Shown: piece after piece, positions 1 through 64,000 of the stretch
Layout of the letters: the number at the start of each line of letters is the position of its first letter
Numbering within the stretch: the first letter of the stretch is position 1
Source of the DNA: Mycobacterium sp. ITM-2016-00316
GTDB taxonomy: Bacteria > Actinomycetota > Actinomycetes > Mycobacteriales > Mycobacteriaceae
Length of the DNA stretch: 64,000 nt
Direction of reading: 5' to 3'
Assembly (NCBI RefSeq): GCF_002968335.2
Contig: NZ_CP134398.1
Location: 4,464,001-4,528,000 of the forward strand
Position numbers and translations under genes: made by a program
Notes under the pieces: model-generated
What the model was told of the DNA's origin: nothing
The model's input: only the letters and a program-made list of their open reading frames with translations
The model's database searches: none

Positions 1-1449
1 GTAGCGCGATGCCAGCGAGGTCGCGAGATCGCCTCCGGCACTGTGCCATCCGACGACCGCGTCGATGGAGTTGTCGATCATGGCCTCGCCGTACAGGGTC
101 ACCGGATCCAGCGCGGACACCGAGGCGGTGATGCCGACATTGCGCAGCTGGTCGGCGGCGGTGTTGGCCACCGCGATCGACGTCGGATCGTTGGCGGCCA
201 CCCCGAGGACGATTTTCAGCGGCTCACCGTCTTTGATGATCTGGCCGCGCGCCTCGTCCGGCCCGGGGGTTCCTGGTGTCGTCGTCTGCGGTGTCTCCAC
301 CGGCTGCACCTGGTAGCCGGCAGCGGCGAGCAGACCGAGCGCCGCCTCCGAGGAGATGGCCGGCGGTGCGGTCGGCACGTAACCGGGGTCCGACGGCGAG
401 CGCACCTGCGCCTGCGCCAGGGTCACCGTGTTGTCGGATCCGGCGCCGACGGCGGCCAGCAGATCGACGTCGAGCAGACCGAACAGCGCCTTGCGGACCC
501 GCAGATCGGTCAGGGCCGGCTGCTGGGCGCGCAGCGTCAATTGCATGACGCGCGGCCCGACGATGCGGTCGGTACGCACGTCCGGGATGGCCGACAGTTG
601 CGCGAAGGCCGCCTGGCCGCCGTGCACCTGAGCCACCTGGGTGTCCCCGTTGCGGATCGAATCAGCCAGCGCGGCAGGCGATCCCGCCCGACGGAAGAGG
701 ATCTGATCCGGTTTCGCCGGCTCACCCCAGTAGCGGTCGTTGCGGGCGAGCAGGATCTCGTCGCGCTGCGGGTCGATGTTGTCCACCCGGAACTGACCGC
801 CGGTCACCGGCAGCGCCCGGGCCAGCCCGGCGCCGAAGCCGCCGGGTACGTCCTTGACGATATGCGCGGGCAGGATGTCGTTGAACAGTTCCCGCCACGC
901 CGGGTAGGGCTGGGAGAAGGTGACGACCGCGGTCTTACCGCCCTCCACCGACTGCACCCCGGTGATGAGGTCATAGCCGGCGGGGTCGACCACCCCGGGG
1001 TGACTGACCATCTGGCGCCACAGGTACCAGTAGTCGTCGGCGCCGATCGGCGCGTTGTCGGTCCATGCCGCCTCCGGCCGGATCTTGTAGGTGACGGTGA
1101 ACGGGTTCTCGTCGGTCACCTCCGCCGATACCAGCAGGGTGGGGTCCATCTCCCACCGCGACCCGGTCAGCGTCGCCGCATCGGAGATCGGGCGGAACGA
1201 ACTCGGCAGCACCAGAGATGAGATCGCGGCGTTCACCGAGGACTGATCGGACAGCAGATGCGGATTGAACCCGGCACCGATCGCGTCGATGGCCATGATG
1301 ATCTGCATGGCCTTGGCCGGCGCGGGCGGCGTCGTCGACACCGTCTCGGTGCTCTGCGGCGCGGGCGGCGGGCTGACCGTGCAACCGGCCAGCACCAGCG
1401 CCGACAGCGCTGCCACGGGCACGAAGAAGCGGTGTCGGGCTGACGGCAC
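1..1449 (-). CDS. lpqW: LpqW-like lipoprotein, family-5 solute-binding fold (3' end outside window)
   Basis: The frame stays open from a GTG at 1449 to base 1, so 483 codons are present and the C-terminus is missing; M. tuberculosis LpqW is about 635 aa. The N-terminus reads [11 protein letters not shown], then a hydrophobic stretch ending in the lipobox VLAGC, so the mature protein should be a lipid-anchored cell-wall lipoprotein. A Pro/Thr-rich linker follows, then a family-5 peptide/solute-binding domain. LpqW does not act as a known importer subunit: in mycobacteria it regulates the branch between polar PIMs and LM/LAM, and pimE mutations are known to suppress an lpqW mutant. It starts 29 nt after the typA stop on the same strand, so the two are probably cotranscribed. 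Identification rests on the lipobox, the fold-like sequence and the position beside typA (Rv1165-Rv1166 order). Confidence 0.85.
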
Positions 1450-1478
1450 GAGATTCAGGGTATCGGGCCGGCGCAATC

Positions 1479-3392
1479 TCAGGAGTTCTGCTGCTTGGCG
1501 CGCGACTTCGCCCGGGCCCGCAGGCTGGCGGTGAGCTCGAGTTTGCGCACCCGCACGATCTCCGGGGTGACCTCGACGCACTCGTCCTCGGCGCAGAACT
1601 CCATGGCCTGCTCCAGGCCGAGCTCCAGCGGACGAGCCAGCGTCTCGAAGACGTCGGCGGTCGAGGACCGCATATTGGTCAGCTTCTTTTCCTTGGTGGC
1701 GTTGATGTCGAGGTCCTCGGCACGCGGGTTGATGCCCACGACCTGGCCCTCGTAGGTGTCCTGACCGGGCTCGACGAAGAACTGCCCGCGATCAGCGAGC
1801 TGGGTCATGGCGAACGGCGTGATCTTGCCGGTGCGGTCGGAGACCAGCGAGCCGGTGTGGCGGGCCCGGATCTCGCCCGCCCAGGGGCGGTACCCCTCGA
1901 ACACCGCGTTGGCGATGCCGGTGCCGCGGGTGATCGTCAGGAAGTCGGTGCGGAAACCGATCAGGCCACGGCTGGGCACGATGAAGTCCATCCGGACCCA
2001 CCCGGCGGCATGGTTGGTCATGTCCTCCATGCGGCCCTTGCGGGCGGCCATCAGCTGGGTGATGGCACCGACGAACTCTTCGGGGGTGTCGATGGTCATC
2101 GCCTCGAACGGCTCGTGCAGCTTGCCGTCGATGGTCTGGGTGACCACCTGCGGCTTGCCGACGGTCAGCTCGAAGCCTTCGCGGCGCATCTGCTCGACGA
2201 GGATGGCCAGCGCGAGCTCGCCACGGCCCTGGACTTCCCAGGCGTCCGGACGACCGATGTCGACCACCTTGATCGACACGTTGCCGACCAGTTCGGCGTC
2301 CAAGCGGCTCTTGACCATGCGCGCGGTCAGCTTGTGCCCGGACACCTTGCCGGCCAGCGGCGAGGTGTTGGTGCCGATGGTGACCGAGATGGCGGGCTCG
2401 TCGACGGTGATGCGCGGGAGTGCGTGGGCGTGCTCGATATCGGCCAGGGTGTCGCCGATCATGATCTCGGGCATGCCCGCGACGGCCACGATGTCACCGG
2501 CGACGGCTTCGTCGGTGCTGGTCCGCTCCACGCCGACAGTGACGAGCAGTTCGGTGATCTTGGCGTTGGTGATGACGGGATGGCCGTCCACCTCACGCAT
2601 CCAGGCCACCTGCTGGCCCTTCTTCAGCTTGCCCTTGTAGATACGGACCAGCGCGAGACGGCCCAGGAACGCCGACGCGTCGAGGTTGGTCACCAGCGCC
2701 TGCAGCGGTGCCTCCGGATCGCCCTGCGGCGGCGGGATGTGCTCCAGCAGGACGTCGAACAGCGGATCGAGATTTTCGCCGTCGGGGTTCTCGCCGTTCG
2801 CGGGCTCGGTGGTGCTGGCGATGCCCGCACGCCCCGAGGCGTACAGCACCGGCAGTCCGAGAGCGAATTCGGCGGCGTTCTGGGCTTCGTCGTCGAGGTC
2901 GGAGGCGACATCGAGCAGCAGGTCATGGCTCTCGGAGACGACCTCGGCGATCCGCGCATCCGGGCGGTCGGTCTTGTTGACGACCACGATCACCGGCAGG
3001 TGCGCGGCCAGCGCCTTGCGCAGCACGAAGCGGGTCTGCGGCAACGGGCCCTCGGAGGCGTCCACCAGCAGCACGACACCGTCGACCATGGACAGGCCGC
3101 GCTCCACCTCGCCGCCGAAGTCGGCGTGGCCGGGGGTGTCGATGACGTTGATGACCGTCATGGACCCGTCGGGGTTCTGGCGGTGCACCGCGGTGTTCTT
3201 GGCCAGGATGGTGATGCCCTTTTCCTTCTCCAGGTCACCGGAGTCCATCAGGCGTTCGATGGCATCATCACCGCGGTGCGACAACGCACCGGACTGCCGC
3301 AGCATTGCATCGACCAGGGTTGTCTTACCGTGATCGACGTGCGCGACGATGGCTACGTTGCGAAAGTTCGGGCGAGAATCCACGTAGGGCAT
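1479..3392 (-). CDS. typA: TypA/BipA ribosome-associated translational GTPase
   Basis: This 637-aa protein has the usual TypA length. It is a translational GTPase of the EF-G superfamily that binds 70S ribosomes and helps 50S assembly and stress growth. The GTPase domain shows G1 AHVDHGKT (about residues 17-24), G3 DTPGH (85-89) and G4 NKTD (139-142). The central domain contains TNTSPLAGK and the C-terminal part contains [11 protein letters not shown] and [10 protein letters not shown], both typical of TypA. The ATG at 3392 gives [16 protein letters not shown], slightly longer than the M. tuberculosis N-terminus. It is the first gene of a likely typA-lpqW transcript, transcribed away from a small gene that begins at 3448. 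Nothing is missing from the catalytic motifs. Confidence 0.97.
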
Positions 3393-3447
3393 TGTCGCAG
3401 TGTGGGCACCCGATCACGAAAACGACCGATTTCTGCGGAAGGCGTGA

Positions 3448-3609
3448 GTGAAGAAGCTGCTGTCGGCCAAGCCGAAGAAGAAGTGTTGCCGCAGCAAGCC
3501 GCGCTGTAAGAAGTGTCCGCTGGTGTTGCACAAGGTGCAGAAGGCCGCACACAACGGAATGCGGGGCAAGGACTTGGAGAAGGTGTACAAACTCGCCCGA
3601 AAGACGTAA
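3448..3609 (+). CDS. Small basic cysteine-rich conserved protein (53 aa)
   Basis: A GTG at 3448 preceded by GGAAGG (3437-3442) opens a 53-codon frame ending at TAA 3607-3609. The product is strongly basic (a run of Lys in the first 25 residues) and carries four cysteines in the pattern CC-x5-C-x2-C (KCCRSKPRCKKCP), followed by a short helical-looking tail VLHKVQKAAHNGMRGKD. This looks like a small metal- or nucleic-acid-binding protein of the type often conserved in actinobacteria, but I cannot assign a function. It is divergent from typA with 55 nt between the two starts, so both promoters must lie in that gap. It is too short for a 60-aa ORF cut-off. The codon pattern, high in G/C at third positions, supports coding. 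Confidence 0.7.
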   Translation: MKKLLSAKPKKKCCRSKPRCKKCPLVLHKVQKAAHNGMRGKDLEKVYKLARKT

Positions 3610-3691
3610 TGACCTGGGTCGATACCTGTCCCTGACGCCGTGGCGAGCGTACCGTTGAGGTACCCGTCGGACGTTCTTGGAGGTATCGATC

Positions 3692-3958
3692 ATGACGGTT
3701 TATCAAGTACTCACAGTGGCGGTGATCGTGGCGCTGGCGCTGGCTGCGACAGCGGCGATATATCTCGGATTACTGAACTGGTTCGGCGCCGCGTACGTGG
3801 TGCGGTGTGCCGCATGTCACCATCTGACGCTGTCATCGGCCAAGGACCCACAGGCGTCCTGCCCGCATTGCCGGCATCCGGCGCTGTTGCACCCGATCTA
3901 CACGGCGGGCCACCGCGGTCAGCCGGTGCGCGTGGTCGGCGACCGCCTGCGGTACTAG
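3692..3958 (+). CDS. Small membrane protein with a C-terminal zinc-ribbon-like domain (88 aa)
   Basis: The ATG at 3692 has a good ribosome-binding site (TTGGAGG at 3677-3683), which argues against the TTG 15 nt upstream in the same frame. One N-terminal transmembrane helix spans about residues 4-28, followed by a cytosolic or wall-side domain with two CxxC knuckles, CAAC and CPHC, spaced about 21 residues apart. Such a 4-Cys arrangement normally binds zinc. No enzymatic motif is visible and the function is unknown. It stands alone, with about 80 nt before it and about 200 nt after it. Confidence 0.75.
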   Translation: MTVYQVLTVAVIVALALAATAAIYLGLLNWFGAAYVVRCAACHHLTLSSAKDPQASCPHCRHPALLHPIYTAGHRGQPVRVVGDRLRY

Positions 3959-4156
3959 CGACACGCATGCTCCGGAAAGTCTTCGAAAACTCTCAGCTTC
4001 GTTCAATTAACTTGTACGTCAATACTTCTCGGCACGTGCCCGGCGCCCGTGACGCCGCCAAAGCGCTTGCGTACGAAATCAATTGGTAACGTTCGCCACT
4101 CCTGCGCGATGCACCGAGCGACCAGAGCGGTCCGCTGTGACGAAGGGTTTGTGCCG

Positions 4157-4567
4157 ATGCCTGTGACCACCCGAAGCCATTCCCCAGGTCGCTACGCTCC
4201 TGCCCGCCGGAGCCTTGTGCGTATCGCCACCAAGCTGACCGTCGTCGGCATCGGTGCCGCCGCCGTCGCCGCGGCGTTCGTGACCGTCGGGGCGGCAACG
4301 GCGAGCGCGGAGGTCACCGAGGTCGCACCCCGGCCCAACGTGTCCAGTCGCCAGGCCATCCTGGTCGACAAGAACGCGCTCCGCCGGTCGGGTCAGGGTG
4401 TCGCCCGCGGCTCCGGGGCCGAGAACCGGCGCGCCGGCAGCGGTGGGGTGATGGCCCAGGGCGAGGTCCGCGACAGCGTGATCGCGGTGCCGGGCACCTC
4501 GTCGGCCCCGTTCGGGGTCCGCGCCAACGGGGAGTTCCGCCAGGGCGCCCCCATCGGCAGTTGGTGA
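4157..4567 (+). CDS. Putative exported protein of unknown function (136 aa)
   Basis: I place the start at ATG 4157, nine nt after GAAGGG; a GTG at 4151 in the same frame is possible. A basic region of about 25 residues (RSHSPGRYAPARRSLVR) precedes a hydrophobic segment TVVGIGAAAVAAAFVTVGA that ends in ATASA, a plausible signal-peptidase I site. The mature part is about 80 residues, Ser/Gly/Arg-rich and without cysteines or recognisable domains. The unusually long basic n-region could instead indicate a membrane anchor. The gene ends 7 nt before the convergent mutT2 stop. Confidence 0.6.
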   Translation: MPVTTRSHSPGRYAPARRSLVRIATKLTVVGIGAAAVAAAFVTVGAATASAEVTEVAPRPNVSSRQAILVDKNALRRSGQGVARGSGAENRRAGSGGVMAQGEVRDSVIAVPGTSSAPFGVRANGEFRQGAPIGSW

Positions 4568-4573
4568 ACGGGG

Positions 4574-4963
4574 TCAGACTGCCAGTGCCGCAGCCAGATC
4601 CGGCACCCAACCGCGGTCGGCCGGCACCCATGCCAGGTCGTCCAATTCGTGCGCTCGGACCCACCGCAACGCACGATGGTCGTGTGGCAGCGGGCTGCCG
4701 GAGTCGCAGCTGACCAGGTAGGCGCGCAACGTCATCGCGTTCGGCAGCGCCACGTCCGCACCGACGCGCGCGCCGACGGTGACCGCGATGCCGAGTTCTT
4801 CGCGGAGCTCACGAACGAGTCCGTCGGCGTCGCTCTCCCCCGCGGCGACCTTCCCGCCCGGCAACTCCCACAGACCGGCCAGTTCGGGCGGCCGTTTTCG
4901 CTGTGCGACCAGCAATGCACCCTGTGAAATGAGCGCTCCCGCAACGACGATCTGCCCGGCCAT
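4574..4963 (-). CDS. mutT2: MutT2-type Nudix (d)CTP pyrophosphohydrolase
   Basis: This 129-aa protein is a single Nudix domain. The Nudix box GX5EX7REUXEEXGU is complete, beginning GGKVAAGESDADG and ending RELREELGI at about residues 37-59. In M. tuberculosis the orthologue MutT2 (Rv1160) hydrolyses CTP, dCTP and 5-methyl-dCTP and sanitises the nucleotide pool. The assignment of this paralogue rather than MutT1 or MutT3 rests on the small size and the position next to the pterin dehydratase and pimE, as in the Rv1159-Rv1160 region. It is divergent from the dehydratase gene with only 27 nt between the starts. Confidence 0.88.
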   Translation of the reverse strand: MAGQIVVAGALISQGALLVAQRKRPPELAGLWELPGGKVAAGESDADGLVRELREELGIAVTVGARVGADVALPNAMTLRAYLVSCDSGSPLPHDHRALRWVRAHELDDLAWVPADRGWVPDLAAALAV

Positions 4964-4990
4964 CGCGGTTGACGGTATACCGTCGAGGAC

Positions 4991-5275
4991 ATGGCTGTGT
5001 TAACCAACGACCAAGTCGACGCCGCACTGCCCGATCTGAACGGCTGGGAACGATCCGACGGCGCACTGCGCCGCTCGATCGAGTTCCCGGCGTTTCTTGA
5101 AGGGGTCGACGCCGTCGGTCGCGTCGCCGAGCTGGCAGAACAGAAGGATCATCACCCCGATATCGACATCCGTTGGCGGACGGTGACTTTCGCGCTCGTC
5201 ACGCATTCCGCCGGCGGTATCACCGATCAGGATCTGGAGATGGCGAAGGCGATCGATCAGCTGCTCGGGGGCTAG
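4991..5275 (+). CDS. Pterin-4-alpha-carbinolamine dehydratase family protein
   Basis: The 94-aa length matches the PCD/DCoH family. The signature [13 protein letters not shown] carries the HH-P-D active-site group that dehydrates 4a-hydroxytetrahydropterin. In mycobacteria it is encoded between mutT2 and pimE (Rv1159A). No aromatic amino acid hydroxylase is visible here, so its physiological partner is unclear. The last 56 nt overlap the end of pimE on the opposite strand, so the two transcripts must be antisense to each other at their 3' ends. Confidence 0.9.
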
Positions 5276-6482
5276 CGGCGAGCCATCCCAGGGTGGCCAG
5301 CGTGGCCACCGGGTACACCATGCCCGCCCAGGCAAGGTGCCACGGGCGTTCGATCTCCCAGATCGTCGGCTGCGCGAAGCTCAGCAGCCATGGCACCCCG
5401 ATGAGGGTCAGCGCCAGCCACCCCCAGCCCAGCACGCGGGCGCCGAGCCGTTCTCGCAGCGGCCCGTGCAGCAGCCAGATCATCAACGGGATCAGCCAGA
5501 CCCAGTGATGCGTCCACGAGATCGGAGAGAGCAGCAGCCCGAACAGCTGGACCGTGACGATGCCGCCGAGTCGGTCTGCGGTGCCGATGGCCCGCCACGC
5601 CAGCAACGCCAGCAACGCGGTGAGCACCAGCGCGGCGAGCACGATGGGCCCGTAGCCGGCGTCGTAGCCGAGAATCCGTGAGATCGCGCCGCGCCAGGAC
5701 TGGTTGAACGAGGTGCCGATCGGGCCGACACGGCGAGCATCACCCAGCAGATCGGTGAAGTAGTAGCGGGCCTGGTCGCCGACCACCAGAGCCGACACGC
5801 CGATGGTGGCCAGGAAGACCACCGCGGAGAACACCGCCACACCCCACCGGCGCACACCGACGAAGTAGAGACCCGCGACGGCCGGGGTGAGCTTGACACC
5901 GGCGGCCAGCCCCACCAGCAGGCCCGACCACCACCATCGGGTGCTCTGCACCGCACACAGCACGGCGAGCACCAGCAGCACGTTGATCTGGCCGTAGTCG
6001 AAGGTGCTGCGCAGCGGTTCGGTCCAGATGCCGACCGCGGTCCACACCATCGCCGGGCGCAGATCGGTGCGCCCGAGCAGCCGCAGACTGATCCGCACCA
6101 CGCCGTAGAGCGCGGCGAAGATGCCGAGTTGCCAGATGAAGGCCACCACGCCGAACGGCAGCAGGCTCAGCGGGTAGAACACCACCGCCGCGAACGGCGG
6201 GTAGGTGAACGGCAGCGGGAAGTCCGGCGTCTGCTCGGCGTAGACGTAGTCGTAGAGCGCGCCGGGGTGCTCGAGGGTCTCGGCGCCTCCGACGTAGACG
6301 TGCAGGTCGACGAAGTTCGCGCCGTTGGGAACCAGGTAGGTCCAGGCGAGGCGCGCGGCGATGCTGACCACCAGCAACAGCGGCGCCCAGCGATACAGCT
6401 GTGCCCTCGGACCGGTGTCGCGGATGGTGTCTACGGGTCCGACTCTAACGACCGGCGTGTCGCTCGCCCGCCCGGTCACCAT
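5220..6482 (-). CDS. pimE: PimE, polyprenol-phosphomannose-dependent alpha-1,2-mannosyltransferase
   Basis: PimE is a GT-C/GT87 membrane glycosyltransferase that adds the fifth mannose to phosphatidylinositol mannosides (Ac1PIM4 to Ac1PIM5) on the outer side of the plasma membrane. From ATG 6482, which has GGAGG 9 nt upstream, the protein is 420 aa; the frame stays open 45 nt further upstream but without a Shine-Dalgarno. About ten hydrophobic helices are visible. The first extracytoplasmic loop contains [11 protein letters not shown], whose Asp corresponds to the catalytic acidic residue of the family. A second conserved patch is [10 protein letters not shown]. The C-terminal tail is Pro/Ser/Asp-rich, encoded in the region antisense to the pterin dehydratase. 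Confidence 0.93.
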
Positions 6483-6592
6483 CGGCGCACACCTCCGTAA
6501 CGGTTGGATAAATGCCACTCTTGTCACTTGAGTAACACCAGTAACACCGTAGTTTCGGTCTGAGACGTGCCGTCAACGAAATGGGGAGACTC

Positions 6593-7162
6593 GTGTCACC
6601 AACCAGAAAAGCGTTTGCCGCCAGCATGATTGCCGGAGCAGGCGCCGTCGCCACCGCCCTGATGCTCAGCCCGACCGCGGTCGCCGAACCGGCCCCGCTG
6701 CCGCCCGCACCTGCGCCGGCACCCGCCATGCCGAACATTCCGTTCATGAACCAGCTCGCCGGCCTGCCGGCCGCCGCGCCGGGCCTCATCCAGGGACTCG
6801 CTTCGGCGTTCACCGGTGGCGGCGGGCAGTCGACCCTGCCGGTCGATCCGATCACGCCGTCCGCTCCGGTGGCCAGCGCATCGCTGAACCTGCCGCCGAC
6901 CCCGGGCGTGGCCACCGCGCTGCCCGCGGCGGCGGCTGCCGCTCCGGCGGTCGCCGGTGTGCAGAACATGGTCCCGGAGAGCCTGGCATCCCTGATCCCG
7001 GCCGGCACCCCGCTGGCGGGTCTGCTGCCGCAGACCGGTGCAGCCGCGCCGGCCGCGACGCCGGGCGTCCCGGCCGCGCCGGGCGTGCCTGCCTCGTCTC
7101 CGGCCGATGCCGCGGCCCAGTCACTGGTGCCGATGTTCCTGCCGGTCTCCGCGCTGCCCTGA
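6593..7162 (+). CDS. Ala/Pro-rich secreted protein (Rv1158c-like)
   Basis: GTG 6593 is preceded by GGGGAG (6583-6588); an in-frame ATG at 6581 lacks a ribosome-binding site and would put that sequence inside the gene. The 189-aa product begins with a signal peptide (basic n-region, then a hydrophobic core with cleavage expected around TAVAEPAP). The mature chain is low-complexity and rich in Ala and Pro (PAPAPAPAMP, PAAAAAAPAVAG), with no cysteines. Proteins like this are exported by mycobacteria in pairs beside pimE (Rv1157c/Rv1158c); no biochemical function is known. It is followed after 44 nt by a longer gene of the same style, probably in one transcript. Confidence 0.8.
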   Translation: MSPTRKAFAASMIAGAGAVATALMLSPTAVAEPAPLPPAPAPAPAMPNIPFMNQLAGLPAAAPGLIQGLASAFTGGGGQSTLPVDPITPSAPVASASLNLPPTPGVATALPAAAAAAPAVAGVQNMVPESLASLIPAGTPLAGLLPQTGAAAPAATPGVPAAPGVPASSPADAAAQSLVPMFLPVSALP

Positions 7163-7206
7163 CCGCCGGCCGTACCCGTCACCGAACAACTCACCAGGGG
7201 GAAGTC

Positions 7207-8205
7207 ATGCCATCGATCCGGACAATGCTGACCAGCACCACGGCCTGTGCGCTCGTGGCGCTGGGCAGCGGAGTCGCGATCCCTGCCCACGCCGAACCGG
7301 CCGCGCCCATGCCGCTGCCGATCAACGGCCTGCAGGCACCGGGGCTACCGGCGATGGAGACTCTCGGCCCGGCCATCCAGCAGGCCGCTGCTGATCCGGG
7401 CAATGCCGCATCGATGCTCATGGCCGCTGCCGCGGCGTTCGCCGGAAACGCGGCGGCGCCGTCTGATTCGCTGAATGTCGCGTCCGCCGTGAACCAGTTC
7501 GTGTCCGAGCCGCAGGCACATGTGCCTGCGGCCGGCGCGGGCGCGGACGCCCATCTGCCCGCCGGGGTGGACCCGGCCTTCTCCGTCGGGCCCGTCCCCA
7601 TGGCGGTGCCCACCGCACCCGAGGCCGTCGTCCCGCCGGTGGATGCACCGGCACCGGCTCCCGAAGCGGCAGCCGCACCGGCTCCTGCCCCCGAGGCCGC
7701 GCCGCTGGCGGCACCCGCCCCGGAGGCCGCCCCCGCACCCGGTCCCGCGCCGGCACCCGCGCCCGCAGCCGGCACCATGCCCGACTTCGGCCCCGACGCG
7801 CCGACCACCCAGGACTTTATGTACCCGTCGATCAGCAACGGCTGCGGCGTCGACGGCGGCAACGTGCTGGCCACCGCGATCTCGGTCGCCGGCCCCGCGA
7901 AGATCCCCGCACCCGGCCCGGTCGCCGGACAGACCGCCTACGTGTTCACCGCGGTCGGCACTCCCGGCCCTGCGGCCGAGCAGAAGCTGCCGCTGAACGT
8001 GACGTGGGTGAACCTCACCACCGGCAAGTCCGGTACCGCGACGCTCAAACCGCAGGCCGATATCAACCCCGCCGGACCGACCACGCTGACCGCAATCGCC
8101 GACACCGGCTCGGGCAGCATCATGTCAACGATCTTCGGTCAGGTCAGCACGACCGAAAAGCAGTGCCAGTTCATGCCCACCATCGGTTCGACGGTGGTGC
8201 CGTAA
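7207..8205 (+). CDS. Ala/Pro-rich secreted protein (Rv1157c-like)
   Basis: ATG 7207 follows a strong AGGGGGAAG site. The 332-aa product has a signal peptide ending near VAIPAHAEP, a long alanine-rich region, and a proline/alanine repeat tract at about residues 140-195 (APAPEAAAAPAPAPEAAPL). The C-terminal domain of about 130 residues is of normal complexity, with cysteines (NGCGVDGG, KQCQFMP) that could form a disulfide. The layout is an export signal, a flexible wall-spanning linker and a small folded domain. It matches the Rv1157c position. Function is unknown; the Pro/Ala stalk suggests a cell-wall or surface location. Confidence 0.82.
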   Translation: MPSIRTMLTSTTACALVALGSGVAIPAHAEPAAPMPLPINGLQAPGLPAMETLGPAIQQAAADPGNAASMLMAAAAAFAGNAAAPSDSLNVASAVNQFVSEPQAHVPAAGAGADAHLPAGVDPAFSVGPVPMAVPTAPEAVVPPVDAPAPAPEAAAAPAPAPEAAPLAAPAPEAAPAPGPAPAPAPAAGTMPDFGPDAPTTQDFMYPSISNGCGVDGGNVLATAISVAGPAKIPAPGPVAGQTAYVFTAVGTPGPAAEQKLPLNVTWVNLTTGKSGTATLKPQADINPAGPTTLTAIADTGSGSIMSTIFGQVSTTEKQCQFMPTIGSTVVP

Positions 8206-8237
8206 CGGGCGTATCGCTCAGCGCGAGCGATGGTGCG

Positions 8238-8387
8238 CTAGTACGCCATGAAGAGGATCATCTCGCGGTCGTATTCACGGCCGGGATGAGACTCCGAGAG
8301 GTGGGTCTGCGCCTTCTCGACGAGATCGTCTTCGTTCTCACCTTGAATCGCCTCGCCGCACGGGCAGTTCAGATGTGTCTTAGCCAT
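8238..8387 (-). CDS. DUF1059 small protein (49 aa)
   Basis: On the minus strand ATG 8387 to TAG 8238 encodes 49 aa. The sequence begins MAKTHLNCPCGEAIQGENED and ends EYDREMILFMAY. The CPCG knuckle, the following acidic segment and the H-x5-H pattern (QTHLSESHP) are characteristic of the DUF1059 family, probably metal-binding, with no assigned role. It is divergent from the nitroreductase gene with only 20-32 nt between starts, so each promoter must extend into the other gene. Confidence 0.85.
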   Translation of the reverse strand: MAKTHLNCPCGEAIQGENEDDLVEKAQTHLSESHPGREYDREMILFMAY

Positions 8388-8407
8388 ATGTCCACAATCG
8401 CATACGC

Positions 8408-9073
8408 ATGATGGTGGGCATGGACATCTACCACGTTATGCGCACAACTGGGGCGGTCCGTGTCTTCACCGGCGAACCGCTGCCCGACGAAACGCTGACC
8501 CGGATCCTCGACAACGCCCGCTTTGCGCCGAGCGGCGGCAACCGGCAGGGCACCCACGTCGTGGTGGTTCGCGATCCCGCCACCATGCAAGCCCTCGCCG
8601 ATCTCACCGATACCGGTTTCCGGCGCTACATCGCCCAGCAACGCCACGGGGAGAGCCCGTGGAACCCGCTGCACCCGATGGCTGTGTCGGCCGAGGATCT
8701 CGCCGCCGTGCGCGTCCCCCGGGCGGGCCAACTGCTGGACGCCGATGTGGCGCTGGTGATCTGCGTCGACCTCGGTGTGGTGGCGGCATTCGATCAGGAT
8801 CTCGACCGCATCGGCCTGGTGGCGGGCGCATCGGTCTACCCGCTGGTGTGGAACATCCTGCTGGCGGCCCGCAACGAGGGCTTCGGTGGCGTGCTCACCA
8901 CGATGGTCGTGCCCGAGGAGCCCAGGGTGAAAGAACTGCTCGGCATCCCCGGGGACTACGCGATCGCCGCGGTGCTGCCGCTGGGCAAGCCGGTCAAGCA
9001 GTTCACCAAGCTGACCCGCAAACCGGTCTCCGAGTTCGTCACCCGGGAACGGTTCGACGGGCCGGCGTTCTGA
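8408..9073 (+). CDS. Nitroreductase-family FMN oxidoreductase
   Basis: This 221-aa protein belongs to the nitroreductase superfamily, FMN-dependent enzymes using NAD(P)H. The N-terminal MRTTGAVRVFTGEPLPDE and the FMN-phosphate-binding segment FAPSGGNRQGTHVV are visible, as is the C-terminal GFGGVLTTMV segment. Substrate cannot be predicted. Three in-frame ATGs exist at 8408, 8411 and 8420; the last (MDIYHVMRTT) fits family N-termini best and follows a G-rich GGTGGG, so the true protein may be 217 aa. Confidence 0.88.
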   Translation: MMVGMDIYHVMRTTGAVRVFTGEPLPDETLTRILDNARFAPSGGNRQGTHVVVVRDPATMQALADLTDTGFRRYIAQQRHGESPWNPLHPMAVSAEDLAAVRVPRAGQLLDADVALVICVDLGVVAAFDQDLDRIGLVAGASVYPLVWNILLAARNEGFGGVLTTMVVPEEPRVKELLGIPGDYAIAAVLPLGKPVKQFTKLTRKPVSEFVTRERFDGPAF

Positions 9074-9136
9074 CGTTGACTCTGCGGTGAGGGCGCGCGC
9101 CTCTCGCACTTTCGCGGCGTAAGCGCAGAGTCAACG
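9074..9136. repeat. 13-bp perfect inverted repeat, terminator-like or dispersed palindromic element
   Basis: CGTTGACTCTGCG at 9074-9086 is perfectly repeated in inverse at 9124-9136, separated by 37 nt that contain a second smaller hairpin (GAGG..CCTC). It fills the whole gap between the convergent nitroreductase and HhH-GPD genes. It may terminate both transcripts; there is no T-run. The self-contained look also fits a dispersed intergenic palindrome. Confidence 0.6.
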
Positions 9137-9141
9137 AGAAT

Positions 9142-9720
9142 CTAGGCTTTCGCTGCCTTCGCGGCCGCCTTCATCTTTTTCTTGTAGGCCCGGACCTCCT
9201 GCAGCGATCCGGGGTCGACGACATCGGCCACCGACATGTGCGTGCCGGCCTTGCCGTAGTCCCCCGCCGCGGTCCGCCAGCCCTTGGGCGTCACCCCGTA
9301 TTGCTTGCCCAGCAGCGCCAGGAAGATCTTGGCCTTCTGCTCGCCGAATCCGGGCAGCCGCTTGAGCCGTCGCAGCACCTCGGCGCCGTCGGGCTCACCG
9401 CCGGTCCACAGCGCGGTGACGTCACCGTCGTAGTCGTCGACGATCGCCTGGGCCAGCGCCTGCACCCGCTTGGACATCGAGCCCGGAAAACGATGAATGG
9501 CAGGGGTTTCCGAGCACAGCGCGACGAACTCGTCGGGGTTGTAGTCGGCGATCAGGCGGGCGTCGACCGCGCCGATACGGTCGGCGATCTTCTTCGGGCC
9601 CGCGAAGGCCGTCTCCATCGGGATCTGCTGATCGAGCAGCATCCCGACCAGCAATGCGAACGGGTTGTCGGCGAGCAGTTCGTCGGCCGCCGGATCTTGG
9701 ACTAGCTGCAGGGTGGGCAC
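9142..9720 (-). CDS. HhH-GPD family DNA repair-like protein (Rv1156 orthologue)
   Basis: The 192-aa product starts at a GTG (9720) after a GGGCGGG stretch. Its central region LKRLPGFGEQKAKIFLALLGKQYGV matches the helix-hairpin-helix and GPD-type segment of base-excision glycosylases, but the protein is shorter than AlkA or MutY and I see no Fe-S cysteine cluster. The C-terminal 20 residues are Lys/Ala-rich (KKKMKAAAKAAKA), possibly a DNA-binding tail. The orthologue Rv1156 occupies the same place in M. tuberculosis. Glycosylase activity is an inference from the fold only. Confidence 0.85.
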   Translation of the reverse strand: MPTLQLVQDPAADELLADNPFALLVGMLLDQQIPMETAFAGPKKIADRIGAVDARLIADYNPDEFVALCSETPAIHRFPGSMSKRVQALAQAIVDDYDGDVTALWTGGEPDGAEVLRRLKRLPGFGEQKAKIFLALLGKQYGVTPKGWRTAAGDYGKAGTHMSVADVVDPGSLQEVRAYKKKMKAAAKAAKA

Positions 9721-9826
9721 CCGCCCAGTTTAGGACGCCGATTCAGCGGACTGTGTCGGTGCAGTGTGCCAACGTGTATGCGATAACCGGTGGCTGAGAG
9801 CCCACCGGACCTCGTAGGAGACAGTC

Positions 9827-10123
9827 ATGAGACGTGTGATGGCACCCCTGGTTGCGGCCCTCGCCGCCTCGATCGCGCTGGCCGCCACGGCGCACGCGAT
9901 ACCCGAGCAGGGCACCCCGGCGTTCGACGAATACCTGGGCGGACTTCAGCGCAATGGCTACAACCTGAATCCGGACACCGCGTGGCGCGCCATGCATCAG
10001 GCGTGTGTGGGCGGACTGCCCGGATACATCGGTCTGGAATTGGCCGCTCAGGGCGTGATCGGTCCCGGCGCCCAGGAACGGGTGTTCGACGTGGCCAGGA
10101 AGTACGCCTGCCCGGTCCAGTAG
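9827..10123 (+). CDS. DUF732 secreted protein
   Basis: ATG 9827 follows TAGGAGA. The 98-aa product has a signal peptide ending in ATAHA (about residue 24) and a mature domain of about 74 residues with one cysteine pair (MHQACVGG and KYACPVQ). The segment FDEYLGGLQRNGYNLN and the paired Cys are typical of DUF732, a family of small exported mycobacterial proteins of unknown function. It lies 26 nt upstream of the LytS-type kinase but is probably unrelated to it functionally. Confidence 0.85.
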   Translation: MRRVMAPLVAALAASIALAATAHAIPEQGTPAFDEYLGGLQRNGYNLNPDTAWRAMHQACVGGLPGYIGLELAAQGVIGPGAQERVFDVARKYACPVQ

Positions 10124-10149
10124 CCGCACCGGCATAGGGTTGCGCCACG

Positions 10150-11349
10150 ATGTCGGGTCAGATCGCGCTGACGTTGGCGGTCGCGCTGCTGCTGGCGGCG
10201 GTGGCCGCCGTCCTCGTGGTGCGCACCCGCCGCGTCGTGGCCACCCCCACCGAACGCGCCGTGCACGCCGCCCTGCACACCGCCTCGCTGGCGGCGCGCG
10301 CGCTGCGTCAGGGCCTGGACTCCGGATCCGCGGCCACGGCGGCGCCCTTCCTGCGCGGACTGACCGGCACCGACGGTGTCGCCTTGTTCAACGGCCACGG
10401 CGAGCTGCTGGCCGCCGACCCCGACGACGAGCTGATCTGGCAGCCCGATATCGCCGAAACCTGTGCATCCACCGCCGCGGAGTCGATCGCCGGCGAACGC
10501 CGCGTACTCAACGGTGTGCGCACCTCCACCGTGGTGGCCCAGCCGCTGTTGGCCGAGAACGGTGACGTGCTGGGCGTGCTGGTGGTCGTCACCGCGGGCA
10601 GCCCGGGCCCCGGGATGCTCGGCGCGATCGGCGAGGTCGCGCGCTACGCCGCCAGCCAGATCGAACTGGCCGAACTCGATGCGTCCCGGGCCCGGCTGGA
10701 CAAGGCCGAGGTCTTGGCGCTGCGCGCGCAGATCAGCCCGCACTTCATCTACAACGCGCTCAACACCATCGCCTCGTTCGTGCGCACCGATCCCGCCCGC
10801 GCCCGCGAACTCATCCTGGAGTTCGCCGATTTCACCCGCTACTCGTTCCGGGCCGCCGGCCAGTACACCACCCTGGCCGAGGAACTGCGCAATATCGACC
10901 GCTACCTCACGCTGGAGCGGGCCCGGTTCGGCACCGCGCTGACGGTCCGCCTGCAGGTCGCCCCCGAGGTACTCAACGTGGTGGTGCCGTTCCTGGCGCT
11001 CCAACCGTTGGTGGAGAACGCGGTCCGGCACGGACTGGCCGGCCGCGGCGGCGGTTCGGTGGAAATCGTCGCCAACGATGCCGGCTCGGACTGTGTCATC
11101 ACCGTCGAGGACGACGGCGCCGGAATGGATCCCGACACATTGCGGGCCGGCCAGGGCGACGCGCTGGCCGACCGCAGCGCCGACCAGTCCGCACACGTCG
11201 GCCTGACCAATGTCGACCATCGGCTGCGCGCGGCGTTCGGCAACGATTACGGTCTGGTGGTCGAAACGGCTGTCGGGGCGGGGACCAAGGTCATCATGCG
11301 GGTGCCGAAGTTCCGCTCCGGTGTGCGGGCCAGCGGAGGTGTCGCGTGA
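10150..11349 (+). CDS. LytS/YpdA-type sensor histidine kinase
   Basis: This 399-aa protein has one N-terminal transmembrane helix (residues 5-25), a GAF-like sensing domain (about 40-170), and a His_kinase (PF06580 type) plus HATPase_c catalytic part. The phosphoacceptor is in QISPHFIYNALN (His about 198), and the ATP-binding N-box is QPLVENAVRHGL, with G-box EDDGAGMD. With only one helix it lacks the multi-span 5TM-LYT receptor of true LytS, so it resembles a GAF-sensing variant. The stop overlaps the next gene by 4 nt (GTGA), so kinase and regulator are translationally coupled. Context next to two SSS symporters suggests it senses a transported carboxylate. Confidence 0.92.
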   Translation: MSGQIALTLAVALLLAAVAAVLVVRTRRVVATPTERAVHAALHTASLAARALRQGLDSGSAATAAPFLRGLTGTDGVALFNGHGELLAADPDDELIWQPDIAETCASTAAESIAGERRVLNGVRTSTVVAQPLLAENGDVLGVLVVVTAGSPGPGMLGAIGEVARYAASQIELAELDASRARLDKAEVLALRAQISPHFIYNALNTIASFVRTDPARARELILEFADFTRYSFRAAGQYTTLAEELRNIDRYLTLERARFGTALTVRLQVAPEVLNVVVPFLALQPLVENAVRHGLAGRGGGSVEIVANDAGSDCVITVEDDGAGMDPDTLRAGQGDALADRSADQSAHVGLTNVDHRLRAAFGNDYGLVVETAVGAGTKVIMRVPKFRSGVRASGGVA

Positions 11350-12137
11350 GCGTGACGGGTCTGACGGTCCTGGCCGTCGACGATGAGGCGCCGGCGCTCG
11401 ACGAGCTGGCCTACTTGTTGGGCCAGCACCCCGATATCGCCTCGGTGCACACCGCGGGGGACGCCACCTCGGCCCTGCGCGAACTCAATGCGCATCCCAT
11501 CGACGCCGTGTTCCTGGACATCAACATGCCGGGCTTGTCCGGCATCGAACTCGCCGGTGTGTTGCGCAACTTCGCGAACCGGCCCGCGGTGGTGTTCGTG
11601 ACAGCGCACGACGACAAAGCGGTCGCCGCCTTCGATGTCGGCGCCGTGGACTACCTGCTCAAGCCGATCCGGCAGAACCGGCTCGACGAGGCCGTGCGCC
11701 GGGTGACGATCGCGCGCAACAACGAACCCGAACCGCCCGACGATCCCGACGCACCCGACTCCGATGTCATCCCGGCCGAGCTCGGCGGCATCACCCAGCT
11801 GGTACCGCGGGAGACCATCGGCTGGGTGGAGGCCGAAGGCGACTACGCCCGGCTACACGCGGCCACCGGAGCCCATCTGGTCCGGATTCCGTTGAGTGTC
11901 TTGGAAACCCGCTGGCGCGATCACGGCTTCCAACGCATACACCGGTCCTACCTCGTCTCCTTGCGGCTGGTGACCGGGCTGCGCACCGCAGAGGGCGCGG
12001 TGCTGGTCCGGCTGCGGGCCAACGGCGCCTCCCCCGCGGTGGAACTCCCGGTGAGCCGGCGCCAGGCCCGCGAGCTCCGCGACCGGTTGGTTCGGGATCC
12101 GATGCGCAACCTCAAGCCCGCGGGCTCCGATGACTGA
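11346..12137 (+). CDS. LytTR-family response regulator
   Basis: The 263-aa protein has a receiver domain (residues 5-125) with acidic pair VDDE (11-14), phosphoacceptor Asp58 in VFLDINMPG, and the conserved Lys in LLKPI. A proline/aspartate linker (residues 133-147) leads to a LytTR DNA-binding domain (about 150-252) with the typical FQRIHRSYLVSL motif. It is the cognate partner of the overlapping kinase. LytTR proteins bind pairs of direct repeats; a candidate site is at 14314-14333 ahead of the DUF485/symporter pair. Confidence 0.93.
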   Translation: MSVTGLTVLAVDDEAPALDELAYLLGQHPDIASVHTAGDATSALRELNAHPIDAVFLDINMPGLSGIELAGVLRNFANRPAVVFVTAHDDKAVAAFDVGAVDYLLKPIRQNRLDEAVRRVTIARNNEPEPPDDPDAPDSDVIPAELGGITQLVPRETIGWVEAEGDYARLHAATGAHLVRIPLSVLETRWRDHGFQRIHRSYLVSLRLVTGLRTAEGAVLVRLRANGASPAVELPVSRRQARELRDRLVRDPMRNLKPAGSDD

Positions 12138-12489
12138 ACGACCGGAACGTCAACGAGTGGTGCTCGCGCACCGGCGCGGCGCGCGGATGGTGCGGACCCG
12201 CGTCGAGGTCCAGGAGCAGACCCAGGTGGGCGATGCGTTGGTGCGCGGTCTGATGCGCGCACAGCTGGGGCTCGCGCTGCGACTGGGTGCGGTCGTGGTG
12301 TTCGCCGTGGCGGGCATCGTGGTGTTGAACAGGGCGGCGCCGGACCTGACGGTGTTCGGGATGCGGCTGAACTGGCTGCTGCTGGCGGTGTTGGCCTATC
12401 CCCTGCTCTACGGTGTGGGACGGCTCTACGTGCGGCTGGCCGAACAGGGCGAGAAGGACTTCGTCCGGGTCGTCGACAGCGAACCGTGA
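12130..12489 (+). CDS. Small two-helix membrane protein preceding a sodium:solute symporter
   Basis: The 119-aa product overlaps the regulator gene by 8 nt and the symporter by 4 nt (GTGA), so it is part of one translational block. A basic cytosolic N-terminus (RQRVVLAHRRGARMVRTRV) is followed by two hydrophobic helices (about 53-73 and 82-102) and an acidic tail. Small two-helix partners like this, often DUF485 or DUF4212, regularly sit before SSS symporters and probably help assembly or activity. I cannot name the family with certainty. Confidence 0.75.
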   Translation: MTERPERQRVVLAHRRGARMVRTRVEVQEQTQVGDALVRGLMRAQLGLALRLGAVVVFAVAGIVVLNRAAPDLTVFGMRLNWLLLAVLAYPLLYGVGRLYVRLAEQGEKDFVRVVDSEP

Positions 12490-14216
12490 CCGGCTCACCG
12501 CTGACGGCGGCCGCCCTGCTGATTGCGGCGATCGCCACCGTGGTCATCGGTAGCTGGGGAGTTCGGCTGTCGCGCACCACGTCGGATTTCCTGGTGGCCT
12601 CCCGAAGCGTCGGACCGCGCTGGAACGCTGCCGCGATATCCGGCGAATATCTCTCCGCCGCATCATTTCTCGGGGTTGCCGGGCTGATCGCGAAGTACGG
12701 CGCCGACGCACTGTGGTATCCCGTCGGATTCACCGCCGGCTACCTCGGTCTGCTGTTGTTCGTCGCCGCTCCGCTGCGCCGCTCGGGCGCCTACACGGTT
12801 CCCGACTTCGCCGAGTTCCGGCTGGGCTCGGCGCGACTGCGCAAGGTGGCCATGCTCGTCGTGGTGATCATCTGTGTGTTCTACCTGGCGCCGCAGTACC
12901 AGGGAGCCGGTCTGGCGCTGAAAACGCTTCTCGGCATGCCGGTGTGGACCGGCCCCGTACTGGTCGGCGCGATCGTCATCACCAATGTGGTGGGCGGCGG
13001 AATGCGCTCCATCACCTTCGTGCAGGCCTTCCAGTACTGGCTGAAACTCACCGCGATCGCCATTCCGGCGCTGGCACTGCTCGGCCTGTTCGTGACCGAC
13101 CGTGGCGAACTGGGCGGTCCGCTGCCGCCGAGCGTGGACCGCGAGACGACCGTGCAGGTCGAGACCGATGTGGTGGTCCAGGTGGTCGACCCGTCCGGGA
13201 TCACGATGACCGGTCAGCTCGACGGAAAGACGGTGCGCGATGCCACCTTCGGCACTCCGGGCGAACACACCGTCGGCGCCGGGACCAGCCTCACCCTGGC
13301 CGCCGGCGCCGCCACCCCGGTGGTGGCCGGCACGCCGAGCACCGGCAGCGAATGGATCGTCTCCGGCGGCGGCCTGGGCGGCGGGCATCCGCTGTACCAG
13401 GTGATCTCGATCATCGTGGCGACCTTTCTCGGCACGATGGGCCTGCCACATGTGTTGGTGCGGTTCTACACCAACCGCGACGGGCGGGCGGCGCGGCGGA
13501 CCGCGCTGGCCGTCATCGCGCTGCTGTCGTTCTTCTACCTCTTCCCCACCCTGCTCGGGGTGTTCTCCCGGCTGTACGTGCCGCAACTGCTGATCACCGG
13601 AACTGCCGATGCCGCAGTGCTGTTGGCGCCGGGCTCGGCCATCGGCGGAGCGCTCGGTCAAATGTTGGCCGCCCTGGTCGCGGCGGGCGCCATCGCGGCC
13701 TTCCTGGCGACCTCGTCCGGGTTGCTGGTCAGCATCGCCGGTGCGCTGGCCACCGATGTGATGCGCGGCCGGGTCCGCGACTTCCGCATCGCGGCGGTGA
13801 TCGGCGGCGTCATCCCGATCCCGCTGTCCCTGCTGGTGGCCGATCTGGAACTGTCCCGCACCGTCGGGCTGGCGTTCGCCGTCGCGGCCTCCACCCTGTG
13901 CCCGCTGCTGGTGCTCGGCATCTGGTGGCGCGGGCTGACCGCCACCGGTGCCGCCTGCGGGTTGATCGTCGGCGGACTCGCCTGTGGTAGCGCGGTATTG
14001 GTGGAGATCACCGGAGGGATCGACGAGAACGTGCTGGGCGGTTGGCCCGCGGTGATGGTCGGCTATCCCGCTGCGGTGAGCGTTCCGGTGGCGTTCGCCA
14101 CCATGATCGTGGTCAGCCGGTTCACCCGCGCCACCCCCGACGTTGCGCAGATCTTCGCCCGGATGCACGTCCCGGAACGGCTCGGCATGGGTGTCGAACG
14201 TCTACCGGAGGGCTGA
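12486..14216 (+). CDS. Sodium:solute symporter (SSS, ActP/MctP-like) with extracytoplasmic insert
   Basis: At 576 aa with about 13 predicted helices this is a member of the SSS family, which imports monocarboxylates such as acetate or pyruvate with Na+. Diagnostic segments are FLVASRSVGPRWNAAAISGE, SAASFLGVAGLIAKYG, and the conserved GTMGLPHVLVRFYT. Between helices 6 and 7 there is an insert of about 80 residues (about 215-295) rich in Thr, Val and Gly that must form an outside domain; the paralogue downstream has a much shorter loop. Translation is coupled to the preceding small protein. The substrate is an inference from family and from the LytS/LytTR context. Confidence 0.9.
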   Translation: MTGSPLTAAALLIAAIATVVIGSWGVRLSRTTSDFLVASRSVGPRWNAAAISGEYLSAASFLGVAGLIAKYGADALWYPVGFTAGYLGLLLFVAAPLRRSGAYTVPDFAEFRLGSARLRKVAMLVVVIICVFYLAPQYQGAGLALKTLLGMPVWTGPVLVGAIVITNVVGGGMRSITFVQAFQYWLKLTAIAIPALALLGLFVTDRGELGGPLPPSVDRETTVQVETDVVVQVVDPSGITMTGQLDGKTVRDATFGTPGEHTVGAGTSLTLAAGAATPVVAGTPSTGSEWIVSGGGLGGGHPLYQVISIIVATFLGTMGLPHVLVRFYTNRDGRAARRTALAVIALLSFFYLFPTLLGVFSRLYVPQLLITGTADAAVLLAPGSAIGGALGQMLAALVAAGAIAAFLATSSGLLVSIAGALATDVMRGRVRDFRIAAVIGGVIPIPLSLLVADLELSRTVGLAFAVAASTLCPLLVLGIWWRGLTATGAACGLIVGGLACGSAVLVEITGGIDENVLGGWPAVMVGYPAAVSVPVAFATMIVVSRFTRATPDVAQIFARMHVPERLGMGVERLPEG

Positions 14217-14313
14217 GACTGCCCGTGGCCTTCAACCAGCCACTGGCGACTTGTGCTGCAATCTCGGCCACCGCTTATCGCCGGGTTCCGACCGCTCACC
14301 GCACCCCTGCCCG

Positions 14314-14359
14314 GCTTCGTCGTATCGCTTCGTTTTGTGACCCACATCTCAATTAGGTT
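14314..14359 (+). promoter_or_regulatory. Candidate LytTR binding repeats and -10 box upstream of the DUF485/symporter pair
   Basis: GCTTCGT occurs twice in direct orientation, 14314-14320 and 14327-14333, 13 bp apart start to start. A TANNNT box (TAGGTT, 14354-14359) follows at promoter distance. LytTR regulators recognise paired direct repeats just upstream of the -35 region, so this is a plausible site for the response regulator at 11346. Start codon 14401 is about 35 nt beyond the inferred transcription start. Confidence 0.45.
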
Positions 14360-14400
14360 CGGTACCCAACTGGTTCACAGTCGACGTCAGGAGTCATCCG

Positions 14401-14748
14401 GTGCCCGAGATCGATCTACCCGCGCGGCCTGCGCCCACCGGCGAGGAGTTCCTCGCCATGCAGGCCAGCCCCGAGTTCCAGGACTTGCGCAGCAGGCTGC
14501 GCAAATTCGTCTTCCCGATGACCGCGTTCTTCCTGATCTGGTACGGGATCTATGTCCTGCTCGGTGCGTTCGCCACCGAGTTCATGGCCACCCCGGTGTT
14601 CGGCAACGTCAACGTCGGCCTGATCATCGGGCTCGGCCAGTTCCTGACCACGTTCATCATCACCGGTCTTTACGTCCGCTTCGCCAACCGCGATCTGGAC
14701 CCGCGTTCGGCGGCCATCCGCGAAGAGCTGGAAGGACCCCTGCGATGA
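14401..14748 (+). CDS. DUF485 membrane protein, partner of ActP-type symporter
   Basis: GTG 14401 after AGGAGTC opens a 115-aa protein. It has an acidic, Pro-rich start, a short helix ending FQDLRSRLRKFVFPMTAFFL, and two transmembrane segments (about 38-60 and 72-95). The RxRLRxFxFPMT entry to helix 1 is typical of DUF485 (YjcH), whose genes almost always precede acetate permease ActP. Its ATGA overlap with the next gene supports a stoichiometric partnership. Confidence 0.9.
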   Translation: MPEIDLPARPAPTGEEFLAMQASPEFQDLRSRLRKFVFPMTAFFLIWYGIYVLLGAFATEFMATPVFGNVNVGLIIGLGQFLTTFIITGLYVRFANRDLDPRSAAIREELEGPLR

Positions 14749-16373
14749 ACCTCCTGGCAGCAACCGAGACGGTGGGCAACCCCATCGCCAACATGGCCAT
14801 CTTCGGCGTGTTCGTCGTCGTCACCATGGTCGTGGTGATCCGCGCCAGCAAGAAGAACGCCACCGCCGACGAGTTCTTCACCGGCGGCCGCGCCTTCTCC
14901 GGCCCACAGAACGGCATCGCGATCGCCGGTGACTACCTGTCGGCAGCCAGCTTCCTCGGCATCGCCGGCGCCATCGCCGTCTACGGCTACGACGGCTTCC
15001 TCTATTCGATCGGCTTCCTGGTCGCCTGGCTGGTGGCCCTGCTGCTGGTCGCCGAATTGTTGCGTAACACAGGCCGATTCACCATGGCCGACGTGCTGAG
15101 CTTCCGATTGAATCAGCGCAAGGTCCGGGTCGCGGCCGCCACTTCGACGCTGACGGTCTCGCTGTTCTACCTGCTGGCGCAGATGGCCGGCGCGGGTGGC
15201 CTGGTGGCGTTGCTGATGAACATCAACAGCCGTACCGGACAGTCGATCGTGATCGCCGTCGTCGGTCTGCTGATGATCGTCTACGTCTTGGTCGGCGGCA
15301 TGAAGGGCACCACCTGGGTGCAGATCATCAAGGCCGTGCTTCTGATTGCCGGCGCCGGAATCATGACCGTGATGGTGCTCGCCAAGTTCGGGATGAACTT
15401 CTCCGAGATCCTCGGCTCGGCGCAGGCCGCCATCTCCGGGGCCACCACCGAAGGTGTCGCCAGCCGTGACGTGCTGGCGCCCGGCGCCCAGTACGGCGGA
15501 TCGCTGACCTCCCAGATCAACTTCATCTCGCTGGCGCTGGCGCTGGTGCTCGGCACGGCCGGTCTGCCGCACGTGCTGATGCGGTTCTACACGGTGCCCA
15601 CCGCCAAGGAGGCCCGCAAGTCCGTCGTGTGGGCCATCGCCCTGATCGGCGCGTTCTACCTGTTCACCCTGGTGCTCGGCTACGGCGCCGCGGCGCTCGT
15701 CGGCCCGGATCGCATCCTCAGCGCTGCGGGCGGCGTGAACTCGGCGGCCCCGCTGCTGGCACTGGAACTCGGCGGTGTCGTTCTGCTCGGCATCATCTCG
15801 GCGGTGGCCTTCGCGACCATCCTGGCGGTCGTGGCCGGTCTGACCATCACCGCGTCGGCGTCCTTCGCCCACGACATCTACGCCGGCGTGTGGAAGAAGC
15901 ACAAGGTCACCGAGGACGAGCAGGTGCGGGTCTCCCGCATCACCGCGGTGGTGCTGGGCATCGTGGCGATCGGTCTCGGCATCCTGGCCAATGGACAGAA
16001 CGTCGCCTTCCTGGTGGCGCTGGCCTTCGCCATCGCCGCGGCGGCCAACCTGCCCACCATCGTGTATTCGCTGTACTGGAAGCGGTTCAACACCCGCGGT
16101 GCGCTGTGGAGCATGTACGGCGGTCTGATCTCGACGCTGATCCTGATCATCTTCTCCCCCGCCGTGTCGGGTGCGAAGACCTCGATGATCCCGGGTGCGG
16201 ACTTCGCCTGGTTCCCGCTGGCCAACCCGGGGATCGTGTCCATCCCGCTGGCATTCGCGCTCGGCATCATCGGCTCCCTCACCTCGAAGGACACCGGTGA
16301 CCCAGCGATCAACGCGGAGATGGAGGTGCGGTCGCTGACGGGGGTGGGCGCCGAGAAGGCTGTTGCGCACTAG
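14745..16373 (+). CDS. ActP/MctP-type monocarboxylate:Na+ symporter (SSS family)
   Basis: ATG 14745 overlaps the DUF485 stop (ATGA). An upstream in-frame extension to 14253 is not coding because it runs through the DUF485 gene. The 542-aa product has about 13 helices and classical ActP motifs: EFFTGGRAFSGPQNGIAIAG, SAASFLGIAG, LVGGMKGTTWVQ, GTAGLPHVLMRFYTV, and a C-terminal NLPTIVYSLYWKRFN. ActP transports acetate, glycolate or pyruvate. It is more canonical than the paralogue at 12486. Both probably respond to the LytS/LytTR system upstream. Confidence 0.93.
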   Translation: MNLLAATETVGNPIANMAIFGVFVVVTMVVVIRASKKNATADEFFTGGRAFSGPQNGIAIAGDYLSAASFLGIAGAIAVYGYDGFLYSIGFLVAWLVALLLVAELLRNTGRFTMADVLSFRLNQRKVRVAAATSTLTVSLFYLLAQMAGAGGLVALLMNINSRTGQSIVIAVVGLLMIVYVLVGGMKGTTWVQIIKAVLLIAGAGIMTVMVLAKFGMNFSEILGSAQAAISGATTEGVASRDVLAPGAQYGGSLTSQINFISLALALVLGTAGLPHVLMRFYTVPTAKEARKSVVWAIALIGAFYLFTLVLGYGAAALVGPDRILSAAGGVNSAAPLLALELGGVVLLGIISAVAFATILAVVAGLTITASASFAHDIYAGVWKKHKVTEDEQVRVSRITAVVLGIVAIGLGILANGQNVAFLVALAFAIAAAANLPTIVYSLYWKRFNTRGALWSMYGGLISTLILIIFSPAVSGAKTSMIPGADFAWFPLANPGIVSIPLAFALGIIGSLTSKDTGDPAINAEMEVRSLTGVGAEKAVAH

Positions 16374-16400
16374 CCACGAGGATTACCAGGCCCGGCGGCG

Positions 16401-17615
16401 GTGTTGTTCACGCGAGTGAACACCCGCCGCCGGTCCTTTGCCTTTGCAGCACTGGCCTATGCCTTCGCCGCCGCGATGGTCGGCACCACCCTGCCCACTC
16501 CGCTGTATGCGCTCTACGCCGAGCGGATGCACTTCTCCGTCCTCACCACGACGGTGATTTTCGCGGTCTACGCGCTGGGTGTGCTGGCAGCACTGCTGCT
16601 CTTCGGGCGGTGGTCGGATGTCCTCGGCAGGCGCCCGGTGCTGTTGGCCGGCCTGGCCTTCGCGATCGCCAGCGCGGTGGTGTTCCTGGCCGCCGACAGC
16701 GTGGCGATGCTGCTCGTGGGGCGCTTCCTGTCGGGTCTGTCGGCGGGACTGTTCACCGGTACCGCCACCGCCGCGGTGGTCGAGGCGCTGCCGACCGCGC
16801 AGCGGGAGCGCGCCGCGATGGTGGCCACCATCGTCAACATCGGTGGCCTCGGTATCGGTCCGGTGTTGGCCGGCGCGCTCGCCGAATACGTGCCGCACCC
16901 GCTGACACTGCCGTTCGTCGTGCACATCGTGCTGGCTGCGCTGGCGGCGGGGGCGGTGCTCATCGCGCCGGAAACCTCGCCGCGCACCGGTCGAATCGGC
17001 CTGCAGCGTCTCACCGTTCCCGCCGAGGTGCGCGCAGTGTTCCTGACAGCAGCCACCGCCGCGTTCGCCGGCTTCGCCGTGACGGGCCTTTTCGCCGCGA
17101 TCGCACCGTCCTTCGTCGCCGACGTCGTCGGGATCGCCAACCATGCCGTCGCCGGCGCCATCGCCGGGTCCATATTCCTGGCCTCCGCCGTCGCTCAGCT
17201 CGCCGGCCGCCGCATCGTCCCGGCCACCGCGGTCGCCTGGGGCTGCGCGATCCTGGTGGTGGGCATGGTGATTCTGGCTGTCGCCCTGACCTTTTCGTCG
17301 CTGACGGGGATCATCGTCGCGGCCGTGGTAGCCGGCACCGGGCAGGGTATCAGCTTCAGCCGGGGCCTGGCCGCGGTGGTCGAGCAGGTGCCCGCGAAGC
17401 AACGCGGCGAGATCAGCTCGACCTATTTCGTGGTGGGCTACGTGGCGATCTCGGTGCCGGTGGTCGGCGTGGGGTTTGCCGCGCAGGCCTGGGGGCTACG
17501 CGCCGCCGGGGTGAGCTTTGCCGCCGCGGTGGCGGTGCTGTCGCTGGGCTGCCTCGTCGCGATCCTGCTGCAGAGCAGGCACCAGGCCCGATTGAGTGGT
17601 TCTACTCAGGCCTGA
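16401..17615 (+). CDS. MFS transporter, drug-efflux type
   Basis: The 404-aa protein has 12 hydrophobic segments. The loop 2-3 motif GRWSDVLGRRPVLLAG is the MFS motif A, and the motif C-like segment NIGGLGIGPVLAG in helix 5 is characteristic of antiporters, so export is more likely than uptake. The start is a GTG at 16401 or at 16416; the latter (VNTRRRSFAF) gives a more usual N-terminus. It follows the symporter by 27 nt but has no evident functional link. Substrate unknown. Confidence 0.85.
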   Translation: MLFTRVNTRRRSFAFAALAYAFAAAMVGTTLPTPLYALYAERMHFSVLTTTVIFAVYALGVLAALLLFGRWSDVLGRRPVLLAGLAFAIASAVVFLAADSVAMLLVGRFLSGLSAGLFTGTATAAVVEALPTAQRERAAMVATIVNIGGLGIGPVLAGALAEYVPHPLTLPFVVHIVLAALAAGAVLIAPETSPRTGRIGLQRLTVPAEVRAVFLTAATAAFAGFAVTGLFAAIAPSFVADVVGIANHAVAGAIAGSIFLASAVAQLAGRRIVPATAVAWGCAILVVGMVILAVALTFSSLTGIIVAAVVAGTGQGISFSRGLAAVVEQVPAKQRGEISSTYFVVGYVAISVPVVGVGFAAQAWGLRAAGVSFAAAVAVLSLGCLVAILLQSRHQARLSGSTQA

Positions 17616-17631
17616 CATCGGTCTCCGCAGC

Positions 17632-17637
17632 TAGATT
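17632..17637 (+). promoter_or_regulatory. Leaderless -10 box (TAGATT) for the acyltransferase gene
   Basis: TAGATT is separated from ATG 17644 by 6 nt, the geometry expected when transcription begins at or next to the A of the start codon. There is no Shine-Dalgarno before this ATG. Confidence 0.55.
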
Positions 17638-17643
17638 CGGATC

Positions 17644-18918
17644 ATGGCCATCGCAGCGTTCCCGACGGTCGCCGAGGTGGCGGCGAGCACCCCGCCCGAG
17701 CGGGACCGCGCCATCGACGTCATCCGCATCACCGCACTGGTGGGTGTCGTCATCGGGCACACCGTCATGGCCACCAGCATCATCCGCGACGGCGTCTTCC
17801 ACTGGGAAAACCTGCTCACCACATCAGTGGTGTTCCAGGCCCTGACCTGGGTATTCCAGATCATGCCGCTGTTCTTCTTCGCCGGGGTGGCGGCCTCTGC
17901 GCACACCTACGCCGGCGCCTGGGGCGGCTGGCTGCTCAAACGCTGCACCCGGCTGTACCGTCCGGTGTTCTACTACCTGGCGTTCTGGACGGTGGCGCTG
18001 ATGGTGGCGCACCGCGCGCTCCCGGTGCACGTGTACGAGCCGATCGCCGGTATCTCGATCCAGTTGCTCTGGTTCCTCGGCGCCTATGTCCTTGTACTGG
18101 CTGCGGTTCCGCTGCTCACCCGGATCAACACCGCGGGCCGGTTGGTCGCCGCCGTCGCCACCCTGTACGCATCGGTCGCCGTCATCGATGTCATCCGGAT
18201 CAATGAACCGAGCTGGAACTGGCTGGGTTACGCCAATCTTGCGGTATGGCTGGTGCCCGGCATGTTCGGTGTCGCCTACCGGTACCGGCTGCTCACCACT
18301 TCGAACGCGGCCGTCCTCGGGGTGTCGATGCTGGCGATCAATCTCGCGCTCGTGCGGTTCGGACCGTACGAACCCAGCCTGGTCGGCATCGAGGGCCAAC
18401 AGCTGAAGAACATGGCGCCGCCGTCTTTGCTGCTGGCCGGCCACGCAATCATGATGTGCGCGTTCGCGATTGCCGCCGCGCCCGGCATCGGCCGGTGGGC
18501 CCGGCGTCCGCGGGTGTGGTGGTTGACGGCGATCGGCAACAGCGGCGCCATGACGTTGTACCTGTGGCACATCCCGGCGCTGCTCGGTATGCACCTGGCC
18601 TTCGATCTGATGGGGCTGCCCCGCTACCCGGGGCAACCGCATTTCGTCGCGCTCAGCATCGTCCAGCTCGTGGTGATGGCCGTACTGGTCACCGCCTTGT
18701 TCGTGGCCCTGCGCCCGCTGGAGAACAATCCGCTGCCGTATTGGGACGGCGGCACGGTCGGCGAATCCGGGGTGCGCAGCGCCACGGTGGGCGCGCTGTT
18801 GTGCCTCGCGGGTGCGGCCACCCTGGCCTCGGTGGGCTGGGGAATGAAGGGGCTCGGGCTCTATTGCGTCGCGCTGATGCTGGGCGCGCTCGTCGGTGCC
18901 CGCAGTCTGTCGCGTTAG
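17644..18918 (+). CDS. Acyltransferase-3 family integral membrane protein
   Basis: This 424-aa membrane protein has about ten helices. Helix 1 has the family's catalytic-type His in VGVVIGHTVMATS, preceded by RDRAIDVIRI, and a basic pair after helix 2-3 (LKRCTRLYRPVFYY) equivalent to the conserved R-x10-H/RxxR elements of acyltransferase-3 proteins. These enzymes O-acylate sugars, lipids or antibiotics, taking acyl groups across the membrane. There is no fused SGNH domain. The gene appears to be transcribed without leader, and its stop overlaps the convergent DUF5302 stop by 4 nt. Confidence 0.85.
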   Translation: MAIAAFPTVAEVAASTPPERDRAIDVIRITALVGVVIGHTVMATSIIRDGVFHWENLLTTSVVFQALTWVFQIMPLFFFAGVAASAHTYAGAWGGWLLKRCTRLYRPVFYYLAFWTVALMVAHRALPVHVYEPIAGISIQLLWFLGAYVLVLAAVPLLTRINTAGRLVAAVATLYASVAVIDVIRINEPSWNWLGYANLAVWLVPGMFGVAYRYRLLTTSNAAVLGVSMLAINLALVRFGPYEPSLVGIEGQQLKNMAPPSLLLAGHAIMMCAFAIAAAPGIGRWARRPRVWWLTAIGNSGAMTLYLWHIPALLGMHLAFDLMGLPRYPGQPHFVALSIVQLVVMAVLVTALFVALRPLENNPLPYWDGGTVGESGVRSATVGALLCLAGAATLASVGWGMKGLGLYCVALMLGALVGARSLSR

Positions 18919-19088
18919 CCGCTCTTGCGGCGGAACTCCCGACGGTTCTCCACCGGGCCGTGCGCGCCGCGCGGCTGTTTACGGCCGGCTTCGGCATGTG
19001 ACACGCCGTCCGCGGTCTGCGTCTTCTTCCGCTCCAGCGCCTCCCGGAACTTGCGCTTGGTGTCGTCTTCGGGAGTCTCGTCGGCCAT
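18915..19088 (-). CDS. DUF5302-like small charged protein (57 aa)
   Basis: ATG 19088 to TAA 18915 encodes 57 residues of mostly charged amino acids. It starts MADETPEDDTKRKFREALER, and its later part contains HAEAGRKQPRGAHGP. The segment EALERKK followed by a Gly/Pro/Arg-rich end is what I recall for the actinobacterial DUF5302 family. It is probably disordered or nucleic-acid-interacting, of unknown role. It sits 18 nt upstream of the end of the Rv1155-like gene on the same strand. Confidence 0.78.
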   Translation of the reverse strand: MADETPEDDTKRKFREALERKKTQTADGVSHAEAGRKQPRGAHGPVENRREFRRKSG

Positions 19089-19106
19089 ACCGACAGCCTA
19101 GCCTTC

Positions 19107-20411
<1,305 letters not shown>

Positions 20412-20412
<1 letters not shown>

Positions 20413-20945
20413 TGACGCGGTATGCCGCGTTCCTGCGCGGTGTGAACGTCGGCGGCGTCACACTCAAGATGGCGGAGGTGGCGGCGGTGTTCACCGCGGC
20501 CGGATTCACCGACGTGAAGACGATCTTGGCGAGCGGGAACGTGCTGCTGAACAGCTCATCATCGGCGGACGCGGTCCGCATGAACGCCGAAGCCGCGCTG
20601 CGGGCGAGCTTCGGCTACGACGCCTGGGTACTCGCGTATCCGGTCGACACCGTCCGGGACATATCGGAGAACTATCCCTTCGAGCGCGAGGTTCCCGAGC
20701 ATCACTCCTACGTCACCTTCGTCAGCGACGCCGATGTGCTGGAAGAACTGACGACGCTGGCCGCTGCGGCCGGGGAGGCCGCCGCCCGCGGGGACGGAGT
20801 GCTCTATTGGCAGGTGGCCCGATCGTCGACGCTGAACTCCGCGATCGGCAAGACGATGGGCAGAAAGCGTTACAAGTCCTCGACCACCACCCGCAACCTG
20901 CGCACCCTGGACAAAGTCCTCGCATCGGTACATTCGACACGGTGA
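20412..20945 (+). CDS. DUF1697 family protein
   Basis: ATG 20412 overlaps the previous stop, and the 177-aa protein begins MTRYAAFLRGVNVGG. The FLRGVNVGGxxxKM opening and the segment ILASGNVLLNS are hallmarks of DUF1697. The C-terminal GRKRYKSSTTTRNLRTL is also conserved in the family. No activity is known. It sits between two methyltransferase paralogues in a tightly overlapping operon, which suggests joint expression but not necessarily a joint reaction. Confidence 0.9.
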
Positions 20946-21775
20946 CTACCCCGCGAGCCGATGCCAGCACCTTGACCGGAGTTTCCGAGACCGCACTGTT
21001 GACGCTGCTGGTCCGCGCGACCGAAGCCCGCCGGGCCGACAGGATCATCGACGACCCGGTGGCCGTCGACCTGGTGGACGGCATCGACTTCGATTTCGGG
21101 AAGTTCGGATCGGCCAAACGCCAGGACATGGCGTTACGCGCGCTGGCTTTCGACCGCGAGACGAAGAACTATCTGCGCGCGCATCCGTCGGCGACGGTGG
21201 TGGCACTCGCCGAGGGTCTGCAGACCAGCTTCTACCGGCTCGACGCCTGCGACGTCGGACACGACTTCCGTTGGCACACGGTCGATTTCCCGCCTGTCGT
21301 GGCGGTCCGGGAGAAGCTGTTGCCGCCTTCGGAACGCATCTCGGTGAGCGCACAGTCCGCACTGGACTTCAGCTGGATGGACGACGTCGACGATTCCCAG
21401 GGCGTCTTCATCACCGCTGAGGGCCTGCTGATGTACCTGCAGCCCACCGAAGCGCTCGCGCTGATCACCGAATGCGCCAAGCGTTTTCCCGGCGGACAGG
21501 TGATGTTCGACCTGCCGCCCCACTGGTTCGCATGGTGGGCGCGTCAAGGTCTGCTGCGCCCCTCGCTGCGGTACACGGTGCCACCGATGCCGTTCAGCCT
21601 GTCGGTATCGCAGGCCGCCGACCTGGCGCACACCATCCCCGGGGTGCGGGCGGCGCACGATGTGGAGTTGCCGGAAGGCCGTGGCACGGTGCTCAACGCG
21701 CTGATCTGGGCGTCCTACCGACTCCCGGTGATCGATCAGCTGCGCGGGGTCACAACGCGGCTGGAATTCGGCTGA
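20942..21775 (+). CDS. LCM/TcmP-family class I SAM methyltransferase, copy 2 (Omt-like)
   Basis: GTG 20942 overlaps the DUF1697 stop (GTGA). The 277-aa product is a clear paralogue of the one at 19582: TGVSETALLTLLVRATEARR, VVALAEGLQTSFYRLD, and ITAEGLLMYLQPTE. It is the better match in style to Rv1153c (Omt). Two copies in one operon suggest related but distinct acceptor substrates. The last 26 nt overlap the convergent flavin monooxygenase gene. Confidence 0.88.
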   Translation: MTTPRADASTLTGVSETALLTLLVRATEARRADRIIDDPVAVDLVDGIDFDFGKFGSAKRQDMALRALAFDRETKNYLRAHPSATVVALAEGLQTSFYRLDACDVGHDFRWHTVDFPPVVAVREKLLPPSERISVSAQSALDFSWMDDVDDSQGVFITAEGLLMYLQPTEALALITECAKRFPGGQVMFDLPPHWFAWWARQGLLRPSLRYTVPPMPFSLSVSQAADLAHTIPGVRAAHDVELPEGRGTVLNALIWASYRLPVIDQLRGVTTRLEFG

Positions 21776-23216
21776 CGGCACCGAACTTCAGCGCCGCATC
21801 CTGCACGGGCCCGTTGCGCAGCACATCGGCGTCGACGGTGTAGTTCATCGTCATCTGCCACGGACCGTGCACGCCCTGGCGTGGGATCTCGTTGATCGCA
21901 CGCTGCACATAGCCCGCCGCGAAGTCCAGCAGCGGCTTGGTGGGCATCGCCGGATCATCGAGTTCGGCACGTACGTGAGCGAATCCGTGATCGTCCATGT
22001 AGCTGAGCAGCCGGCAGAAGTGCTCACACAAGAGCCCGACCTTCAGCGTCCACGACGAGTTGGTGTATCCGAAGGCGAACGCGAAGTTCGGGATCCCGCT
22101 GAGCATGATGCCCTTGTAGGCCACGGTCCGGGCGAAGTCGACCGGTTCGCCGTCCACGGTGAGGGTGATCCCGCCGAAGAGTTGAACGTTCAACCCGGTG
22201 GCGGTGACGATGATGTCGGCGTCGAGTTCACGACCGGACTCCAGCAGGACACCGTTCTCGGTGAAGCGCGAGATCCGATCGGTGACCACCGAGGCGCTGC
22301 CGTTGCTGATGGCCTCGAACAGATCACCGTCGGGCACCGCGCACAACCGTTGATCCCACGGGTTGTACTTCGGGCTGAAGTGCTCATCGACCGGGTAACC
22401 GTCGGGCAGTTTTGCGGCGTTGATCCGGCGGATCAGCCGGCGCGCGGCGGTCGGATACTTCTGGCAGAACGTATAGACCGCACGCTGTTTGACGATGTTC
22501 TTGCGGCGCGCCAGCGCGTACCCGCGATCTTCGCCGAGCAGTTTGCGCGCCGTGTTGGCGAAGCCGTCCTTGGCCGGCACCGGCATGACGTAGGTCGGCG
22601 AACGCTGCAGCATCGTCACGTGTCCGGCGGTGGTGGCCATCGACGGCACCAGGGTCACCGCGGTGGCGCCACTGCCGATCACCACCACCTTCTTACCGGT
22701 GTAGTCGAGGTCCTCGGGCCAGTGCTGGGGGTGGATGATCTGGCCCGTGAACCGCTCGCGTCCCTCGAACTCCGGGGTGAAGCCCTCGTCGTAGCGGTAG
22801 TAGCCGCCGGCGCAGAACAGCCAGTTGGCACTCAGCTGGGTCAACTCGCCGTCGCACTCGACGTCGACGACCCAGCGGGCGTCCGCACTGCTCCAGGCCG
22901 CGCCGAGGACCCGGTGGTGGAACCGGATGTGCTGTTCGATGCCGTTCTCGTCCACCGTTTCGCGCAGGTAGGCCAGGATCTTGTCCGATGTCGCGATGGC
23001 GTGTTCGTCGCGCCACGGTTTGAACTCGTAGCCGAAGGTGTGCAGGTCCGAGTCCGAGCGAATCCCGGGGTAACGGAACAGATCCCAGGTGCCACCGGTG
23101 ACACCGCGGGACTCCAGGATGGTGAAGCTGCGTTCGGGATGTTCGCGTTGCAGATAGTAGGCGGCTCCGATACCGGAGATCCCCGCTCCGACGATGAGCA
23201 CATCAACCGTTTCCAT
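21750..23216 (-). CDS. EthA-like flavin monooxygenase (Baeyer-Villiger type)
   Basis: The 488-aa protein has the FAD dinucleotide motif GAGISGIGAAYYLQ at residues 10-23, the BVMO fingerprint FTGQIIHPQHWP near residue 160, and an NADPH motif VVIGSGATAVTLVP. The conserved GGTWDLFRYPGIRSDSD shared with M. tuberculosis EthA (Rv3854c) is intact. These enzymes insert oxygen next to ketones or oxidise sulfides and thioamides with NADPH and O2; EthA-type homologues can activate ethionamide. It is divergent from a PucR/CdaR-type regulator 100 nt away, which may control it. Its 3' end overlaps the methyltransferase stop on the other strand. Confidence 0.92.
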   Translation of the reverse strand: METVDVLIVGAGISGIGAAYYLQREHPERSFTILESRGVTGGTWDLFRYPGIRSDSDLHTFGYEFKPWRDEHAIATSDKILAYLRETVDENGIEQHIRFHHRVLGAAWSSADARWVVDVECDGELTQLSANWLFCAGGYYRYDEGFTPEFEGRERFTGQIIHPQHWPEDLDYTGKKVVVIGSGATAVTLVPSMATTAGHVTMLQRSPTYVMPVPAKDGFANTARKLLGEDRGYALARRKNIVKQRAVYTFCQKYPTAARRLIRRINAAKLPDGYPVDEHFSPKYNPWDQRLCAVPDGDLFEAISNGSASVVTDRISRFTENGVLLESGRELDADIIVTATGLNVQLFGGITLTVDGEPVDFARTVAYKGIMLSGIPNFAFAFGYTNSSWTLKVGLLCEHFCRLLSYMDDHGFAHVRAELDDPAMPTKPLLDFAAGYVQRAINEIPRQGVHGPWQMTMNYTVDADVLRNGPVQDAALKFGAVSRIPAAL

Positions 23217-23304
23217 GCGTTGATCGTCGCGCTACGAGCGGTCTTCCATCCAGGTCAGAAGATCCCATATCGGCGTATCGATGGTGCAGAGTGCACCACC
23301 ACCC

Positions 23305-23310
23305 TACGCT
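23305..23310 (+). promoter_or_regulatory. Leaderless -10 box (TACGCT) for the PucR/CdaR-type regulator
   Basis: TACGCT is followed by 6 nt and then ATG 23317. This spacing favours ATG 23317 ([10 protein letters not shown]) over the in-frame ATG 23281 as the true start. Confidence 0.5.
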
Positions 23311-23316
23311 GACGGC

Positions 23317-24534
23317 ATGGCCGAAGAACCGCCGTCCCCGCGGGTCAGAGACTTGATCCGGCAATGCGCCCAGATCGTCGTCAATGCCCGCCCCGAATGG
23401 CTCGACGAACTCGACCGGGCGGTGCTGGCCGCCGGTCCGGCCATCGCCGCCGATCCTGAGCTGGCCGCCGCAGTCAGCCGCAGCAACCGCGCCAACCTGT
23501 TGTGCTGGGCCAGCGCCAACGTCCGCGACCCTGGCGCGCCGGTGCCGCCCAACACCGGGCCGGAGCCGCTGAGCATCGCCCGGGAACTGGTGCGTCGCGG
23601 GGTGAATGCGTTCCCACTGGACGCGTACCGGGTGGGCGAGGGCGTGGCCTGGCGCCGGCTGATGGAGATTGCCTTCGAGCTGACCTCCGATGCCGCCGAA
23701 CTGCACGACTTGTTACAGGTGTGCTCGCGCTCGATCAGTGCGTTCGTCGATGCGACGTTGACCGGTATCGCCGCGCAGATCGAGTTGGAGCGCGATGAAC
23801 TCACGCACGGCAGCCACGCCGAACGACGGGAGACCATCGCCCTGCTGCTCGACGGCGCGCCCATACCGCGCGCCCGTGCCGAACAACGCCTCGGGTACGC
23901 GCTCACCGGCAACCACACCGCGGCCGTCATCTGGACCGACACCCACGACGGCGACCTGGCCCGGTTGGACCGCGCCGCCGAAACCATCGCGCGCGCCGGC
24001 GGCGGGCGGCCGCTGAGCGTGCTGGCCAGCAGCGCCACCCGGTGGGTGTGGACTCCGGGCGGTATCGATCTCGACGCGATGGACGCCTCGGCCGGTGCCG
24101 CCGACATCCGGGTCGCGGTCGGAACCACGGGTGAGGGCGTGGACGGGTTCCGGCGCAGCCACTTCGAGGCGATCACCACCCAGCAGATGATGGCGCGCCT
24201 GCATTCCCGGCAGCAGGTTGCCCGGTTCACCGATGTCGAGGTGGTCTCGCTGGTCACCGCAGATCCCGACCGCAGCACCGAATTCGTCGCCCGGGTACTG
24301 GGCGATCTCGCCAGCGCCGGCACCGAATTGCAGGACACGGTACGGGTATTCGTCGCCAGTCAGTGCAACGCCTCGCGCGCGGCGGCGCGACTCTACACCC
24401 ACCGCAACACCCTGCTGCGGCGGCTGGCGCGCGCCGACGAACTGCTGCCGCAGCCGCTGGCCGAACACAGCATCAGCGTGGCCGTGGCACTCGACGTGCT
24501 GCGCTGGACGGGGCTGACGGAAAGCCGGGTCTAA
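23317..24534 (+). CDS. PucR/CdaR-type transcriptional regulator
   Basis: The 405-aa product has an N-terminal helical region (RsbRD-like, residues 10-150), a GGDEF-like CdaR middle domain (about 165-290), and a C-terminal HTH_30 domain whose core is [25 protein letters not shown] (split here: [22 protein letters not shown]). In actinobacteria this architecture is common for regulators placed beside the enzyme genes they control; here the neighbour is the divergent EthA-like monooxygenase. No effector can be read from the sequence. Confidence 0.87.
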
Positions 24535-24896
24535 TCGAACGCAGCGTCCAGATAGCGCAACGCCTCGTCCTTGCCGATGCCCAGTGCGCGTGCGGATTCC
24601 GCGAACGCGTGCGCGGCGGCGGCCATCGCATTGTCGGCGGGATCGACCCGCGCGACGAAAGTGCCGAACCGGCCTCGGGTTTCGAGCACACCGGCGGCCT
24701 CCAGCTCGCGGTAGGCCCGCGCCACCGTGTTGACCGCAAGACCGAGCTGACCGGCGAGATCACGGACGGTCGGCAGCCGGGTGCCGGGGGTGAGTCTGCC
24801 GTCGCGCACGCCGTCGATGATCTGCGTCCGCAACTGATCGAACAGCGGGGCGCCAGCGTGCTGATCGAGCCGAACCCACTCCCCCAGACCTCCCAC
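24531..24896 (-). CDS. GntR-family transcriptional regulator, YtrA-like (Rv1152 orthologue)
   Basis: From GTG 24896 the protein is 121 aa, identical in length to Rv1152 as I recall it. A CATACT box 6 nt upstream fits a leaderless start there. The winged helix is [18 protein letters not shown] with [13 protein letters not shown] and [15 protein letters not shown]; a short helical tail of about 45 residues replaces a large effector domain, which is the YtrA subfamily layout. It is divergent from the sirtuin gene (36 nt between starts) and overlaps the end of the PucR/CdaR gene by 4 nt. Confidence 0.9.
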
Positions 24897-24920
24897 GTGC
24901 CCAGTATGTCGCACACACGA

Positions 24921-24926
24921 TAGTTT
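24921..24926 (+). promoter_or_regulatory. Leaderless -10 box (TAGTTT) for the sirtuin gene
   Basis: TAGTTT is 6 nt before GTG 24933 and there is no Shine-Dalgarno. The divergent GntR gene has its own box, CATACT, on the other strand in the same 36-nt gap. Confidence 0.5.
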
Positions 24927-24932
24927 GGTGAG

Positions 24933-25649
24933 GTGCGAGTGACCTTGCTGAGCGGTGCAGGCATGTCCGCAGAGAGCGGGGTGCCGACGTTCCGCGACGT
25001 CGAGACGGGTCTGTGGGCGAACGTCGACCCCTACGAGATCTCCAGTAGCGACGGCTGGCAGCGCCACCCGGAACGGGTGTGGGCCTGGTATCTGTGGCGG
25101 CACTACATGATGGGCGCGGTCGACCCGAACCCCGGCCATCATGCGGTCGCGGCCTGGGAGGACTACGCCGAGGTGCATGTGGTCACCCAGAACGTGGACA
25201 ACCTGCACGAGCGGGCCGGCAGCAACCGGGTGTACCACCTGCACGGCAGCCTGTTCGAGTTCCGCTGCGATCGGTGTGGATCGCCGTACACCGGCGAACT
25301 GCCCGCGATGCCCGAACCAGTGGAGGTCATCGATCCACCGCGCTGCTCATGCGGTGGCCTTGTCCGACCGAACGTGGTGTGGTTCGGCGAGGGGCTGCCC
25401 GATGACGCCTGGGACCTGTCGGTGCAGGCGGTCGCGAAGGCCGATGTGGTGATCGTGGTCGGGACGTCCTCGGTGGTCTATCCCGCGGCGGGACTGCCGG
25501 AAGCCGCGCTGGCCAACGGAATCCCGGTGATCGAGGTCAATCCGCAGCCCACTCCGCTGTCGGAGGCCGCCACCGCGGTGGTCCGGGAAACCTCGGCGAT
25601 CGCACTGCCCCAGCTACTACAGCGGTTGCCCGCACTCCTGGGCCGCTAG
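24933..25649 (+). CDS. cobB: Class III sirtuin, NAD-dependent deacylase (Rv1151c orthologue)
   Basis: The 238-aa protein has the NAD-binding [15 protein letters not shown] (residues 8-22), the catalytic pocket [12 protein letters not shown] and HLHGSLF, and a zinc site formed by CDRC and CSCG. Residues Y53 and R56 in WAWYLWR form the YxxR acyl-pocket motif of class III (SIRT5-like) sirtuins, so desuccinylation is expected as well as deacetylation. This regulates acyl-CoA synthetases by lysine deacylation in mycobacteria. The stop overlaps the convergent methyltransferase stop by 4 nt. Confidence 0.94.
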
Positions 25650-26275
25650 GGCCGGATCGCACGCCCGATCGCGAACTCGGAGACCGGCACCGGCAGCCAC
25701 CCCGGCAGCGTCTGCTCGCGGCGCGACCCGTCCACCGAGAAGCCTGCCGCCGCGATGGTCGCCTCGGTGTTGCGGTGCGTGTGGCAATTGCCGAGCAGCC
25801 GCGGCCAGACCGTTGCGTCGGCCACCTTCTGCAGCGTCGCCCGCAGCCCCACACCGGCGACATGCTCCAGATAGCGCAGTTCCCCGCCCGGTCTGAGCAT
25901 CGAATACAGCTGACGCACAACGCTGTCAGGGTCGTCGACGGAACACAGCACCAGCGAGCACACCACGGCGTCGAACGATTCTTCGGCGCCGAACTCCTCG
26001 ATGGCGGCGGTGCTGACGATCACCGGCACCGGCGCCGAGGCGGCGGCGTCACGGGCTACTTCGGCGAGCCGCCGCTCGGGCTCCAGCGCAATCACCTCGG
26101 TGACACCGGCCGGGTAGTGGGCAAAGTTGGTGCCGGTCCCGGCACCGACCTCGAGAACGCGGCCGGTCAGTCCGGCCAGGTTGGCCACCCGCAACCGCCG
26201 CAGCGATTCCGGCTCGTGACCCGACATCGTCATCCAGAGCCGGGCGAAGAAGGGGTTGTCGACAAGATCACTCAT
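25646..26275 (-). CDS. Class I SAM-dependent methyltransferase (Rv1147-like)
   Basis: This 209-aa enzyme shows SAM motif [17 protein letters not shown] (about residues 40-55), an acidic motif II VIALEPE, and motif [17 protein letters not shown]; the final [12 protein letters not shown] is typical of UbiE/METTL7-like enzymes. Its ATG overlaps the TetR gene stop by 4 nt, making it the last gene of the mmpL-tetR-methyltransferase operon. M. tuberculosis has a methyltransferase (Rv1147) just after mmpL13b, which supports a link to the lipid or siderophore-like cargo of the transporter. Confidence 0.9.
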
Positions 26276-26952
26276 GCTTTGAGCTCCTTGAGTTTCTCGA
26301 CGGCCTCGCCCGCGGCCACGTCAGCCCCGATGTAGCCCGTCGCGATGTGTCCGCAGCATATCGACCGCAGCACGCGGTCGGTGAATTCTTCGACATCGCC
26401 CCACGGCAGGTAGGGCTTGGCGATGAGCAGCGCCGCCACCCCGTGCGCAGCGCTCCACAGCTCCAGTGCTGCCGCGGTCGAATCTCCGGGTGGGTACACA
26501 CCCTCCTCGATCAGCGCTTCGATCGTGGTGCGCATGTGCACGAAAGCCGAACTGGCCAGGGTCATGTCGACATCGCTCCCGGGATTGCCCTCCCCCATCG
26601 TCGCGATGCGGTACAGCTCCGGGGTCTGCCGCGCGAAGCGGACATAGGCCAGACCCTGGGCGCGCAGCACCTCGATGGTCGAGGTCTGACCGGCGGCTAC
26701 CCGCTGCATCTCCTCGTCGAGGCGCTCGAAATAGCGTGCGCATACTGCGTCCAGCAGCGCGTCCTTATCGGCGAAGTGCAGGTAGATCGACGGTGACGTC
26801 ACGCCCACCCGCTGCGCCACCGCGCGGATGGACACCGCCTTGGCGTGCCCGGTCTGCAGCAACAGTTCGGTGGTCGCGTCGAGGATCTCGTCGCGAAGCT
26901 GTTCGCCGGAGCCGCGCGCGGCCCGCCGACGTCGCAGTGGTGGGGACGACAC
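26272..26952 (-). CDS. TetR-family regulator with WHG-type C-terminal domain
   Basis: GTG 26952 follows the MmpL stop with no gap (TAAGTG). The 226-aa protein has an N-terminal HTH: EILDATTELLLQTG, VSIRAVAQRVGVTSPSIYLHF and DKDALLDAV. The C-terminal segment YVRFARQTPELYRIA is characteristic of TetR_C_33/WHG regulators. A palindrome GTTAAGTTAAC 28 nt upstream of the mmpL start is a good candidate operator, so the operon is probably self-repressed. TetR placed inside the operon, between transporter and methyltransferase, is not the arrangement I recall for M. tuberculosis. Confidence 0.9.
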   Translation of the reverse strand: MSSPPLRRRRAARGSGEQLRDEILDATTELLLQTGHAKAVSIRAVAQRVGVTSPSIYLHFADKDALLDAVCARYFERLDEEMQRVAAGQTSTIEVLRAQGLAYVRFARQTPELYRIATMGEGNPGSDVDMTLASSAFVHMRTTIEALIEEGVYPPGDSTAAALELWSAAHGVAALLIAKPYLPWGDVEEFTDRVLRSICCGHIATGYIGADVAAGEAVEKLKELKA

Positions 26953-29229
26953 TTACCCAGTGTCCGATACCGTCATGGGCATCCTCTTGTGACTCTCCGG
27001 CTCGGGCTCACCCGATTCGCTGATCCCGATCCGATCATGCAGCCGTACCAGCGGTTTGGGCGCCCACCAGTTCCACCCCCCGAGGACGTGCATGAACGCG
27101 GGCACCAGCACCATCCGCACCAGGGTGGCGTCGACCAGTACGGCCAGCGTGAGTCCGACACCGAACATCCGCATGAACGAGACCTCGGCCGCGATCAGTG
27201 CCGCGAACGATATCGACATGACCAGCGCCGCGGCGGTGATGACCCGGCCGGTGCGGGCCAGACCCAGCGCCACCGCGGTGTCGTTGTCCACCCGCGCGGT
27301 ATTGCCACCCGCGGCACGCAACGCCAGCCAGTTCTCCCGGATCCTGGCGAGCAGGAACACCTCGTAGTCCATCGACAGCCCGAACGCGATGCAGAACAGC
27401 AGCACCGGCATGTTGGCCACCAGGGTGCCGGTCGGGGTCGTGCCCAGCGCAGACAGGTGGCCTTCCTGGAAGATCCACACCAACGCACCGAACGCCGCGG
27501 TCAGCGAAAGAATATTGAGCACAATGGCTTTCACCGGAAGCACGACACTGCCGGTGAGCAGAAAAAGCAGACCGAAGGTGATGACCGCGATCAGCCCGAG
27601 CACCCACGGCAGCCGGTCGGTGATCGCGACGACGCTGTCCCGGTTGACCTGGGCGATGCCGGTCAGTTGCACGGCGTGCCCGCCCGGACCCGCGATCGCG
27701 TGCAGCGCGTCGAGCTGGTTCTCCGAAGCGTCGGAAAACAACGGCGCGGTACTGCTGACGGTGAGAAACGCACTGCCGTCAGCGATTCCGGTCGGCGCGA
27801 CCGGCGGTCCGGCCTTGTTGCCGCCGACGAATGCGCCCGTCGGCGTCGAGACGGCGGCGACGTCGACCACCTTCGACAACGCGGCGGCGTAGTCCTCGAA
27901 CTGGGCCGGGCTCAGTCCCTGTGCATCGGGCACGACAACGGTGACCGCGGTGGCCGAGTTGTCGACGAAGTCGTCGCGGAGTTGATCACCCACTTGATGC
28001 GCAGACGCCGACGCCGGCAGCACCCGGTCATCCGGGAAGCCCCATTTCACGCCGAGGAACGGCGCTCCCAGCACCAGCAGCAGGATCACGACCGTCAACC
28101 CGAGTGGGAGGGCTCGGCCCATCACCCGTCGGGTCCACCGGTACCAGAATTGCTGCTCGACGGGCTTCGTCTCGGTGCGCTCGGCACGGCGGAACACCGA
28201 GCGCACGTTCAGCGCGTCCATCCGATCACCGAGCAACCAGATCGCCGCCGGGGTGACGACGATCGCTGTCAGCGCCGCGAAGCCGACGGTGGCCACTCCC
28301 GCGTAGGCGAACGATTTCAGGAAGTACATCGGGAACAGCAACATCGCCACCATGGACAGTGCGACGGTGGTCGCCGAGAACACCACGGTCCGTCCGGCGG
28401 TGGCCATGGTGCGGACGAGTGCGCGGTCCCGCGGCACGCCGTCGGCGAGTTCGTCACGGTAACGGCTGATGATCAGCAGGGTGTAGTCGATGGCCAGTGC
28501 CAGGCCCATCGCGATGGACAGATTCAGCGCGAAGATCGACACGTCGGTGGTGAACGTGATGAGCCTCAGCACCGACATCGATCCGAGAATGGCCATTCCG
28601 CCGACGGCCATCGGCACCGCGGCTGCCACCAGCCCCCCGAACACCCACACCAGTACCAGGAAGCTCAACGGGATGGCGATGGCCTCCATACGCAGCAGGT
28701 CCCGTTCGGTCTGCGCATTGATCTGCGCGTAGACCATGGCCGTCCCACCGGATCGCACGGTGACGCCGGGGCGGTCATGGGCGAGCTCGTCCGAGAGCGC
28801 CTTGGCGTACTTCTGCGCGTCGTTCTCTCCACCGGTGATGCCGGCAACAACGAGCCCCGAGTTCTTGTCCTTGCTGATCAGCTCGACAGCCGCCGCGGGC
28901 GGCGCTGTCCACGCGGAGGACACCTGCGCGACATGCGGCGACCGTTCCAGGGCGGTGACGATCTCGGTGCCCACCGCGGTGGCGGCCGGGCTGTCGACGC
29001 CCTCGGCGGACGTGACCGTGATGAGCAGCTGCATATCACCCTGGTCGAACTTCTCGGTGAGCAGCGCGGTCGCTTGCGAGGACTGCGAAGTCGGGTCCTG
29101 GAAGCCGCCCGCGGACAGCGTCTTCGCGACCGGGATGCCGAAGATCGCCGCGGCGACCATGACAAGCACCGTCACGGCCAGCACCCGGCGGGGGGCGGCC
29201 ATGGCGAGCTGAGCGATTCGGTTCAGCAC
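26953..29229 (-). CDS. mmpL13: MmpL13-type RND transporter, intact
   Basis: At 758 aa with 11-12 helices this is a complete MmpL-family RND protein. The paired proton-relay motifs are present in both halves: AIDYTLLIISRYRDEL in helix 4 and SMDYEVFLLARIREN in helix 10. Two periplasmic porter domains lie between helices 1-2 and 7-8. In M. tuberculosis the syntenic gene is split as mmpL13a and mmpL13b; here the frame is continuous from ATG 29229 to TAA 26953. MmpL proteins export lipids or siderophores with the proton gradient. It heads an operon with a TetR regulator and a methyltransferase. Confidence 0.9.
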   Translation of the reverse strand: MLNRIAQLAMAAPRRVLAVTVLVMVAAAIFGIPVAKTLSAGGFQDPTSQSSQATALLTEKFDQGDMQLLITVTSAEGVDSPAATAVGTEIVTALERSPHVAQVSSAWTAPPAAAVELISKDKNSGLVVAGITGGENDAQKYAKALSDELAHDRPGVTVRSGGTAMVYAQINAQTERDLLRMEAIAIPLSFLVLVWVFGGLVAAAVPMAVGGMAILGSMSVLRLITFTTDVSIFALNLSIAMGLALAIDYTLLIISRYRDELADGVPRDRALVRTMATAGRTVVFSATTVALSMVAMLLFPMYFLKSFAYAGVATVGFAALTAIVVTPAAIWLLGDRMDALNVRSVFRRAERTETKPVEQQFWYRWTRRVMGRALPLGLTVVILLLVLGAPFLGVKWGFPDDRVLPASASAHQVGDQLRDDFVDNSATAVTVVVPDAQGLSPAQFEDYAAALSKVVDVAAVSTPTGAFVGGNKAGPPVAPTGIADGSAFLTVSSTAPLFSDASENQLDALHAIAGPGGHAVQLTGIAQVNRDSVVAITDRLPWVLGLIAVITFGLLFLLTGSVVLPVKAIVLNILSLTAAFGALVWIFQEGHLSALGTTPTGTLVANMPVLLFCIAFGLSMDYEVFLLARIRENWLALRAAGGNTARVDNDTAVALGLARTGRVITAAALVMSISFAALIAAEVSFMRMFGVGLTLAVLVDATLVRMVLVPAFMHVLGGWNWWAPKPLVRLHDRIGISESGEPEPESHKRMPMTVSDTG

Positions 29230-29256
29230 GATCGTTCCCTTCGAAGTCCTATCGCC

Positions 29257-29267
29257 GTTAAGTTAAC
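29257..29267. promoter_or_regulatory. Candidate TetR operator upstream of mmpL13
   Basis: GTTAAGTTAAC is a perfect inverted repeat (GTTAA and TTAAC around one base) in an otherwise GC-rich leader, 28 nt before the mmpL13 ATG. It lies where a repressor would block initiation and the operon encodes its own TetR protein. Confidence 0.5.
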
Positions 29268-29638
29268 AAGGGTAAGTCGTGTGGTCAACGCGGACGATCC
29301 CGGTGATGACACGGTGCCGCGGACCGCCTGGTTCACTTGTGCTGCTTCATCCCAGTAGCCACAGCAGTCACTTTTGTCACTCACGTCACAGCGACGTGCC
29401 CGGCATGGGCTACTCGTCAGTAAGAATTTGCTGAGGCGCGGGGTGCAACCGGGGGTCCCGGCAAACTTTCCGGCGTTTCGACAGGTGTCCGACTCGCCCG
29501 AATACATGCAGCTCAGAAGGCATTATTCGGTGAGGTGAAAACCGCGTTCCCAGCGCGCCAGCAGCCTAAACCTACCCGGCGGTAAGAATTGCCACGATTT
29601 TCGCAAGCTGGGCTCAATGATCTCTTAATCACCACCCA
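29268..29638. other. Intergenic region with no gene recognised
   Basis: About 370 nt between the mmpL13 operator and the small leaderless ORF. Third-position GC bias typical of this genome is absent and no frame on either strand has both a start signal and a coding look. It may hold the mmpL13 promoter at its left end; I see nothing else. Confidence 0.4.
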
Positions 29639-29644
29639 TACGCT
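29639..29644 (+). promoter_or_regulatory. Leaderless -10 box (TACGCT) for the 40-aa ORF
   Basis: TACGCT is followed by 7 nt and ATG 29652. The same box-to-start geometry recurs ahead of six other genes in this window. Confidence 0.45.
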
Positions 29645-29651
29645 TCATGGC

Positions 29652-29774
29652 ATGTGGATCGACGACACCAACGCAGATGTCATCAAGGTTGATTTCGACG
29701 CCCTGTACCACGGGGACGTCCTGGTCGAGGGTGATACCTCGGAACAGTTCCCCGATCTCGCTGCTGCGGTCTGA
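29652..29774 (+). CDS. Small acidic protein, leaderless (40 aa)
   Basis: ATG 29652 to TGA 29774 encodes 40 residues starting MWIDDTNADVIKVDFDALYH and ending SEQFPDLAAAV. The codon third positions are strongly G/C (GAC, ACC, GTC, CTG, TAC), unlike the flanking intergenic DNA. A -10 box sits 7 nt before the ATG and a rho-independent terminator follows about 75 nt after the stop, so this looks like a complete transcription unit. The peptide is acidic, without Cys or membrane segment; function unknown. Confidence 0.55.
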   Translation: MWIDDTNADVIKVDFDALYHGDVLVEGDTSEQFPDLAAAV

Positions 29775-29849
29775 CCGCAGCACGCGCTTACCGGCTTCTC
29801 CGGCCGACGTGAGCGGCCGGAAGCCGCCCCGCCGACCAAGCACGACGAG

Positions 29850-29903
29850 AACCGCCCGACCGACCACTCGGAGTTTTCCGTGGGTTCGACCGGGCGGTTT
29901 TTT
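29850..29903 (+). terminator. Rho-independent terminator
   Basis: AACCGCCCG at 29850-29858 pairs with CGGGCGGTT at 29891-29899, with further pairing inside, and is followed by six T residues (29898-29903). It should end transcription from the small ORF at 29652. The same outer arms recur at 31751-31801 on the other side of the HNH gene. Confidence 0.8.
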
Positions 29904-30031
29904 GTCTCCCAGACGAGGCCGCCCCTCCCCCGCTCGCGCTGCTTGCGCCGATTCCAGGCGCTGCCCACGCGGGCCGCCGCACTTATCCACAGCTTGCGAA
30001 AACTATCTTCGACTCGCGTCGGGGGCGCGAG

Positions 30032-30037
30032 TAATAT
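30032..30037 (+). promoter_or_regulatory. Leaderless -10 box (TAATAT) for the 13E12-type gene
   Basis: TAATAT is followed by 7 nt and ATG 30045; there is no Shine-Dalgarno. This confirms ATG 30045 as start rather than in-frame codons further upstream. Confidence 0.55.
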
Positions 30038-30044
30038 AGAACAC

Positions 30045-31734
30045 ATGTTCGAAGCGTTGAATCGTGGCGCACTCGCGGAGCTGAGCGATGAGGCGCTCAT
30101 CGCCGCGGTCACCACCACGACCCAGACCGAGGCTATGGCGGCCGCGGCGCGGTTGGCGTTGATCGGCGAGGTGGTGGCCCGCCAATGCGATGACGAGGAC
30201 GACACGGTTGCCCACCAGGTGATCGATGGCTGGGCGTGGGCCCAGGCCGCGGTCGCGGCCGGCCTGCAACCTGAATCCGTACGCGGCGTCCAAGCAGATG
30301 CGCATCGCCCAGGCGTTGCGTGACCGGCTACCCCGCACCGCGGCCCTGTTCGCCACCGGTGCGATCTCGGCGACGGTGATCGATGCGATCACTTGGCGCA
30401 CCCATCTGGTCGTCGACGAGGACGCGCTGGGGTTGATCGACACCGCCATCTCCGGCGAAGCGGGCGAGTATGGGGCGCATTCGGAGAAGCAACTGATCGG
30501 CGCGGTGGATCTGTGGGTGGAGAAATTTGACCCCGACGCCGTGGTCCGCTCCCGGCGGGCCGCGAAGGACCTCTACGTCGAATTCGATGACAAGGACGAC
30601 CCCAACGGTGTCGCCTCGTTCTGGGGCAGGCTGCGTATCACCGACAAGAAGATCCTGGAGCAGCGCCTCAACGACCTGGCCGACACCGTCTGCTCGAATG
30701 ATCCCCGCCGCCGCGGCGAACTGCGTGCCGCCGCCCTGGCCGCCCTGGGTGTGGTCGGCCCGGCGCTGGAGCGCTTGGCCTGTGAGTGCGGGGATACCGG
30801 TTGTGCGGGCAGCGGGAAGGATCCGCGCGCGGGCGCGATCACCATCTATGCGCTCACCGACCAGGTGCCGGCCGCGGGTGAGGACACCCCGCCGCAGAGC
30901 ACGCCCGGCGCTGCGGGCACCCCGGACTCCGAGCCCGCCGCACCGCAACCCCCTGAGACTGCGGGGACTGAGCCGGCCGCACCGGAACACGAGCCGCAGA
31001 CACCGGCCGCGAAGTCCGAACCCGCTGGACCATCCGAGCCTGCCGCGCCGGCTGCCAGCACCAAGCCCCCTGCGACTGCCGCGCCCGCGGCCAGCACCGA
31101 GCCTGCAGCACCCGTGGCCTGCAACCCCAGCCCCGGGGTCACGCTCGATGGCGCCATCATCCCCGCCACCATGCTCGCCGAACTCATCGCCGCCGGCGCC
31201 ACCATCAAACCCCTCGCCGAGATCGCCGATCTACCCGCCGAACGGCAGTACCGGCCCTCGGCCGCGCTGACCGCGTTCGTCCGCATGCGGGCCATGACCT
31301 GCAGCTTCCCCGGCTGCAACCGGGCCGCGCACCGCTGCGACCTCGACCACCTGACCCCGTGGCCGGCCGGAGCCACCCACCCAGGCAACTTGGCGCCGCT
31401 ATGCCGTCTGCATCATTTGGTCAAAACCTTCAGCGGCTGGACACCCACCGCGAAACCCGACGGCAGCATCCACTGGAGCGCACCCACCGGGCACAGCTAC
31501 CAGAAAGCCCCCGGCGCGGCAATCCTGTTCCCGCACTGGAACATTGACACGCCCATCCCGCGAAAACGCGCGATCACCCTCATCGACGACACCGACCGCG
31601 ACACCAAGATGCCGGTCCGACAACGCACCCGCGCCCAAGACCGGGCCCAGCGCATCAACACCGAACGCGCACGCAACCAACTCGAACGCGCCCTCGAAAT
31701 CGCCGACAACGGCAGCGACCCACCGCCCTTTTGA
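30045..31734 (+). pseudogene. 13E12-repeat (DUF222/HNH endonuclease) gene with a frameshift
   Basis: The first 72 codons (MFEALNRGALAELSDEALIA onwards) read in one frame, and from about 30261 the family sequence continues in another (ACNLNPYAASKQMRIAQAL). One extra G in GCCGGCCTGC explains this: removing one base from the 1690-nt span gives exactly 563 codons. The restored protein has a DUF222 domain (about 20-300), a Pro/Ala/Glu-rich linker (about 285-360) and a C-terminal HNH domain with CSFPGCNRAAHRCDLDHL and PLCRLHHLVK. It is the 13E12 family of mycobacteria, thought to be mobile-like nucleases. Either the gene is recently inactivated or the G is a sequencing error; downstream codons show no decay. 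Confidence 0.82.
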
Positions 31735-31750
31735 CAACGGGCGCAACGAG

Positions 31751-31801
31751 AACCGCCCGATCGAACACCGCGAGTTTCCTCGCGGCCTCGACCGGGCGGT
31801 T
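31751..31801. terminator. Hairpin between convergent genes
   Basis: AACCGCCCG (31751-31759) and CGGGCGGTT (31793-31801) form the outer stem, and CCGCGAG/CTCGCGG an inner stem. There is no T-run on the plus strand. It lies between the HNH gene end (31734) and the nitronate monooxygenase end (31828) and could act on both. Its outer arms copy those of the terminator at 29850. Confidence 0.6.
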
Positions 31802-31827
31802 GTGCGCTCGGGGTCAAGACCTCCGTA

Positions 31828-33593
<1,766 letters not shown>

Positions 33594-33627
33594 GTGCTGC
33601 AGTTCCTTTCGTTGAAGGTTGGGGCTG

Positions 33628-34710
33628 TCAGGCCCAGTCTTTGAGGACGGCGTCGTTGTCCGCGCCGATCAGCGGTGGCGGGCTCGGCACGGCGGGCTCG
33701 CTGCGCGAGAACCGCGGGGCCGGCATCGGCTGCAGGCCGTGCTGGGTCTCGTAGAACGTCGAGCGGTCGGCGATATGCGGTTCGTCGAGCACCTCGCCGA
33801 ACGCGAGCACGGGTGTCGCACAGGCGTCGGAGCCGGCGAACACGGCGGCCCAGTCATCGCGATCCTTGGTCTTGAACACCTCGGTGAAGATGGCCCGCAG
33901 TTCTTCCCAGCGCTCCATGTCGTTCTGTGCGGGCAGCGTTGCCGGGTCCAGGCCCAGCTTGGCCAGAAGTTCGGCGTAGAACTGCGGCTCGATCGCGCCG
34001 ATCGCGAAGTACTTGCCGTCGGCGGTCTCGTAGGTGTCGTAGTACGGGGCACCGGTGTCGAGCATGTTGGTGCCGCGCTCGTCGCTCCACACGCCCTGCG
34101 CACGGAACGCCCACATCATCTGGATCAGCACGCTGGAGCCGTCGATCATCGCGGCATCGACCACCTGGCCCTTGCCCGAGGTCTGCCGTTCCCACAGCGC
34201 CGACAGGATGCCGAGCAGCAGGAACATGGACCCACCGCCGAAGTCACCGGCCAGGTTCAGCGGCGGTACCGGGCGCTCACCCTTGCGGCCGATCGCGTGC
34301 AGCACACCGTTGAGAGAGATGTAGTTGATGTCGTGACCGGCCTGCAGCGCTCGCGGACCGTCCTGGCCCCACCCGGTCATGCGGGCGTAGACCAACTTCT
34401 CGTTGACCTTGGCGCAGTCCTCGGGTCCGAGGCCGAGGCGTTCGGTGACACCGGGCCGGAAGCCCTCGATCAGCACGTCGGCCTTGGCGACCAGATCAAG
34501 GACAAACTGGCGTCCCTCATCGGATTTCAGGTCCGCGGTGACCGAGCGCCGGTTGCGCAGCATCGCATCCGAGACGGCGCCGTTCTTGGCCGTCGGGCGA
34601 TCGACGCGCACCACCTCGGCCCCCAGGTCTCCCAGAATCATGGCTGCGTGCGGGCCGGGCCCGATGCCGGCCAATTCCACAACTCGCATTCCCTGCAGTG
34701 GTCCCGCCAT
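33628..34710 (-). CDS. mcr: Alpha-methylacyl-CoA racemase
   Basis: From ATG 34710 (GAAGGA upstream) the protein is 360 aa, as in M. tuberculosis MCR. It is a CaiB/BaiF-fold CoA enzyme that epimerises 2-methylacyl-CoA, needed to beta-oxidise methyl-branched and cholesterol side chains. The catalytic residues known for MCR are all visible: His in [13 protein letters not shown] (His126), Asp in [10 protein letters not shown] (Asp156) and Glu in [13 protein letters not shown] (Glu241). It is the first gene of the mcr-SDR-nitronate monooxygenase operon and is divergent from the enoyl-CoA hydratase gene. Confidence 0.95.
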
Positions 34711-34743
34711 GCCTACCGTCCTTCGCCGTTGAGTACTGAGTAG

Positions 34744-34778
34744 TTGACCGCCGACATAGCTTACTTGTATAACCAAGT
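34744..34778 (+). promoter_or_regulatory. Sigma-70-type promoter with overlapping palindromic operator
   Basis: TTGACC (34744-34749), an 18-nt spacer and TATAAC (34768-34773) form a good promoter for the enoyl-CoA hydratase gene. An inverted repeat ACTTG-TATAAC-CAAGT (34763-34778) is centred exactly on the -10 box, so a dimeric repressor would block it. The same region must hold the divergent mcr promoter, making this a likely shared control point for both operons. Confidence 0.6.
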
Positions 34779-34823
34779 CGACCGGCCGCGGGTCACCCAC
34801 CCGCCAAACCTGAGGGCGTACAG

Positions 34824-35618
34824 ATGACGTATCGCAGCATCGAGCAGTTGACCGTGGAGCTCGCCGATGGCGTGCTGGCGGTGACGCTGAACCGGCCCGA
34901 CAGCCTGAACTCGCTGTCGGAGGCGATGCTGACCGGTATCGCCGACGCTCTCGAGGCGGCCGCCACAGATCCCGCGGTCCGCGTCGTGAAGTTGTCCGGC
35001 GCGGGCCGCGGTTTCAGCTCCGGTGCCGGCATCAGCGCCGAGGACGTGTCCGCCAAATCGGTCAACGGACCCGAGGTGGTGCTCGATGCCGCCAACCGGG
35101 CGGTGCGTTCCATCGTCGCGCTACCCAAGCCCGTCGTCTCGGTGGTGCAGGGACCGGCCGCCGGCGTCGGCGTCTCGCTGGCCATCGCCTGTGATGTCGT
35201 ACTCGCCTCGGAGAAGGCATTTTTCATGCTGGCGTTCACCAAGATCGGACTGATGCCCGACGGTGGCGCGTCGGCGCTGATCGCGGCCGCGGTGGGCCGG
35301 ATCCGCGCGCAGCGGATGGCACTGCTGGCCGAGCGCATCACCGCGGCCGAGGCCTACGACTGGGGCCTGGTCACCTCGGTGCACGCTCCCGAGGACCTCG
35401 ACGCGGCCGTGGCCGAGGTGATCAGCACCCTGGCCGGCGGACCCGCCGTCGCCTTGCGCAAGACCAAACAGGCCATCAACGACGCCACGCTCACCGAGCT
35501 GGAAGCAGCGATCGGACGTGAGCGCGAGGGCCAGCTGATCCTGCTGACCTCGCCGGATTTCGCCGAAGGCACCAGGGCGTTCCAGGAAGGCCGGCGGGCC
35601 ACCTTCACCGACTCCTGA
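34824..35618 (+). CDS. Enoyl-CoA hydratase/isomerase family protein (EchA10/EchA11 position)
   Basis: The 264-aa crotonase-fold protein starts at ATG 34824 with GAGGG 7 nt upstream. The oxyanion-hole segments [10 protein letters not shown] and [20 protein letters not shown] are present. In the active-site segment [13 protein letters not shown] the usual second catalytic Glu position carries Asp or a non-acidic residue, so isomerase activity is as likely as hydration. It is divergent from mcr, as echA10 is in M. tuberculosis. Confidence 0.88.
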
Positions 35619-35675
35619 CCTCGCACCCGCGGAAAATCGATGGACTGACACGCCACCGTCCGCGACCATCTATGG

Positions 35676-36938
35676 GTGAGTACGCAATTGGACGGTCACG
35701 GCTGGCGGGTACTCGCACCCTTCAAGATCCGCGAGTACCGACTGCTGATCGCCGCCGTGTCCATCACGATCCTGGCCGAGGGCATGTGGGCCGTGGTGAT
35801 GGCCCTTCAGGTGATCGCCCTGGACAACGATCCGGCGACATTGTCCCTGGTGGCAGCGTGTCTCGGTGGTGGCCTGGTGGCTTTCGTCCTCGTCGGCGGC
35901 ATCGCCGCCGACCGGATCCCACAGCGCTCCATCATCATTGCGGTGGAAGTCGTCAATCTCGTTGCAGTGGCAACGGTGGCCGCACTCTCATTGCTGGGCA
36001 CCCTGCGGGTGTGGCACATGGCTGTGGCGGCTGCACTGCTCGGCATTGCCGCCGCTTTCTTCTTCCCCGCCTACAGCGCCTATCTGCCGCGGATCCTGCC
36101 ACCCGAGCAACTGCTGGCCGCCAACGGCGTCGAAGGGGTGATGCGCCCGGTTCTGCAACGGGCCGCCGGGCCTGCGGCCGCAGGTCTGCTCATCGGCGCA
36201 ACATTCCCCGCGGTCGGCACCGTGGTGGTGGCCGTCCTGTTCGCGACCAGCCTGATCCTGCTGGTCGCCACCCGCGGCGTGCGAACCCGGACGGAAGCGC
36301 CGGTCACGTCGAACCCGCTGACCGATCTGCGCGAGGGCTTTCGGTTCATGGTCCGCACACCGTGGCTGCTGGCCACCCTGCTGTTCGCCAGCGTCTTCGT
36401 GCTGGTGGTGATCGGCCCCATCGAGGTGCTGTTGCCTTTCATCACCGGCGAGCGGTTCGAACACGGTGCTCAGATGTTCGGGTTCGTGCTGGCCGCTTTC
36501 GGCGTCGGCAGCGCACTCGGCGCGCTCGGGGTGTCGTCCTGGCAGCTGCCACGACGCTACTTGACGGTGATGATGGTCATGTGGGGTGCCGGTTCGCTGC
36601 CGCTGGTGGTGATCGGTTGGACGCATTCGTTCGCATGGATGATGGTGGCCAGCTTCCTGGTCGGCATCACCGACGGGGCAGGCATGGTCATCTGGGGCAC
36701 GCTGTTGCAGCGCCGGGTGCCACCGGCGATGCTGGGCCGAGTATCCAGCCTGGACTTCTTTGTATCGCTGGCCTTCATGCCCGTGTCGATGGCCATTGCC
36801 GGGCCGCTGTCGAAGGTGATCTCGATGGAAGTCATCTTCCTGGTCGCCGGTATGACGCCGGTGGTGGTGGCCACGGTTGCCTACCTGTCGGCGCGCATGT
36901 ATCGCGACGAGATCGAGCATCCGCTCGACCGGTGGTGA
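35676..36938 (+). CDS. MFS transporter, EntS-like
   Basis: GTG 35676 opens a 420-aa protein with 12 helices, starting MSTQLDGHGWRVLAPFKIRE. The DHA3/EntS style is seen in the long N-terminal amphipathic lead FKIREYRLLIAAV and in the loop GGIAADRIPQRS (motif A variant). The stretch FPAYSAYLPRILPPEQLLAANGV is typical of this subfamily, which exports siderophores and drugs. It is the first gene of the accessory region, on the same strand as the monooxygenase gene that follows after about 140 nt. Confidence 0.85.
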   Translation: MSTQLDGHGWRVLAPFKIREYRLLIAAVSITILAEGMWAVVMALQVIALDNDPATLSLVAACLGGGLVAFVLVGGIAADRIPQRSIIIAVEVVNLVAVATVAALSLLGTLRVWHMAVAAALLGIAAAFFFPAYSAYLPRILPPEQLLAANGVEGVMRPVLQRAAGPAAAGLLIGATFPAVGTVVVAVLFATSLILLVATRGVRTRTEAPVTSNPLTDLREGFRFMVRTPWLLATLLFASVFVLVVIGPIEVLLPFITGERFEHGAQMFGFVLAAFGVGSALGALGVSSWQLPRRYLTVMMVMWGAGSLPLVVIGWTHSFAWMMVASFLVGITDGAGMVIWGTLLQRRVPPAMLGRVSSLDFFVSLAFMPVSMAIAGPLSKVISMEVIFLVAGMTPVVVATVAYLSARMYRDEIEHPLDRW

Positions 36939-37011
36939 ACCGGCCGCCGAACAGCGGCGACGGCATGCCAACGCGGACCGGACGATCCACGGCGCCAGCG
37001 CCAGGATCCCG

Positions 37012-37026
37012 GCATCACCCGCGTAA
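37012..37026. promoter_or_regulatory. Shared 15-bp element, copy 1 (GCATCACCCGCGTAA)
   Basis: Fits GCAWYACCCGCGTAA, found also at 41891-41905 and 61221-61235, each time in the non-coding region upstream of a monooxygenase or binding-protein gene of the accessory cluster. It lies about 57 nt before ATG 37083. Its core is a near-palindrome TYAC-CCGC-GTAA. Confidence 0.5.
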
Positions 37027-37082
37027 TTCCCGCGGTACCAGGACGACACCGACCAGAAACGCCTGTCTACTTGTCTTGGCAC

Positions 37083-38381
37083 ATGACCAACAAGTTCCAT
37101 CTGGGGTGGTTCCTGAACTTCGTCGCCGACGAATGGGACGGGACCTGGGGTGACGGGGCGCGTGATTTCACCGGAGAGTTCTATGTCGAGATGGCCCGCG
37201 ATCTGGAGCGCGCGAAGTTCGACTACGTGCTCATCGAGGACAAGCTGATGGTGTCGACGGCCTACGGCGGCACCATGGAGTACGACCTCAAGCACGGTGT
37301 GAACCCCAAACACGATCCGGTGCCACTGGCAGTGTTGATGGCCTCCGCCACTTCACGGCTCGGCGTCATCCCGACGATGTCGACCAGTTTCTACCCGCCA
37401 TTCCTGCTGGCCCGACTCTGTAGCACGGTGGACCACATCGCCCGCGGACGGTTCGGCTGGAACGTGGTCACCTCCGCCGAGGACCGGGCAGCCCAGAACT
37501 TCGGGCTCGACGAGCTGTATGAGCACGACGAGCGCTACGCACGCGCCAGCGAATACCTCGAACTCTGCACCAAGCTGTGGGAGTCGTGGGAACCGGACGC
37601 GATCGAGCGCGACCATCTGACCGGGACGTACGCCAACTACAAGAAGGTGCACACCGTAGATTTCGCGGGCAAGTACTACAAATGCCGCGGTCCGCTGAAC
37701 ACCGCGCCCTCCCCGCAGTACCGCCCGACCATCGCTCAGGCCGGCGCCTCTCCCCCCGGCCGTGAGCTCGCCGCGCAGCACGCCGACACCATCGTGGCAC
37801 CCGCCAACGGCATCCAGGCGATGAAGGACTACCGCGACGACATCCGGAATCGCATGGCGGCAAACGGTCGGGACCCGGCGGATTGCAAGGTGTTGTACCT
37901 TGTTTCGCCAATCGTGGGCGACACCACCGAAGAGGCTCTGGCGAAGCAGGAGCGCTGGTTCAACGATCCGCTGTACATCGAGTACATGCTTGCCGAGATC
38001 TCGTCGATCACCGAGATCGACTTCTCCACCTTCGACCTCGACAAGCCATTGCCGGACGTGTCGACCAACGGGGAGCGGGGCTCCCTGGAGAGCTTCATGG
38101 CCCGCGGAAAGGACAAGACGCTGCGTGAACTGGTCACCGGCAGTGGTCTTTCCGGAAATGTCCAGTTCGTCGGAACACCTGCCGAAGTCGCCGAGGAAAT
38201 GGGCTCGGTGATGGAACAGGTCGGCGGCGACGGCTTCCTGATCACCAGCCCGGTGATGCGCCTGAACCGTCGCTACGTCACCGAGATCACCGACGGGCTG
38301 GTGCCGGAACTGCAGAAACGCGGTCTCACCCGCTCCGACTACACCACCGCGATGCTTCGCGATCACCTGCGCGAGTTCTGA
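37083..38381 (+). CDS. FMNH2-dependent monooxygenase, NtaA/SnaA/DszA family (copy A)
   Basis: ATG 37083 (MTNKFHLGWFLNFV) gives 432 aa. This is a class C two-component flavin monooxygenase with a bacterial luciferase-like TIM barrel, using FMNH2 from a separate reductase. Family landmarks are ERAKFDYVLIEDKL, TSFYPPFLLARLCSTVDHIARGRFGWNVVTS, AAQNFGL and the C-terminal GGDGFLITSP. Members open N-C or S-C bonds (nitrilotriacetate, dibenzothiophene sulfone, alkyl sulfones). The exact substrate cannot be read. It is separated from the RibBA-like gene by 2 nt, so both are made together. Confidence 0.9.
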   Translation: MTNKFHLGWFLNFVADEWDGTWGDGARDFTGEFYVEMARDLERAKFDYVLIEDKLMVSTAYGGTMEYDLKHGVNPKHDPVPLAVLMASATSRLGVIPTMSTSFYPPFLLARLCSTVDHIARGRFGWNVVTSAEDRAAQNFGLDELYEHDERYARASEYLELCTKLWESWEPDAIERDHLTGTYANYKKVHTVDFAGKYYKCRGPLNTAPSPQYRPTIAQAGASPPGRELAAQHADTIVAPANGIQAMKDYRDDIRNRMAANGRDPADCKVLYLVSPIVGDTTEEALAKQERWFNDPLYIEYMLAEISSITEIDFSTFDLDKPLPDVSTNGERGSLESFMARGKDKTLRELVTGSGLSGNVQFVGTPAEVAEEMGSVMEQVGGDGFLITSPVMRLNRRYVTEITDGLVPELQKRGLTRSDYTTAMLRDHLREF

Positions 38382-38383
38382 GC

Positions 38384-39487
38384 ATGCCGGTCAGCGAAGC
38401 GTGGCCGCTTGGTCCCGGTGACGACGACCCCGCCCGGAGCGCCGTCGACGCGGCGGTCGCGGCCCTGCAAGCGGGCCGCATGGTCATCCTCATCGACACC
38501 GAAAAGCCGGACGATGACGGTGATCTCATGCTCGCCGCCGCACACGCCACACCCGAGCGAGTGGCATTCATGATGCGCCACACCAGTGGCATCCTCTGCG
38601 TCCCGATGCCGGCATCCGACCTCGACCGGCTGCACGTTCCGCCGATGGTGGCGCTCAATGAGGACCCGAATGGGGCCGGCTATACGGTATCGGTGAATGC
38701 CCGCAAGGGAATCGGCAGCGGAATCTCCGCAGCTGATCGGGCCAGGACCATATCGGTGCTCGCCGATCCCAGCAGCAAGCCCGGTGACCTGAACCGACCT
38801 GGCCACGTTTTCCCACTGCGCGCCGTCGAGGGCGGCGTGCTCCGCCGGGCGGGTCACACCGAGGCGGCACTCGACCTGACGCGCTTGGCCGGATTGCCAC
38901 CCGCCGCGGTGATCTGTGAGGTGGTGGACGACGAGGGCGCGGCACTGCGCGGGACACCGCTGCGCCTGTTCGCTGCCAAATACCGGCTGCCCATCGTCGC
39001 GATGTCGGATCTGCTCGCGTACCGGCGCAGTACCGAACGGCTGGTCGAATTCAGGGCGTCCAGTCGGCTTCCCACCGAGTACGGGGTGTTCCGGGCGTGC
39101 GGATTTCTCTCCGTGCTCGACGGCCGCGAGCATCTCGCCCTGGTGATGGGAGATATTGCGGAGCCGGGGGTCTTGCCGACACTGGTACGCGTTCACACCG
39201 AGTGCGTGACCGGCAACGTCTTTGGTTCGGAGGGCTGTGACTGCGAGCTCCAACTGGGGTACGCGATGCGGATGATCGCTGCCGAAGGCCGAGGAGTCGT
39301 GCTCTACCTGCGTGGCCACGCAGACCCGCACGGCGGCACGGACGTCCGCGATCAGGGGGTGGGCGCCCAGATCCTCGCGGACCTCGGGGTAGGGCGCATG
39401 CGCCTGCTGACGAACCACCAGGTCACCCGGACCGGCCTTGCCGGCTACGGTCTCGAGGTCGTCGAAACGCTGCCGCTACCTGCCTGA
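38384..39487 (+). CDS. RibBA-like protein with degenerate DHBP synthase and GTP cyclohydrolase II domains
   Basis: The 367-aa protein has the two-domain order of RibBA. In the DHBP synthase half, VSVNARKGIGSGISAADRA, GHVFPLRA and RAGHTEAALDLTRLAG are kept, but the catalytic loop normally DDExRENEGDL reads DTEKPDDDGDL, losing the Arg-Glu pair. In the cyclohydrolase half the zinc ligands (CVTGNVFGSEGCDC) remain, yet about 25-30 residues containing the QEGRGIGL loop and the catalytic Tyr are deleted; only TDVRDQGVGAQIL follows. Neither riboflavin step is likely. It may have been recruited for flavin handling or for a new reaction with the adjacent flavin monooxygenase. Confidence 0.82.
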   Translation: MPVSEAWPLGPGDDDPARSAVDAAVAALQAGRMVILIDTEKPDDDGDLMLAAAHATPERVAFMMRHTSGILCVPMPASDLDRLHVPPMVALNEDPNGAGYTVSVNARKGIGSGISAADRARTISVLADPSSKPGDLNRPGHVFPLRAVEGGVLRRAGHTEAALDLTRLAGLPPAAVICEVVDDEGAALRGTPLRLFAAKYRLPIVAMSDLLAYRRSTERLVEFRASSRLPTEYGVFRACGFLSVLDGREHLALVMGDIAEPGVLPTLVRVHTECVTGNVFGSEGCDCELQLGYAMRMIAAEGRGVVLYLRGHADPHGGTDVRDQGVGAQILADLGVGRMRLLTNHQVTRTGLAGYGLEVVETLPLPA

Positions 39488-39532
39488 CACAAGAAGTGAT
39501 GTAACCCTGGCGAAGCACGCTCGGCTGACCGC

Positions 39533-39542
39533 GTTTACAAAC
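39533..39542. promoter_or_regulatory. Palindrome GTTTACAAAC upstream of gntR copy 1
   Basis: GTTT-AC-AAAC, an AT-rich dyad in a GC-rich leader 45 nt before ATG 39587. The related regulator at 42037 also has an AAAC/GTTT dyad upstream. It could be an autoregulatory GntR operator. Confidence 0.4.
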
Positions 39543-39586
39543 CACTGCTTCTATGTGCGAGCGGGGGTTGTGAAGATCGGAGCACC

Positions 39587-40393
39587 ATGGTGTCAGCAGG
39601 CGAACCGTACGGGGTGTGCAGGCCGAGGTTCCACCACGCCGGTTCGACCCGTCCTGAGGTGATCTACCAACGACAGCGCCACAGCCCCGATCGGCTGAAC
39701 AACTCGCAGCGGCGCACCTATGACCTCCTGCGGTCGACCCTCATGTCGACCGGCAGGAATCTGCTTCTCGTGGAACACGAGCTCACCGAAGCGCTTTCGG
39801 CGAGCCGCAGCACGGTCCGGGCGGTGCTGCAGCAACTGGCGCGTGAGGGTCTGGTCACCCGCGAGCCCAAGAAGGGGACCCGTGCCGCCGGTTCGCTGCT
39901 CCTGCCCATAGACGAGCTCAAGACGATGGATCAGCTCGCCCGCGAGCCGTCTGCCCCTCTCGAAACCCGCACGATCGAATGCCGGCCGGTTGGCCGCCCG
40001 CCGGTGGTGTGCGACCGACTGCGGCTGCCCGACGGGTGGGACGTCCTGATGATCGAAAGCCTCATGGTGCACGACGGGATCACGATCGGGGTCACGGTGG
40101 GCTACATCGCCGTGAGCGAGAGTCAGTCGCACGACATAGATGTGGAGGGGCAGGACGTCATCGCGATATTGGAGCGGCAACTCGGGATTCGCATAGGCCC
40201 CAGCCGCACTACGGTCGGCGCCGTCACCGCCGACGAACAGACCGCCGACCTGATGAGTGTCGACGTCGGTGCCCCGCTGATCTGGCTCGAGGACGTCCTC
40301 GAGGACCACAACGGACAGCCACGGGCACTCTCACAGCTCCGGCTGCGCGGTGACCGAGTCGCGTTCAGCGCCATGGCCCGTCGCACCACGTGA
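39587..40393 (+). CDS. GntR/UTRA (HutC-type) transcriptional regulator, copy 1
   Basis: ATG 39587 is preceded by CGGAG. The 268-aa product has an N-terminal winged helix (about 45-105) with SPDRLNNSQRRTYDLLRSTL, ALSASRSTVRAVLQQLAREG and TREPKKGTRA, and a UTRA effector domain (about 120-265) with the typical LERQLGIRIGPSRTTVGAV and LIWLEDVLEDHNGQPRALSQ. A paralogue lies at 42037. UTRA domains bind small ligands, commonly substrates of the adjacent pathway, so these regulators are the best candidates for sensing the cluster's substrate. It converges on the monooxygenase at 40398 with 4 nt between stops. Confidence 0.9.
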   Translation: MVSAGEPYGVCRPRFHHAGSTRPEVIYQRQRHSPDRLNNSQRRTYDLLRSTLMSTGRNLLLVEHELTEALSASRSTVRAVLQQLAREGLVTREPKKGTRAAGSLLLPIDELKTMDQLAREPSAPLETRTIECRPVGRPPVVCDRLRLPDGWDVLMIESLMVHDGITIGVTVGYIAVSESQSHDIDVEGQDVIAILERQLGIRIGPSRTTVGAVTADEQTADLMSVDVGAPLIWLEDVLEDHNGQPRALSQLRLRGDRVAFSAMARRTT

Positions 40394-40397
40394 ACGT

Positions 40398-41714
40398 TCA
40401 GAAGCTCGACAAATTTCCCCGCAGCTGCGCGGATTCGTAGGAGGTCCGCGCCAGGCCGCGTGCCTGTAGCTCAGGTATCAGGCCGTCGGTGATCTCGGCA
40501 ACCACGCGCCGGTTGAGCGGGCCGGCCACGAAAAGCACGCCGTCACCGCCAACTTCGCCCATCATCTTGCCCAGCTCGTCAGCCACCTCGGCAGGAGTCC
40601 CCACTGGCTCGATGGCATGGGTTTGGGCCGCGACTTCTCGCAGGGTGCGCCGCGGATCCCCCAGACGCGCAGCCAGCGAACTCTGGTGTCCGTTGGTCTC
40701 GAATGTCGCTGCCAGGTCCCGCAACGGGGTGTCCACGTCGTAGGGCGAAAAGTCGATGTCGGTGATGAAGCCGAGGCCCGCCAGTCCGGCCTCGGGGTTC
40801 TCCCATACCTCGTCGTCGTGGCGCTTCTTGCGGTCCACCGCTTCGGCGTGGGTCTCCCCCAGATACGGCGTACACAGGAACAACACCTTGACCTCGGCCG
40901 GATTCCGCCCCGCTTCCGCCGCGCGGGCGAGGACGTCGTCGCGGTACTCCTTCATCTCCTCCACCGACGTCGCGGCGGCGATGATGCTGTCCGCATTCTT
41001 GGCGGCGAAGGCACGCCCGGCCGACGATCCGCCGGCCTGGACCAGTGCCGGCCGCCCCTGCGGCGGCGGCGCGGTGTTCAGCGGCCCACGACTGCGGAAG
41101 AACCGGCCGTTGAAGTCCACCGGATGGACCTTGGTGTGGTCGGCGAACATCTCGGCCTCCAGATCGGCGACCACGGCGTCGGCGTCCCACGAAGACCACA
41201 GTGCGCACACGGCATCGGTCATCTCCTGTGCCATCTCGTAGCGCAGGTCGTGTGCGGGCTGGCCCTGTTTGCCGTAGTTCTGCGCCGCCCGGTCCGAGCT
41301 GCCCGTCACGATGTTCCACCCCGCCCGGCCGGCGGACAGGTTGTCCAGCGTCGCGACCAATCGGGCCAGCTGGTACGGCTGATACTCGGTCACCGCGAGC
41401 GTGGGTACGACGCCGATGCGGCGCGTCGCGCTGAGCATCACGGTGGCCAGCACCGCCGGATCGTGCTTCGGCACCGCACGCGCATTGTGGAGGTAATACC
41501 GCATCGAGTTCTCGTATCCGTCGGGCACATAGGCGGAGTCCTCGATGATCAGGTAGTCGAAGCAGGCCCGTTCGAGCGCGCGGATGAAGTCGACGTGAAA
41601 CTCGCCGTTCATCCAATCCGTGGCGGCCGTGCCGCGCCATTGACTCTTCCAGTCGTGCACACCGAAACCGTTGCCCAGGAACCAGGCCAGGTGCATCCTC
41701 GGGTCACCATCCAC
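40398..41714 (-). CDS. FMNH2-dependent monooxygenase, NtaA/SnaA/DszA family (copy B)
   Basis: I start at GTG 41714, which has GGAGG six nt upstream; the Arg-rich reading further upstream is unsupported. The 438-aa product begins VDGDPRMHLAWFLGNGFGVH. It shows ERACFDYLIIEDSAYV, the flavin-site ARLVATLDNLSAGRAGWNIVTGS, GRFFRSRGPLNTAPPPQGRP and GGDGVLFVAG. It is most like copy G at 58060 (both have AWNIVTxSSDRAAQNYG-type sequence) and less like the 37083 and 49988-53997 group. Divergent from gntR copy 2 with 320 nt between. Confidence 0.88.
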   Translation of the reverse strand: MDGDPRMHLAWFLGNGFGVHDWKSQWRGTAATDWMNGEFHVDFIRALERACFDYLIIEDSAYVPDGYENSMRYYLHNARAVPKHDPAVLATVMLSATRRIGVVPTLAVTEYQPYQLARLVATLDNLSAGRAGWNIVTGSSDRAAQNYGKQGQPAHDLRYEMAQEMTDAVCALWSSWDADAVVADLEAEMFADHTKVHPVDFNGRFFRSRGPLNTAPPPQGRPALVQAGGSSAGRAFAAKNADSIIAAATSVEEMKEYRDDVLARAAEAGRNPAEVKVLFLCTPYLGETHAEAVDRKKRHDDEVWENPEAGLAGLGFITDIDFSPYDVDTPLRDLAATFETNGHQSSLAARLGDPRRTLREVAAQTHAIEPVGTPAEVADELGKMMGEVGGDGVLFVAGPLNRRVVAEITDGLIPELQARGLARTSYESAQLRGNLSSF

Positions 41715-41890
41715 GTCGGGCCTCCTCAATACCGTTCGATGCCAACGATTCCGGCGACGCCGATGCCGCTTCCGGTCACTCAACGCGGTCCGGGTCATCG
41801 GTCGATGTCGAATGCCGAACGTCTCCATTGCGCCGCTGCAAAGGCGGTTCGACGGCAGATGGCAGCTCGGGTGATGGCGATCACCGGTCG

Positions 41891-41905
41891 GCAACACCCG
41901 CGTAA
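41891..41905. promoter_or_regulatory. Shared 15-bp element, copy 2 (GCAACACCCGCGTAA)
   Basis: Fits GCAWYACCCGCGTAA. It lies in the 320-nt divergent region between monooxygenase copy B and gntR copy 2. The region 41715-42036 otherwise holds this element, a dyad at 41937, an ATTGCGCC half-site near 41826 that recurs upstream of the binding-protein genes, and the leader ORF at 41996. Confidence 0.5.
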
Positions 41906-41936
41906 AGCCCCCGACTTCTCATCGGCGACGAGTTGA

Positions 41937-41951
41937 AACAAACCGTTTGTT
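41937..41951. promoter_or_regulatory. 15-bp perfect palindrome AACAAACCGTTTGTT
   Basis: AACAAAC and GTTTGTT flank one C. It is 45 nt before the leader ORF and the most AT-rich spot in the divergent region, a typical place for a GntR dimer to repress its own gene and possibly the divergent monooxygenase. Confidence 0.55.
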
Positions 41952-41995
41952 AATTGGTGTCAGACGATTCCCCAACCGCTCAGCAGGAGGTTGTC

Positions 41996-42040
41996 ATGAG
42001 GATCTGTAGTCGCCAGTTCTGGACCGGCGGTGTGCGATGA
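41996..42040 (+). CDS. 14-codon leader peptide MRICSRQFWTGGVR, coupled to gntR copy 2
   Basis: ATG 41996 has the best Shine-Dalgarno of the region (CAGGAGG, about 6 nt upstream). It encodes 14 residues and stops at TGA 42038-42040, overlapping the regulator's ATG 42037 (ATGA). The regulator itself has no separate ribosome-binding site, so its translation should depend on the leader. A Cys codon at position 4 within an MRxCSR start resembles actinobacterial leader peptides of sulfur genes, which respond to cysteine supply; this parallel is inference. Confidence 0.55.
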   Translation: MRICSRQFWTGGVR

Positions 42041-42807
42041 GGCAGGGCCCGCCCCGGCCCGAGCGACCGGAAACTGTTTACCAGCGCAACCGCCAGACTC
42101 CGGACCGCCTCAACAACTCGCTGCGACGGACCTACGACCTGCTGCGCTCAACTCTGCAGAACGGACAGGGCGATCAGTTCCTGGTGGAGGGCGAGCTCAT
42201 CGATGCGCTGTCGGCGAGCCGCAACACGGTCCGCGCGGTGCTGCAACAACTGGCCAAGGACGGCCTGGTGACCCGCAGCCCCAAACGCGGCACCCGCTCG
42301 GCGGCGGCAGTGAAGCTGCGCATCAACCAGCTCTCTCCTGTCAAGGAATTCGGCGGCGACGCCAGCATCCGCGCTGAGCTCAAGAACCTCGAGTACCGTC
42401 CCCTCGGCGACCTCCGTCTGGTGCGCGAGCGATTGCGACTCCCGTCCGACTGGACGGTGCTCATGATGGAGTCACTGATCGTGCGGGAGTCCCAGCCGTT
42501 GGGCATCTCGGTGAGCTACATCGCGCTGCACCCCGACCAGTCCCGCGACCTCGAGTTCAACGAGCCAGACCCGATTCTCTTCCTGGAGCGGCAACTCGAC
42601 GTCAGGATCACCAGCAGTCGCACCACGATAGGTGCCACCGCGGCCGACGAGCAGTCCGCAGCGCTGGTCGGCATCGAGCAAGGCGCACCGATGATCTTCC
42701 TGGAGGACATCCTCGAGGATGCGAGCGGGCAGCCTCGGGCGCTGTCCCAATTCCGGATGCGCAGCGACCGCATTGCGTTCACAGCGAGTGCGTCGCGCTC
42801 GGCCTGA
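42037..42807 (+). CDS. GntR/UTRA (HutC-type) transcriptional regulator, copy 2
   Basis: This 256-aa protein starts MRQGPPRPERPETVYQRNRQ and overlaps the leader ORF. Winged helix: PDRLNNSLRRTYDLLRSTLQ, LSASRNTVRAVLQQLAKDGL. UTRA domain: LERQLDVRITSSRTTIGATA and MIFLEDILEDASGQPRALSQ. It is paralogous to the regulator at 39587 over the whole length; the effector-domain differences suggest a second ligand. It converges on the ABC exporter with 9 nt between stops. Confidence 0.92.
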   Translation: MRQGPPRPERPETVYQRNRQTPDRLNNSLRRTYDLLRSTLQNGQGDQFLVEGELIDALSASRNTVRAVLQQLAKDGLVTRSPKRGTRSAAAVKLRINQLSPVKEFGGDASIRAELKNLEYRPLGDLRLVRERLRLPSDWTVLMMESLIVRESQPLGISVSYIALHPDQSRDLEFNEPDPILFLERQLDVRITSSRTTIGATAADEQSAALVGIEQGAPMIFLEDILEDASGQPRALSQFRMRSDRIAFTASASRSA

Positions 42808-42816
42808 CTCGCGGGG

Positions 42817-45800
42817 TCAGGCCACCGGCTGGTGCTCGGTGTTGGCGGTCCACAGGGCCGCGTACCGGCCACCGAGGGTGAGCAGCTCCTCGTGCGAGCC
42901 GTCCTCGACGATCAGCCCGTTGTCCACGACCAGCACGCGTTGCGCGGCGCGGGCGGTCTGCAGCCGGTGAGCGATCACGATCGTGGTGCGGCCCTGCGAG
43001 ACCTGATTCATGGCACGCTGCACCTGCGCCTCGGTGGCCAGGTCCAGATTCGCCGTTGCCTCGTCCAGCAGCAGGATGCGCGGGTCAACCAGTAGAGCGC
43101 GGGCCAGCCCCAGCAGTTGGCGCTGGCCGGCCGACAGTGACCCGCCCTGCTCACTGACGGGAGTGTGGTAGCCGTGGGGCAGTTCGGCGATGAAGGCGTG
43201 CGCTCCGACCGCACGGGCCGCCTGTTCGACGAGTAGATCCGGTGCATCCGGGTTGCCGTAGGCGATGTTGGAGCGGATCGTTCCGGAGAACAGAAACGGC
43301 TCCTGCGGGACGTAGCCCAGTTGGCGGCGATACGCCACCAGGTCGAGCTCGCGGAGCGGCAACCCGTCGATCAACACGGTTCCCGAGGTGGGGTCGTAGA
43401 ACCGGGCGATGAGCTTGACCAGGGTCGACTTACCGGCCCCGGTGGTGCCCACCAGCGCCACCGTCTGCCCCGCCGGAATCTCAAGCGAGACATCGTTCAT
43501 CGCGACCAAGCCGGTGCTCGGGTAGACGAATGTGACGTGATCGAGCTGGATTCGGCCATCCAGCCGCTCCCTCCGGGCGCCCGACTCGGCCGCAGGCGTC
43601 GCGCTCGGCGTCCTGAGCAGCTCGCGCAGCTGGGTCAACGCAACACCCGCCTGCAGCCATTGGTCGAACACGAAGGACAGCTGCTGAATCGGTGTGAAGA
43701 ACAGATCCAGGTACAGCAGGAAGGCGATGAGCACGCCGTAGCTGAGGTCACCCTCGATCAGGCGCGGTGCTGCGACCGCGAGCGCGATCGCCTTCGCAAC
43801 GATGCTGAGCAGCAGCAGGAAGGGAAAGAACCGGGCCATCAGCTCGGCCGAGCGAACCCGAGCCGTGCAGTAGGAGTCCGCGAGCAGCGCGAAACGCGCC
43901 TCGTTGGCCGGTTGCTGGCAGTAGGCCTGGCTCACCGCGACCCCGGCCAGGCTTTCCTGCATGTTGCCGTAGAGCACCGATACCCGCTCACGGGCCAGCA
44001 GATACGTCCGCCCCGACTCGCTGCGGAACCACAGCGTCGCGGCGATCAGGAACGGCAGCACCGCCGCGGTCGCCAGGGCCAGCTGCGGATCGAAGATGGC
44101 CAGCGCCACCGCCACCCCGGCGCAGGACAGCAGGCTCACCATCGCCGTCAACAGGCCCTGCTGCAGAAGCTGGGCAAAGGCCTCCACATCGGAGGTCATC
44201 CGGGTCATGATGTGGCCCGCCATGAACTGCTCGTAGTAGTTGAGCGCAAGCCGCTGCAGGTGGGCGAAGGTGCGCACGCGCAGACCGAACAGCACCCGCT
44301 CCGCCGTTCGTTGGGTGAAGACCACCATCACCCTGGTGTTGATCCAGATCAACACCTGCACCGCCGCGAGTACCAGGCACACCACGACCAACGCCCGGTG
44401 CGAGTTCTTCAGCACGCCATGGTCGAGCCCGTACCGAATCAGCACCGGTGCAGAGATCCACAACATCCCGTCGAACACCACCAGCAGGCTCGCCAACAGC
44501 AGCGGCCGGCGGAACGGTCGGAAAACGCTGGCCATGGACAGTTCCCGGACCGGCGCGGTCGCCTCTGCCATGTCGATGTCCGGCGTGTCCCGCAGCGGCG
44601 GCAGCGCCCGCACCGCTTCGGTCAACTTCGGGGAAACCCTCGACAACCCGGCCAGCGTCGAGGCATCCCCACTCATCCCGGGCCCCTGCGATCCAGAGGC
44701 TGCCCGGGTGGCCGCCTCGCTGGTGAAACTGCTCATCTTCGGCGCGCCCAGCCGGGAGACACCCTCGGGCCAGGCCACCGGGTCGAGCGCGACCACCGGC
44801 GGCTCTGCCGACGCCGAACCGGCGGCTGTCGCATCGGGACCGGTCAGCAGCTCGCGGAACAGCTCCGAGCGCGCCAGCAGCTCCTCGGTCGTCCCACTGT
44901 CGACGATCCGGCCGCGGTCCAGCACGATCACCCGGTCCGCGAGCATCAGGGTCGATCGCCGGTGCGCGATGAGCACCGTGGTGCGCCGGTCGCGCACCTC
45001 CTCCAGCGAGCGGTGCACAGCGTGTTCGGTCCGCGCGTCGATCGCCGAGGTGGCATCGTCGAGAATGAGCACGGTCGGGTTGGTCAGGGCCGCGCGAGCC
45101 AGCGCCAGCCGCTGCCGCTGGCCACCGGACAGCGTGAAGCCACGCTCCCCGACCAGCGTGTCGTAGCCCTCGGGTAGCCCCGCGACGAATCCGTGCGCGT
45201 GCGCGGCCACGGCGGCGTGTTCCACCTCGTCGTCGCTGGCATCCGGGCGGCCGAACGCGATGTTGTCCCTGATCGTCGTGGAGAACAGGAAACCTTCCTC
45301 GAAGACGATGCCGACGTTCGCGCGCAGCGAGGTCAGGCTGTAATCGCGGATGTCGCGGCCATCAAGCCGAACCGTCCCGGCGGTGGGATCGTGGAAGCGC
45401 GCCAGCAGATGGGCCAACGTCGACTTGCCGGACCCGGAGGCGCCGACGATGGCGACCGTCTCCCCCGGCGCAATCCGCAGACAGATGTCCTGCAGGACCG
45501 GTTCGCCGCCCGGATAACCGAAGTCGACATGGTCGAGTTCGACCAGGCCGACCGGTTCGGTGAGCATCACCGGGTCACGCGGCTCCTGCACGCGGGACTC
45601 GATCGACAGCAGCTCCACGATCCGCTGTGCACCAGCGCGCGCCTGCTGGCTGGTGGCCATCAGACCGGACAGGAAACGCACCGGAGCGACCAGCTGCAGG
45701 ATGTAGCTGCCGAAGGCCAGGAACACGCCCAACGACACCTGCCCCTGCATCACCAGCCACCCCCCGAGTCCGAGCACCGCAAGCTGGGTCAGCCCGGGAA

Positions 45801-46635
45801 TGGCGTCCAGTGCCGCGGAGTAGACAGCGGTGATACGCGCTGTGCGCAGCCGCGACTGAAACAGCTTGCCCGCCTCCGCATGCAGCGCATCCTGCTCCTG
45901 GCTTTCCTGCCCGAATGCCTTGACGACACGGACACCGGTGACCGCCTCCTCGACCACTCCGGCGACGCTGCCCTGGAAGCGTTGGTCCATCCAGCTGGCC
46001 GGAAAAGACTTGCTGCGGAATCGCATCGCGACGAACAGGAAGGTCGGCACCGACACCACCATGACCAACGCGAGCAGCGGCGAGAGCACCAACATGACGA
46101 CCAGCGAGACGATCAGCAGGGCGATGTTGCCGTACGCAACGCCGAGTTGTTGCAGAAACATCTGGATCAGGGTCAGGTCGCAGGTGGCCCGGGACATGAT
46201 GTCGCCGGCCCGCAACTCGTCGCGGCGGGAGGCATCCAGGTACTGCATGTGATGGTGCACCCTGACCTGCAGATCGCGCTGGGCGCGCACCGCCGCACGC
46301 CCGCCGACAGAGCGCCGAAGATAGTTGGCCACGAAACTCGCCAGGCCCGTCGCGAGCAGGATCCCCAGCCACAGCGGCAGGGAGCGCCGATGTTCGACGA
46401 TCGCGTCGTCGAGGATGATCTGCTGGATCAGCGGGACCAGGCCGATCAGACCCATGGCGATGATGGCCAGCACCACCCCGGACCAGATCCCGATTCGGTT
46501 GCGACGGCTCAGTACCGGTGCCAGCAGGCTCAGCGTGCCGCGCCCGAATCGGCCGTGGTGTTCCGACTCGACCGGGGGCAACGGAGAGGAGTTGCCGGCT
46601 TTCGCTTCCCGAACATCGAGTGGAGTTGTCATCAC
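42817..46635 (-). CDS. Fused type IV ABC exporter, TMD-NBD-TMD-NBD, asymmetric
   Basis: One 1272-aa chain carries two half-exporters: helices about 45-330 then NBD1 (about 365-600), a Ser/Ala/Pro linker (about 605-690), helices about 705-985, then NBD2 (about 1015-1260). NBD1 has GASGSGKST, LSGGQRQRL and a Walker B ending ILDDATSAID, where the catalytic Glu is replaced by Asp. NBD2 has GTTGAGKST, LLLDEATANLD with Glu, but a weakened signature LSAGQ. The substituted Walker B and weakened signature meet in one ATP site, the pattern of asymmetric exporters with a single active site. Rv0194 is a fused relative. The start is GTG 46635 or ATG 46632. Confidence 0.9.
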   Translation of the reverse strand: MMTTPLDVREAKAGNSSPLPPVESEHHGRFGRGTLSLLAPVLSRRNRIGIWSGVVLAIIAMGLIGLVPLIQQIILDDAIVEHRRSLPLWLGILLATGLASFVANYLRRSVGGRAAVRAQRDLQVRVHHHMQYLDASRRDELRAGDIMSRATCDLTLIQMFLQQLGVAYGNIALLIVSLVVMLVLSPLLALVMVVSVPTFLFVAMRFRSKSFPASWMDQRFQGSVAGVVEEAVTGVRVVKAFGQESQEQDALHAEAGKLFQSRLRTARITAVYSAALDAIPGLTQLAVLGLGGWLVMQGQVSLGVFLAFGSYILQLVAPVRFLSGLMATSQQARAGAQRIVELLSIESRVQEPRDPVMLTEPVGLVELDHVDFGYPGGEPVLQDICLRIAPGETVAIVGASGSGKSTLAHLLARFHDPTAGTVRLDGRDIRDYSLTSLRANVGIVFEEGFLFSTTIRDNIAFGRPDASDDEVEHAAVAAHAHGFVAGLPEGYDTLVGERGFTLSGGQRQRLALARAALTNPTVLILDDATSAIDARTEHAVHRSLEEVRDRRTTVLIAHRRSTLMLADRVIVLDRGRIVDSGTTEELLARSELFRELLTGPDATAAGSASAEPPVVALDPVAWPEGVSRLGAPKMSSFTSEAATRAASGSQGPGMSGDASTLAGLSRVSPKLTEAVRALPPLRDTPDIDMAEATAPVRELSMASVFRPFRRPLLLASLLVVFDGMLWISAPVLIRYGLDHGVLKNSHRALVVVCLVLAAVQVLIWINTRVMVVFTQRTAERVLFGLRVRTFAHLQRLALNYYEQFMAGHIMTRMTSDVEAFAQLLQQGLLTAMVSLLSCAGVAVALAIFDPQLALATAAVLPFLIAATLWFRSESGRTYLLARERVSVLYGNMQESLAGVAVSQAYCQQPANEARFALLADSYCTARVRSAELMARFFPFLLLLSIVAKAIALAVAAPRLIEGDLSYGVLIAFLLYLDLFFTPIQQLSFVFDQWLQAGVALTQLRELLRTPSATPAAESGARRERLDGRIQLDHVTFVYPSTGLVAMNDVSLEIPAGQTVALVGTTGAGKSTLVKLIARFYDPTSGTVLIDGLPLRELDLVAYRRQLGYVPQEPFLFSGTIRSNIAYGNPDAPDLLVEQAARAVGAHAFIAELPHGYHTPVSEQGGSLSAGQRQLLGLARALLVDPRILLLDEATANLDLATEAQVQRAMNQVSQGRTTIVIAHRLQTARAAQRVLVVDNGLIVEDGSHEELLTLGGRYAALWTANTEHQPVA

Positions 46636-46706
46636 TCCATGGCACAGCGTCTGCGATTCCGGCCGAAAACGCCGCTGTTGCGGTCGGATTGCGCTACCGG
46701 TGCGCC

Positions 46707-47702
46707 TCAGACGGTGACACGTGGGTCCGCGACGGCCTGCATGAGATCGACCATGATGTTGGCCAGCACGTAGAGGACCCCGATCACCAAGGTGACCCCG
46801 GCGATCGTGTTGAAGTCACCCTTGGAGATGGCCTGGGCGATGAAGAGGCCGATTCCGGGCCGGGCGAAGATCAACTCCACCACGATGCTGTTGCCGATCA
46901 TCCCGGCCAGTTGCAGACCCAGCAGGGCGAACACCGGACCTACGGCATTGCGTAGTGCGTGTTGGATCAGAATGTTCTTCTCACCAAGGCCTTTGGACCG
47001 GGCGGTGCGGATGTACTCCGCCCGCATGGTGCCCTCCAGGCTGCTGCGCAGCACTCGGCCGACGGCGACCGCCGGGGTGATGGCGATGCACAGCGCCGGC
47101 AGGATGAGGTGTTTGAGGGCATCCCAGAACAGCACGGGGCGGCCCGCCAGCAGACTGTCGATCAACAGGAAATGTGTTGGCCCGGTGGGGGCATCGTAGA
47201 ACGAGGTCTGCCCGGTGACCGGCAGGATATCCAGCCAGCGGTAGAAGATCAGCATCGCCAACAGACACGCGAGGAACACCGGCACGGATGCGCCGGAGAT
47301 CATCACCACCCGCAGCACCCCCGAACCGCGCCACCCCTGAGCGGTCGCCAGGCCGAGGAAGCCCCCGATGACCGCGATGAGGATGCCCGCGACGAACACC
47401 AATTCCAATGTCACCGGCAGGAACTCAAGTATGCTTCCCGTCACCGGCGTCCGTGTCACGGTGGACATGCCGAGGTCGCCCTGCAGTGCCTTGCCGAGGT
47501 AGCCGATCAACTGCACGGGTAGCGGGTCGTTGAGTCCGAGTTTCTCCCGAGCGGCTTCGTAGACCTCCGGAGGCGCCTTCTCTCCGACCAATGCCACCAC
47601 CGGGTCGACCGGGGCGATCTTCTGCAGCGTGAACACGACCACGACGAGTGCGAGCAACACGGGTACGGCGCCCAGGAAACGCCGGCCGAGAGTCATCAGC
47701 AT
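46707..47702 (-). CDS. DppB/OppB-type ABC permease
   Basis: The 331-aa protein has six helices and the N-terminal GRRFLGAVPVLLALVVVVF lead of OppB-type subunits. The EAA loop that docks the ATPase is EYIRTARSKGLGEKNILIQ. It forms the translocation pore with the DppC subunit encoded 12 nt upstream. Its ATPase and binding proteins are encoded 6-14 kb away in the same strand array, separated by monooxygenase genes. Confidence 0.92.
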   Translation of the reverse strand: MLMTLGRRFLGAVPVLLALVVVVFTLQKIAPVDPVVALVGEKAPPEVYEAAREKLGLNDPLPVQLIGYLGKALQGDLGMSTVTRTPVTGSILEFLPVTLELVFVAGILIAVIGGFLGLATAQGWRGSGVLRVVMISGASVPVFLACLLAMLIFYRWLDILPVTGQTSFYDAPTGPTHFLLIDSLLAGRPVLFWDALKHLILPALCIAITPAVAVGRVLRSSLEGTMRAEYIRTARSKGLGEKNILIQHALRNAVGPVFALLGLQLAGMIGNSIVVELIFARPGIGLFIAQAISKGDFNTIAGVTLVIGVLYVLANIMVDLMQAVADPRVTV

Positions 47703-47714
47703 GGCGTTGCTCCC

Positions 47715-48599
47715 CTAGCGGTCGCGGATGCGGTCGCGCAGCGCGTCGCCGGCGAAGTTGCTCACGATGGCGATGAGCCCGACGGCGACGGCGGGGAAGA
47801 TCGGGATCCACCAGGCGCTGAAGATGTGGGTCAGCCCCTGGGCGCTCATCGCTCCCAGTTCGGGCGCGGGTTGTGGAGCTCCCAGTCCCAGGAAGGAGAG
47901 CCCGGACAACAGCAGCACCAGAGCCGAAATATCAAGGCTTGCAGTGACGATGGTGACCGGGACCGCTCCTGGCAACAGATGACGGGTCAGTTGGCGCCGA
48001 CGCCCGGCGCCGGCGATGCGGGCCGCCTCCATGTGGGGCGAGGCGCGCAACTTGCGAATCTCGGCACGCACGATTCGCGCGTAGAGCGGCCACCACACGA
48101 TTGCGACGCCGATGAGTGTGTGGATGTAGGACGGGCCCATCGCGGCGACCACCGCGATGGCCAGGATTGGCCCGGGCAGCGAGAGGAAGACATCGGTGAT
48201 CCGCATGAGCGCGGCGTCGACGATCCCGCCGACGGCCCCGGCGACCAGGCCTATCGAGCCGCCGATGAGCACTCCCGATGCGACCACGGCCAGCGCGCCC
48301 CACCAGCTGGTGGACATGCCGACCAGAACCCGGGACAGCACGTCGCGGCCCACGGTGTCGGTGCCCAGCCAGTTCGCGGCACTGGGTGCGACCATGGCCT
48401 TCCCGGCCGGCACCAGCGGGTCGAATGGCGCGAGAACCGGTGCGAATATCGCGACCAGGAACATCGCCGCGAGCGCACCGAAGGCAAGCCAGCTCGGTAC
48501 GGATGTGCCACGAAAGTACTCCTTGACCGCCAGAATGGCTTTCCTGCCGGAGGGAATGGGAACCCGGATTCCGGGGACATATGGTTGTGCGACTGCCAC
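47715..48599 (-). CDS. DppC/OppC-type ABC permease
   Basis: GTG 48599 with GGAGG a few bases upstream gives 294 aa (VAVAQPYVPGIRV); a further upstream ATG in the frame would swallow that site. There are six helices, an N-terminal extension as in OppC, the NWLGTDTVGRDVLSRVLVG motif, and the EAA loop EIRKLRASPHMEAARIAGAG. Pairs with the downstream DppB. The solute is unlikely to be a peptide given the monooxygenase context; family-5 importers also carry heme, nickel, sugars and organosulfur compounds. Confidence 0.92.
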   Translation of the reverse strand: MAVAQPYVPGIRVPIPSGRKAILAVKEYFRGTSVPSWLAFGALAAMFLVAIFAPVLAPFDPLVPAGKAMVAPSAANWLGTDTVGRDVLSRVLVGMSTSWWGALAVVASGVLIGGSIGLVAGAVGGIVDAALMRITDVFLSLPGPILAIAVVAAMGPSYIHTLIGVAIVWWPLYARIVRAEIRKLRASPHMEAARIAGAGRRRQLTRHLLPGAVPVTIVTASLDISALVLLLSGLSFLGLGAPQPAPELGAMSAQGLTHIFSAWWIPIFPAVAVGLIAIVSNFAGDALRDRIRDR

Positions 48600-48745
48600 G
48601 GTTCCTCCTGTTGGGGACTGCATGGGACGTCTCTGGTGCGAAGTTCACACGCACCCGGTATCGCCAACAGTTCGATCACGTTGCGGGGGGATTGCGCGTC
48701 GGGCCTTGAGGTTTCACCGGTCGTCACATTCGTCGCGCCGTGCGG

Positions 48746-49951
48746 TCAGCCCGGGGCGGGTGCGGCGGGCGGGAACCGACGGCCCGTGCTGCGGGCGAGC
48801 ACGGCGCCGACAGCCAGGACCCCCGAGACCACCGCGAGGCCACCGCTCGCACCGAGCACGGCGATGAGCAGGTTGACGCTTCCGGCACCGAGAAATGAGC
48901 CCATCCCGCACGCAATCCGGTAGGTGGCCACCCCGGTCGAGGGGTTCGGGCTCAGTGCCACGATGAGCACCGGAGGGGCGGACAGGGCGATGCCGTCGAC
49001 CACCCCGAACAAAGCGGCGGCCGCGAAGAACCCGCGAAGATCCTGCACGGTGGCCAGCAGGACCACCGCAGCGATGCCGAGCAGGAGCGCCAGCGCCAGG
49101 CAGCGGGCCGGTGGTATCCGCTCGAAGAGACGCCCGGACAGGGCCAGCACACCGATCTGCACCGCAGACAGAATCCCCAGTGCCACTCCGATGTTCGCCG
49201 CGGACAGCCCGTAGGCGTGCCCGACCAGCGGCAGCGCGGTGTTCTCGATACCACTACGCAGGTAGTTGCCGAAGAGTCCCAGCGCGAGTGCCATCCGCAG
49301 CACCGGGGGCAGGCTGAGTTCGGGTAGCCCGATCCGGGGCCGGTAGCCGTCGGCCGGGGGCGGCAGACCGGGCAACAGGACAACCGCCGCCACGGCAACC
49401 ACGACACCGAGCCCGGCGCAGACCAGGAAGCTGAGCCGATAGCCGTTCAGTCCATCCAGGAGGCCGGCGATGATGCCGCCGGTGGGGGCCCCGAGGGCGG
49501 CACCGAGCAGCTGCAGCCCCTGATTGGAGCCCAGTACCTGATGCGGACGGCTGTGCATCCGGACTGCGACCTGCAGCGCCGCCCCGGCGACGACGGCGCT
49601 GGCCAGACCTTGCAGCACCCGTGAGCCGATGAGACCGATCGTCCCGTGGGACAACGCAAAGCACCCTTCGCTGGCCGCGAACAGGGCGAGACCGATCCCG
49701 ATGGTCGCTCTCGCGTCGACACGGGTGATCACGCGGGTGCCGAGTACGTCGACGGCGACGACACCCAGCGCCGAGACCAGGATGAACGCGGTCACCTCGG
49801 CGGTGGACAGGCCGAGTTTGATGGCATAGAGCAGTTCGATCGGCGCGGTCATCGCCATGATGAAGCCGACCAGGACCATGGTGACCGAATAGCTCCATGG
49901 ATGTGCGCCCGGAATATGCCCTTGCTCGACTGGTGGGGTTGGCGTGGTCAC
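48746..49951 (-). CDS. MFS transporter
   Basis: The 401-aa protein has 12 helices, starting MTTPTPPVEQGHIPGAHPWS and having a weak MFS motif A (TRVITRVDARATIG) in loop 2-3. Helix 5 contains GAALGAPTGGIIAGLLDG, as expected in antiporters. It lies between the DppBC permeases and the first of three tandem monooxygenases, 36 nt after the latter on the minus strand. Export of product or analogue is a guess. Confidence 0.85.
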   Translation of the reverse strand: MTTPTPPVEQGHIPGAHPWSYSVTMVLVGFIMAMTAPIELLYAIKLGLSTAEVTAFILVSALGVVAVDVLGTRVITRVDARATIGIGLALFAASEGCFALSHGTIGLIGSRVLQGLASAVVAGAALQVAVRMHSRPHQVLGSNQGLQLLGAALGAPTGGIIAGLLDGLNGYRLSFLVCAGLGVVVAVAAVVLLPGLPPPADGYRPRIGLPELSLPPVLRMALALGLFGNYLRSGIENTALPLVGHAYGLSAANIGVALGILSAVQIGVLALSGRLFERIPPARCLALALLLGIAAVVLLATVQDLRGFFAAAALFGVVDGIALSAPPVLIVALSPNPSTGVATYRIACGMGSFLGAGSVNLLIAVLGASGGLAVVSGVLAVGAVLARSTGRRFPPAAPAPG

Positions 49952-49987
49952 CGCTGACCACGCAGCATCTGCTTGATGTCAGTGTCC

Positions 49988-51304
49988 TCAGAACTCGCGC
50001 AGGGTGTCACGCAGAGTCGTTGTGGTGTAAGCGGTTCGGGTGAGACCCCGCCGTTGCAGGGCCGGCACCAACCCGTCACAGATCGACTCGATGTACTTTC
50101 GCGAGAGGTCCCAGCCGGGCTTGGCGATCAGGAAGCCGTCGCCACCGACTTCCTCCATGGCCTGGCCCATCTTCTCGGCGACCTGATCGGGGGTGCCGAC
50201 GAGCTCCAATCCGCGCTTGGCCCGGTGCAGCACGAGTTGACGCAGCGTCTTGGGCCCGGGGGTGCCGTCACCGCGCATGAAGTACTCCAACGACCCGCGT
50301 TCACCGTTGGTGGTCAGATCCGCCGGCAGCGGTTCGTCGAGATCGAACTGTTTGAAGTCGATCTCGGTGTTCGACGAGATGCTGACCAACGACTTCTCCA
50401 CGTAGGTGGGATGGTTGAGCAGACGGTCGACCTCCGCGCGGGCTTCGGCTTCGGTCGCCGCGACGGTCGGGGAGACCACGAAGAGAAGCTTGACGTCATC
50501 GGGATTTCGGCCCGCGGCCGCGGCGCGGGCTCGAATGTCGTCGCGGTACTCCTTCATCCCCTCGACCCCGGTCCCGACCGCGACGATCGCATCGGCAGCA
50601 CCGGCAGCGAACTGACGACCCTTCGGCGACGCACCCGCCTGCAGGAACGCCGGTCGATGCTGCGGCGAGGGCACCGTGTTCAACGGGCCACGGGACTTGA
50701 AGTACTTCCCGTGGAAATCGATGGTGTGAACCTTGTTGAAATCGGCGAAGGTGTGGGTCTTGCGATCCATCACCACCGCATCGGGCTCCCAGGAATCCCA
50801 CAACTGGTTGACCACGTCGAAATACTCCTCGGCCACGTTGTACCGCTCATCGTGCTCGGGCAACCCCTCGAGCCCGAAGTTCTGCGCCGCCCGATCCTCA
50901 GCCGAGGACACGATGTTCCACCCGAACCGGCCCTGAGCAATCGAATCGACGGTCGAACACAACCGCGCCAACAGATACGGCGGATAAAAACTCGTCGACA
51001 TCGTGGACACCACACCAAGATTGGTGGTGTTGCAGGCCACCTGGACGGCCAACGGCAGCGGGTCGTGCTTCGGCGCGAAAGCCGAGTACTTCAGCGCACC
51101 CTCCATGGTGCCGCCGTAGGCGTCGGCGACCATCACGGTGTCCTCGATCATGATGAGGTCGAAACACGCCCGCTCCATGGCCCGCGCCATGTCGACATAG
51201 AACCGCCCGTTCGGCCACATCCGGACGTCCGGCGAGGCGTCGTCGGTGTCCCACTCCGGCGGGATGAAGTTCATGAACCAGCCGAGGTGAAACTTCTTGG
51301 TCAT
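49988..51304 (-). CDS. FMNH2-dependent monooxygenase, NtaA/SnaA/DszA family (copy C)
   Basis: The 438-aa copy begins MTKKFHLGWFMNFIPPEWDT after CAGGAGATTGAG. Landmarks: ERACFDLIMIEDTVMVADAY, TSFYPPYLLARLCSTVDSIA, FGWNIVSSAEDRAAQNFGLE, KYFKSRGPLNTVPSPQHRPA and GGDGFLIAKPGWD near the end. It is the most diverged of three tandem copies (C, D, E), differing mainly at the N-terminus, in the 265-285 helix and in the last 60 residues, which border the active-site mouth. These are positions where substrate choice would change. Confidence 0.9.
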   Translation of the reverse strand: MTKKFHLGWFMNFIPPEWDTDDASPDVRMWPNGRFYVDMARAMERACFDLIMIEDTVMVADAYGGTMEGALKYSAFAPKHDPLPLAVQVACNTTNLGVVSTMSTSFYPPYLLARLCSTVDSIAQGRFGWNIVSSAEDRAAQNFGLEGLPEHDERYNVAEEYFDVVNQLWDSWEPDAVVMDRKTHTFADFNKVHTIDFHGKYFKSRGPLNTVPSPQHRPAFLQAGASPKGRQFAAGAADAIVAVGTGVEGMKEYRDDIRARAAAAGRNPDDVKLLFVVSPTVAATEAEARAEVDRLLNHPTYVEKSLVSISSNTEIDFKQFDLDEPLPADLTTNGERGSLEYFMRGDGTPGPKTLRQLVLHRAKRGLELVGTPDQVAEKMGQAMEEVGGDGFLIAKPGWDLSRKYIESICDGLVPALQRRGLTRTAYTTTTLRDTLREF

Positions 51305-51340
51305 CTCAATCTCCTGAAATAGTGGCGGAATGAAATTTGT

Positions 51341-52657
51341 CTAGAACTCGCGCAGGGTTTCACGCAGAGTCGACGTGGTGTATTCGGTGCGCATCAGCCC
51401 GCGCCGTTGCAGGGCCGGCACCAACCCGTCACAGACCTCGGTGATGTACTCGCGGGACAGGTCGCGCCCACCCCTGCTGATCAGGAAGCCGTCGCCGCCG
51501 ATCTCCTCCATGGCTTCGCCCATCTTCTCGGCGACCTGGTCGGCGGTGCCGACGAGTTCCAATCCGCGGGTGGTCCGCTCGTGGACGAGTTCGCGAAGGG
51601 TCTTGGGTCCGGGAGCACCGTTGCCCCGCATGAAGTGTTCGAGTGATCCGCGTTCGCCGTTGGTGGTCAGATCCGCCGGCAGTGGTTGGTCGAGATCGAA
51701 CTGTTTGAAGTCGATCTCGGTGTTCGACGAGATGCCGACCAGCGCCTTTTCCTCGAAGTTCGGGGCGGCCGCGAACCGGGCCACCTTTGCGCGGGCTTCG
51801 GCTTCGGTGGCGGCGATCGTCGGGGAGACCACGAAGAACAACTTGATGTCATCGGGATTGCGGCCACTGGCCTTGGCCCGCGCCCGGACATCGTCGCGGT
51901 ACTCCTTCATCCCCTCGACCCCGGTCCCGACCGCGATGATCGCGTCGGCAGCACCGGCAGCGAACTGACGACCCTTCGGCGACGCACCCGCCTGCAGGAA
52001 CGTCGGCCGGTGTTGCGGCGAGGGCACCGTGTTCAACGGGCCCCGGGACTTGAAATACTTCCCGTCGAAATCGATGGTGTGAACCTTGTTGAAATCGGCG
52101 AAGGTGTGGGTCTCACGATCCATCACCACCGCATCGGCCTCCCAGGAATCCCACAACTGGTTGACCACGTCGAAATACTCCTCGGCCACGTTGTACCGCT
52201 CATCGTGCTCGGGCAACCCCTCGAGCCCGAAGTTCTGCGCCGCCCGATCCTCGGCCGAGGACACGATGTTCCACCCGAACCGGCCCTGAGCAATCGAATC
52301 GGCCGTCGAACACAACCGCGCCAACAGATACGGCGGATAAAAACTCGTCGACATCGTCGCCACCACACCAAGATTGGTGGTATTACACGCCACCTGAATC
52401 GCCAACGGCACCGGATCCTGCTTCGGCGCGAAGATCGCATTCTTCAGCGACCCCTCCATGGTGCCGCCATACGCATCGGCCACCATCACCGTGTCCTCGA
52501 TCATCATGAAGTCAAAACACGCCCGCTCCATGCTCTTCGCCATGTCCACGTAGAACTTCCCATTGGCCCAATCGGCCACATCCGGGGAAGCCCACTCCGA
52601 CTCCCAATCCGGCGGCGTGAAATTCATGAACCAGCCGAGGTGAAACTTCTTGGTCAT
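51341..52657 (-). CDS. FMNH2-dependent monooxygenase, NtaA/SnaA/DszA family (copy D)
   Basis: 438 aa; starts MTKKFHLGWFMNFTPPDWES with GAAGGAGC upstream. From about residue 42 to 270 it is essentially identical to copy E at protein and DNA level, then they diverge in the segment KVARFAAAPNFEEKA versus AHERFSSSDLFVEKA and in the C-terminal 70 residues. That mosaic indicates recent duplication or gene conversion. The gap to copy C is 36 nt. Confidence 0.9.
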   Translation of the reverse strand: MTKKFHLGWFMNFTPPDWESEWASPDVADWANGKFYVDMAKSMERACFDFMMIEDTVMVADAYGGTMEGSLKNAIFAPKQDPVPLAIQVACNTTNLGVVATMSTSFYPPYLLARLCSTADSIAQGRFGWNIVSSAEDRAAQNFGLEGLPEHDERYNVAEEYFDVVNQLWDSWEADAVVMDRETHTFADFNKVHTIDFDGKYFKSRGPLNTVPSPQHRPTFLQAGASPKGRQFAAGAADAIIAVGTGVEGMKEYRDDVRARAKASGRNPDDIKLFFVVSPTIAATEAEARAKVARFAAAPNFEEKALVGISSNTEIDFKQFDLDQPLPADLTTNGERGSLEHFMRGNGAPGPKTLRELVHERTTRGLELVGTADQVAEKMGEAMEEIGGDGFLISRGGRDLSREYITEVCDGLVPALQRRGLMRTEYTTSTLRETLREF

Positions 52658-52686
52658 GGAATGCTCCTTCTCGTTGGGTTCGGGTG

Positions 52687-53997
52687 TCAGAACTCGCGCA
52701 GGGTTTCGCGCAGAGTGGATTTGGTGTATTCGGTGCGGGTCAGGCCGCGGCGTTGCAGCTCGGGGACGAGTCCGTCGCAGACCGATTCGATGTAGCTGCG
52801 GGTCAGCCCGCGCCGCCAGAGCAGGAAGCCGTCGCCGCCGATTTCGTTGATGGCGGCCTCCATCTCGTCGGCGACCTGCTCGGGGGTCCCGACGAACTCC
52901 ATCCCGAAGGAGGCGGCGGCGACTGCGAGTTGGCGCAGTGTCTTCGGCCCGGGGGTGCCGTCGCCGCGCATGAAGTGTTCGAGTGATCCGCGTTCGCCGT
53001 TGGTGGTCAGATCCGCCGGCAGCGGTTGGTCGAGATCGAACTGCTTGAAGTCGATCTCGGTGTTCGACGAGATGGCGACCAGCGCCTTCTCCACGAACAG
53101 GTCGGAGGAGCTGAACCGCTCGTGTGCGGCGCGGGCTTCGGCTTCGGTGGCGGCGATCGTCGGGGAGACCACGAAGAACAACTTGATGTCATCGGGATTG
53201 CGGCCACTGGCCTTGGCCCGCGCCCGGACATCGTCGCGGTACTCCTTCATCCCCTCGACCCCGGTCCCGACCGCGATGATCGCATCGGCAGCACCGGCAG
53301 CGAACTGACGACCCTTCGGCGACGCACCCGCCTGCAGGAACGTCGGCCGATGCTGCGGAGAGGGCACCGTGTTCAACGGACCCCGCGACTTGAAATACTT
53401 CCCGTCGAAATCGATGGTGTGAACCTTGTTGAAATCAGCGAAAGTATGGGTCTCACGATCCATCACCACCGCATCGGCCTCCCAGGAATCCCACAACTGG
53501 TTGACCACGTCGAAATACTCCTCGGCCACGTTGTACCGCTCATCGTGCTCGGGCAACCCCTCGAGCCCGAAGTTCTGCGCCGCCCGATCCTCAGCCGAGG
53601 ACACGATGTTCCACCCGAACCGGCCCTGAGCAATCGAATCGGCCGTCGAACACAACCGCGCCAACAGATACGGCGGATAAAAACTCGTCGACATCGTCGC
53701 CACCACACCAAGATTGGTGGTATTACACGCCACCTGAATCGCCAACGGCACCGGATCCTGCTTCGGCGCGAAGATCGCATTCTTCAGCGACCCCTCCATG
53801 GTGCCGCCATACGCATCGGCCACCATCACCGTGTCCTCGATCATCATGAAGTCAAAACACGCCCGCTCCATGGCCCGCGCCATGTCCACGTGAAACCGCC
53901 CGTTGGCCCAATCGGCCACATCCGGGGAAGCCCACTCCGACTCCCAATCCGGCGGCGTGAAATTCATGAACCAGCCGAGGTGAAACTTCTTGGTCAT
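52687..53997 (-). CDS. FMNH2-dependent monooxygenase, NtaA/SnaA/DszA family (copy E)
   Basis: 436 aa; the first of the tandem trio on the minus strand, after CAGGAGCATTCC. The first 20 residues equal copy D, whereas NGRFHVDMARAMERACF is like copy C. The flavin-binding core (GRFGWNIVSSAEDRAAQNFG) is unchanged. The C-terminus has FGMEFVGTPEQVADEM and GGDGFLLWRRGLTRSY. A short ORF and a conserved 28-bp block lie just upstream. Confidence 0.9.
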   Translation of the reverse strand: MTKKFHLGWFMNFTPPDWESEWASPDVADWANGRFHVDMARAMERACFDFMMIEDTVMVADAYGGTMEGSLKNAIFAPKQDPVPLAIQVACNTTNLGVVATMSTSFYPPYLLARLCSTADSIAQGRFGWNIVSSAEDRAAQNFGLEGLPEHDERYNVAEEYFDVVNQLWDSWEADAVVMDRETHTFADFNKVHTIDFDGKYFKSRGPLNTVPSPQHRPTFLQAGASPKGRQFAAGAADAIIAVGTGVEGMKEYRDDVRARAKASGRNPDDIKLFFVVSPTIAATEAEARAAHERFSSSDLFVEKALVAISSNTEIDFKQFDLDQPLPADLTTNGERGSLEHFMRGDGTPGPKTLRQLAVAAASFGMEFVGTPEQVADEMEAAINEIGGDGFLLWRRGLTRSYIESVCDGLVPELQRRGLTRTEYTKSTLRETLREF

Positions 53998-54031
53998 GGA
54001 ATGCTCCTGGGTCCGTTGTGCTTTGCAGCCA

Positions 54032-54130
54032 TCAGACCGTGTGTGCGTGTCGGGGCGAATGCGCCACGGTGGCGCCGATATTGCGCCGACATCTCGGACA
54101 TTCCGCCGGCCCGATCACGCCGCTCGTCAT
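54032..54130 (-). CDS. Small ORF with a CPRC knuckle between the ATPase and copy E genes (32 aa)
   Basis: ATG 54130 overlaps the ATPase stop (ATGA), and TGA 54032 is 35 nt before copy E. The peptide contains AECPRCRRNIGATVA and PRHAHTV. The RRNxxATVA part is encoded in a block that also occurs upstream of both binding-protein genes, where it reads RRNRKATVA and RRNRKTTTV. It could be a translated leader or just an open frame across a DNA site; I cannot decide. Confidence 0.4.
   Translation of the reverse strand: MTSGVIGPAECPRCRRNIGATVAHSPRHAHTV
54062..54089. promoter_or_regulatory. Shared 28-bp upstream block, copy 1
   Basis: CGCCACGGTGGC, 5 nt, TATTGCGCCGA. It matches 57989-58016 at 23 of 28 bases, with all differences in the 5-nt middle, and more weakly 61183-61210. 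It sits 65-92 nt upstream of monooxygenase copy E. Confidence 0.5.
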
Positions 54131-56115
54131 GACGCGGCCCGCTCCGGGCTCTCCTGATCTGCCTGGGTGAGAAGACACGCCGCGAAGCGGCTGCTGGTGC
54201 CGTCGAGCGAGTAGAGGATCGGCTCGTCTGTCGCGCATCGATCGACCCGCTCCGGGCACCGTGGATGGAATGAGCAACCCGACGGTACGGCGAGTGCACT
54301 GGCCGGTTCGCCCGGCAGACGTACCGGCGCCGTACCCGGCGACGGAATCGCGGCCAGCAGCGCCTTGGTGTAGGGGTGCGTCGGGTTGCTGATGACCTCC
54401 AGAGTGGGGCCCACCTCGACGATCTGACCGAGATACATCACCGCGGTGCGGTCGGAGATGAACCGGGCGGCGGCCAGGTCGTGCGTCACGAACATCACCG
54501 CCATGCCGAGCTCGCGTCGAAGTTCCTGCAGCAGGTTCAGCACCGACGCGGCCAGCGAGGCATCCAGTGCCGACGTGGGCTCGTCGCACAGCAGCAACTT
54601 GGGCGGGACGATGATCGCCCGGGCGAACGCCACCCGTTGGCGCTGACCACCGGAGAGCATGCCGGCCTTGATGCCGGCGACGTCGGGAGGCAGACCTACC
54701 TGGCGCAACGCCCGGTCCACCAGGCTGCGCCGCTCGGCCCGGTTGGTCGTCTTGATCAGCCGCTCCCCGACGATCTCGCCGACGCTCAACCATGGTGTGA
54801 GTGAGGCGCCGGCGTCCTGAAACACCATCTGTGGCTGGCCGCCCGGCCGTTCGACGTTGCCGTTCTCGGGTTTCATCAGCCCGGCAACGACCCTCAGCAG
54901 GGTGGACTTACCCGATCCGGACTCGCCGACCACCGCCACCGACTCGCCCGGGGCAATGTCGAGGATCACGTTGCGCAAGGCATGGAGTTTGTCCTTGTGC
55001 AGCAGGCCGCGCCGTACGTCGAAATGCTTGTCCACGCCGTTGACCCGCGCGGCAGGCACCGTGTCCTGCGGTTCCTTCATCGGCTTGAACGGCTCAGTCT
55101 CGGCAAGCTCGGCGACCACCGAGGTCGACTCGGGGACGAGGCAGGCGGCGACACCGTCGTGGGTGGTGGCCGGGGTGGGGACGGGGAGGGTTTCCTGGCA
55201 GGGCCCGACCGCGGCCGGGCAGCGGGGCGCAAACGCACAGCCGGGCGGGTGCGCACGAGGATCCGGCGGCTCCCCCCGCAGCGCGGGGATCGCCCGGCCG
55301 ATCGGCAGGTCCAGGTCCAGACGCGCATTGAGCAGGCCAACCGTGTACGGGTGCGACGGTGCTCGCAGCACGCTGTCCATCTGGCCGGCCTCGGCGAGTC
55401 TGCCGCCGTACATGACGGCGATGCGATCGCAAACCTGCGAGGCCACGCCGATGTCGTGGGTGACCAGGATGAACGAGGTACCCAGCTGGTCGCAAAGGTC
55501 GCGGATGAGGCTGAGCACCTGCGCTTGCACGGTGACGTCGAGTGCCGTGGTCGGCTCGTCGGCGATGACGAGGTCGGGTTTGCCCGCCACCGCCATCGCG
55601 ATCATCACGCGCTGTCGCAGACCGCCGGACAACTCGTGCGGGAATGCCTTCATCCGGCGCGCCGGGTCGGGAATGCCGACCAGATCCAGGAGGCGCAGCG
55701 CCTCCTCGGCCGAGCCCGCGGCCTCCACAACCTGATGGCCCACCCTCATGGTCGGGTTCAGCGACGTCATCGGATCCTGGAAGACGGCGCCCAGATGGGC
55801 CTTCCGGACCCGACGCCGCTCCTCGTCGGAGGCGGCGACCATGTCGACACCGCACACCTCGGCGCGTCCGGTGATCCTGGGCGACGGGTCACCGGACAGC
55901 AGCCCCAGAAGGGCGTGGCCCATGACACTCTTACCCGACCCGGATTCGCCCACCACCGCCAGGATCTCGCCGTGCCCGATGTCGAGCGTGACACCACGCA
56001 AGGCGTTGACCGCAACCCCCCGGCGTTCGAATGTGACGGCCAGGTCCACCACCCGGGCCCGTGGGGCGGCCGGCGCATCGGACGCCTCCGTGGCAACATC
56101 GTGCGCTGTTGTCAT
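54127..56115 (-). CDS. Fused DppD-DppF ABC ATPase
   Basis: From ATG 56115 (GAGGAGAGG upstream) the protein is 662 aa with two complete ATPase domains. NBD1 (about 20-285) has GESGSGKSVMGH, LSGGLRQRV and VIADEPTTALD; NBD2 (about 355-600) has GESGSGKSTLLR, LSGGQRQRVAF and LLCDEPTSALD. Each ends with the cysteine-containing OppD/DppD-type tail (CAFAPRCPAAVGPC and CSFHPRCPERVDRC). It powers the family-5 importer with the DppB and DppC subunits at 46707-48599 and the binding proteins at 56235 and 59462. Confidence 0.94.
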   Translation of the reverse strand: MTTAHDVATEASDAPAAPRARVVDLAVTFERRGVAVNALRGVTLDIGHGEILAVVGESGSGKSVMGHALLGLLSGDPSPRITGRAEVCGVDMVAASDEERRRVRKAHLGAVFQDPMTSLNPTMRVGHQVVEAAGSAEEALRLLDLVGIPDPARRMKAFPHELSGGLRQRVMIAMAVAGKPDLVIADEPTTALDVTVQAQVLSLIRDLCDQLGTSFILVTHDIGVASQVCDRIAVMYGGRLAEAGQMDSVLRAPSHPYTVGLLNARLDLDLPIGRAIPALRGEPPDPRAHPPGCAFAPRCPAAVGPCQETLPVPTPATTHDGVAACLVPESTSVVAELAETEPFKPMKEPQDTVPAARVNGVDKHFDVRRGLLHKDKLHALRNVILDIAPGESVAVVGESGSGKSTLLRVVAGLMKPENGNVERPGGQPQMVFQDAGASLTPWLSVGEIVGERLIKTTNRAERRSLVDRALRQVGLPPDVAGIKAGMLSGGQRQRVAFARAIIVPPKLLLCDEPTSALDASLAASVLNLLQELRRELGMAVMFVTHDLAAARFISDRTAVMYLGQIVEVGPTLEVISNPTHPYTKALLAAIPSPGTAPVRLPGEPASALAVPSGCSFHPRCPERVDRCATDEPILYSLDGTSSRFAACLLTQADQESPERAAS

Positions 56116-56234
56116 GAAGATACCTCTCCTCTGGATGGGCACCGCGATCCGAAACCGACCACGTGATGTTTGAAGTTGTTGTGCAACAGCGGTTTCTTGC
56201 CATCAAGCCCGCCATGCGCTGCGCGCGTGCGTTG

Positions 56235-57833
56235 CTAGGCGCGTCTGATGACCCCGGCGTCGAAGATGTAGGGCAGATAGGAATTGCCGACGAACCCGTC
56301 GATCTGTGCCTGGGTGATCGAGGTATCCATCCGTCGACACAGCGGCACCCAGAGCGCCTCGTCCTGAATGGTCTCGGTGATCTGCAGGTATATCTCGTTG
56401 GTCTGGGCGTCGGTCGGTTTGGTGATCGCCACGTCCATCAGGCGGTCAACCTCGGGGTTGCCGTACTGAAAGTAGTTGAGCGGCTTGGCTCCGGTGCGCA
56501 GGAAGATCCGCATCGCGGTGTCCAGATGCAGCGCGTCGCCGCCAATGCCGGCGACCATGAGGTCGGGCCGTTTCTCGGCGGGCTGGTTGGCCAAGTCGAA
56601 GGACTCGGCGCTGGGCATGGCGCGCACGGTGATCTCCAGGCCGGTCGGGGCCAGCTGGGTCTGGACCAGTTCGGCCACCTGCTGGCCGGGCGCACCGTAG
56701 GAGGTCACCCAGGCCAGGTCCAGCTTCTTGGACGGCAACGACGGCACGATCGCCTCCAGTGGCCCGGTGTCGACCACCGGGTCGAAAGGCGCCAGCCCCG
56801 CCGGGAACATGTTCTCCGGCCAGAAGTTCGCCTGCATCGGGGTCAAACCCTGGAACGCGGTCTCGACGATCGCGGAGCGGTCCAGGGCGGTCATCATCGC
56901 CTGCCGCACCGCCTTGTCGGCGAACACGCCGGCGCCGAAGTTCATCCAGAGCACGATCACCGTGGAGCCGGGCACCGCGATCGTTTTGAACTTCGCGTTC
57001 TGCTTGTAGCTGAGTACGTCGGGGATCGCGAAGCCCTTGGCCACCAGATCGAAGGCACCCTGATCCAACTGCAGTTTCTGCGTCGCAATCTCGGGAACGA
57101 TCTCGATCCGAACGCTCTCGAAATAAGGCTCTTCACCCCAATAGCCGTCGAACCGCTCCAACGTGTAATGGCTGCCGGGCACGAACTCCTTCATCACATA
57201 CGGCCCCGTCCCGGCATCGTGGGTCTTGAGCCACTCCTGCGCCAAATCCCCACCAACCGCGTTGGATTCGACCGCGGTCGGACTCACCGCGAACATCTGC
57301 CACGGGCACGCCGCGTAATGCAGGAACGCATTGTTGGGCTCCTTGAGCGTCACCACCAACGTCGTCGGATCCGGCGCCTCGGACTTGGCGATACCCGCCA
57401 CCATGTAGGCCGGCCCCTCGTTGACCGCGAGCCGACGCTCGAAGCTCTTCAGCCAGGCGGCCGCATCGGCCGCGGTGCCGTCATGGAACGTCACATCGGG
57501 CACCAAATCGAAGGTGTAGGTCAACTGATCGTCGGAGACCGTCCAGGACTTCGCCAGCCCGGGGATGATCTCCGAGGTGCCCGACTTGTAATTGACCAGG
57601 CCCTCGTAGCAGGACTTCATGACCTGCACACCCTCGCCCTCGTACATGATGTCGGGGTCGGGCACCTGCATGTCCTGCAGGAACGGCATCCGCAACGTCA
57701 AGTTGCGCGCACCGTCCGTACTGGCCTCACCGCCACACGCAGCGATCAGATTGGCCAGCGCGAGTCCGCCGACGGTCAGTCCACCGACCTTCAGAAAGCC
57801 ACGCCGGTCCAGGGTAATTGGGGTACGAGTCAC
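56235..57833 (-). CDS. Family-5 solute-binding lipoprotein, Tat-exported (SBP1)
   Basis: GTG 57833 with GAGGAGA upstream gives 532 aa. The leader has a twin-arginine motif LDRRGFLKVGG (Arg10-Arg11) and a lipobox LIAAC (Cys33), so it should fold in the cytoplasm, cross by Tat and be lipid-anchored. The mature part is a SBP_bac_5 fold; PGLAKSWTVSDDQLTYTF and DVTFHDGTAADAAAWLKS are family signatures. It is a near duplicate of SBP2 at 59462, differing mostly in residues about 285-460 and at the C-terminus. It delivers the solute to the DppBC pore. Confidence 0.93.
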   Translation of the reverse strand: MTRTPITLDRRGFLKVGGLTVGGLALANLIAACGGEASTDGARNLTLRMPFLQDMQVPDPDIMYEGEGVQVMKSCYEGLVNYKSGTSEIIPGLAKSWTVSDDQLTYTFDLVPDVTFHDGTAADAAAWLKSFERRLAVNEGPAYMVAGIAKSEAPDPTTLVVTLKEPNNAFLHYAACPWQMFAVSPTAVESNAVGGDLAQEWLKTHDAGTGPYVMKEFVPGSHYTLERFDGYWGEEPYFESVRIEIVPEIATQKLQLDQGAFDLVAKGFAIPDVLSYKQNAKFKTIAVPGSTVIVLWMNFGAGVFADKAVRQAMMTALDRSAIVETAFQGLTPMQANFWPENMFPAGLAPFDPVVDTGPLEAIVPSLPSKKLDLAWVTSYGAPGQQVAELVQTQLAPTGLEITVRAMPSAESFDLANQPAEKRPDLMVAGIGGDALHLDTAMRIFLRTGAKPLNYFQYGNPEVDRLMDVAITKPTDAQTNEIYLQITETIQDEALWVPLCRRMDTSITQAQIDGFVGNSYLPYIFDAGVIRRA

Positions 57834-57988
57834 GAGCGTCTCCTCAGGCTGAGGGTGAAGGGGCGACGCGGCGGCGGACGATGGCGCGGCGGCAGGTGGG
57901 GGTCGGCCCTGCGCTGGACCGTTCTCGCTGATGTGGGATCAGCGTCTGTTGATCGGCATCCAATCGGCGGCGTATGACGGCACCGCGT

Positions 57989-58016
57989 CGCCACGGTGGC
58001 TTTTCTATTGCGCCGA
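57989..58016. promoter_or_regulatory. Shared 28-bp upstream block, copy 2
   Basis: CGCCACGGTGGC, TTTTC, TATTGCGCCGA. It is followed by an inverted repeat TGCGCC-N9-GGCGCA (58009-58029). The block and the dyad lie about 160-195 nt before the SBP1 start. Confidence 0.5.
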
Positions 58017-58029
58017 ATCGGCTGGCGCA
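58009..58029. promoter_or_regulatory. Inverted repeat TGCGCC-N9-GGCGCA upstream of SBP1
   Basis: Arms 58009-58014 and 58024-58029. The same 21-bp dyad with different spacer bases is at 61203-61223, upstream of SBP2; the constant arms and length with a changed spacer point to a dimeric protein-binding site. Confidence 0.5.
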
Positions 58030-58041
58030 TTGGCGTCGTAA
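58027..58041. promoter_or_regulatory. Degenerate copy of the shared 15-bp element upstream of SBP1
   Basis: GCATTGGCGTCGTAA, matching GCAWYACCCGCGTAA at 11 of 15 positions and occupying the same place relative to the TGCGCC dyad as the exact copy at 61221-61235 does upstream of SBP2. Confidence 0.3.
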
Positions 58042-58059
58042 CGAATGGGTGCTGGTCAT

Positions 58060-59385
58060 TCAGAACTCGAGCAGGTTGTCGCGGAACATTTCGTAGCGAT
58101 AGCGTTCCCGGGTGAGGCCGCGTTTCTGCAGCTCCGGCACCAGCCCGTCGGTGATCTCGCTGATCGAACGACGTGTCAGGACGTCCTGGGTGATCAGGAA
58201 GCCGTCGCCACCGACCTCGGCCATCACCTCACCCATCTGCTCGGCAACCTCTGCCGGCGTACCGAGGAACTCCACCCGCTGCCCGGCGCCGTACGCCGAG
58301 TTCGAGGCCACCTCCCGCAGCGTCCGGTCGAGGTTTTGTCGAACGAACGCCGCCAGCGAACTCTGGTGACCGTTGGTGACCATCTGGTCGGCGAGCTCAC
58401 GGATGGGGACGTCGAGATCGAACACCGAGAAGTCGATATCGGTCGCGTACCCCATCCCGGCGAGCCGGAACCGCGGATCGACGGCGGCGTCGGCGATCAT
58501 CTGTTCCTTGCGCTCCACCGCGTGCTGATGCGTCTCGCCGAGGATGGGAGAGACCAGGAAGAGCACCTTGACGTCGTCGGCCTTGCGCCCGTGGCCCTCG
58601 GCACGGGCGCGGACGTCATCGCGGTACTCCGTCATCGCCTCGACCGTCGTGGCCGACGCGATGATCGAGTCGGCGCACCGCGACGCGTATGCCCGGCCCT
58701 TCTCCGATCCGCCGGCCTGGACGATCACCGGTCGACCCTGTGGGGATCGCGCGGAGTTGATCGGTCCTCGCGACTTGTAGAAGCGGCCGTTGAAGTCAAC
58801 CGGGTGCACCTTGTCGGGATCGGCGAAGATGCCGTCCTGGTCGACGACCATCGAATCCGGCTCCCAGGACTCCCAGAGCTGGGTGACGAGATCGGTGAAC
58901 TCCTCGGCCATGTCGTAGCGGATGTCGTGGTCCGGTTGCCTGTCATGCCCGTAGTTCTGGGCGGCGCGGTCGGAACTGGCGGTCACCATGTTCCAGCCTG
59001 CGCGGCCGCCAGACACATGGTCCATCGTCGACACCAGCCGCGCCAGGAGGTACGGCGGGTACTCGGTGATCGCCAGCGTCGTCACGATGCCCAGCCGCTC
59101 GGTGTTCTGGGTGAGGATGGACGCCAGCACCGCGGGGTCGAATTTCGGTACCGCGTAGGCGTTCTCGAGATAGAAGTCGTGCTTGCCCTCCCAGGCGTCA
59201 GGAACGAACGACGAGTCCTCCAGAATGAAGTAGTCGAAGCAGGCCCGCTCCAGCGATCGCGCCATGTCCACGTAGAAATCGGGCAGCATGCCCTCGGATT
59301 TGTGCGTACCGATCCACTGGTCGCGCCAGCCATGAACCCGGTAGCCGTTCATGAACCAACCGAGATGGAATTTCAGGGCGGGCAT
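58060..59385 (-). CDS. FMNH2-dependent monooxygenase, NtaA/SnaA/DszA family (copy G)
   Basis: ATG 59385 (GAGGAGA upstream) gives 441 aa starting MPALKFHLGWFMNGYRVHGW. Landmarks: ERACFDYFILEDSSFVPDAW, LLARLVSTMDHVSGGRAGWN, AAQNYGHDRQPDHD, GRFYKSRGPINSARSPQGRP and GGDGFLITQDV. It groups with copy B (40398). It stands between the two binding-protein genes, so SBP2, this enzyme and SBP1 are read in that order from one strand. Confidence 0.9.
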   Translation of the reverse strand: MPALKFHLGWFMNGYRVHGWRDQWIGTHKSEGMLPDFYVDMARSLERACFDYFILEDSSFVPDAWEGKHDFYLENAYAVPKFDPAVLASILTQNTERLGIVTTLAITEYPPYLLARLVSTMDHVSGGRAGWNMVTASSDRAAQNYGHDRQPDHDIRYDMAEEFTDLVTQLWESWEPDSMVVDQDGIFADPDKVHPVDFNGRFYKSRGPINSARSPQGRPVIVQAGGSEKGRAYASRCADSIIASATTVEAMTEYRDDVRARAEGHGRKADDVKVLFLVSPILGETHQHAVERKEQMIADAAVDPRFRLAGMGYATDIDFSVFDLDVPIRELADQMVTNGHQSSLAAFVRQNLDRTLREVASNSAYGAGQRVEFLGTPAEVAEQMGEVMAEVGGDGFLITQDVLTRRSISEITDGLVPELQKRGLTRERYRYEMFRDNLLEF

Positions 59386-59461
59386 CCGTGTCTCCTCATA
59401 TCGTCCGGGCATTCACCGTCAGGGTTTGCCTTCAGGGTTGACCGAAAGTGCCGGGGCGTGC

Positions 59462-61060
59462 TCACACGCGGGTGATCTTGTTCGGTGCAAAGACATAGGG
59501 AATGTACGAGTCCTGCACGACCCCATCGATATAGGCCTGCATCACCATGTTCTGCGGTATGCGGCACAGCGGTACCCAGAGCGCCTCGTCCCTGATGATC
59601 TCGGTGATCTGCAGGTACACAGCGTTGGTCTCGGCGGCGGTGGGCTTGGTGATCGCCTCGTCCATGAGCCGGTCGACCTCGGGGTTGCCGTACTGAAAGG
59701 CGTTGAGCGGCTTGGCTCCGGTGCGCAGGAAGATCCGCATGGCGGTGTCCAGATGCAGTGCGTCACCGCCCATCGTGGCCACCAGCAGGTCGGGCCTGCG
59801 CTCGGCCGGCTGATTGGCCATGTCGAACCACTCGGCGCTGGGCATGGCGCGCACGGTGATCTCCAGCCCGGTCGGGGCCAGCTGTGTCTGGATCAGTTCG
59901 GCCACCTGCTGGGCGGGCGCACCATTGGACGTCACCCAGGCCAGGTCGAGCTTCTTGGACGGTAATGTCGACACGATCTCTTCCAGTGGCCCGAGGTCGA
60001 CCGACGCATCAAAGGGCGCCAGGCCTGCCGGAAACATGTTCTCCGGCCAGAAGTTCGACTGCACCTCGGTCAATCCCTGGAACGCGGTCTCGACGATCGA
60101 GGCGCGATCCAGCGACGTCATCATCGCCTGCCGCACCGCCTTATCGGCGAACACACCAGCATCAAAGTTCATGTAGAGCGCCATCATCGACGCGCCTGTG
60201 GTGGTGATGGCCTTGAACTGTGCATTCTGTTTATAGGTGAGGACGTCGGGGATGGCGAAGCCCTTGGCCACCAGATCGAAGGCACCCTGGTCGAGCTGCA
60301 GTTTCTGCGTGGCAATCTCGGGAACGATCTCGATGCGGACGCTCTCGAAATAGGGCTCTTCACCCCAGTACCCGTCGAACCGCTCCAACGTGTATTGACT
60401 ACCCGGCACGAACTCCTTCATCACATACGGTCCGGTCCCCGCATCGTGGGTCTTGAGCCACTCCTGAGCCAAATCACCACCGACGGCGTTGGTTTCGACC
60501 GCGGTCGGACTCACCGCGAACATCTGCCACGGGCACGCCGCGTAATGCAGGAACGCATTGTTGGGCTCCTTGAGCGTCACCACCAACGTCGTCGGATCGG
60601 GCGCCTCGGACTTGGCGATACCGGTCACCATGTAGGCCGGCCCCTCGTTGATCGCCGCCCTGCGCTCGAAGCTCTTCAGCCAGGCCGCCGCATCGGCCGG
60701 GGTGCCGTCATGGAACGTCACATCGGGCACCAGATCGAAGGTGTAGGTCAACTGATCATCGGAGACCGTCCAGGACTTCGCCAGCCCGGGGACGATCTCC
60801 GAGGTGCCAGACTTGTAATTGACCAGGCCCTCGTAGCAGGAGCGCATGACCTGCACACCCTCGCCCTCGTACATGATGTCGGGGTCGGGCACCTGCATGT
60901 CCTGCAGGAACGGCATCCGCAACGTCAAGTTGCGCGCACCGTCCGTACTGGCCTCACCGCCACACGCAGCGATGAGATTGGCCAGCGCGATTCCTCCCAC
61001 GGTCAAACCACTGACCTTCAGAAAACCACGCCGGTCCAGGTTTATCGGGGTACGGGTCAC
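59462..61060 (-). CDS. Family-5 solute-binding lipoprotein, Tat-exported (SBP2)
   Basis: GTG 61060 (GAGGAGA upstream) gives 532 aa, the same length as SBP1. Twin-arginine motif LDRRGFLKVSG and lipobox LIAAC are the same. The first 280 residues are almost identical to SBP1; later segments differ (FKAITTTGASMMALYMNFDA against FKTIAVPGSTVIVLWMNFGA; WFDMANQPAERRPDLLVATM against SFDLANQPAEKRPDLMVAGI), as does the end CRIPQNMVMQAYIDGVVQDS. These stretches line the ligand cleft in family-5 proteins, so a shared ATPase/permease may receive two ligands. Confidence 0.93.
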   Translation of the reverse strand: MTRTPINLDRRGFLKVSGLTVGGIALANLIAACGGEASTDGARNLTLRMPFLQDMQVPDPDIMYEGEGVQVMRSCYEGLVNYKSGTSEIVPGLAKSWTVSDDQLTYTFDLVPDVTFHDGTPADAAAWLKSFERRAAINEGPAYMVTGIAKSEAPDPTTLVVTLKEPNNAFLHYAACPWQMFAVSPTAVETNAVGGDLAQEWLKTHDAGTGPYVMKEFVPGSQYTLERFDGYWGEEPYFESVRIEIVPEIATQKLQLDQGAFDLVAKGFAIPDVLTYKQNAQFKAITTTGASMMALYMNFDAGVFADKAVRQAMMTSLDRASIVETAFQGLTEVQSNFWPENMFPAGLAPFDASVDLGPLEEIVSTLPSKKLDLAWVTSNGAPAQQVAELIQTQLAPTGLEITVRAMPSAEWFDMANQPAERRPDLLVATMGGDALHLDTAMRIFLRTGAKPLNAFQYGNPEVDRLMDEAITKPTAAETNAVYLQITEIIRDEALWVPLCRIPQNMVMQAYIDGVVQDSYIPYVFAPNKITRV

Positions 61061-61224
61061 GGGCGTCGTCTCCTCAGTCTGCGCTGCACGGGGTCTGCGC
61101 TGCTCGGGTTGGGGATGGTTCTGGCGGTGGATGTTTCGCTGCTGACCTCGAATACAAATCGCTGCACATGACGGCTCGGGGTCACCGTCGTGGTTTTTCT
61201 ATTGCGCCGCACCGTTCGGCGCAT
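61057..61224 (-). other. Upstream ORF overlapping the SBP2 start (55 codons)
   Basis: ATG 61224 to TGA 61057, the stop overlapping GTG 61060 (GTGA). It starts MRRTVRRNRKTTTVTPSRH, parallel to the ORF before SBP1. The remaining 35 codons are unrelated between the two. Coding status is uncertain. Confidence 0.35.
61183..61210. promoter_or_regulatory. Shared 28-bp upstream block, copy 3 (diverged left half)
   Basis: The right part GTGGTTTTTCTATTGCGCCG matches 57996-58015 at 19 of 20 bases; the left part is weaker. It lies 123-150 nt before the SBP2 start. Confidence 0.45.
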
Positions 61225-61235
61225 TACCCGCGTAA
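61203..61235. promoter_or_regulatory. TGCGCC-N9-GGCGCA dyad plus shared 15-bp element upstream of SBP2
   Basis: The dyad is 61203-61223 and the element GCATTACCCGCGTAA is 61221-61235, overlapping by 3 nt. The element here contains a perfect TTAC-CCGC-GTAA palindrome. The non-coding gap between SBP2 and the MFS gene contains nothing else I recognise. Confidence 0.5.
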
Positions 61236-61252
61236 CGCGTGCGCGGCGGCGC

Positions 61253-62533
61253 TCAGATGGGTTCGAGCACGACCGGCGGGTTGGGCCCCAAGAGATCCCG
61301 CCGGCTGCGCAGCACGATCACGCCCAGCACCACCAAGCCGACCAAGGACGAGGTGATCAGTGCCGCCCGGGTGCCGAACAGCTCCGCGCCGAGACCGATG
61401 ACTGCCATCCCGATGGGTAGCGCGCCGATGGCTGTGCTGAGCACCCCCAACGCGACACCACGCTCGTGGGGGCCTGCCGACTCGATGGCCAACAGGCTCT
61501 GCATCGAACCGAACCCGGCCTGGCCGATACCGGCCACGAACAGCGCGACGAAGGCGACGGCGAGCACCGGGACCGTCGCGAAGACCAGCAGCCCCAGCAG
61601 CGCGATGGCCGATCCGCAGGCGAACACCGTGCCGTAGCGGTACAGCTGCCTGGTGCTGAGCACCACCCCGGCGGTGATCTGGCCGAGACCGGGCGCCGCG
61701 GCGAGCGCGCCGGCGAGCACCGCGCTCTGCGCGAAATCCTCTGCCACCACCGGTATCAGCGGAATGTAGCCGAACATGCACAGGTTCATCACCACCGTGA
61801 TGACCAGCATCGCGACGAACCGCCGGCTGCGTCGCAACAGGCTCGCGCTTGTCGCGACCTGATTGCGCAGCGACACCGAACCCGCCGCCAGCGGGGTGGC
61901 GGCATATCGGGGCTGGGGTACGAAAGCGAGGAGCACAGCGGAGGCCACGAGCATCAGGCCCATCCCGGCGAATCCGGCGCCCATACCGAGCTGCTGAATC
62001 AAGATTCCGCCGACGAGAGTGCCGAACATCGCCGATCCCGCCTGCGAAGTCGCCTCGATGGTCATCGCCCGGCTGGCCAGGCGCGGTCCCACCGTCTCGT
62101 AGATGAGCGGACGCTGGGCGGTCATGTTGACCAGGCCGCCGATGCCGACGAAGAACATGAACGGGAAGGTCATCCACACCTCGACCCGGCCGGACTGCAC
62201 CGCGGCGAACATCAGGAACTCGACGGGGATGAGCAGCAGTTGCACGACCAGGATCAGCCGCTTGCGTTCGAACCTGTCGCTGATCACGCCTGCGAAGAAT
62301 CCGCCGAGCAACATCGGAACGAAGAAGAGGGCACCGACCACCTGGTTGAGGACCGGCGAGTCCGCGATCTGGGTCAACAGGTAGCTGGTCGTGAACAGCA
62401 CGCCCCATCGGGTGGTGTGCCAGAGCAGGGAGCTGACGAACAGGTTGCGGTAGCCGGGCACCCGCATCAGGGCGCGCAGCCGCTCGCCGTCGGCCGCGTC
62501 ACCGGGGACCGCGATCAGGTCGTCGGCGGTCAA
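61253..62533 (-). CDS. MFS transporter
   Basis: I start at TTG 62533, whose TTGA overlaps the stop of the preceding MFS gene; the reading that continues another 324 nt upstream lies antisense-style inside that gene and is not real. The 426-aa protein has 12 helices. Motif A variant: GVISDRFERKRLIL. Helices 4-5 carry AQRPLIYETVGPRLASRAM and GTLVGGILIQQLG. It resembles the EntS-like gene at 35676 in style. An alternative ATG at 62467 would give 404 aa. Confidence 0.85.
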   Translation of the reverse strand: MTADDLIAVPGDAADGERLRALMRVPGYRNLFVSSLLWHTTRWGVLFTTSYLLTQIADSPVLNQVVGALFFVPMLLGGFFAGVISDRFERKRLILVVQLLLIPVEFLMFAAVQSGRVEVWMTFPFMFFVGIGGLVNMTAQRPLIYETVGPRLASRAMTIEATSQAGSAMFGTLVGGILIQQLGMGAGFAGMGLMLVASAVLLAFVPQPRYAATPLAAGSVSLRNQVATSASLLRRSRRFVAMLVITVVMNLCMFGYIPLIPVVAEDFAQSAVLAGALAAAPGLGQITAGVVLSTRQLYRYGTVFACGSAIALLGLLVFATVPVLAVAFVALFVAGIGQAGFGSMQSLLAIESAGPHERGVALGVLSTAIGALPIGMAVIGLGAELFGTRAALITSSLVGLVVLGVIVLRSRRDLLGPNPPVVLEPI

Positions 62534-63819
62534 GAGCCGGCCCCCGTCCCAGCCGCGGTGCGGCGCTGCAGGAACACGCCGAGCAGGACCGGGAGTGTCA
62601 GCACCGCTGTCCCGAGGGCGAGGGCCGTGAATCCCGCCCAGCTCATGATGACCCCACAGACGATGCTGGCCAGCCCACCGCACACTGCGGTGGTGAGATC
62701 GGCGGTGCCCTGGACCGGCACCCGGTACTCCCAGGACACGTGTTCCATCAGCAGACTCGAGCCGCCGATGAGGGCCAGCGTCCAGCCCACCCCGAGCGCG
62801 AACATTGCCACGAACATCAGCGGCACGCTGTCCGAGGACAGTGCCGACAACCCGCACGCGGCCAGCAGCACCAGCGATCCAGACCGCAACGCGGCCAGTC
62901 TCCCTCGGCGGTCGGCGTAGCGGCCGACCAGCGGGCTGAACGCGAACATTCCGGCGATGTGCACCGAGACCACGAGCGAGCTCACCGCCTCGTGATCGTG
63001 CGCCTTCATGTCGATCGGCGCCATCGCCATCACCCCGACCATCGCCGCCTGGGCGGTGACCATGGCCAGCAGGGCCAGACGCGCCGTCGGTGACGCGGCG
63101 ATGGCGCGTGCGGACTCCCTCAACCGGATCGGCCGCTGCCCGGGGCTCACCCCGTGTTCGGCGGCCGACACCAACAGGGGGTCTGGACGCAGCCGGATCG
63201 CCACATTGACTGCGGCGCAGGCGAAGAAGAAGGAGCTGAACAACCAGGGGCCCGCATAGAGATCCAAACCGAACCAGGCGGCACCCAGATGCTCGGCCGG
63301 GACCACCAGCGTCGGCCCGAACACGGCCCCGAAGGTCGACGCGAACAGGATTCGCCCCATCGCGCGGCCGCGCTGCTCCGGCTCGGCCAGATCGGTCGCC
63401 GCATAGCGGGCCAGCAGGTTGGTCGCCGACCCCGCCCCGTAGAAGAGCAGGCCGAGCAGGAAGACTGCGAGGACCGACAGTTGCACGCCGAGGCAGGCGA
63501 TCACACCGCCGACGGTCGCCAGTCCGTAGCCCAACTGCATGCCGGCGCGCCGCCCGTATCGGCGCATCACCCGCGACAGGATCTGCGCCATCGCGCCCGC
63601 ACCGGCCGTGACCGCCGCGGTCGAGACACCCACCCAGGGCGTGTCGACGCCGACGATGTCCTCCACCACGAACCCGCCGACGGTGATGGCGGCCCCCAGG
63701 GCGGCCGCTCCGACCACCTGGCCGATGACCAGGACGCGCAGGGTCCGTCGCTGCAGCACGGCCCGCTCGTCGATTGACAGGGGGAACGCCGCAGAGATCG
63801 CACCGACCTCGTGTGTCAT
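62530..63819 (-). CDS. MFS transporter, multidrug-like
   Basis: The 429-aa protein begins MTHEVGAISAAFPLSIDERA and has 12 helices. Helices 2-3 are linked by SRVMRRYGRRAGMQLGYG, an MFS motif A-like basic loop, and the central loop by GRYADRRGRLAALRSG, the repeated motif A of the second half. It starts 11 nt after monooxygenase copy H, and its stop overlaps the next MFS start. Two consecutive MFS genes of different subfamily suggest efflux of two products or a heteromeric pair; the former is more usual. Confidence 0.86.
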   Translation of the reverse strand: MTHEVGAISAAFPLSIDERAVLQRRTLRVLVIGQVVGAAALGAAITVGGFVVEDIVGVDTPWVGVSTAAVTAGAGAMAQILSRVMRRYGRRAGMQLGYGLATVGGVIACLGVQLSVLAVFLLGLLFYGAGSATNLLARYAATDLAEPEQRGRAMGRILFASTFGAVFGPTLVVPAEHLGAAWFGLDLYAGPWLFSSFFFACAAVNVAIRLRPDPLLVSAAEHGVSPGQRPIRLRESARAIAASPTARLALLAMVTAQAAMVGVMAMAPIDMKAHDHEAVSSLVVSVHIAGMFAFSPLVGRYADRRGRLAALRSGSLVLLAACGLSALSSDSVPLMFVAMFALGVGWTLALIGGSSLLMEHVSWEYRVPVQGTADLTTAVCGGLASIVCGVIMSWAGFTALALGTAVLTLPVLLGVFLQRRTAAGTGAGS

Positions 63820-63830
63820 CGGCCGCCGGC

Positions 63831-64000
63831 TCAGAACTCGCGCAGCGTCTGCCGCAGCGTCTGCTGGGTGTACTCGGTCCTGGTCAGGCCGAGGCGCTGC
63901 AGCTCGGGCACCAGGCCGTCGGTGATCGACGAGATGTAGTTGCGGTTCAAATCCCAGCCCGGCTTCATGATCAGGAAACCGTCACCGCCGATCTCCTCCA
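63831..64000 (-). CDS. FMNH2-dependent monooxygenase, NtaA/SnaA/DszA family (copy H, C-terminal 55 codons only)
   Basis: The gene runs out of the window; only the last 55 codons are seen. They read EEIGGDGFLIMKPGWDLNRN and end TQQTLRQTLREF before TGA 63831-63833. This is the C-terminal GGDGF region of the same family, most like copy C (GGDGFLIAKPGWDLSRKY). It shows that the cluster extends beyond 64 kb. Confidence 0.88.
   Translation of the reverse strand, partial: EEIGGDGFLIMKPGWDLNRNYISSITDGLVPELQRLGLTRTEYTQQTLRQTLREF

What the first reader, a model, noticed from the sequence alone, without database searches (positions are those of the whole stretch)
35676..64000. An undescribed-looking catabolic island: seven DszA/NtaA-type monooxygenases around one split DppABCDF importer
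Seven class C flavin monooxygenases, two duplicate Tat-lipoprotein binding proteins, one fused DppDF ATPase, one DppBC pair, four MFS proteins, an exporter, two GntR/UTRA sensors and a broken RibBA-like protein occur together with almost no unrelated genes. The importer parts are dispersed between enzyme genes. The layout suggests one uptake engine serving several related S- or N-containing substrates, each with its own oxygenase. Enzyme families and gene order are seen directly; the shared pathway and substrate class are inference. I do not recall a described system with this composition.
Basis: partly seen in the sequence, partly recalled or inferred. Interest (0 to 1): 0.85.

Follow-up and report, generated by a model that had tools for sequence, protein, structure and literature searches.

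The report
Eight-oxygenase scavenging island in mycobacteria
A soil mycobacterium carries one block of genes with eight related oxygen-using enzymes, one import pump and shared control sites, and some of these enzymes appear to keep copying their common core from each other while holding on to separate substrate-facing parts.

Summary
The cluster is real, larger than reported, and behaves as one system. It runs from about 37.07 to 69.41 kb (window coordinates), 5.4 kb beyond the window. It holds 8 NtaA/DmoA-family (TIGR03860) monooxygenases, 8 of the genome's 13, with 3 binding proteins, one DppB/C/DF importer, 2 flavin reductases (outside the window), 3 MFS proteins, an ABC exporter, 2 GntR/UTRA regulators and a RibBA-like protein. 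The MFS at 35676 is Tet(V)-type and probably not a part. Related islands occur in 15 mycobacterial, 3 Streptomyces and 1 Trebonia genome among the loci fetched; 10 of 198 genomes searched in the genus match binding protein SBP1.

New here: (1) 10 of 13 intergenic gaps carry the core GCGYAAT; 9 of 12 copies fit the GlnR (nitrogen regulator) spacing A(C/T)-n9-AC. (2) LLM3/4/5/7 show gene conversion: the FMN-binding core groups largely by genome, two C-terminal patches largely by enzyme class. SBP1/SBP2 look similar.

Best reading: a nitrogen-scavenging oxygenase array. Substrates are unknown, the GlnR link is inferred, and one positive control failed. The closest solved enzymes act on sulfur compounds, so sulfur remains a serious rival.

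The parts
37071..38381 (+). LLM1, NtaA/DmoA-family FMN monooxygenase (core group)
   Evidence: PF00296, TIGR03860 412.6 bits
38384..39487 (+). RibBA-like protein: DHBP-synthase domain, degenerate GTP cyclohydrolase II domain
39587..40393 (+). GntR/UTRA regulator 1
40398..41696 (-). LLM2, FMN monooxygenase (ORF runs to 41897; start at 41696 chosen by the conserved N-terminus)
42037..42807 (+). GntR/UTRA regulator 2 (55% identical to regulator 1)
42817..46635 (-). Fused two-half ABC exporter, 1272 aa
46707..47702 (-). DppB-type permease
47715..48623 (-). DppC-type permease
48746..49951 (-). MFS protein a
49988..51304 (-). LLM3, FMN monooxygenase
51341..52657 (-). LLM4, FMN monooxygenase; core nearly identical to LLM5
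52687..53997 (-). LLM5, FMN monooxygenase; modelled
54127..56142 (-). DppDF-type double ATPase
56235..57833 (-). SBP1, family-5 binding protein
58060..59412 (-). LLM6, FMN monooxygenase
59462..61060 (-). SBP2, family-5 binding protein (86.5% identical to SBP1)
61253..62500 (-). MFS protein b (ORF runs to 62857; MFS domain starts at residue 140, so the start is set inwards)
62530..63819 (-). MFS protein c
63831..64000 (-). 3' end of LLM7, FMN monooxygenase (core group); continues to 65183 beyond the window. Beyond it: FMN_red 65195-65824 +, Flavin_Reduct 65779-66321 +, SBP3 66327-67988 -, LLM8 68074-69411 -
37021..37038 (+). Shared element GCGYAAT-n6-GNNAC before LLM1
46677..46694 (-). Shared element between DppB and the exporter gene
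48680..48697 (-). Shared element before DppC
54069..54086 (-). Shared element before LLM5
57996..58013 (-). Shared element before SBP1
61190..61207 (-). Shared element before SBP2 (one mismatch to GCGYAAT-n6-GNNAC)

Best explanation
The island is a regulated scavenging system. Three related binding lipoproteins feed one DppBC-DF importer with several related organic molecules. Inside the cell, two flavin reductases supply reduced FMN to a set of up to eight two-component (group C) monooxygenases. Each oxidises its own substrate and breaks it at a heteroatom, most likely a C-N bond as NtaA and EmoA do, and so frees usable nitrogen; MFS proteins and an ABC exporter remove leftovers. A shared 11-bp-periodic operator, possibly read by the nitrogen regulator GlnR and tuned by the two GntR/UTRA proteins, switches the parts on together. 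The array evolves at two speeds: segmental gene conversion keeps the FMN-binding core of LLM3/4/5/7 (and the first half of SBP1/2) alike within a genome, while selection holds C-terminal patches that set specificity. Shown by sequence: gene content, recurrence as a unit, the shared element, the conversion signature.
For: Recurrence of the gene set in 19 genomes. FMN contacts of BdsA: 5 of 6 identical in LLM5; V, H, R, Y kept in 8 of 8 oxygenases. Flavin reductases inside the island. Core GCGYAAT 12 times in 1,833 intergenic bases against 7 in 32,656 coding bases, 0 of 1000 shuffles reach 12; A(C/T)-n9-AC in 9 of 12 copies against 2 of 14 elsewhere in the same 74 kb, p 0.004, the GlnR consensus of M. 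smegmatis (PMC3662644 passages). Conversion: LLM4/LLM5 116/122 fourfold sites alike in codons 50-285 while LLM4 and its four mycobacterial orthologs tested have 73/115 to 97/119; core and patch trees disagree, 5 of 5 AU tests reject the swapped clades; independent profile without the window genome; SBP pair.
Against: A matrix of nine island sites scores at background upstream of four Amt-family and two NirB-type genes of the same genome, so the element is not shown to be what GlnR reads at known targets. Three of 12 copies of the core do not fit the GlnR spacing. The nearest solved relatives are DszA (three of four oxygenases searched) and DmoA (one), sulfur enzymes; EmoA is the weakest of the long-chain relatives listed. 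No gene for later steps of a nitrogen pathway was recognised. The BdsA catalytic serine is S in only five of eight. 27 of 34 same-genome pairs do not reach p <= 0.01 in the run test. Patch 1 of LLM4 is no more alike between Mycolicibacterium and Streptomyces (0.59-0.67) than between paralogs in one genome (0.63).
Confidence: 0.45

Rival explanations
1. Sulfur scavenging: the oxygenases cleave C-S bonds of sulfones, sulfides or similar compounds (DszA/DmoA/MoxC type) and deliver sulfite or thiols during sulfate limitation.
For: Best solved relatives are DszA for LLM1, LLM6 and LLM8 and DmoA for LLM5. FMN_red-type reductases commonly serve sulfur oxygenases (recalled).
Against: Best scores are only 233-268 bits and the BdsA substrate residues that could be mapped are mostly different (1 of 5 the same). 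No DszB/DszC-type or sulfonate-uptake gene was found by Pfam among the island proteins. The element fits the nitrogen regulator's consensus.
Confidence: 0.28
2. Uptake, oxidative inactivation and export of natural products (toxins or antibiotics of soil competitors) rather than nutrition.
For: Three MFS proteins and a large ABC exporter beside the oxygenases; Streptomyces carry the island too.
Against: An importer with three binding proteins would bring the toxin in. The exporter is not seen in several minimal islands.
Confidence: 0.12
3. Mosaics arise by exchange of specificity cassettes between copies rather than by homogenisation of the core.
For: Sharp borders between identical and divergent stretches would look the same for a single pair.
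Against: Patch classes keep the same map position in the expanded islands and cluster largely by class across genera, while cores cluster largely by genome. One S. scabichelini and one vinylchloridicum gene do not fit either scheme cleanly.
Confidence: 0.15
4. The near-identical copies are redundant and kept for gene dosage; the divergent patches are just fast-changing surface.
For: Concerted evolution tied to dosage is known for amoCAB (PMC6053082, passages).
Against: The patches are not fast between close orthologs: 0.93-1.00 between window and hippocampi LLM3, LLM4 and LLM7. Without the window genome, orthologs exceed same-genome paralogs by 0.27-0.29 in the three sharpest 15-codon stretches.
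Confidence: 0.1

Closest known systems
EDTA/NTA degradation system of Chelativorans BNC1 (EppABCD importer, EmoA FMN monooxygenase, EmoB reductase, IdaA)
   Same: Cluster-C binding protein with a type I ABC importer, co-located with a group C FMN monooxygenase and its flavin reductase (PMC7312458, passages).
   Different: One oxygenase and one binding protein there, eight and three here; EmoA is only distantly related (126-157 bits); no IdaA-like oxidase was recognised here.
DszA/BdsA of the 4S desulfurisation pathway
   Same: Same family; 5 of 6 FMN contacts kept in LLM5.
   Different: 4 of 5 mappable substrate residues differ in LLM5; no DszB/DszC partners found; importer present.
Rv1936-Rv1941-type cluster (name recalled; a cluster of matching make-up is in this genome, L095)
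   Same: RibBA-like protein with a degenerate cyclohydrolase domain beside a luciferase-like oxygenase and a Flavin_Reduct protein.
   Different: Shorter oxygenase of another subfamily, hydrolase and SDR, no importer in the genes scanned.
Concerted evolution in prokaryotes (for example amoCAB of Nitrosomonadales)
   Same: Paralogs in one genome more alike than orthologs (PMC6053082, abstract and passages).
   Different: The cases in the passages seen concern near-identical copies; here homogenisation stops at patches that stay largely class-specific.

Membership tests
NtaA/DmoA family FMN-dependent monooxygenase (TIGR03860) | score over the curated cut-off 279.7 | tested here: met
   8 of 8, 382-418 bits
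Group C FMN monooxygenase | FMN-contact residues of BdsA | tested here: met
   LLM5 5 of 6 (L230 is A); V, H, R, Y in 8 of 8, S in 5 of 8
EDTA/NTA (Emo/Epp) system | importer, FMN monooxygenase and reductase together | tested here: met
EDTA/NTA (Emo/Epp) system | EmoA/NtaA as closest relative and an IdaA-type oxidase | tested here: not met
   DszA or DmoA score higher in 4 of 4 searches; no oxidase of that type among Pfam hits of the island proteins
4S desulfurisation (DszABC) | DszB and DszC partners; BdsA substrate residues | tested here: not met
   no such partners in Pfam results; 1 of 5 mapped substrate residues the same in LLM5
KPN_01854/KPN_01858 cluster (TIGR04028, TIGR04027) | score over cut-off | tested here: not met
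   SBP1 62.5 and SBP3 71.7 against 468.5; LLM8 25.2 against 412.9 (SBP2 not scanned)
GlnR regulon | AC/T-n9-AC box upstream | tested here: met
   9 of 12 copies of the island core; 2 of 14 elsewhere in 74 kb
GlnR regulon | same element at known target genes of the genome | tested here: not met
   island matrix at background before 4 Amt and 2 NirB genes; upstream DNA was taken from the domain match, not the exact start
GlnR regulon | GlnR binding and GlnR-dependent expression | not testable with these tools
   needs EMSA/ChIP and expression data
Bifunctional RibBA | both domains over cut-off and cyclohydrolase loop present | tested here: not met
   NF006803 439 against 569; TIGR00505 101.9 against 205.85; loop missing
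DHBP synthase (RibB) | domain score and acidic active-site loop | tested here: inconclusive
   TIGR00506 201.8 against 177.45, but the loop differs from the canonical one in the 5 island copies aligned; roles of the residues recalled
Concerted evolution by gene conversion | same-genome paralogs more alike at silent sites than orthologs | tested here: met
   for several pairs, not all

The most novel reading that the evidence does not exclude
A bacterial 'repertoire' system: an importer-oxygenase array in which segmental gene conversion keeps renewing a common catalytic chassis (the FMN-binding core; the first half of the binding proteins) while class-specific substrate patches are protected. 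It is passed between mycobacteria and Streptomyces as a unit and run as one regulon through a GlnR-like operator to mine a family of related nitrogen compounds. The degenerate RibBA paralog would be a repurposed, non-biosynthetic partner of such oxygenases.
Probability: 0.33. Interest if true: 0.82.

Novelty: new variant of a known kind. Interest (0 to 1): 0.6.

Why it matters
Oxygenases of this family attack pollutants, chelators and organosulfur compounds, but many have no known substrate. An island in which eight of them share one importer, two reductases and one control element gives a handle: one growth condition should switch the set on, and one deletion should reveal the substrate family. 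The pattern of a converted core with protected patches points to the residues that may set specificity, and offers natural near-chimeras (LLM4 and LLM5) for testing it. If GlnR reads the element, nitrogen starvation in these mycobacteria would include a large oxidative scavenging programme that I did not find described in the papers searched.

Tried and rejected
Rejected: the Tet(V)-type MFS as a part; RibBA as a fresh pseudogene; membership in the KPN_01854 cluster; a HutC-type operator GTNTANAC (recalled) as the shared site: 1 hit in the window, outside the island, 2.45 expected; exact spaced palindromes shared between gaps: none.

Tried without result: paper searches for the composition (listings and abstract starts only, apart from the papers whose passages I cite) showed no description of this island, in an open-licence library only. 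DHBP-synthase catalytic residues in print: not found. Rv1936/Rv1940: two listings, not read. Comparison of the right flank through the epimerase gene gave relatives of 58-69% identity at best per genome and no clear empty site; I did not map their surroundings. No fold search of the LLM5 model ran.

Rows dropped: one search left out two Trebonia rows and the RYN159, OAS707, sphagni and rhodesiae DSM 44223 'LLM4' rows, which sit on other branches. Searches kept nine genomes (29 rows). One search left out the window genome and one S. scabichelini row of unclear class; that row was also left out of the LLM4 class. Oxygenase ORFs covering 85% or less of the query were not used (among them partial copies in hippocampi, vanbaalenii and S. 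violaceoruber). The SBP counts are from three genomes with both copies; M. pyrenivorans was left out because of its lesion.
Full report
What is there. The window is bases 4464001-4528000 of a 5.99 Mb single-contig genome; most of the nearest named loci are Mycolicibacterium/Mycobacterium. The island starts with LLM1 (37.07 kb) and runs past the window's end to LLM8 (69.41 kb). In order: LLM1, RibBA-like, GntR1, LLM2, GntR2, ABC exporter, DppB, DppC, MFSa, LLM3, LLM4, LLM5, DppDF, SBP1, LLM6, SBP2, MFSb, MFSc, LLM7, two flavin reductases, SBP3, LLM8. All eight oxygenases pass the TIGR03860 cut-off. The genome has 61 PF00296 matches and 13 TIGR03860 genes over the cut-off, 8 of them here. The gene left of LLM1 is a Tet(V)-type MFS gene, which is not the best match of any ORF in the related loci mapped.

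Recurs as a unit, patchily. A scan of named genomes with LLM5 gave 68 loci. Those mapped show oxygenases with importer parts in 19 genomes at high identity: 15 Mycolicibacterium/Mycobacterium, 3 Streptomyces (one cut at a contig end, without DppDF) and Trebonia kvetii; looser relatives (about 50% for the oxygenase, 23-43% for the importer) occur in Rathayibacter, Williamsia, Subtercola and others. A minimal form (M. sphagni, M. rhodesiae DSM 44223, BK086 and others) has LLM8, SBP3, the two flavin reductases, DppDF, LLM7, permeases, MFS proteins, a GntR, RibBA-like and LLM1. The expanded form adds SBP1/2, LLM2-6 and often the exporter. The oxygenases fall into eight ortholog groups plus a few extra branches. 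In the genus, 10 of 198 genomes (the window's included) match SBP1 at E <= 1e-120. In 394 genomes of the class, LLM7 at E <= 1e-170 is found in 2, one being the window's own. Identity to the two longer Streptomyces islands is 81-86% for DppDF, LLM4-6 and the third oxygenase and 61-77% for the SBP, permeases, MFS and exporter; with patchy presence this suggests lateral transfer, which is inference.

Chemistry. Solved relatives of the four oxygenases searched (LLM1, 5, 6, 8) are DmoA, DszA/BdsA, YtnJ/MoxC, LadA, NtaA, HcbA1, riboflavin lyase and EmoA; DszA is best for three and DmoA for one, at 233-268 bits. Of six FMN contacts of BdsA (PMC5819316, abstract and passages), five are the same in LLM5 (V132, S134, H151, R154, Y155). 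V, H, R and Y are kept in 8 of 8, the serine, called the nucleophile in BdsA, in 5 of 8. Of five BdsA substrate residues that could be mapped only V248 is the same in LLM5. So these are very likely FMN oxygenases with other substrates. The binding proteins scanned are NikA/GsiB-like at low similarity. The known system with the same logic is EDTA uptake and oxidation in Chelativorans (PMC7312458, passages).

RibBA-like protein. The genome has three DHBP-synthase genes: a full RibBA, the island copy, and one in a cluster with a luciferase-like oxygenase, a Flavin_Reduct protein, a hydrolase and an SDR (L095), which matches my recollection of Rv1936-Rv1941. The island copy and that third copy both lack the cyclohydrolase loop of the full RibBA; the Williamsia copy keeps it. 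In the five island copies aligned the acidic loop of DHBP synthase also differs from the canonical one (E. coli numbering from the 1g57 alignment). That it tops up flavin supply is therefore uncertain.

Shared element. Ten-base words common to several gaps led to the core GCGYAAT. It occurs 12 times in 1,833 bases of the 13 gaps longer than 60 bases (in 10 of 13), 7 times in 32,656 coding bases and 7 times in the first 33 kb of the window; shuffles average 0.77, the largest 7, and 0 of 1000 reach 12. The core was chosen from these gaps, so this count alone overstates the case. In 13 related loci (12 genomes; two loci overlap), intergenic density is 2.2-12.4 per kb against 0.06-0.45 in coding DNA; these loci share ancestry, so they are not independent. 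Aligning 53 sites gives CG-GCGYAAT-n6-GCMAC-n6-G with G at positions 2, 13 and 24, an 11-bp period. M. smegmatis GlnR sites have AC/T-n9-AC with essential adenines and spacing (PMC3662644, passages) and the box t/gTAAC-n6-Gc/aAAC (PMC10704036 Table 2, passages). Nine of 12 window sites fit AC/T-n9-AC, against 2 of 14 copies of the core elsewhere in the same 74 kb (Fisher p 0.004) and 0 of 12 in 97.6 kb of further loci of this genome, 20 kb of which lie inside the window. This second half was not used to choose the core. Genome-wide, GCGYAAT-n6-GNNAC has 23 matches, 8 in the island region (7 intergenic, 1 inside MFSb). Against GlnR: a matrix of nine island sites scores 1.3-8.7 upstream of four Amt-family and two NirB-type genes, below the 95% background mark of 9.9; two of the Amt genes have a one-mismatch M. 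smegmatis-type box instead. The element is well supported; its reader is a hypothesis.

Two-speed evolution. LLM4 and LLM5 of the window agree at 116/122 fourfold sites in codons 50-285, while LLM4 agrees with its orthologs at 74/119 (AZCC_0083), 76/114 (JS60), 73/115 (vinylchloridicum) and 97/119 (hippocampi), and LLM5 with its orthologs at 63/119, 77/112 and 62/111. In codons 286-312 and 346-415 the two paralogs are 0.63 and 0.60 identical in protein; the four LLM4 orthologs 0.81-1.00 and 0.86-0.99, the three LLM5 orthologs 0.70-0.81 and 0.86-0.89. LLM4/5 of two Streptomyces, LLM3/5 of AZCC_0083 and LLM5/7 of vinylchloridicum show the same contrast; LLM7 of the window does not share in it (0.53-0.58 at fourfold sites). 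Between Mycolicibacterium and Streptomyces the patches are less alike: LLM4 0.59-0.67 and 0.75-0.79, LLM5 0.74-0.81 and 0.74-0.76 against the window. Core trees group largely by genome or close genomes (window LLM3 sits with hippocampi and vanbaalenii LLM3; LLM7 mostly stays a class), patch trees largely by class across both genera, with vinylchloridicum LLM3 and one S. scabichelini gene out of place. Five of five AU tests reject the swapped grouping: LLM5 and LLM4 classes in the core (p 1.4e-5, 8e-47), same-genome sets in the patches (p 1.5e-4, 6e-43, 7e-45); the sets were chosen after seeing a first tree, which the test's own note warns about. A silent-run test (1000 shuffles, no correction for many pairs) finds 7 of 34 same-genome and 5 of 372 between-genome pairs at p <= 0.01 (Fisher p 9e-6). 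With the window genome left out (26 within-genome, 61 ortholog pairs), fourfold identity in codons 76-180 is 0.71-0.81 within against 0.48-0.67 between, and the largest ortholog-over-paralog excess in protein is at 286-300, 361-375 and 391-405 (+0.27 to +0.29), with smaller peaks at 16-30, 61-75 and elsewhere (+0.12 to +0.16). On the AlphaFold2 model (mean pLDDT 82, 19 sequences; 73-76 in part of patch 1) patch 1 is the helix pair 285-296/299-313, and patch 2 runs from helix 354-361 through strands 366-370 and 390-393 to helix 400-416. In BdsA the insertion IS5 before strand 8 forms the substrate entrance; its substrate residues H316 and V372 map to 312 and 362, within the patches. That the patches correspond to IS5 and what follows is my reading.

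SBP1/SBP2. In residues 31-270 the hippocampi copies agree at 119/121 fourfold sites (orthologs with the window 73/112 and 67/112), but are 0.50 and 0.55 identical in protein in 271-300 and 481-532. The window pair (95/114) is intermediate and the vanbaalenii pair (82/107) weak, its patch 271-300 (0.67) being no different from its orthologs (0.63-0.73). In M. pyrenivorans both genes carry the same frame-shifting tandem duplication, a sign of conversion or, less likely, of an assembly fault.

Conclusion. The best working model is a co-regulated scavenging array, nitrogen somewhat more likely than sulfur. The conversion pattern and the shared element are the new points. No paper describing this composition appeared in the searches named, which cover an open-licence library only.

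Noticed in passing
L041:6667-9743 and the matching place in L043: Inside the islands of M. vanbaalenii BC8_1 and M. hippocampi, between the flavin reductases and LLM7, lies a three-gene insert: Asp/Glu/hydantoin racemase, NCS1-type permease and GntR/FCD regulator (Pfam on L041 only; L043 by sequence cluster). It hints at cyclic nitrogen compounds.
   Followed up: partly
L029:2546-4215 and L029:5971-7643: Both binding-protein genes of M. pyrenivorans carry the same frame-shifting tandem duplication.
   Followed up: partly
L095 (G000:C1:3941001-3957000): A second RibBA-like paralog with a degenerate cyclohydrolase domain sits beside another luciferase-like oxygenase and a flavin reductase: such RibBA-like proteins recur next to flavin oxygenases.
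   Followed up: partly
L050: Williamsia sp. 1135 has a RibBA with an intact cyclohydrolase loop next to several related oxygenases and distant Dpp importer parts.
   Followed up: no
L025:3258-6156: In M. rhodesiae JS60 one SBP1-like gene is split: residues 1-330 and 336-532 match places about 1.3 kb apart.
   Followed up: no
window 35676-36938: Tet(V)-type MFS gene directly left of the island (710 bits against a cut-off of 640); described only.
   Followed up: no
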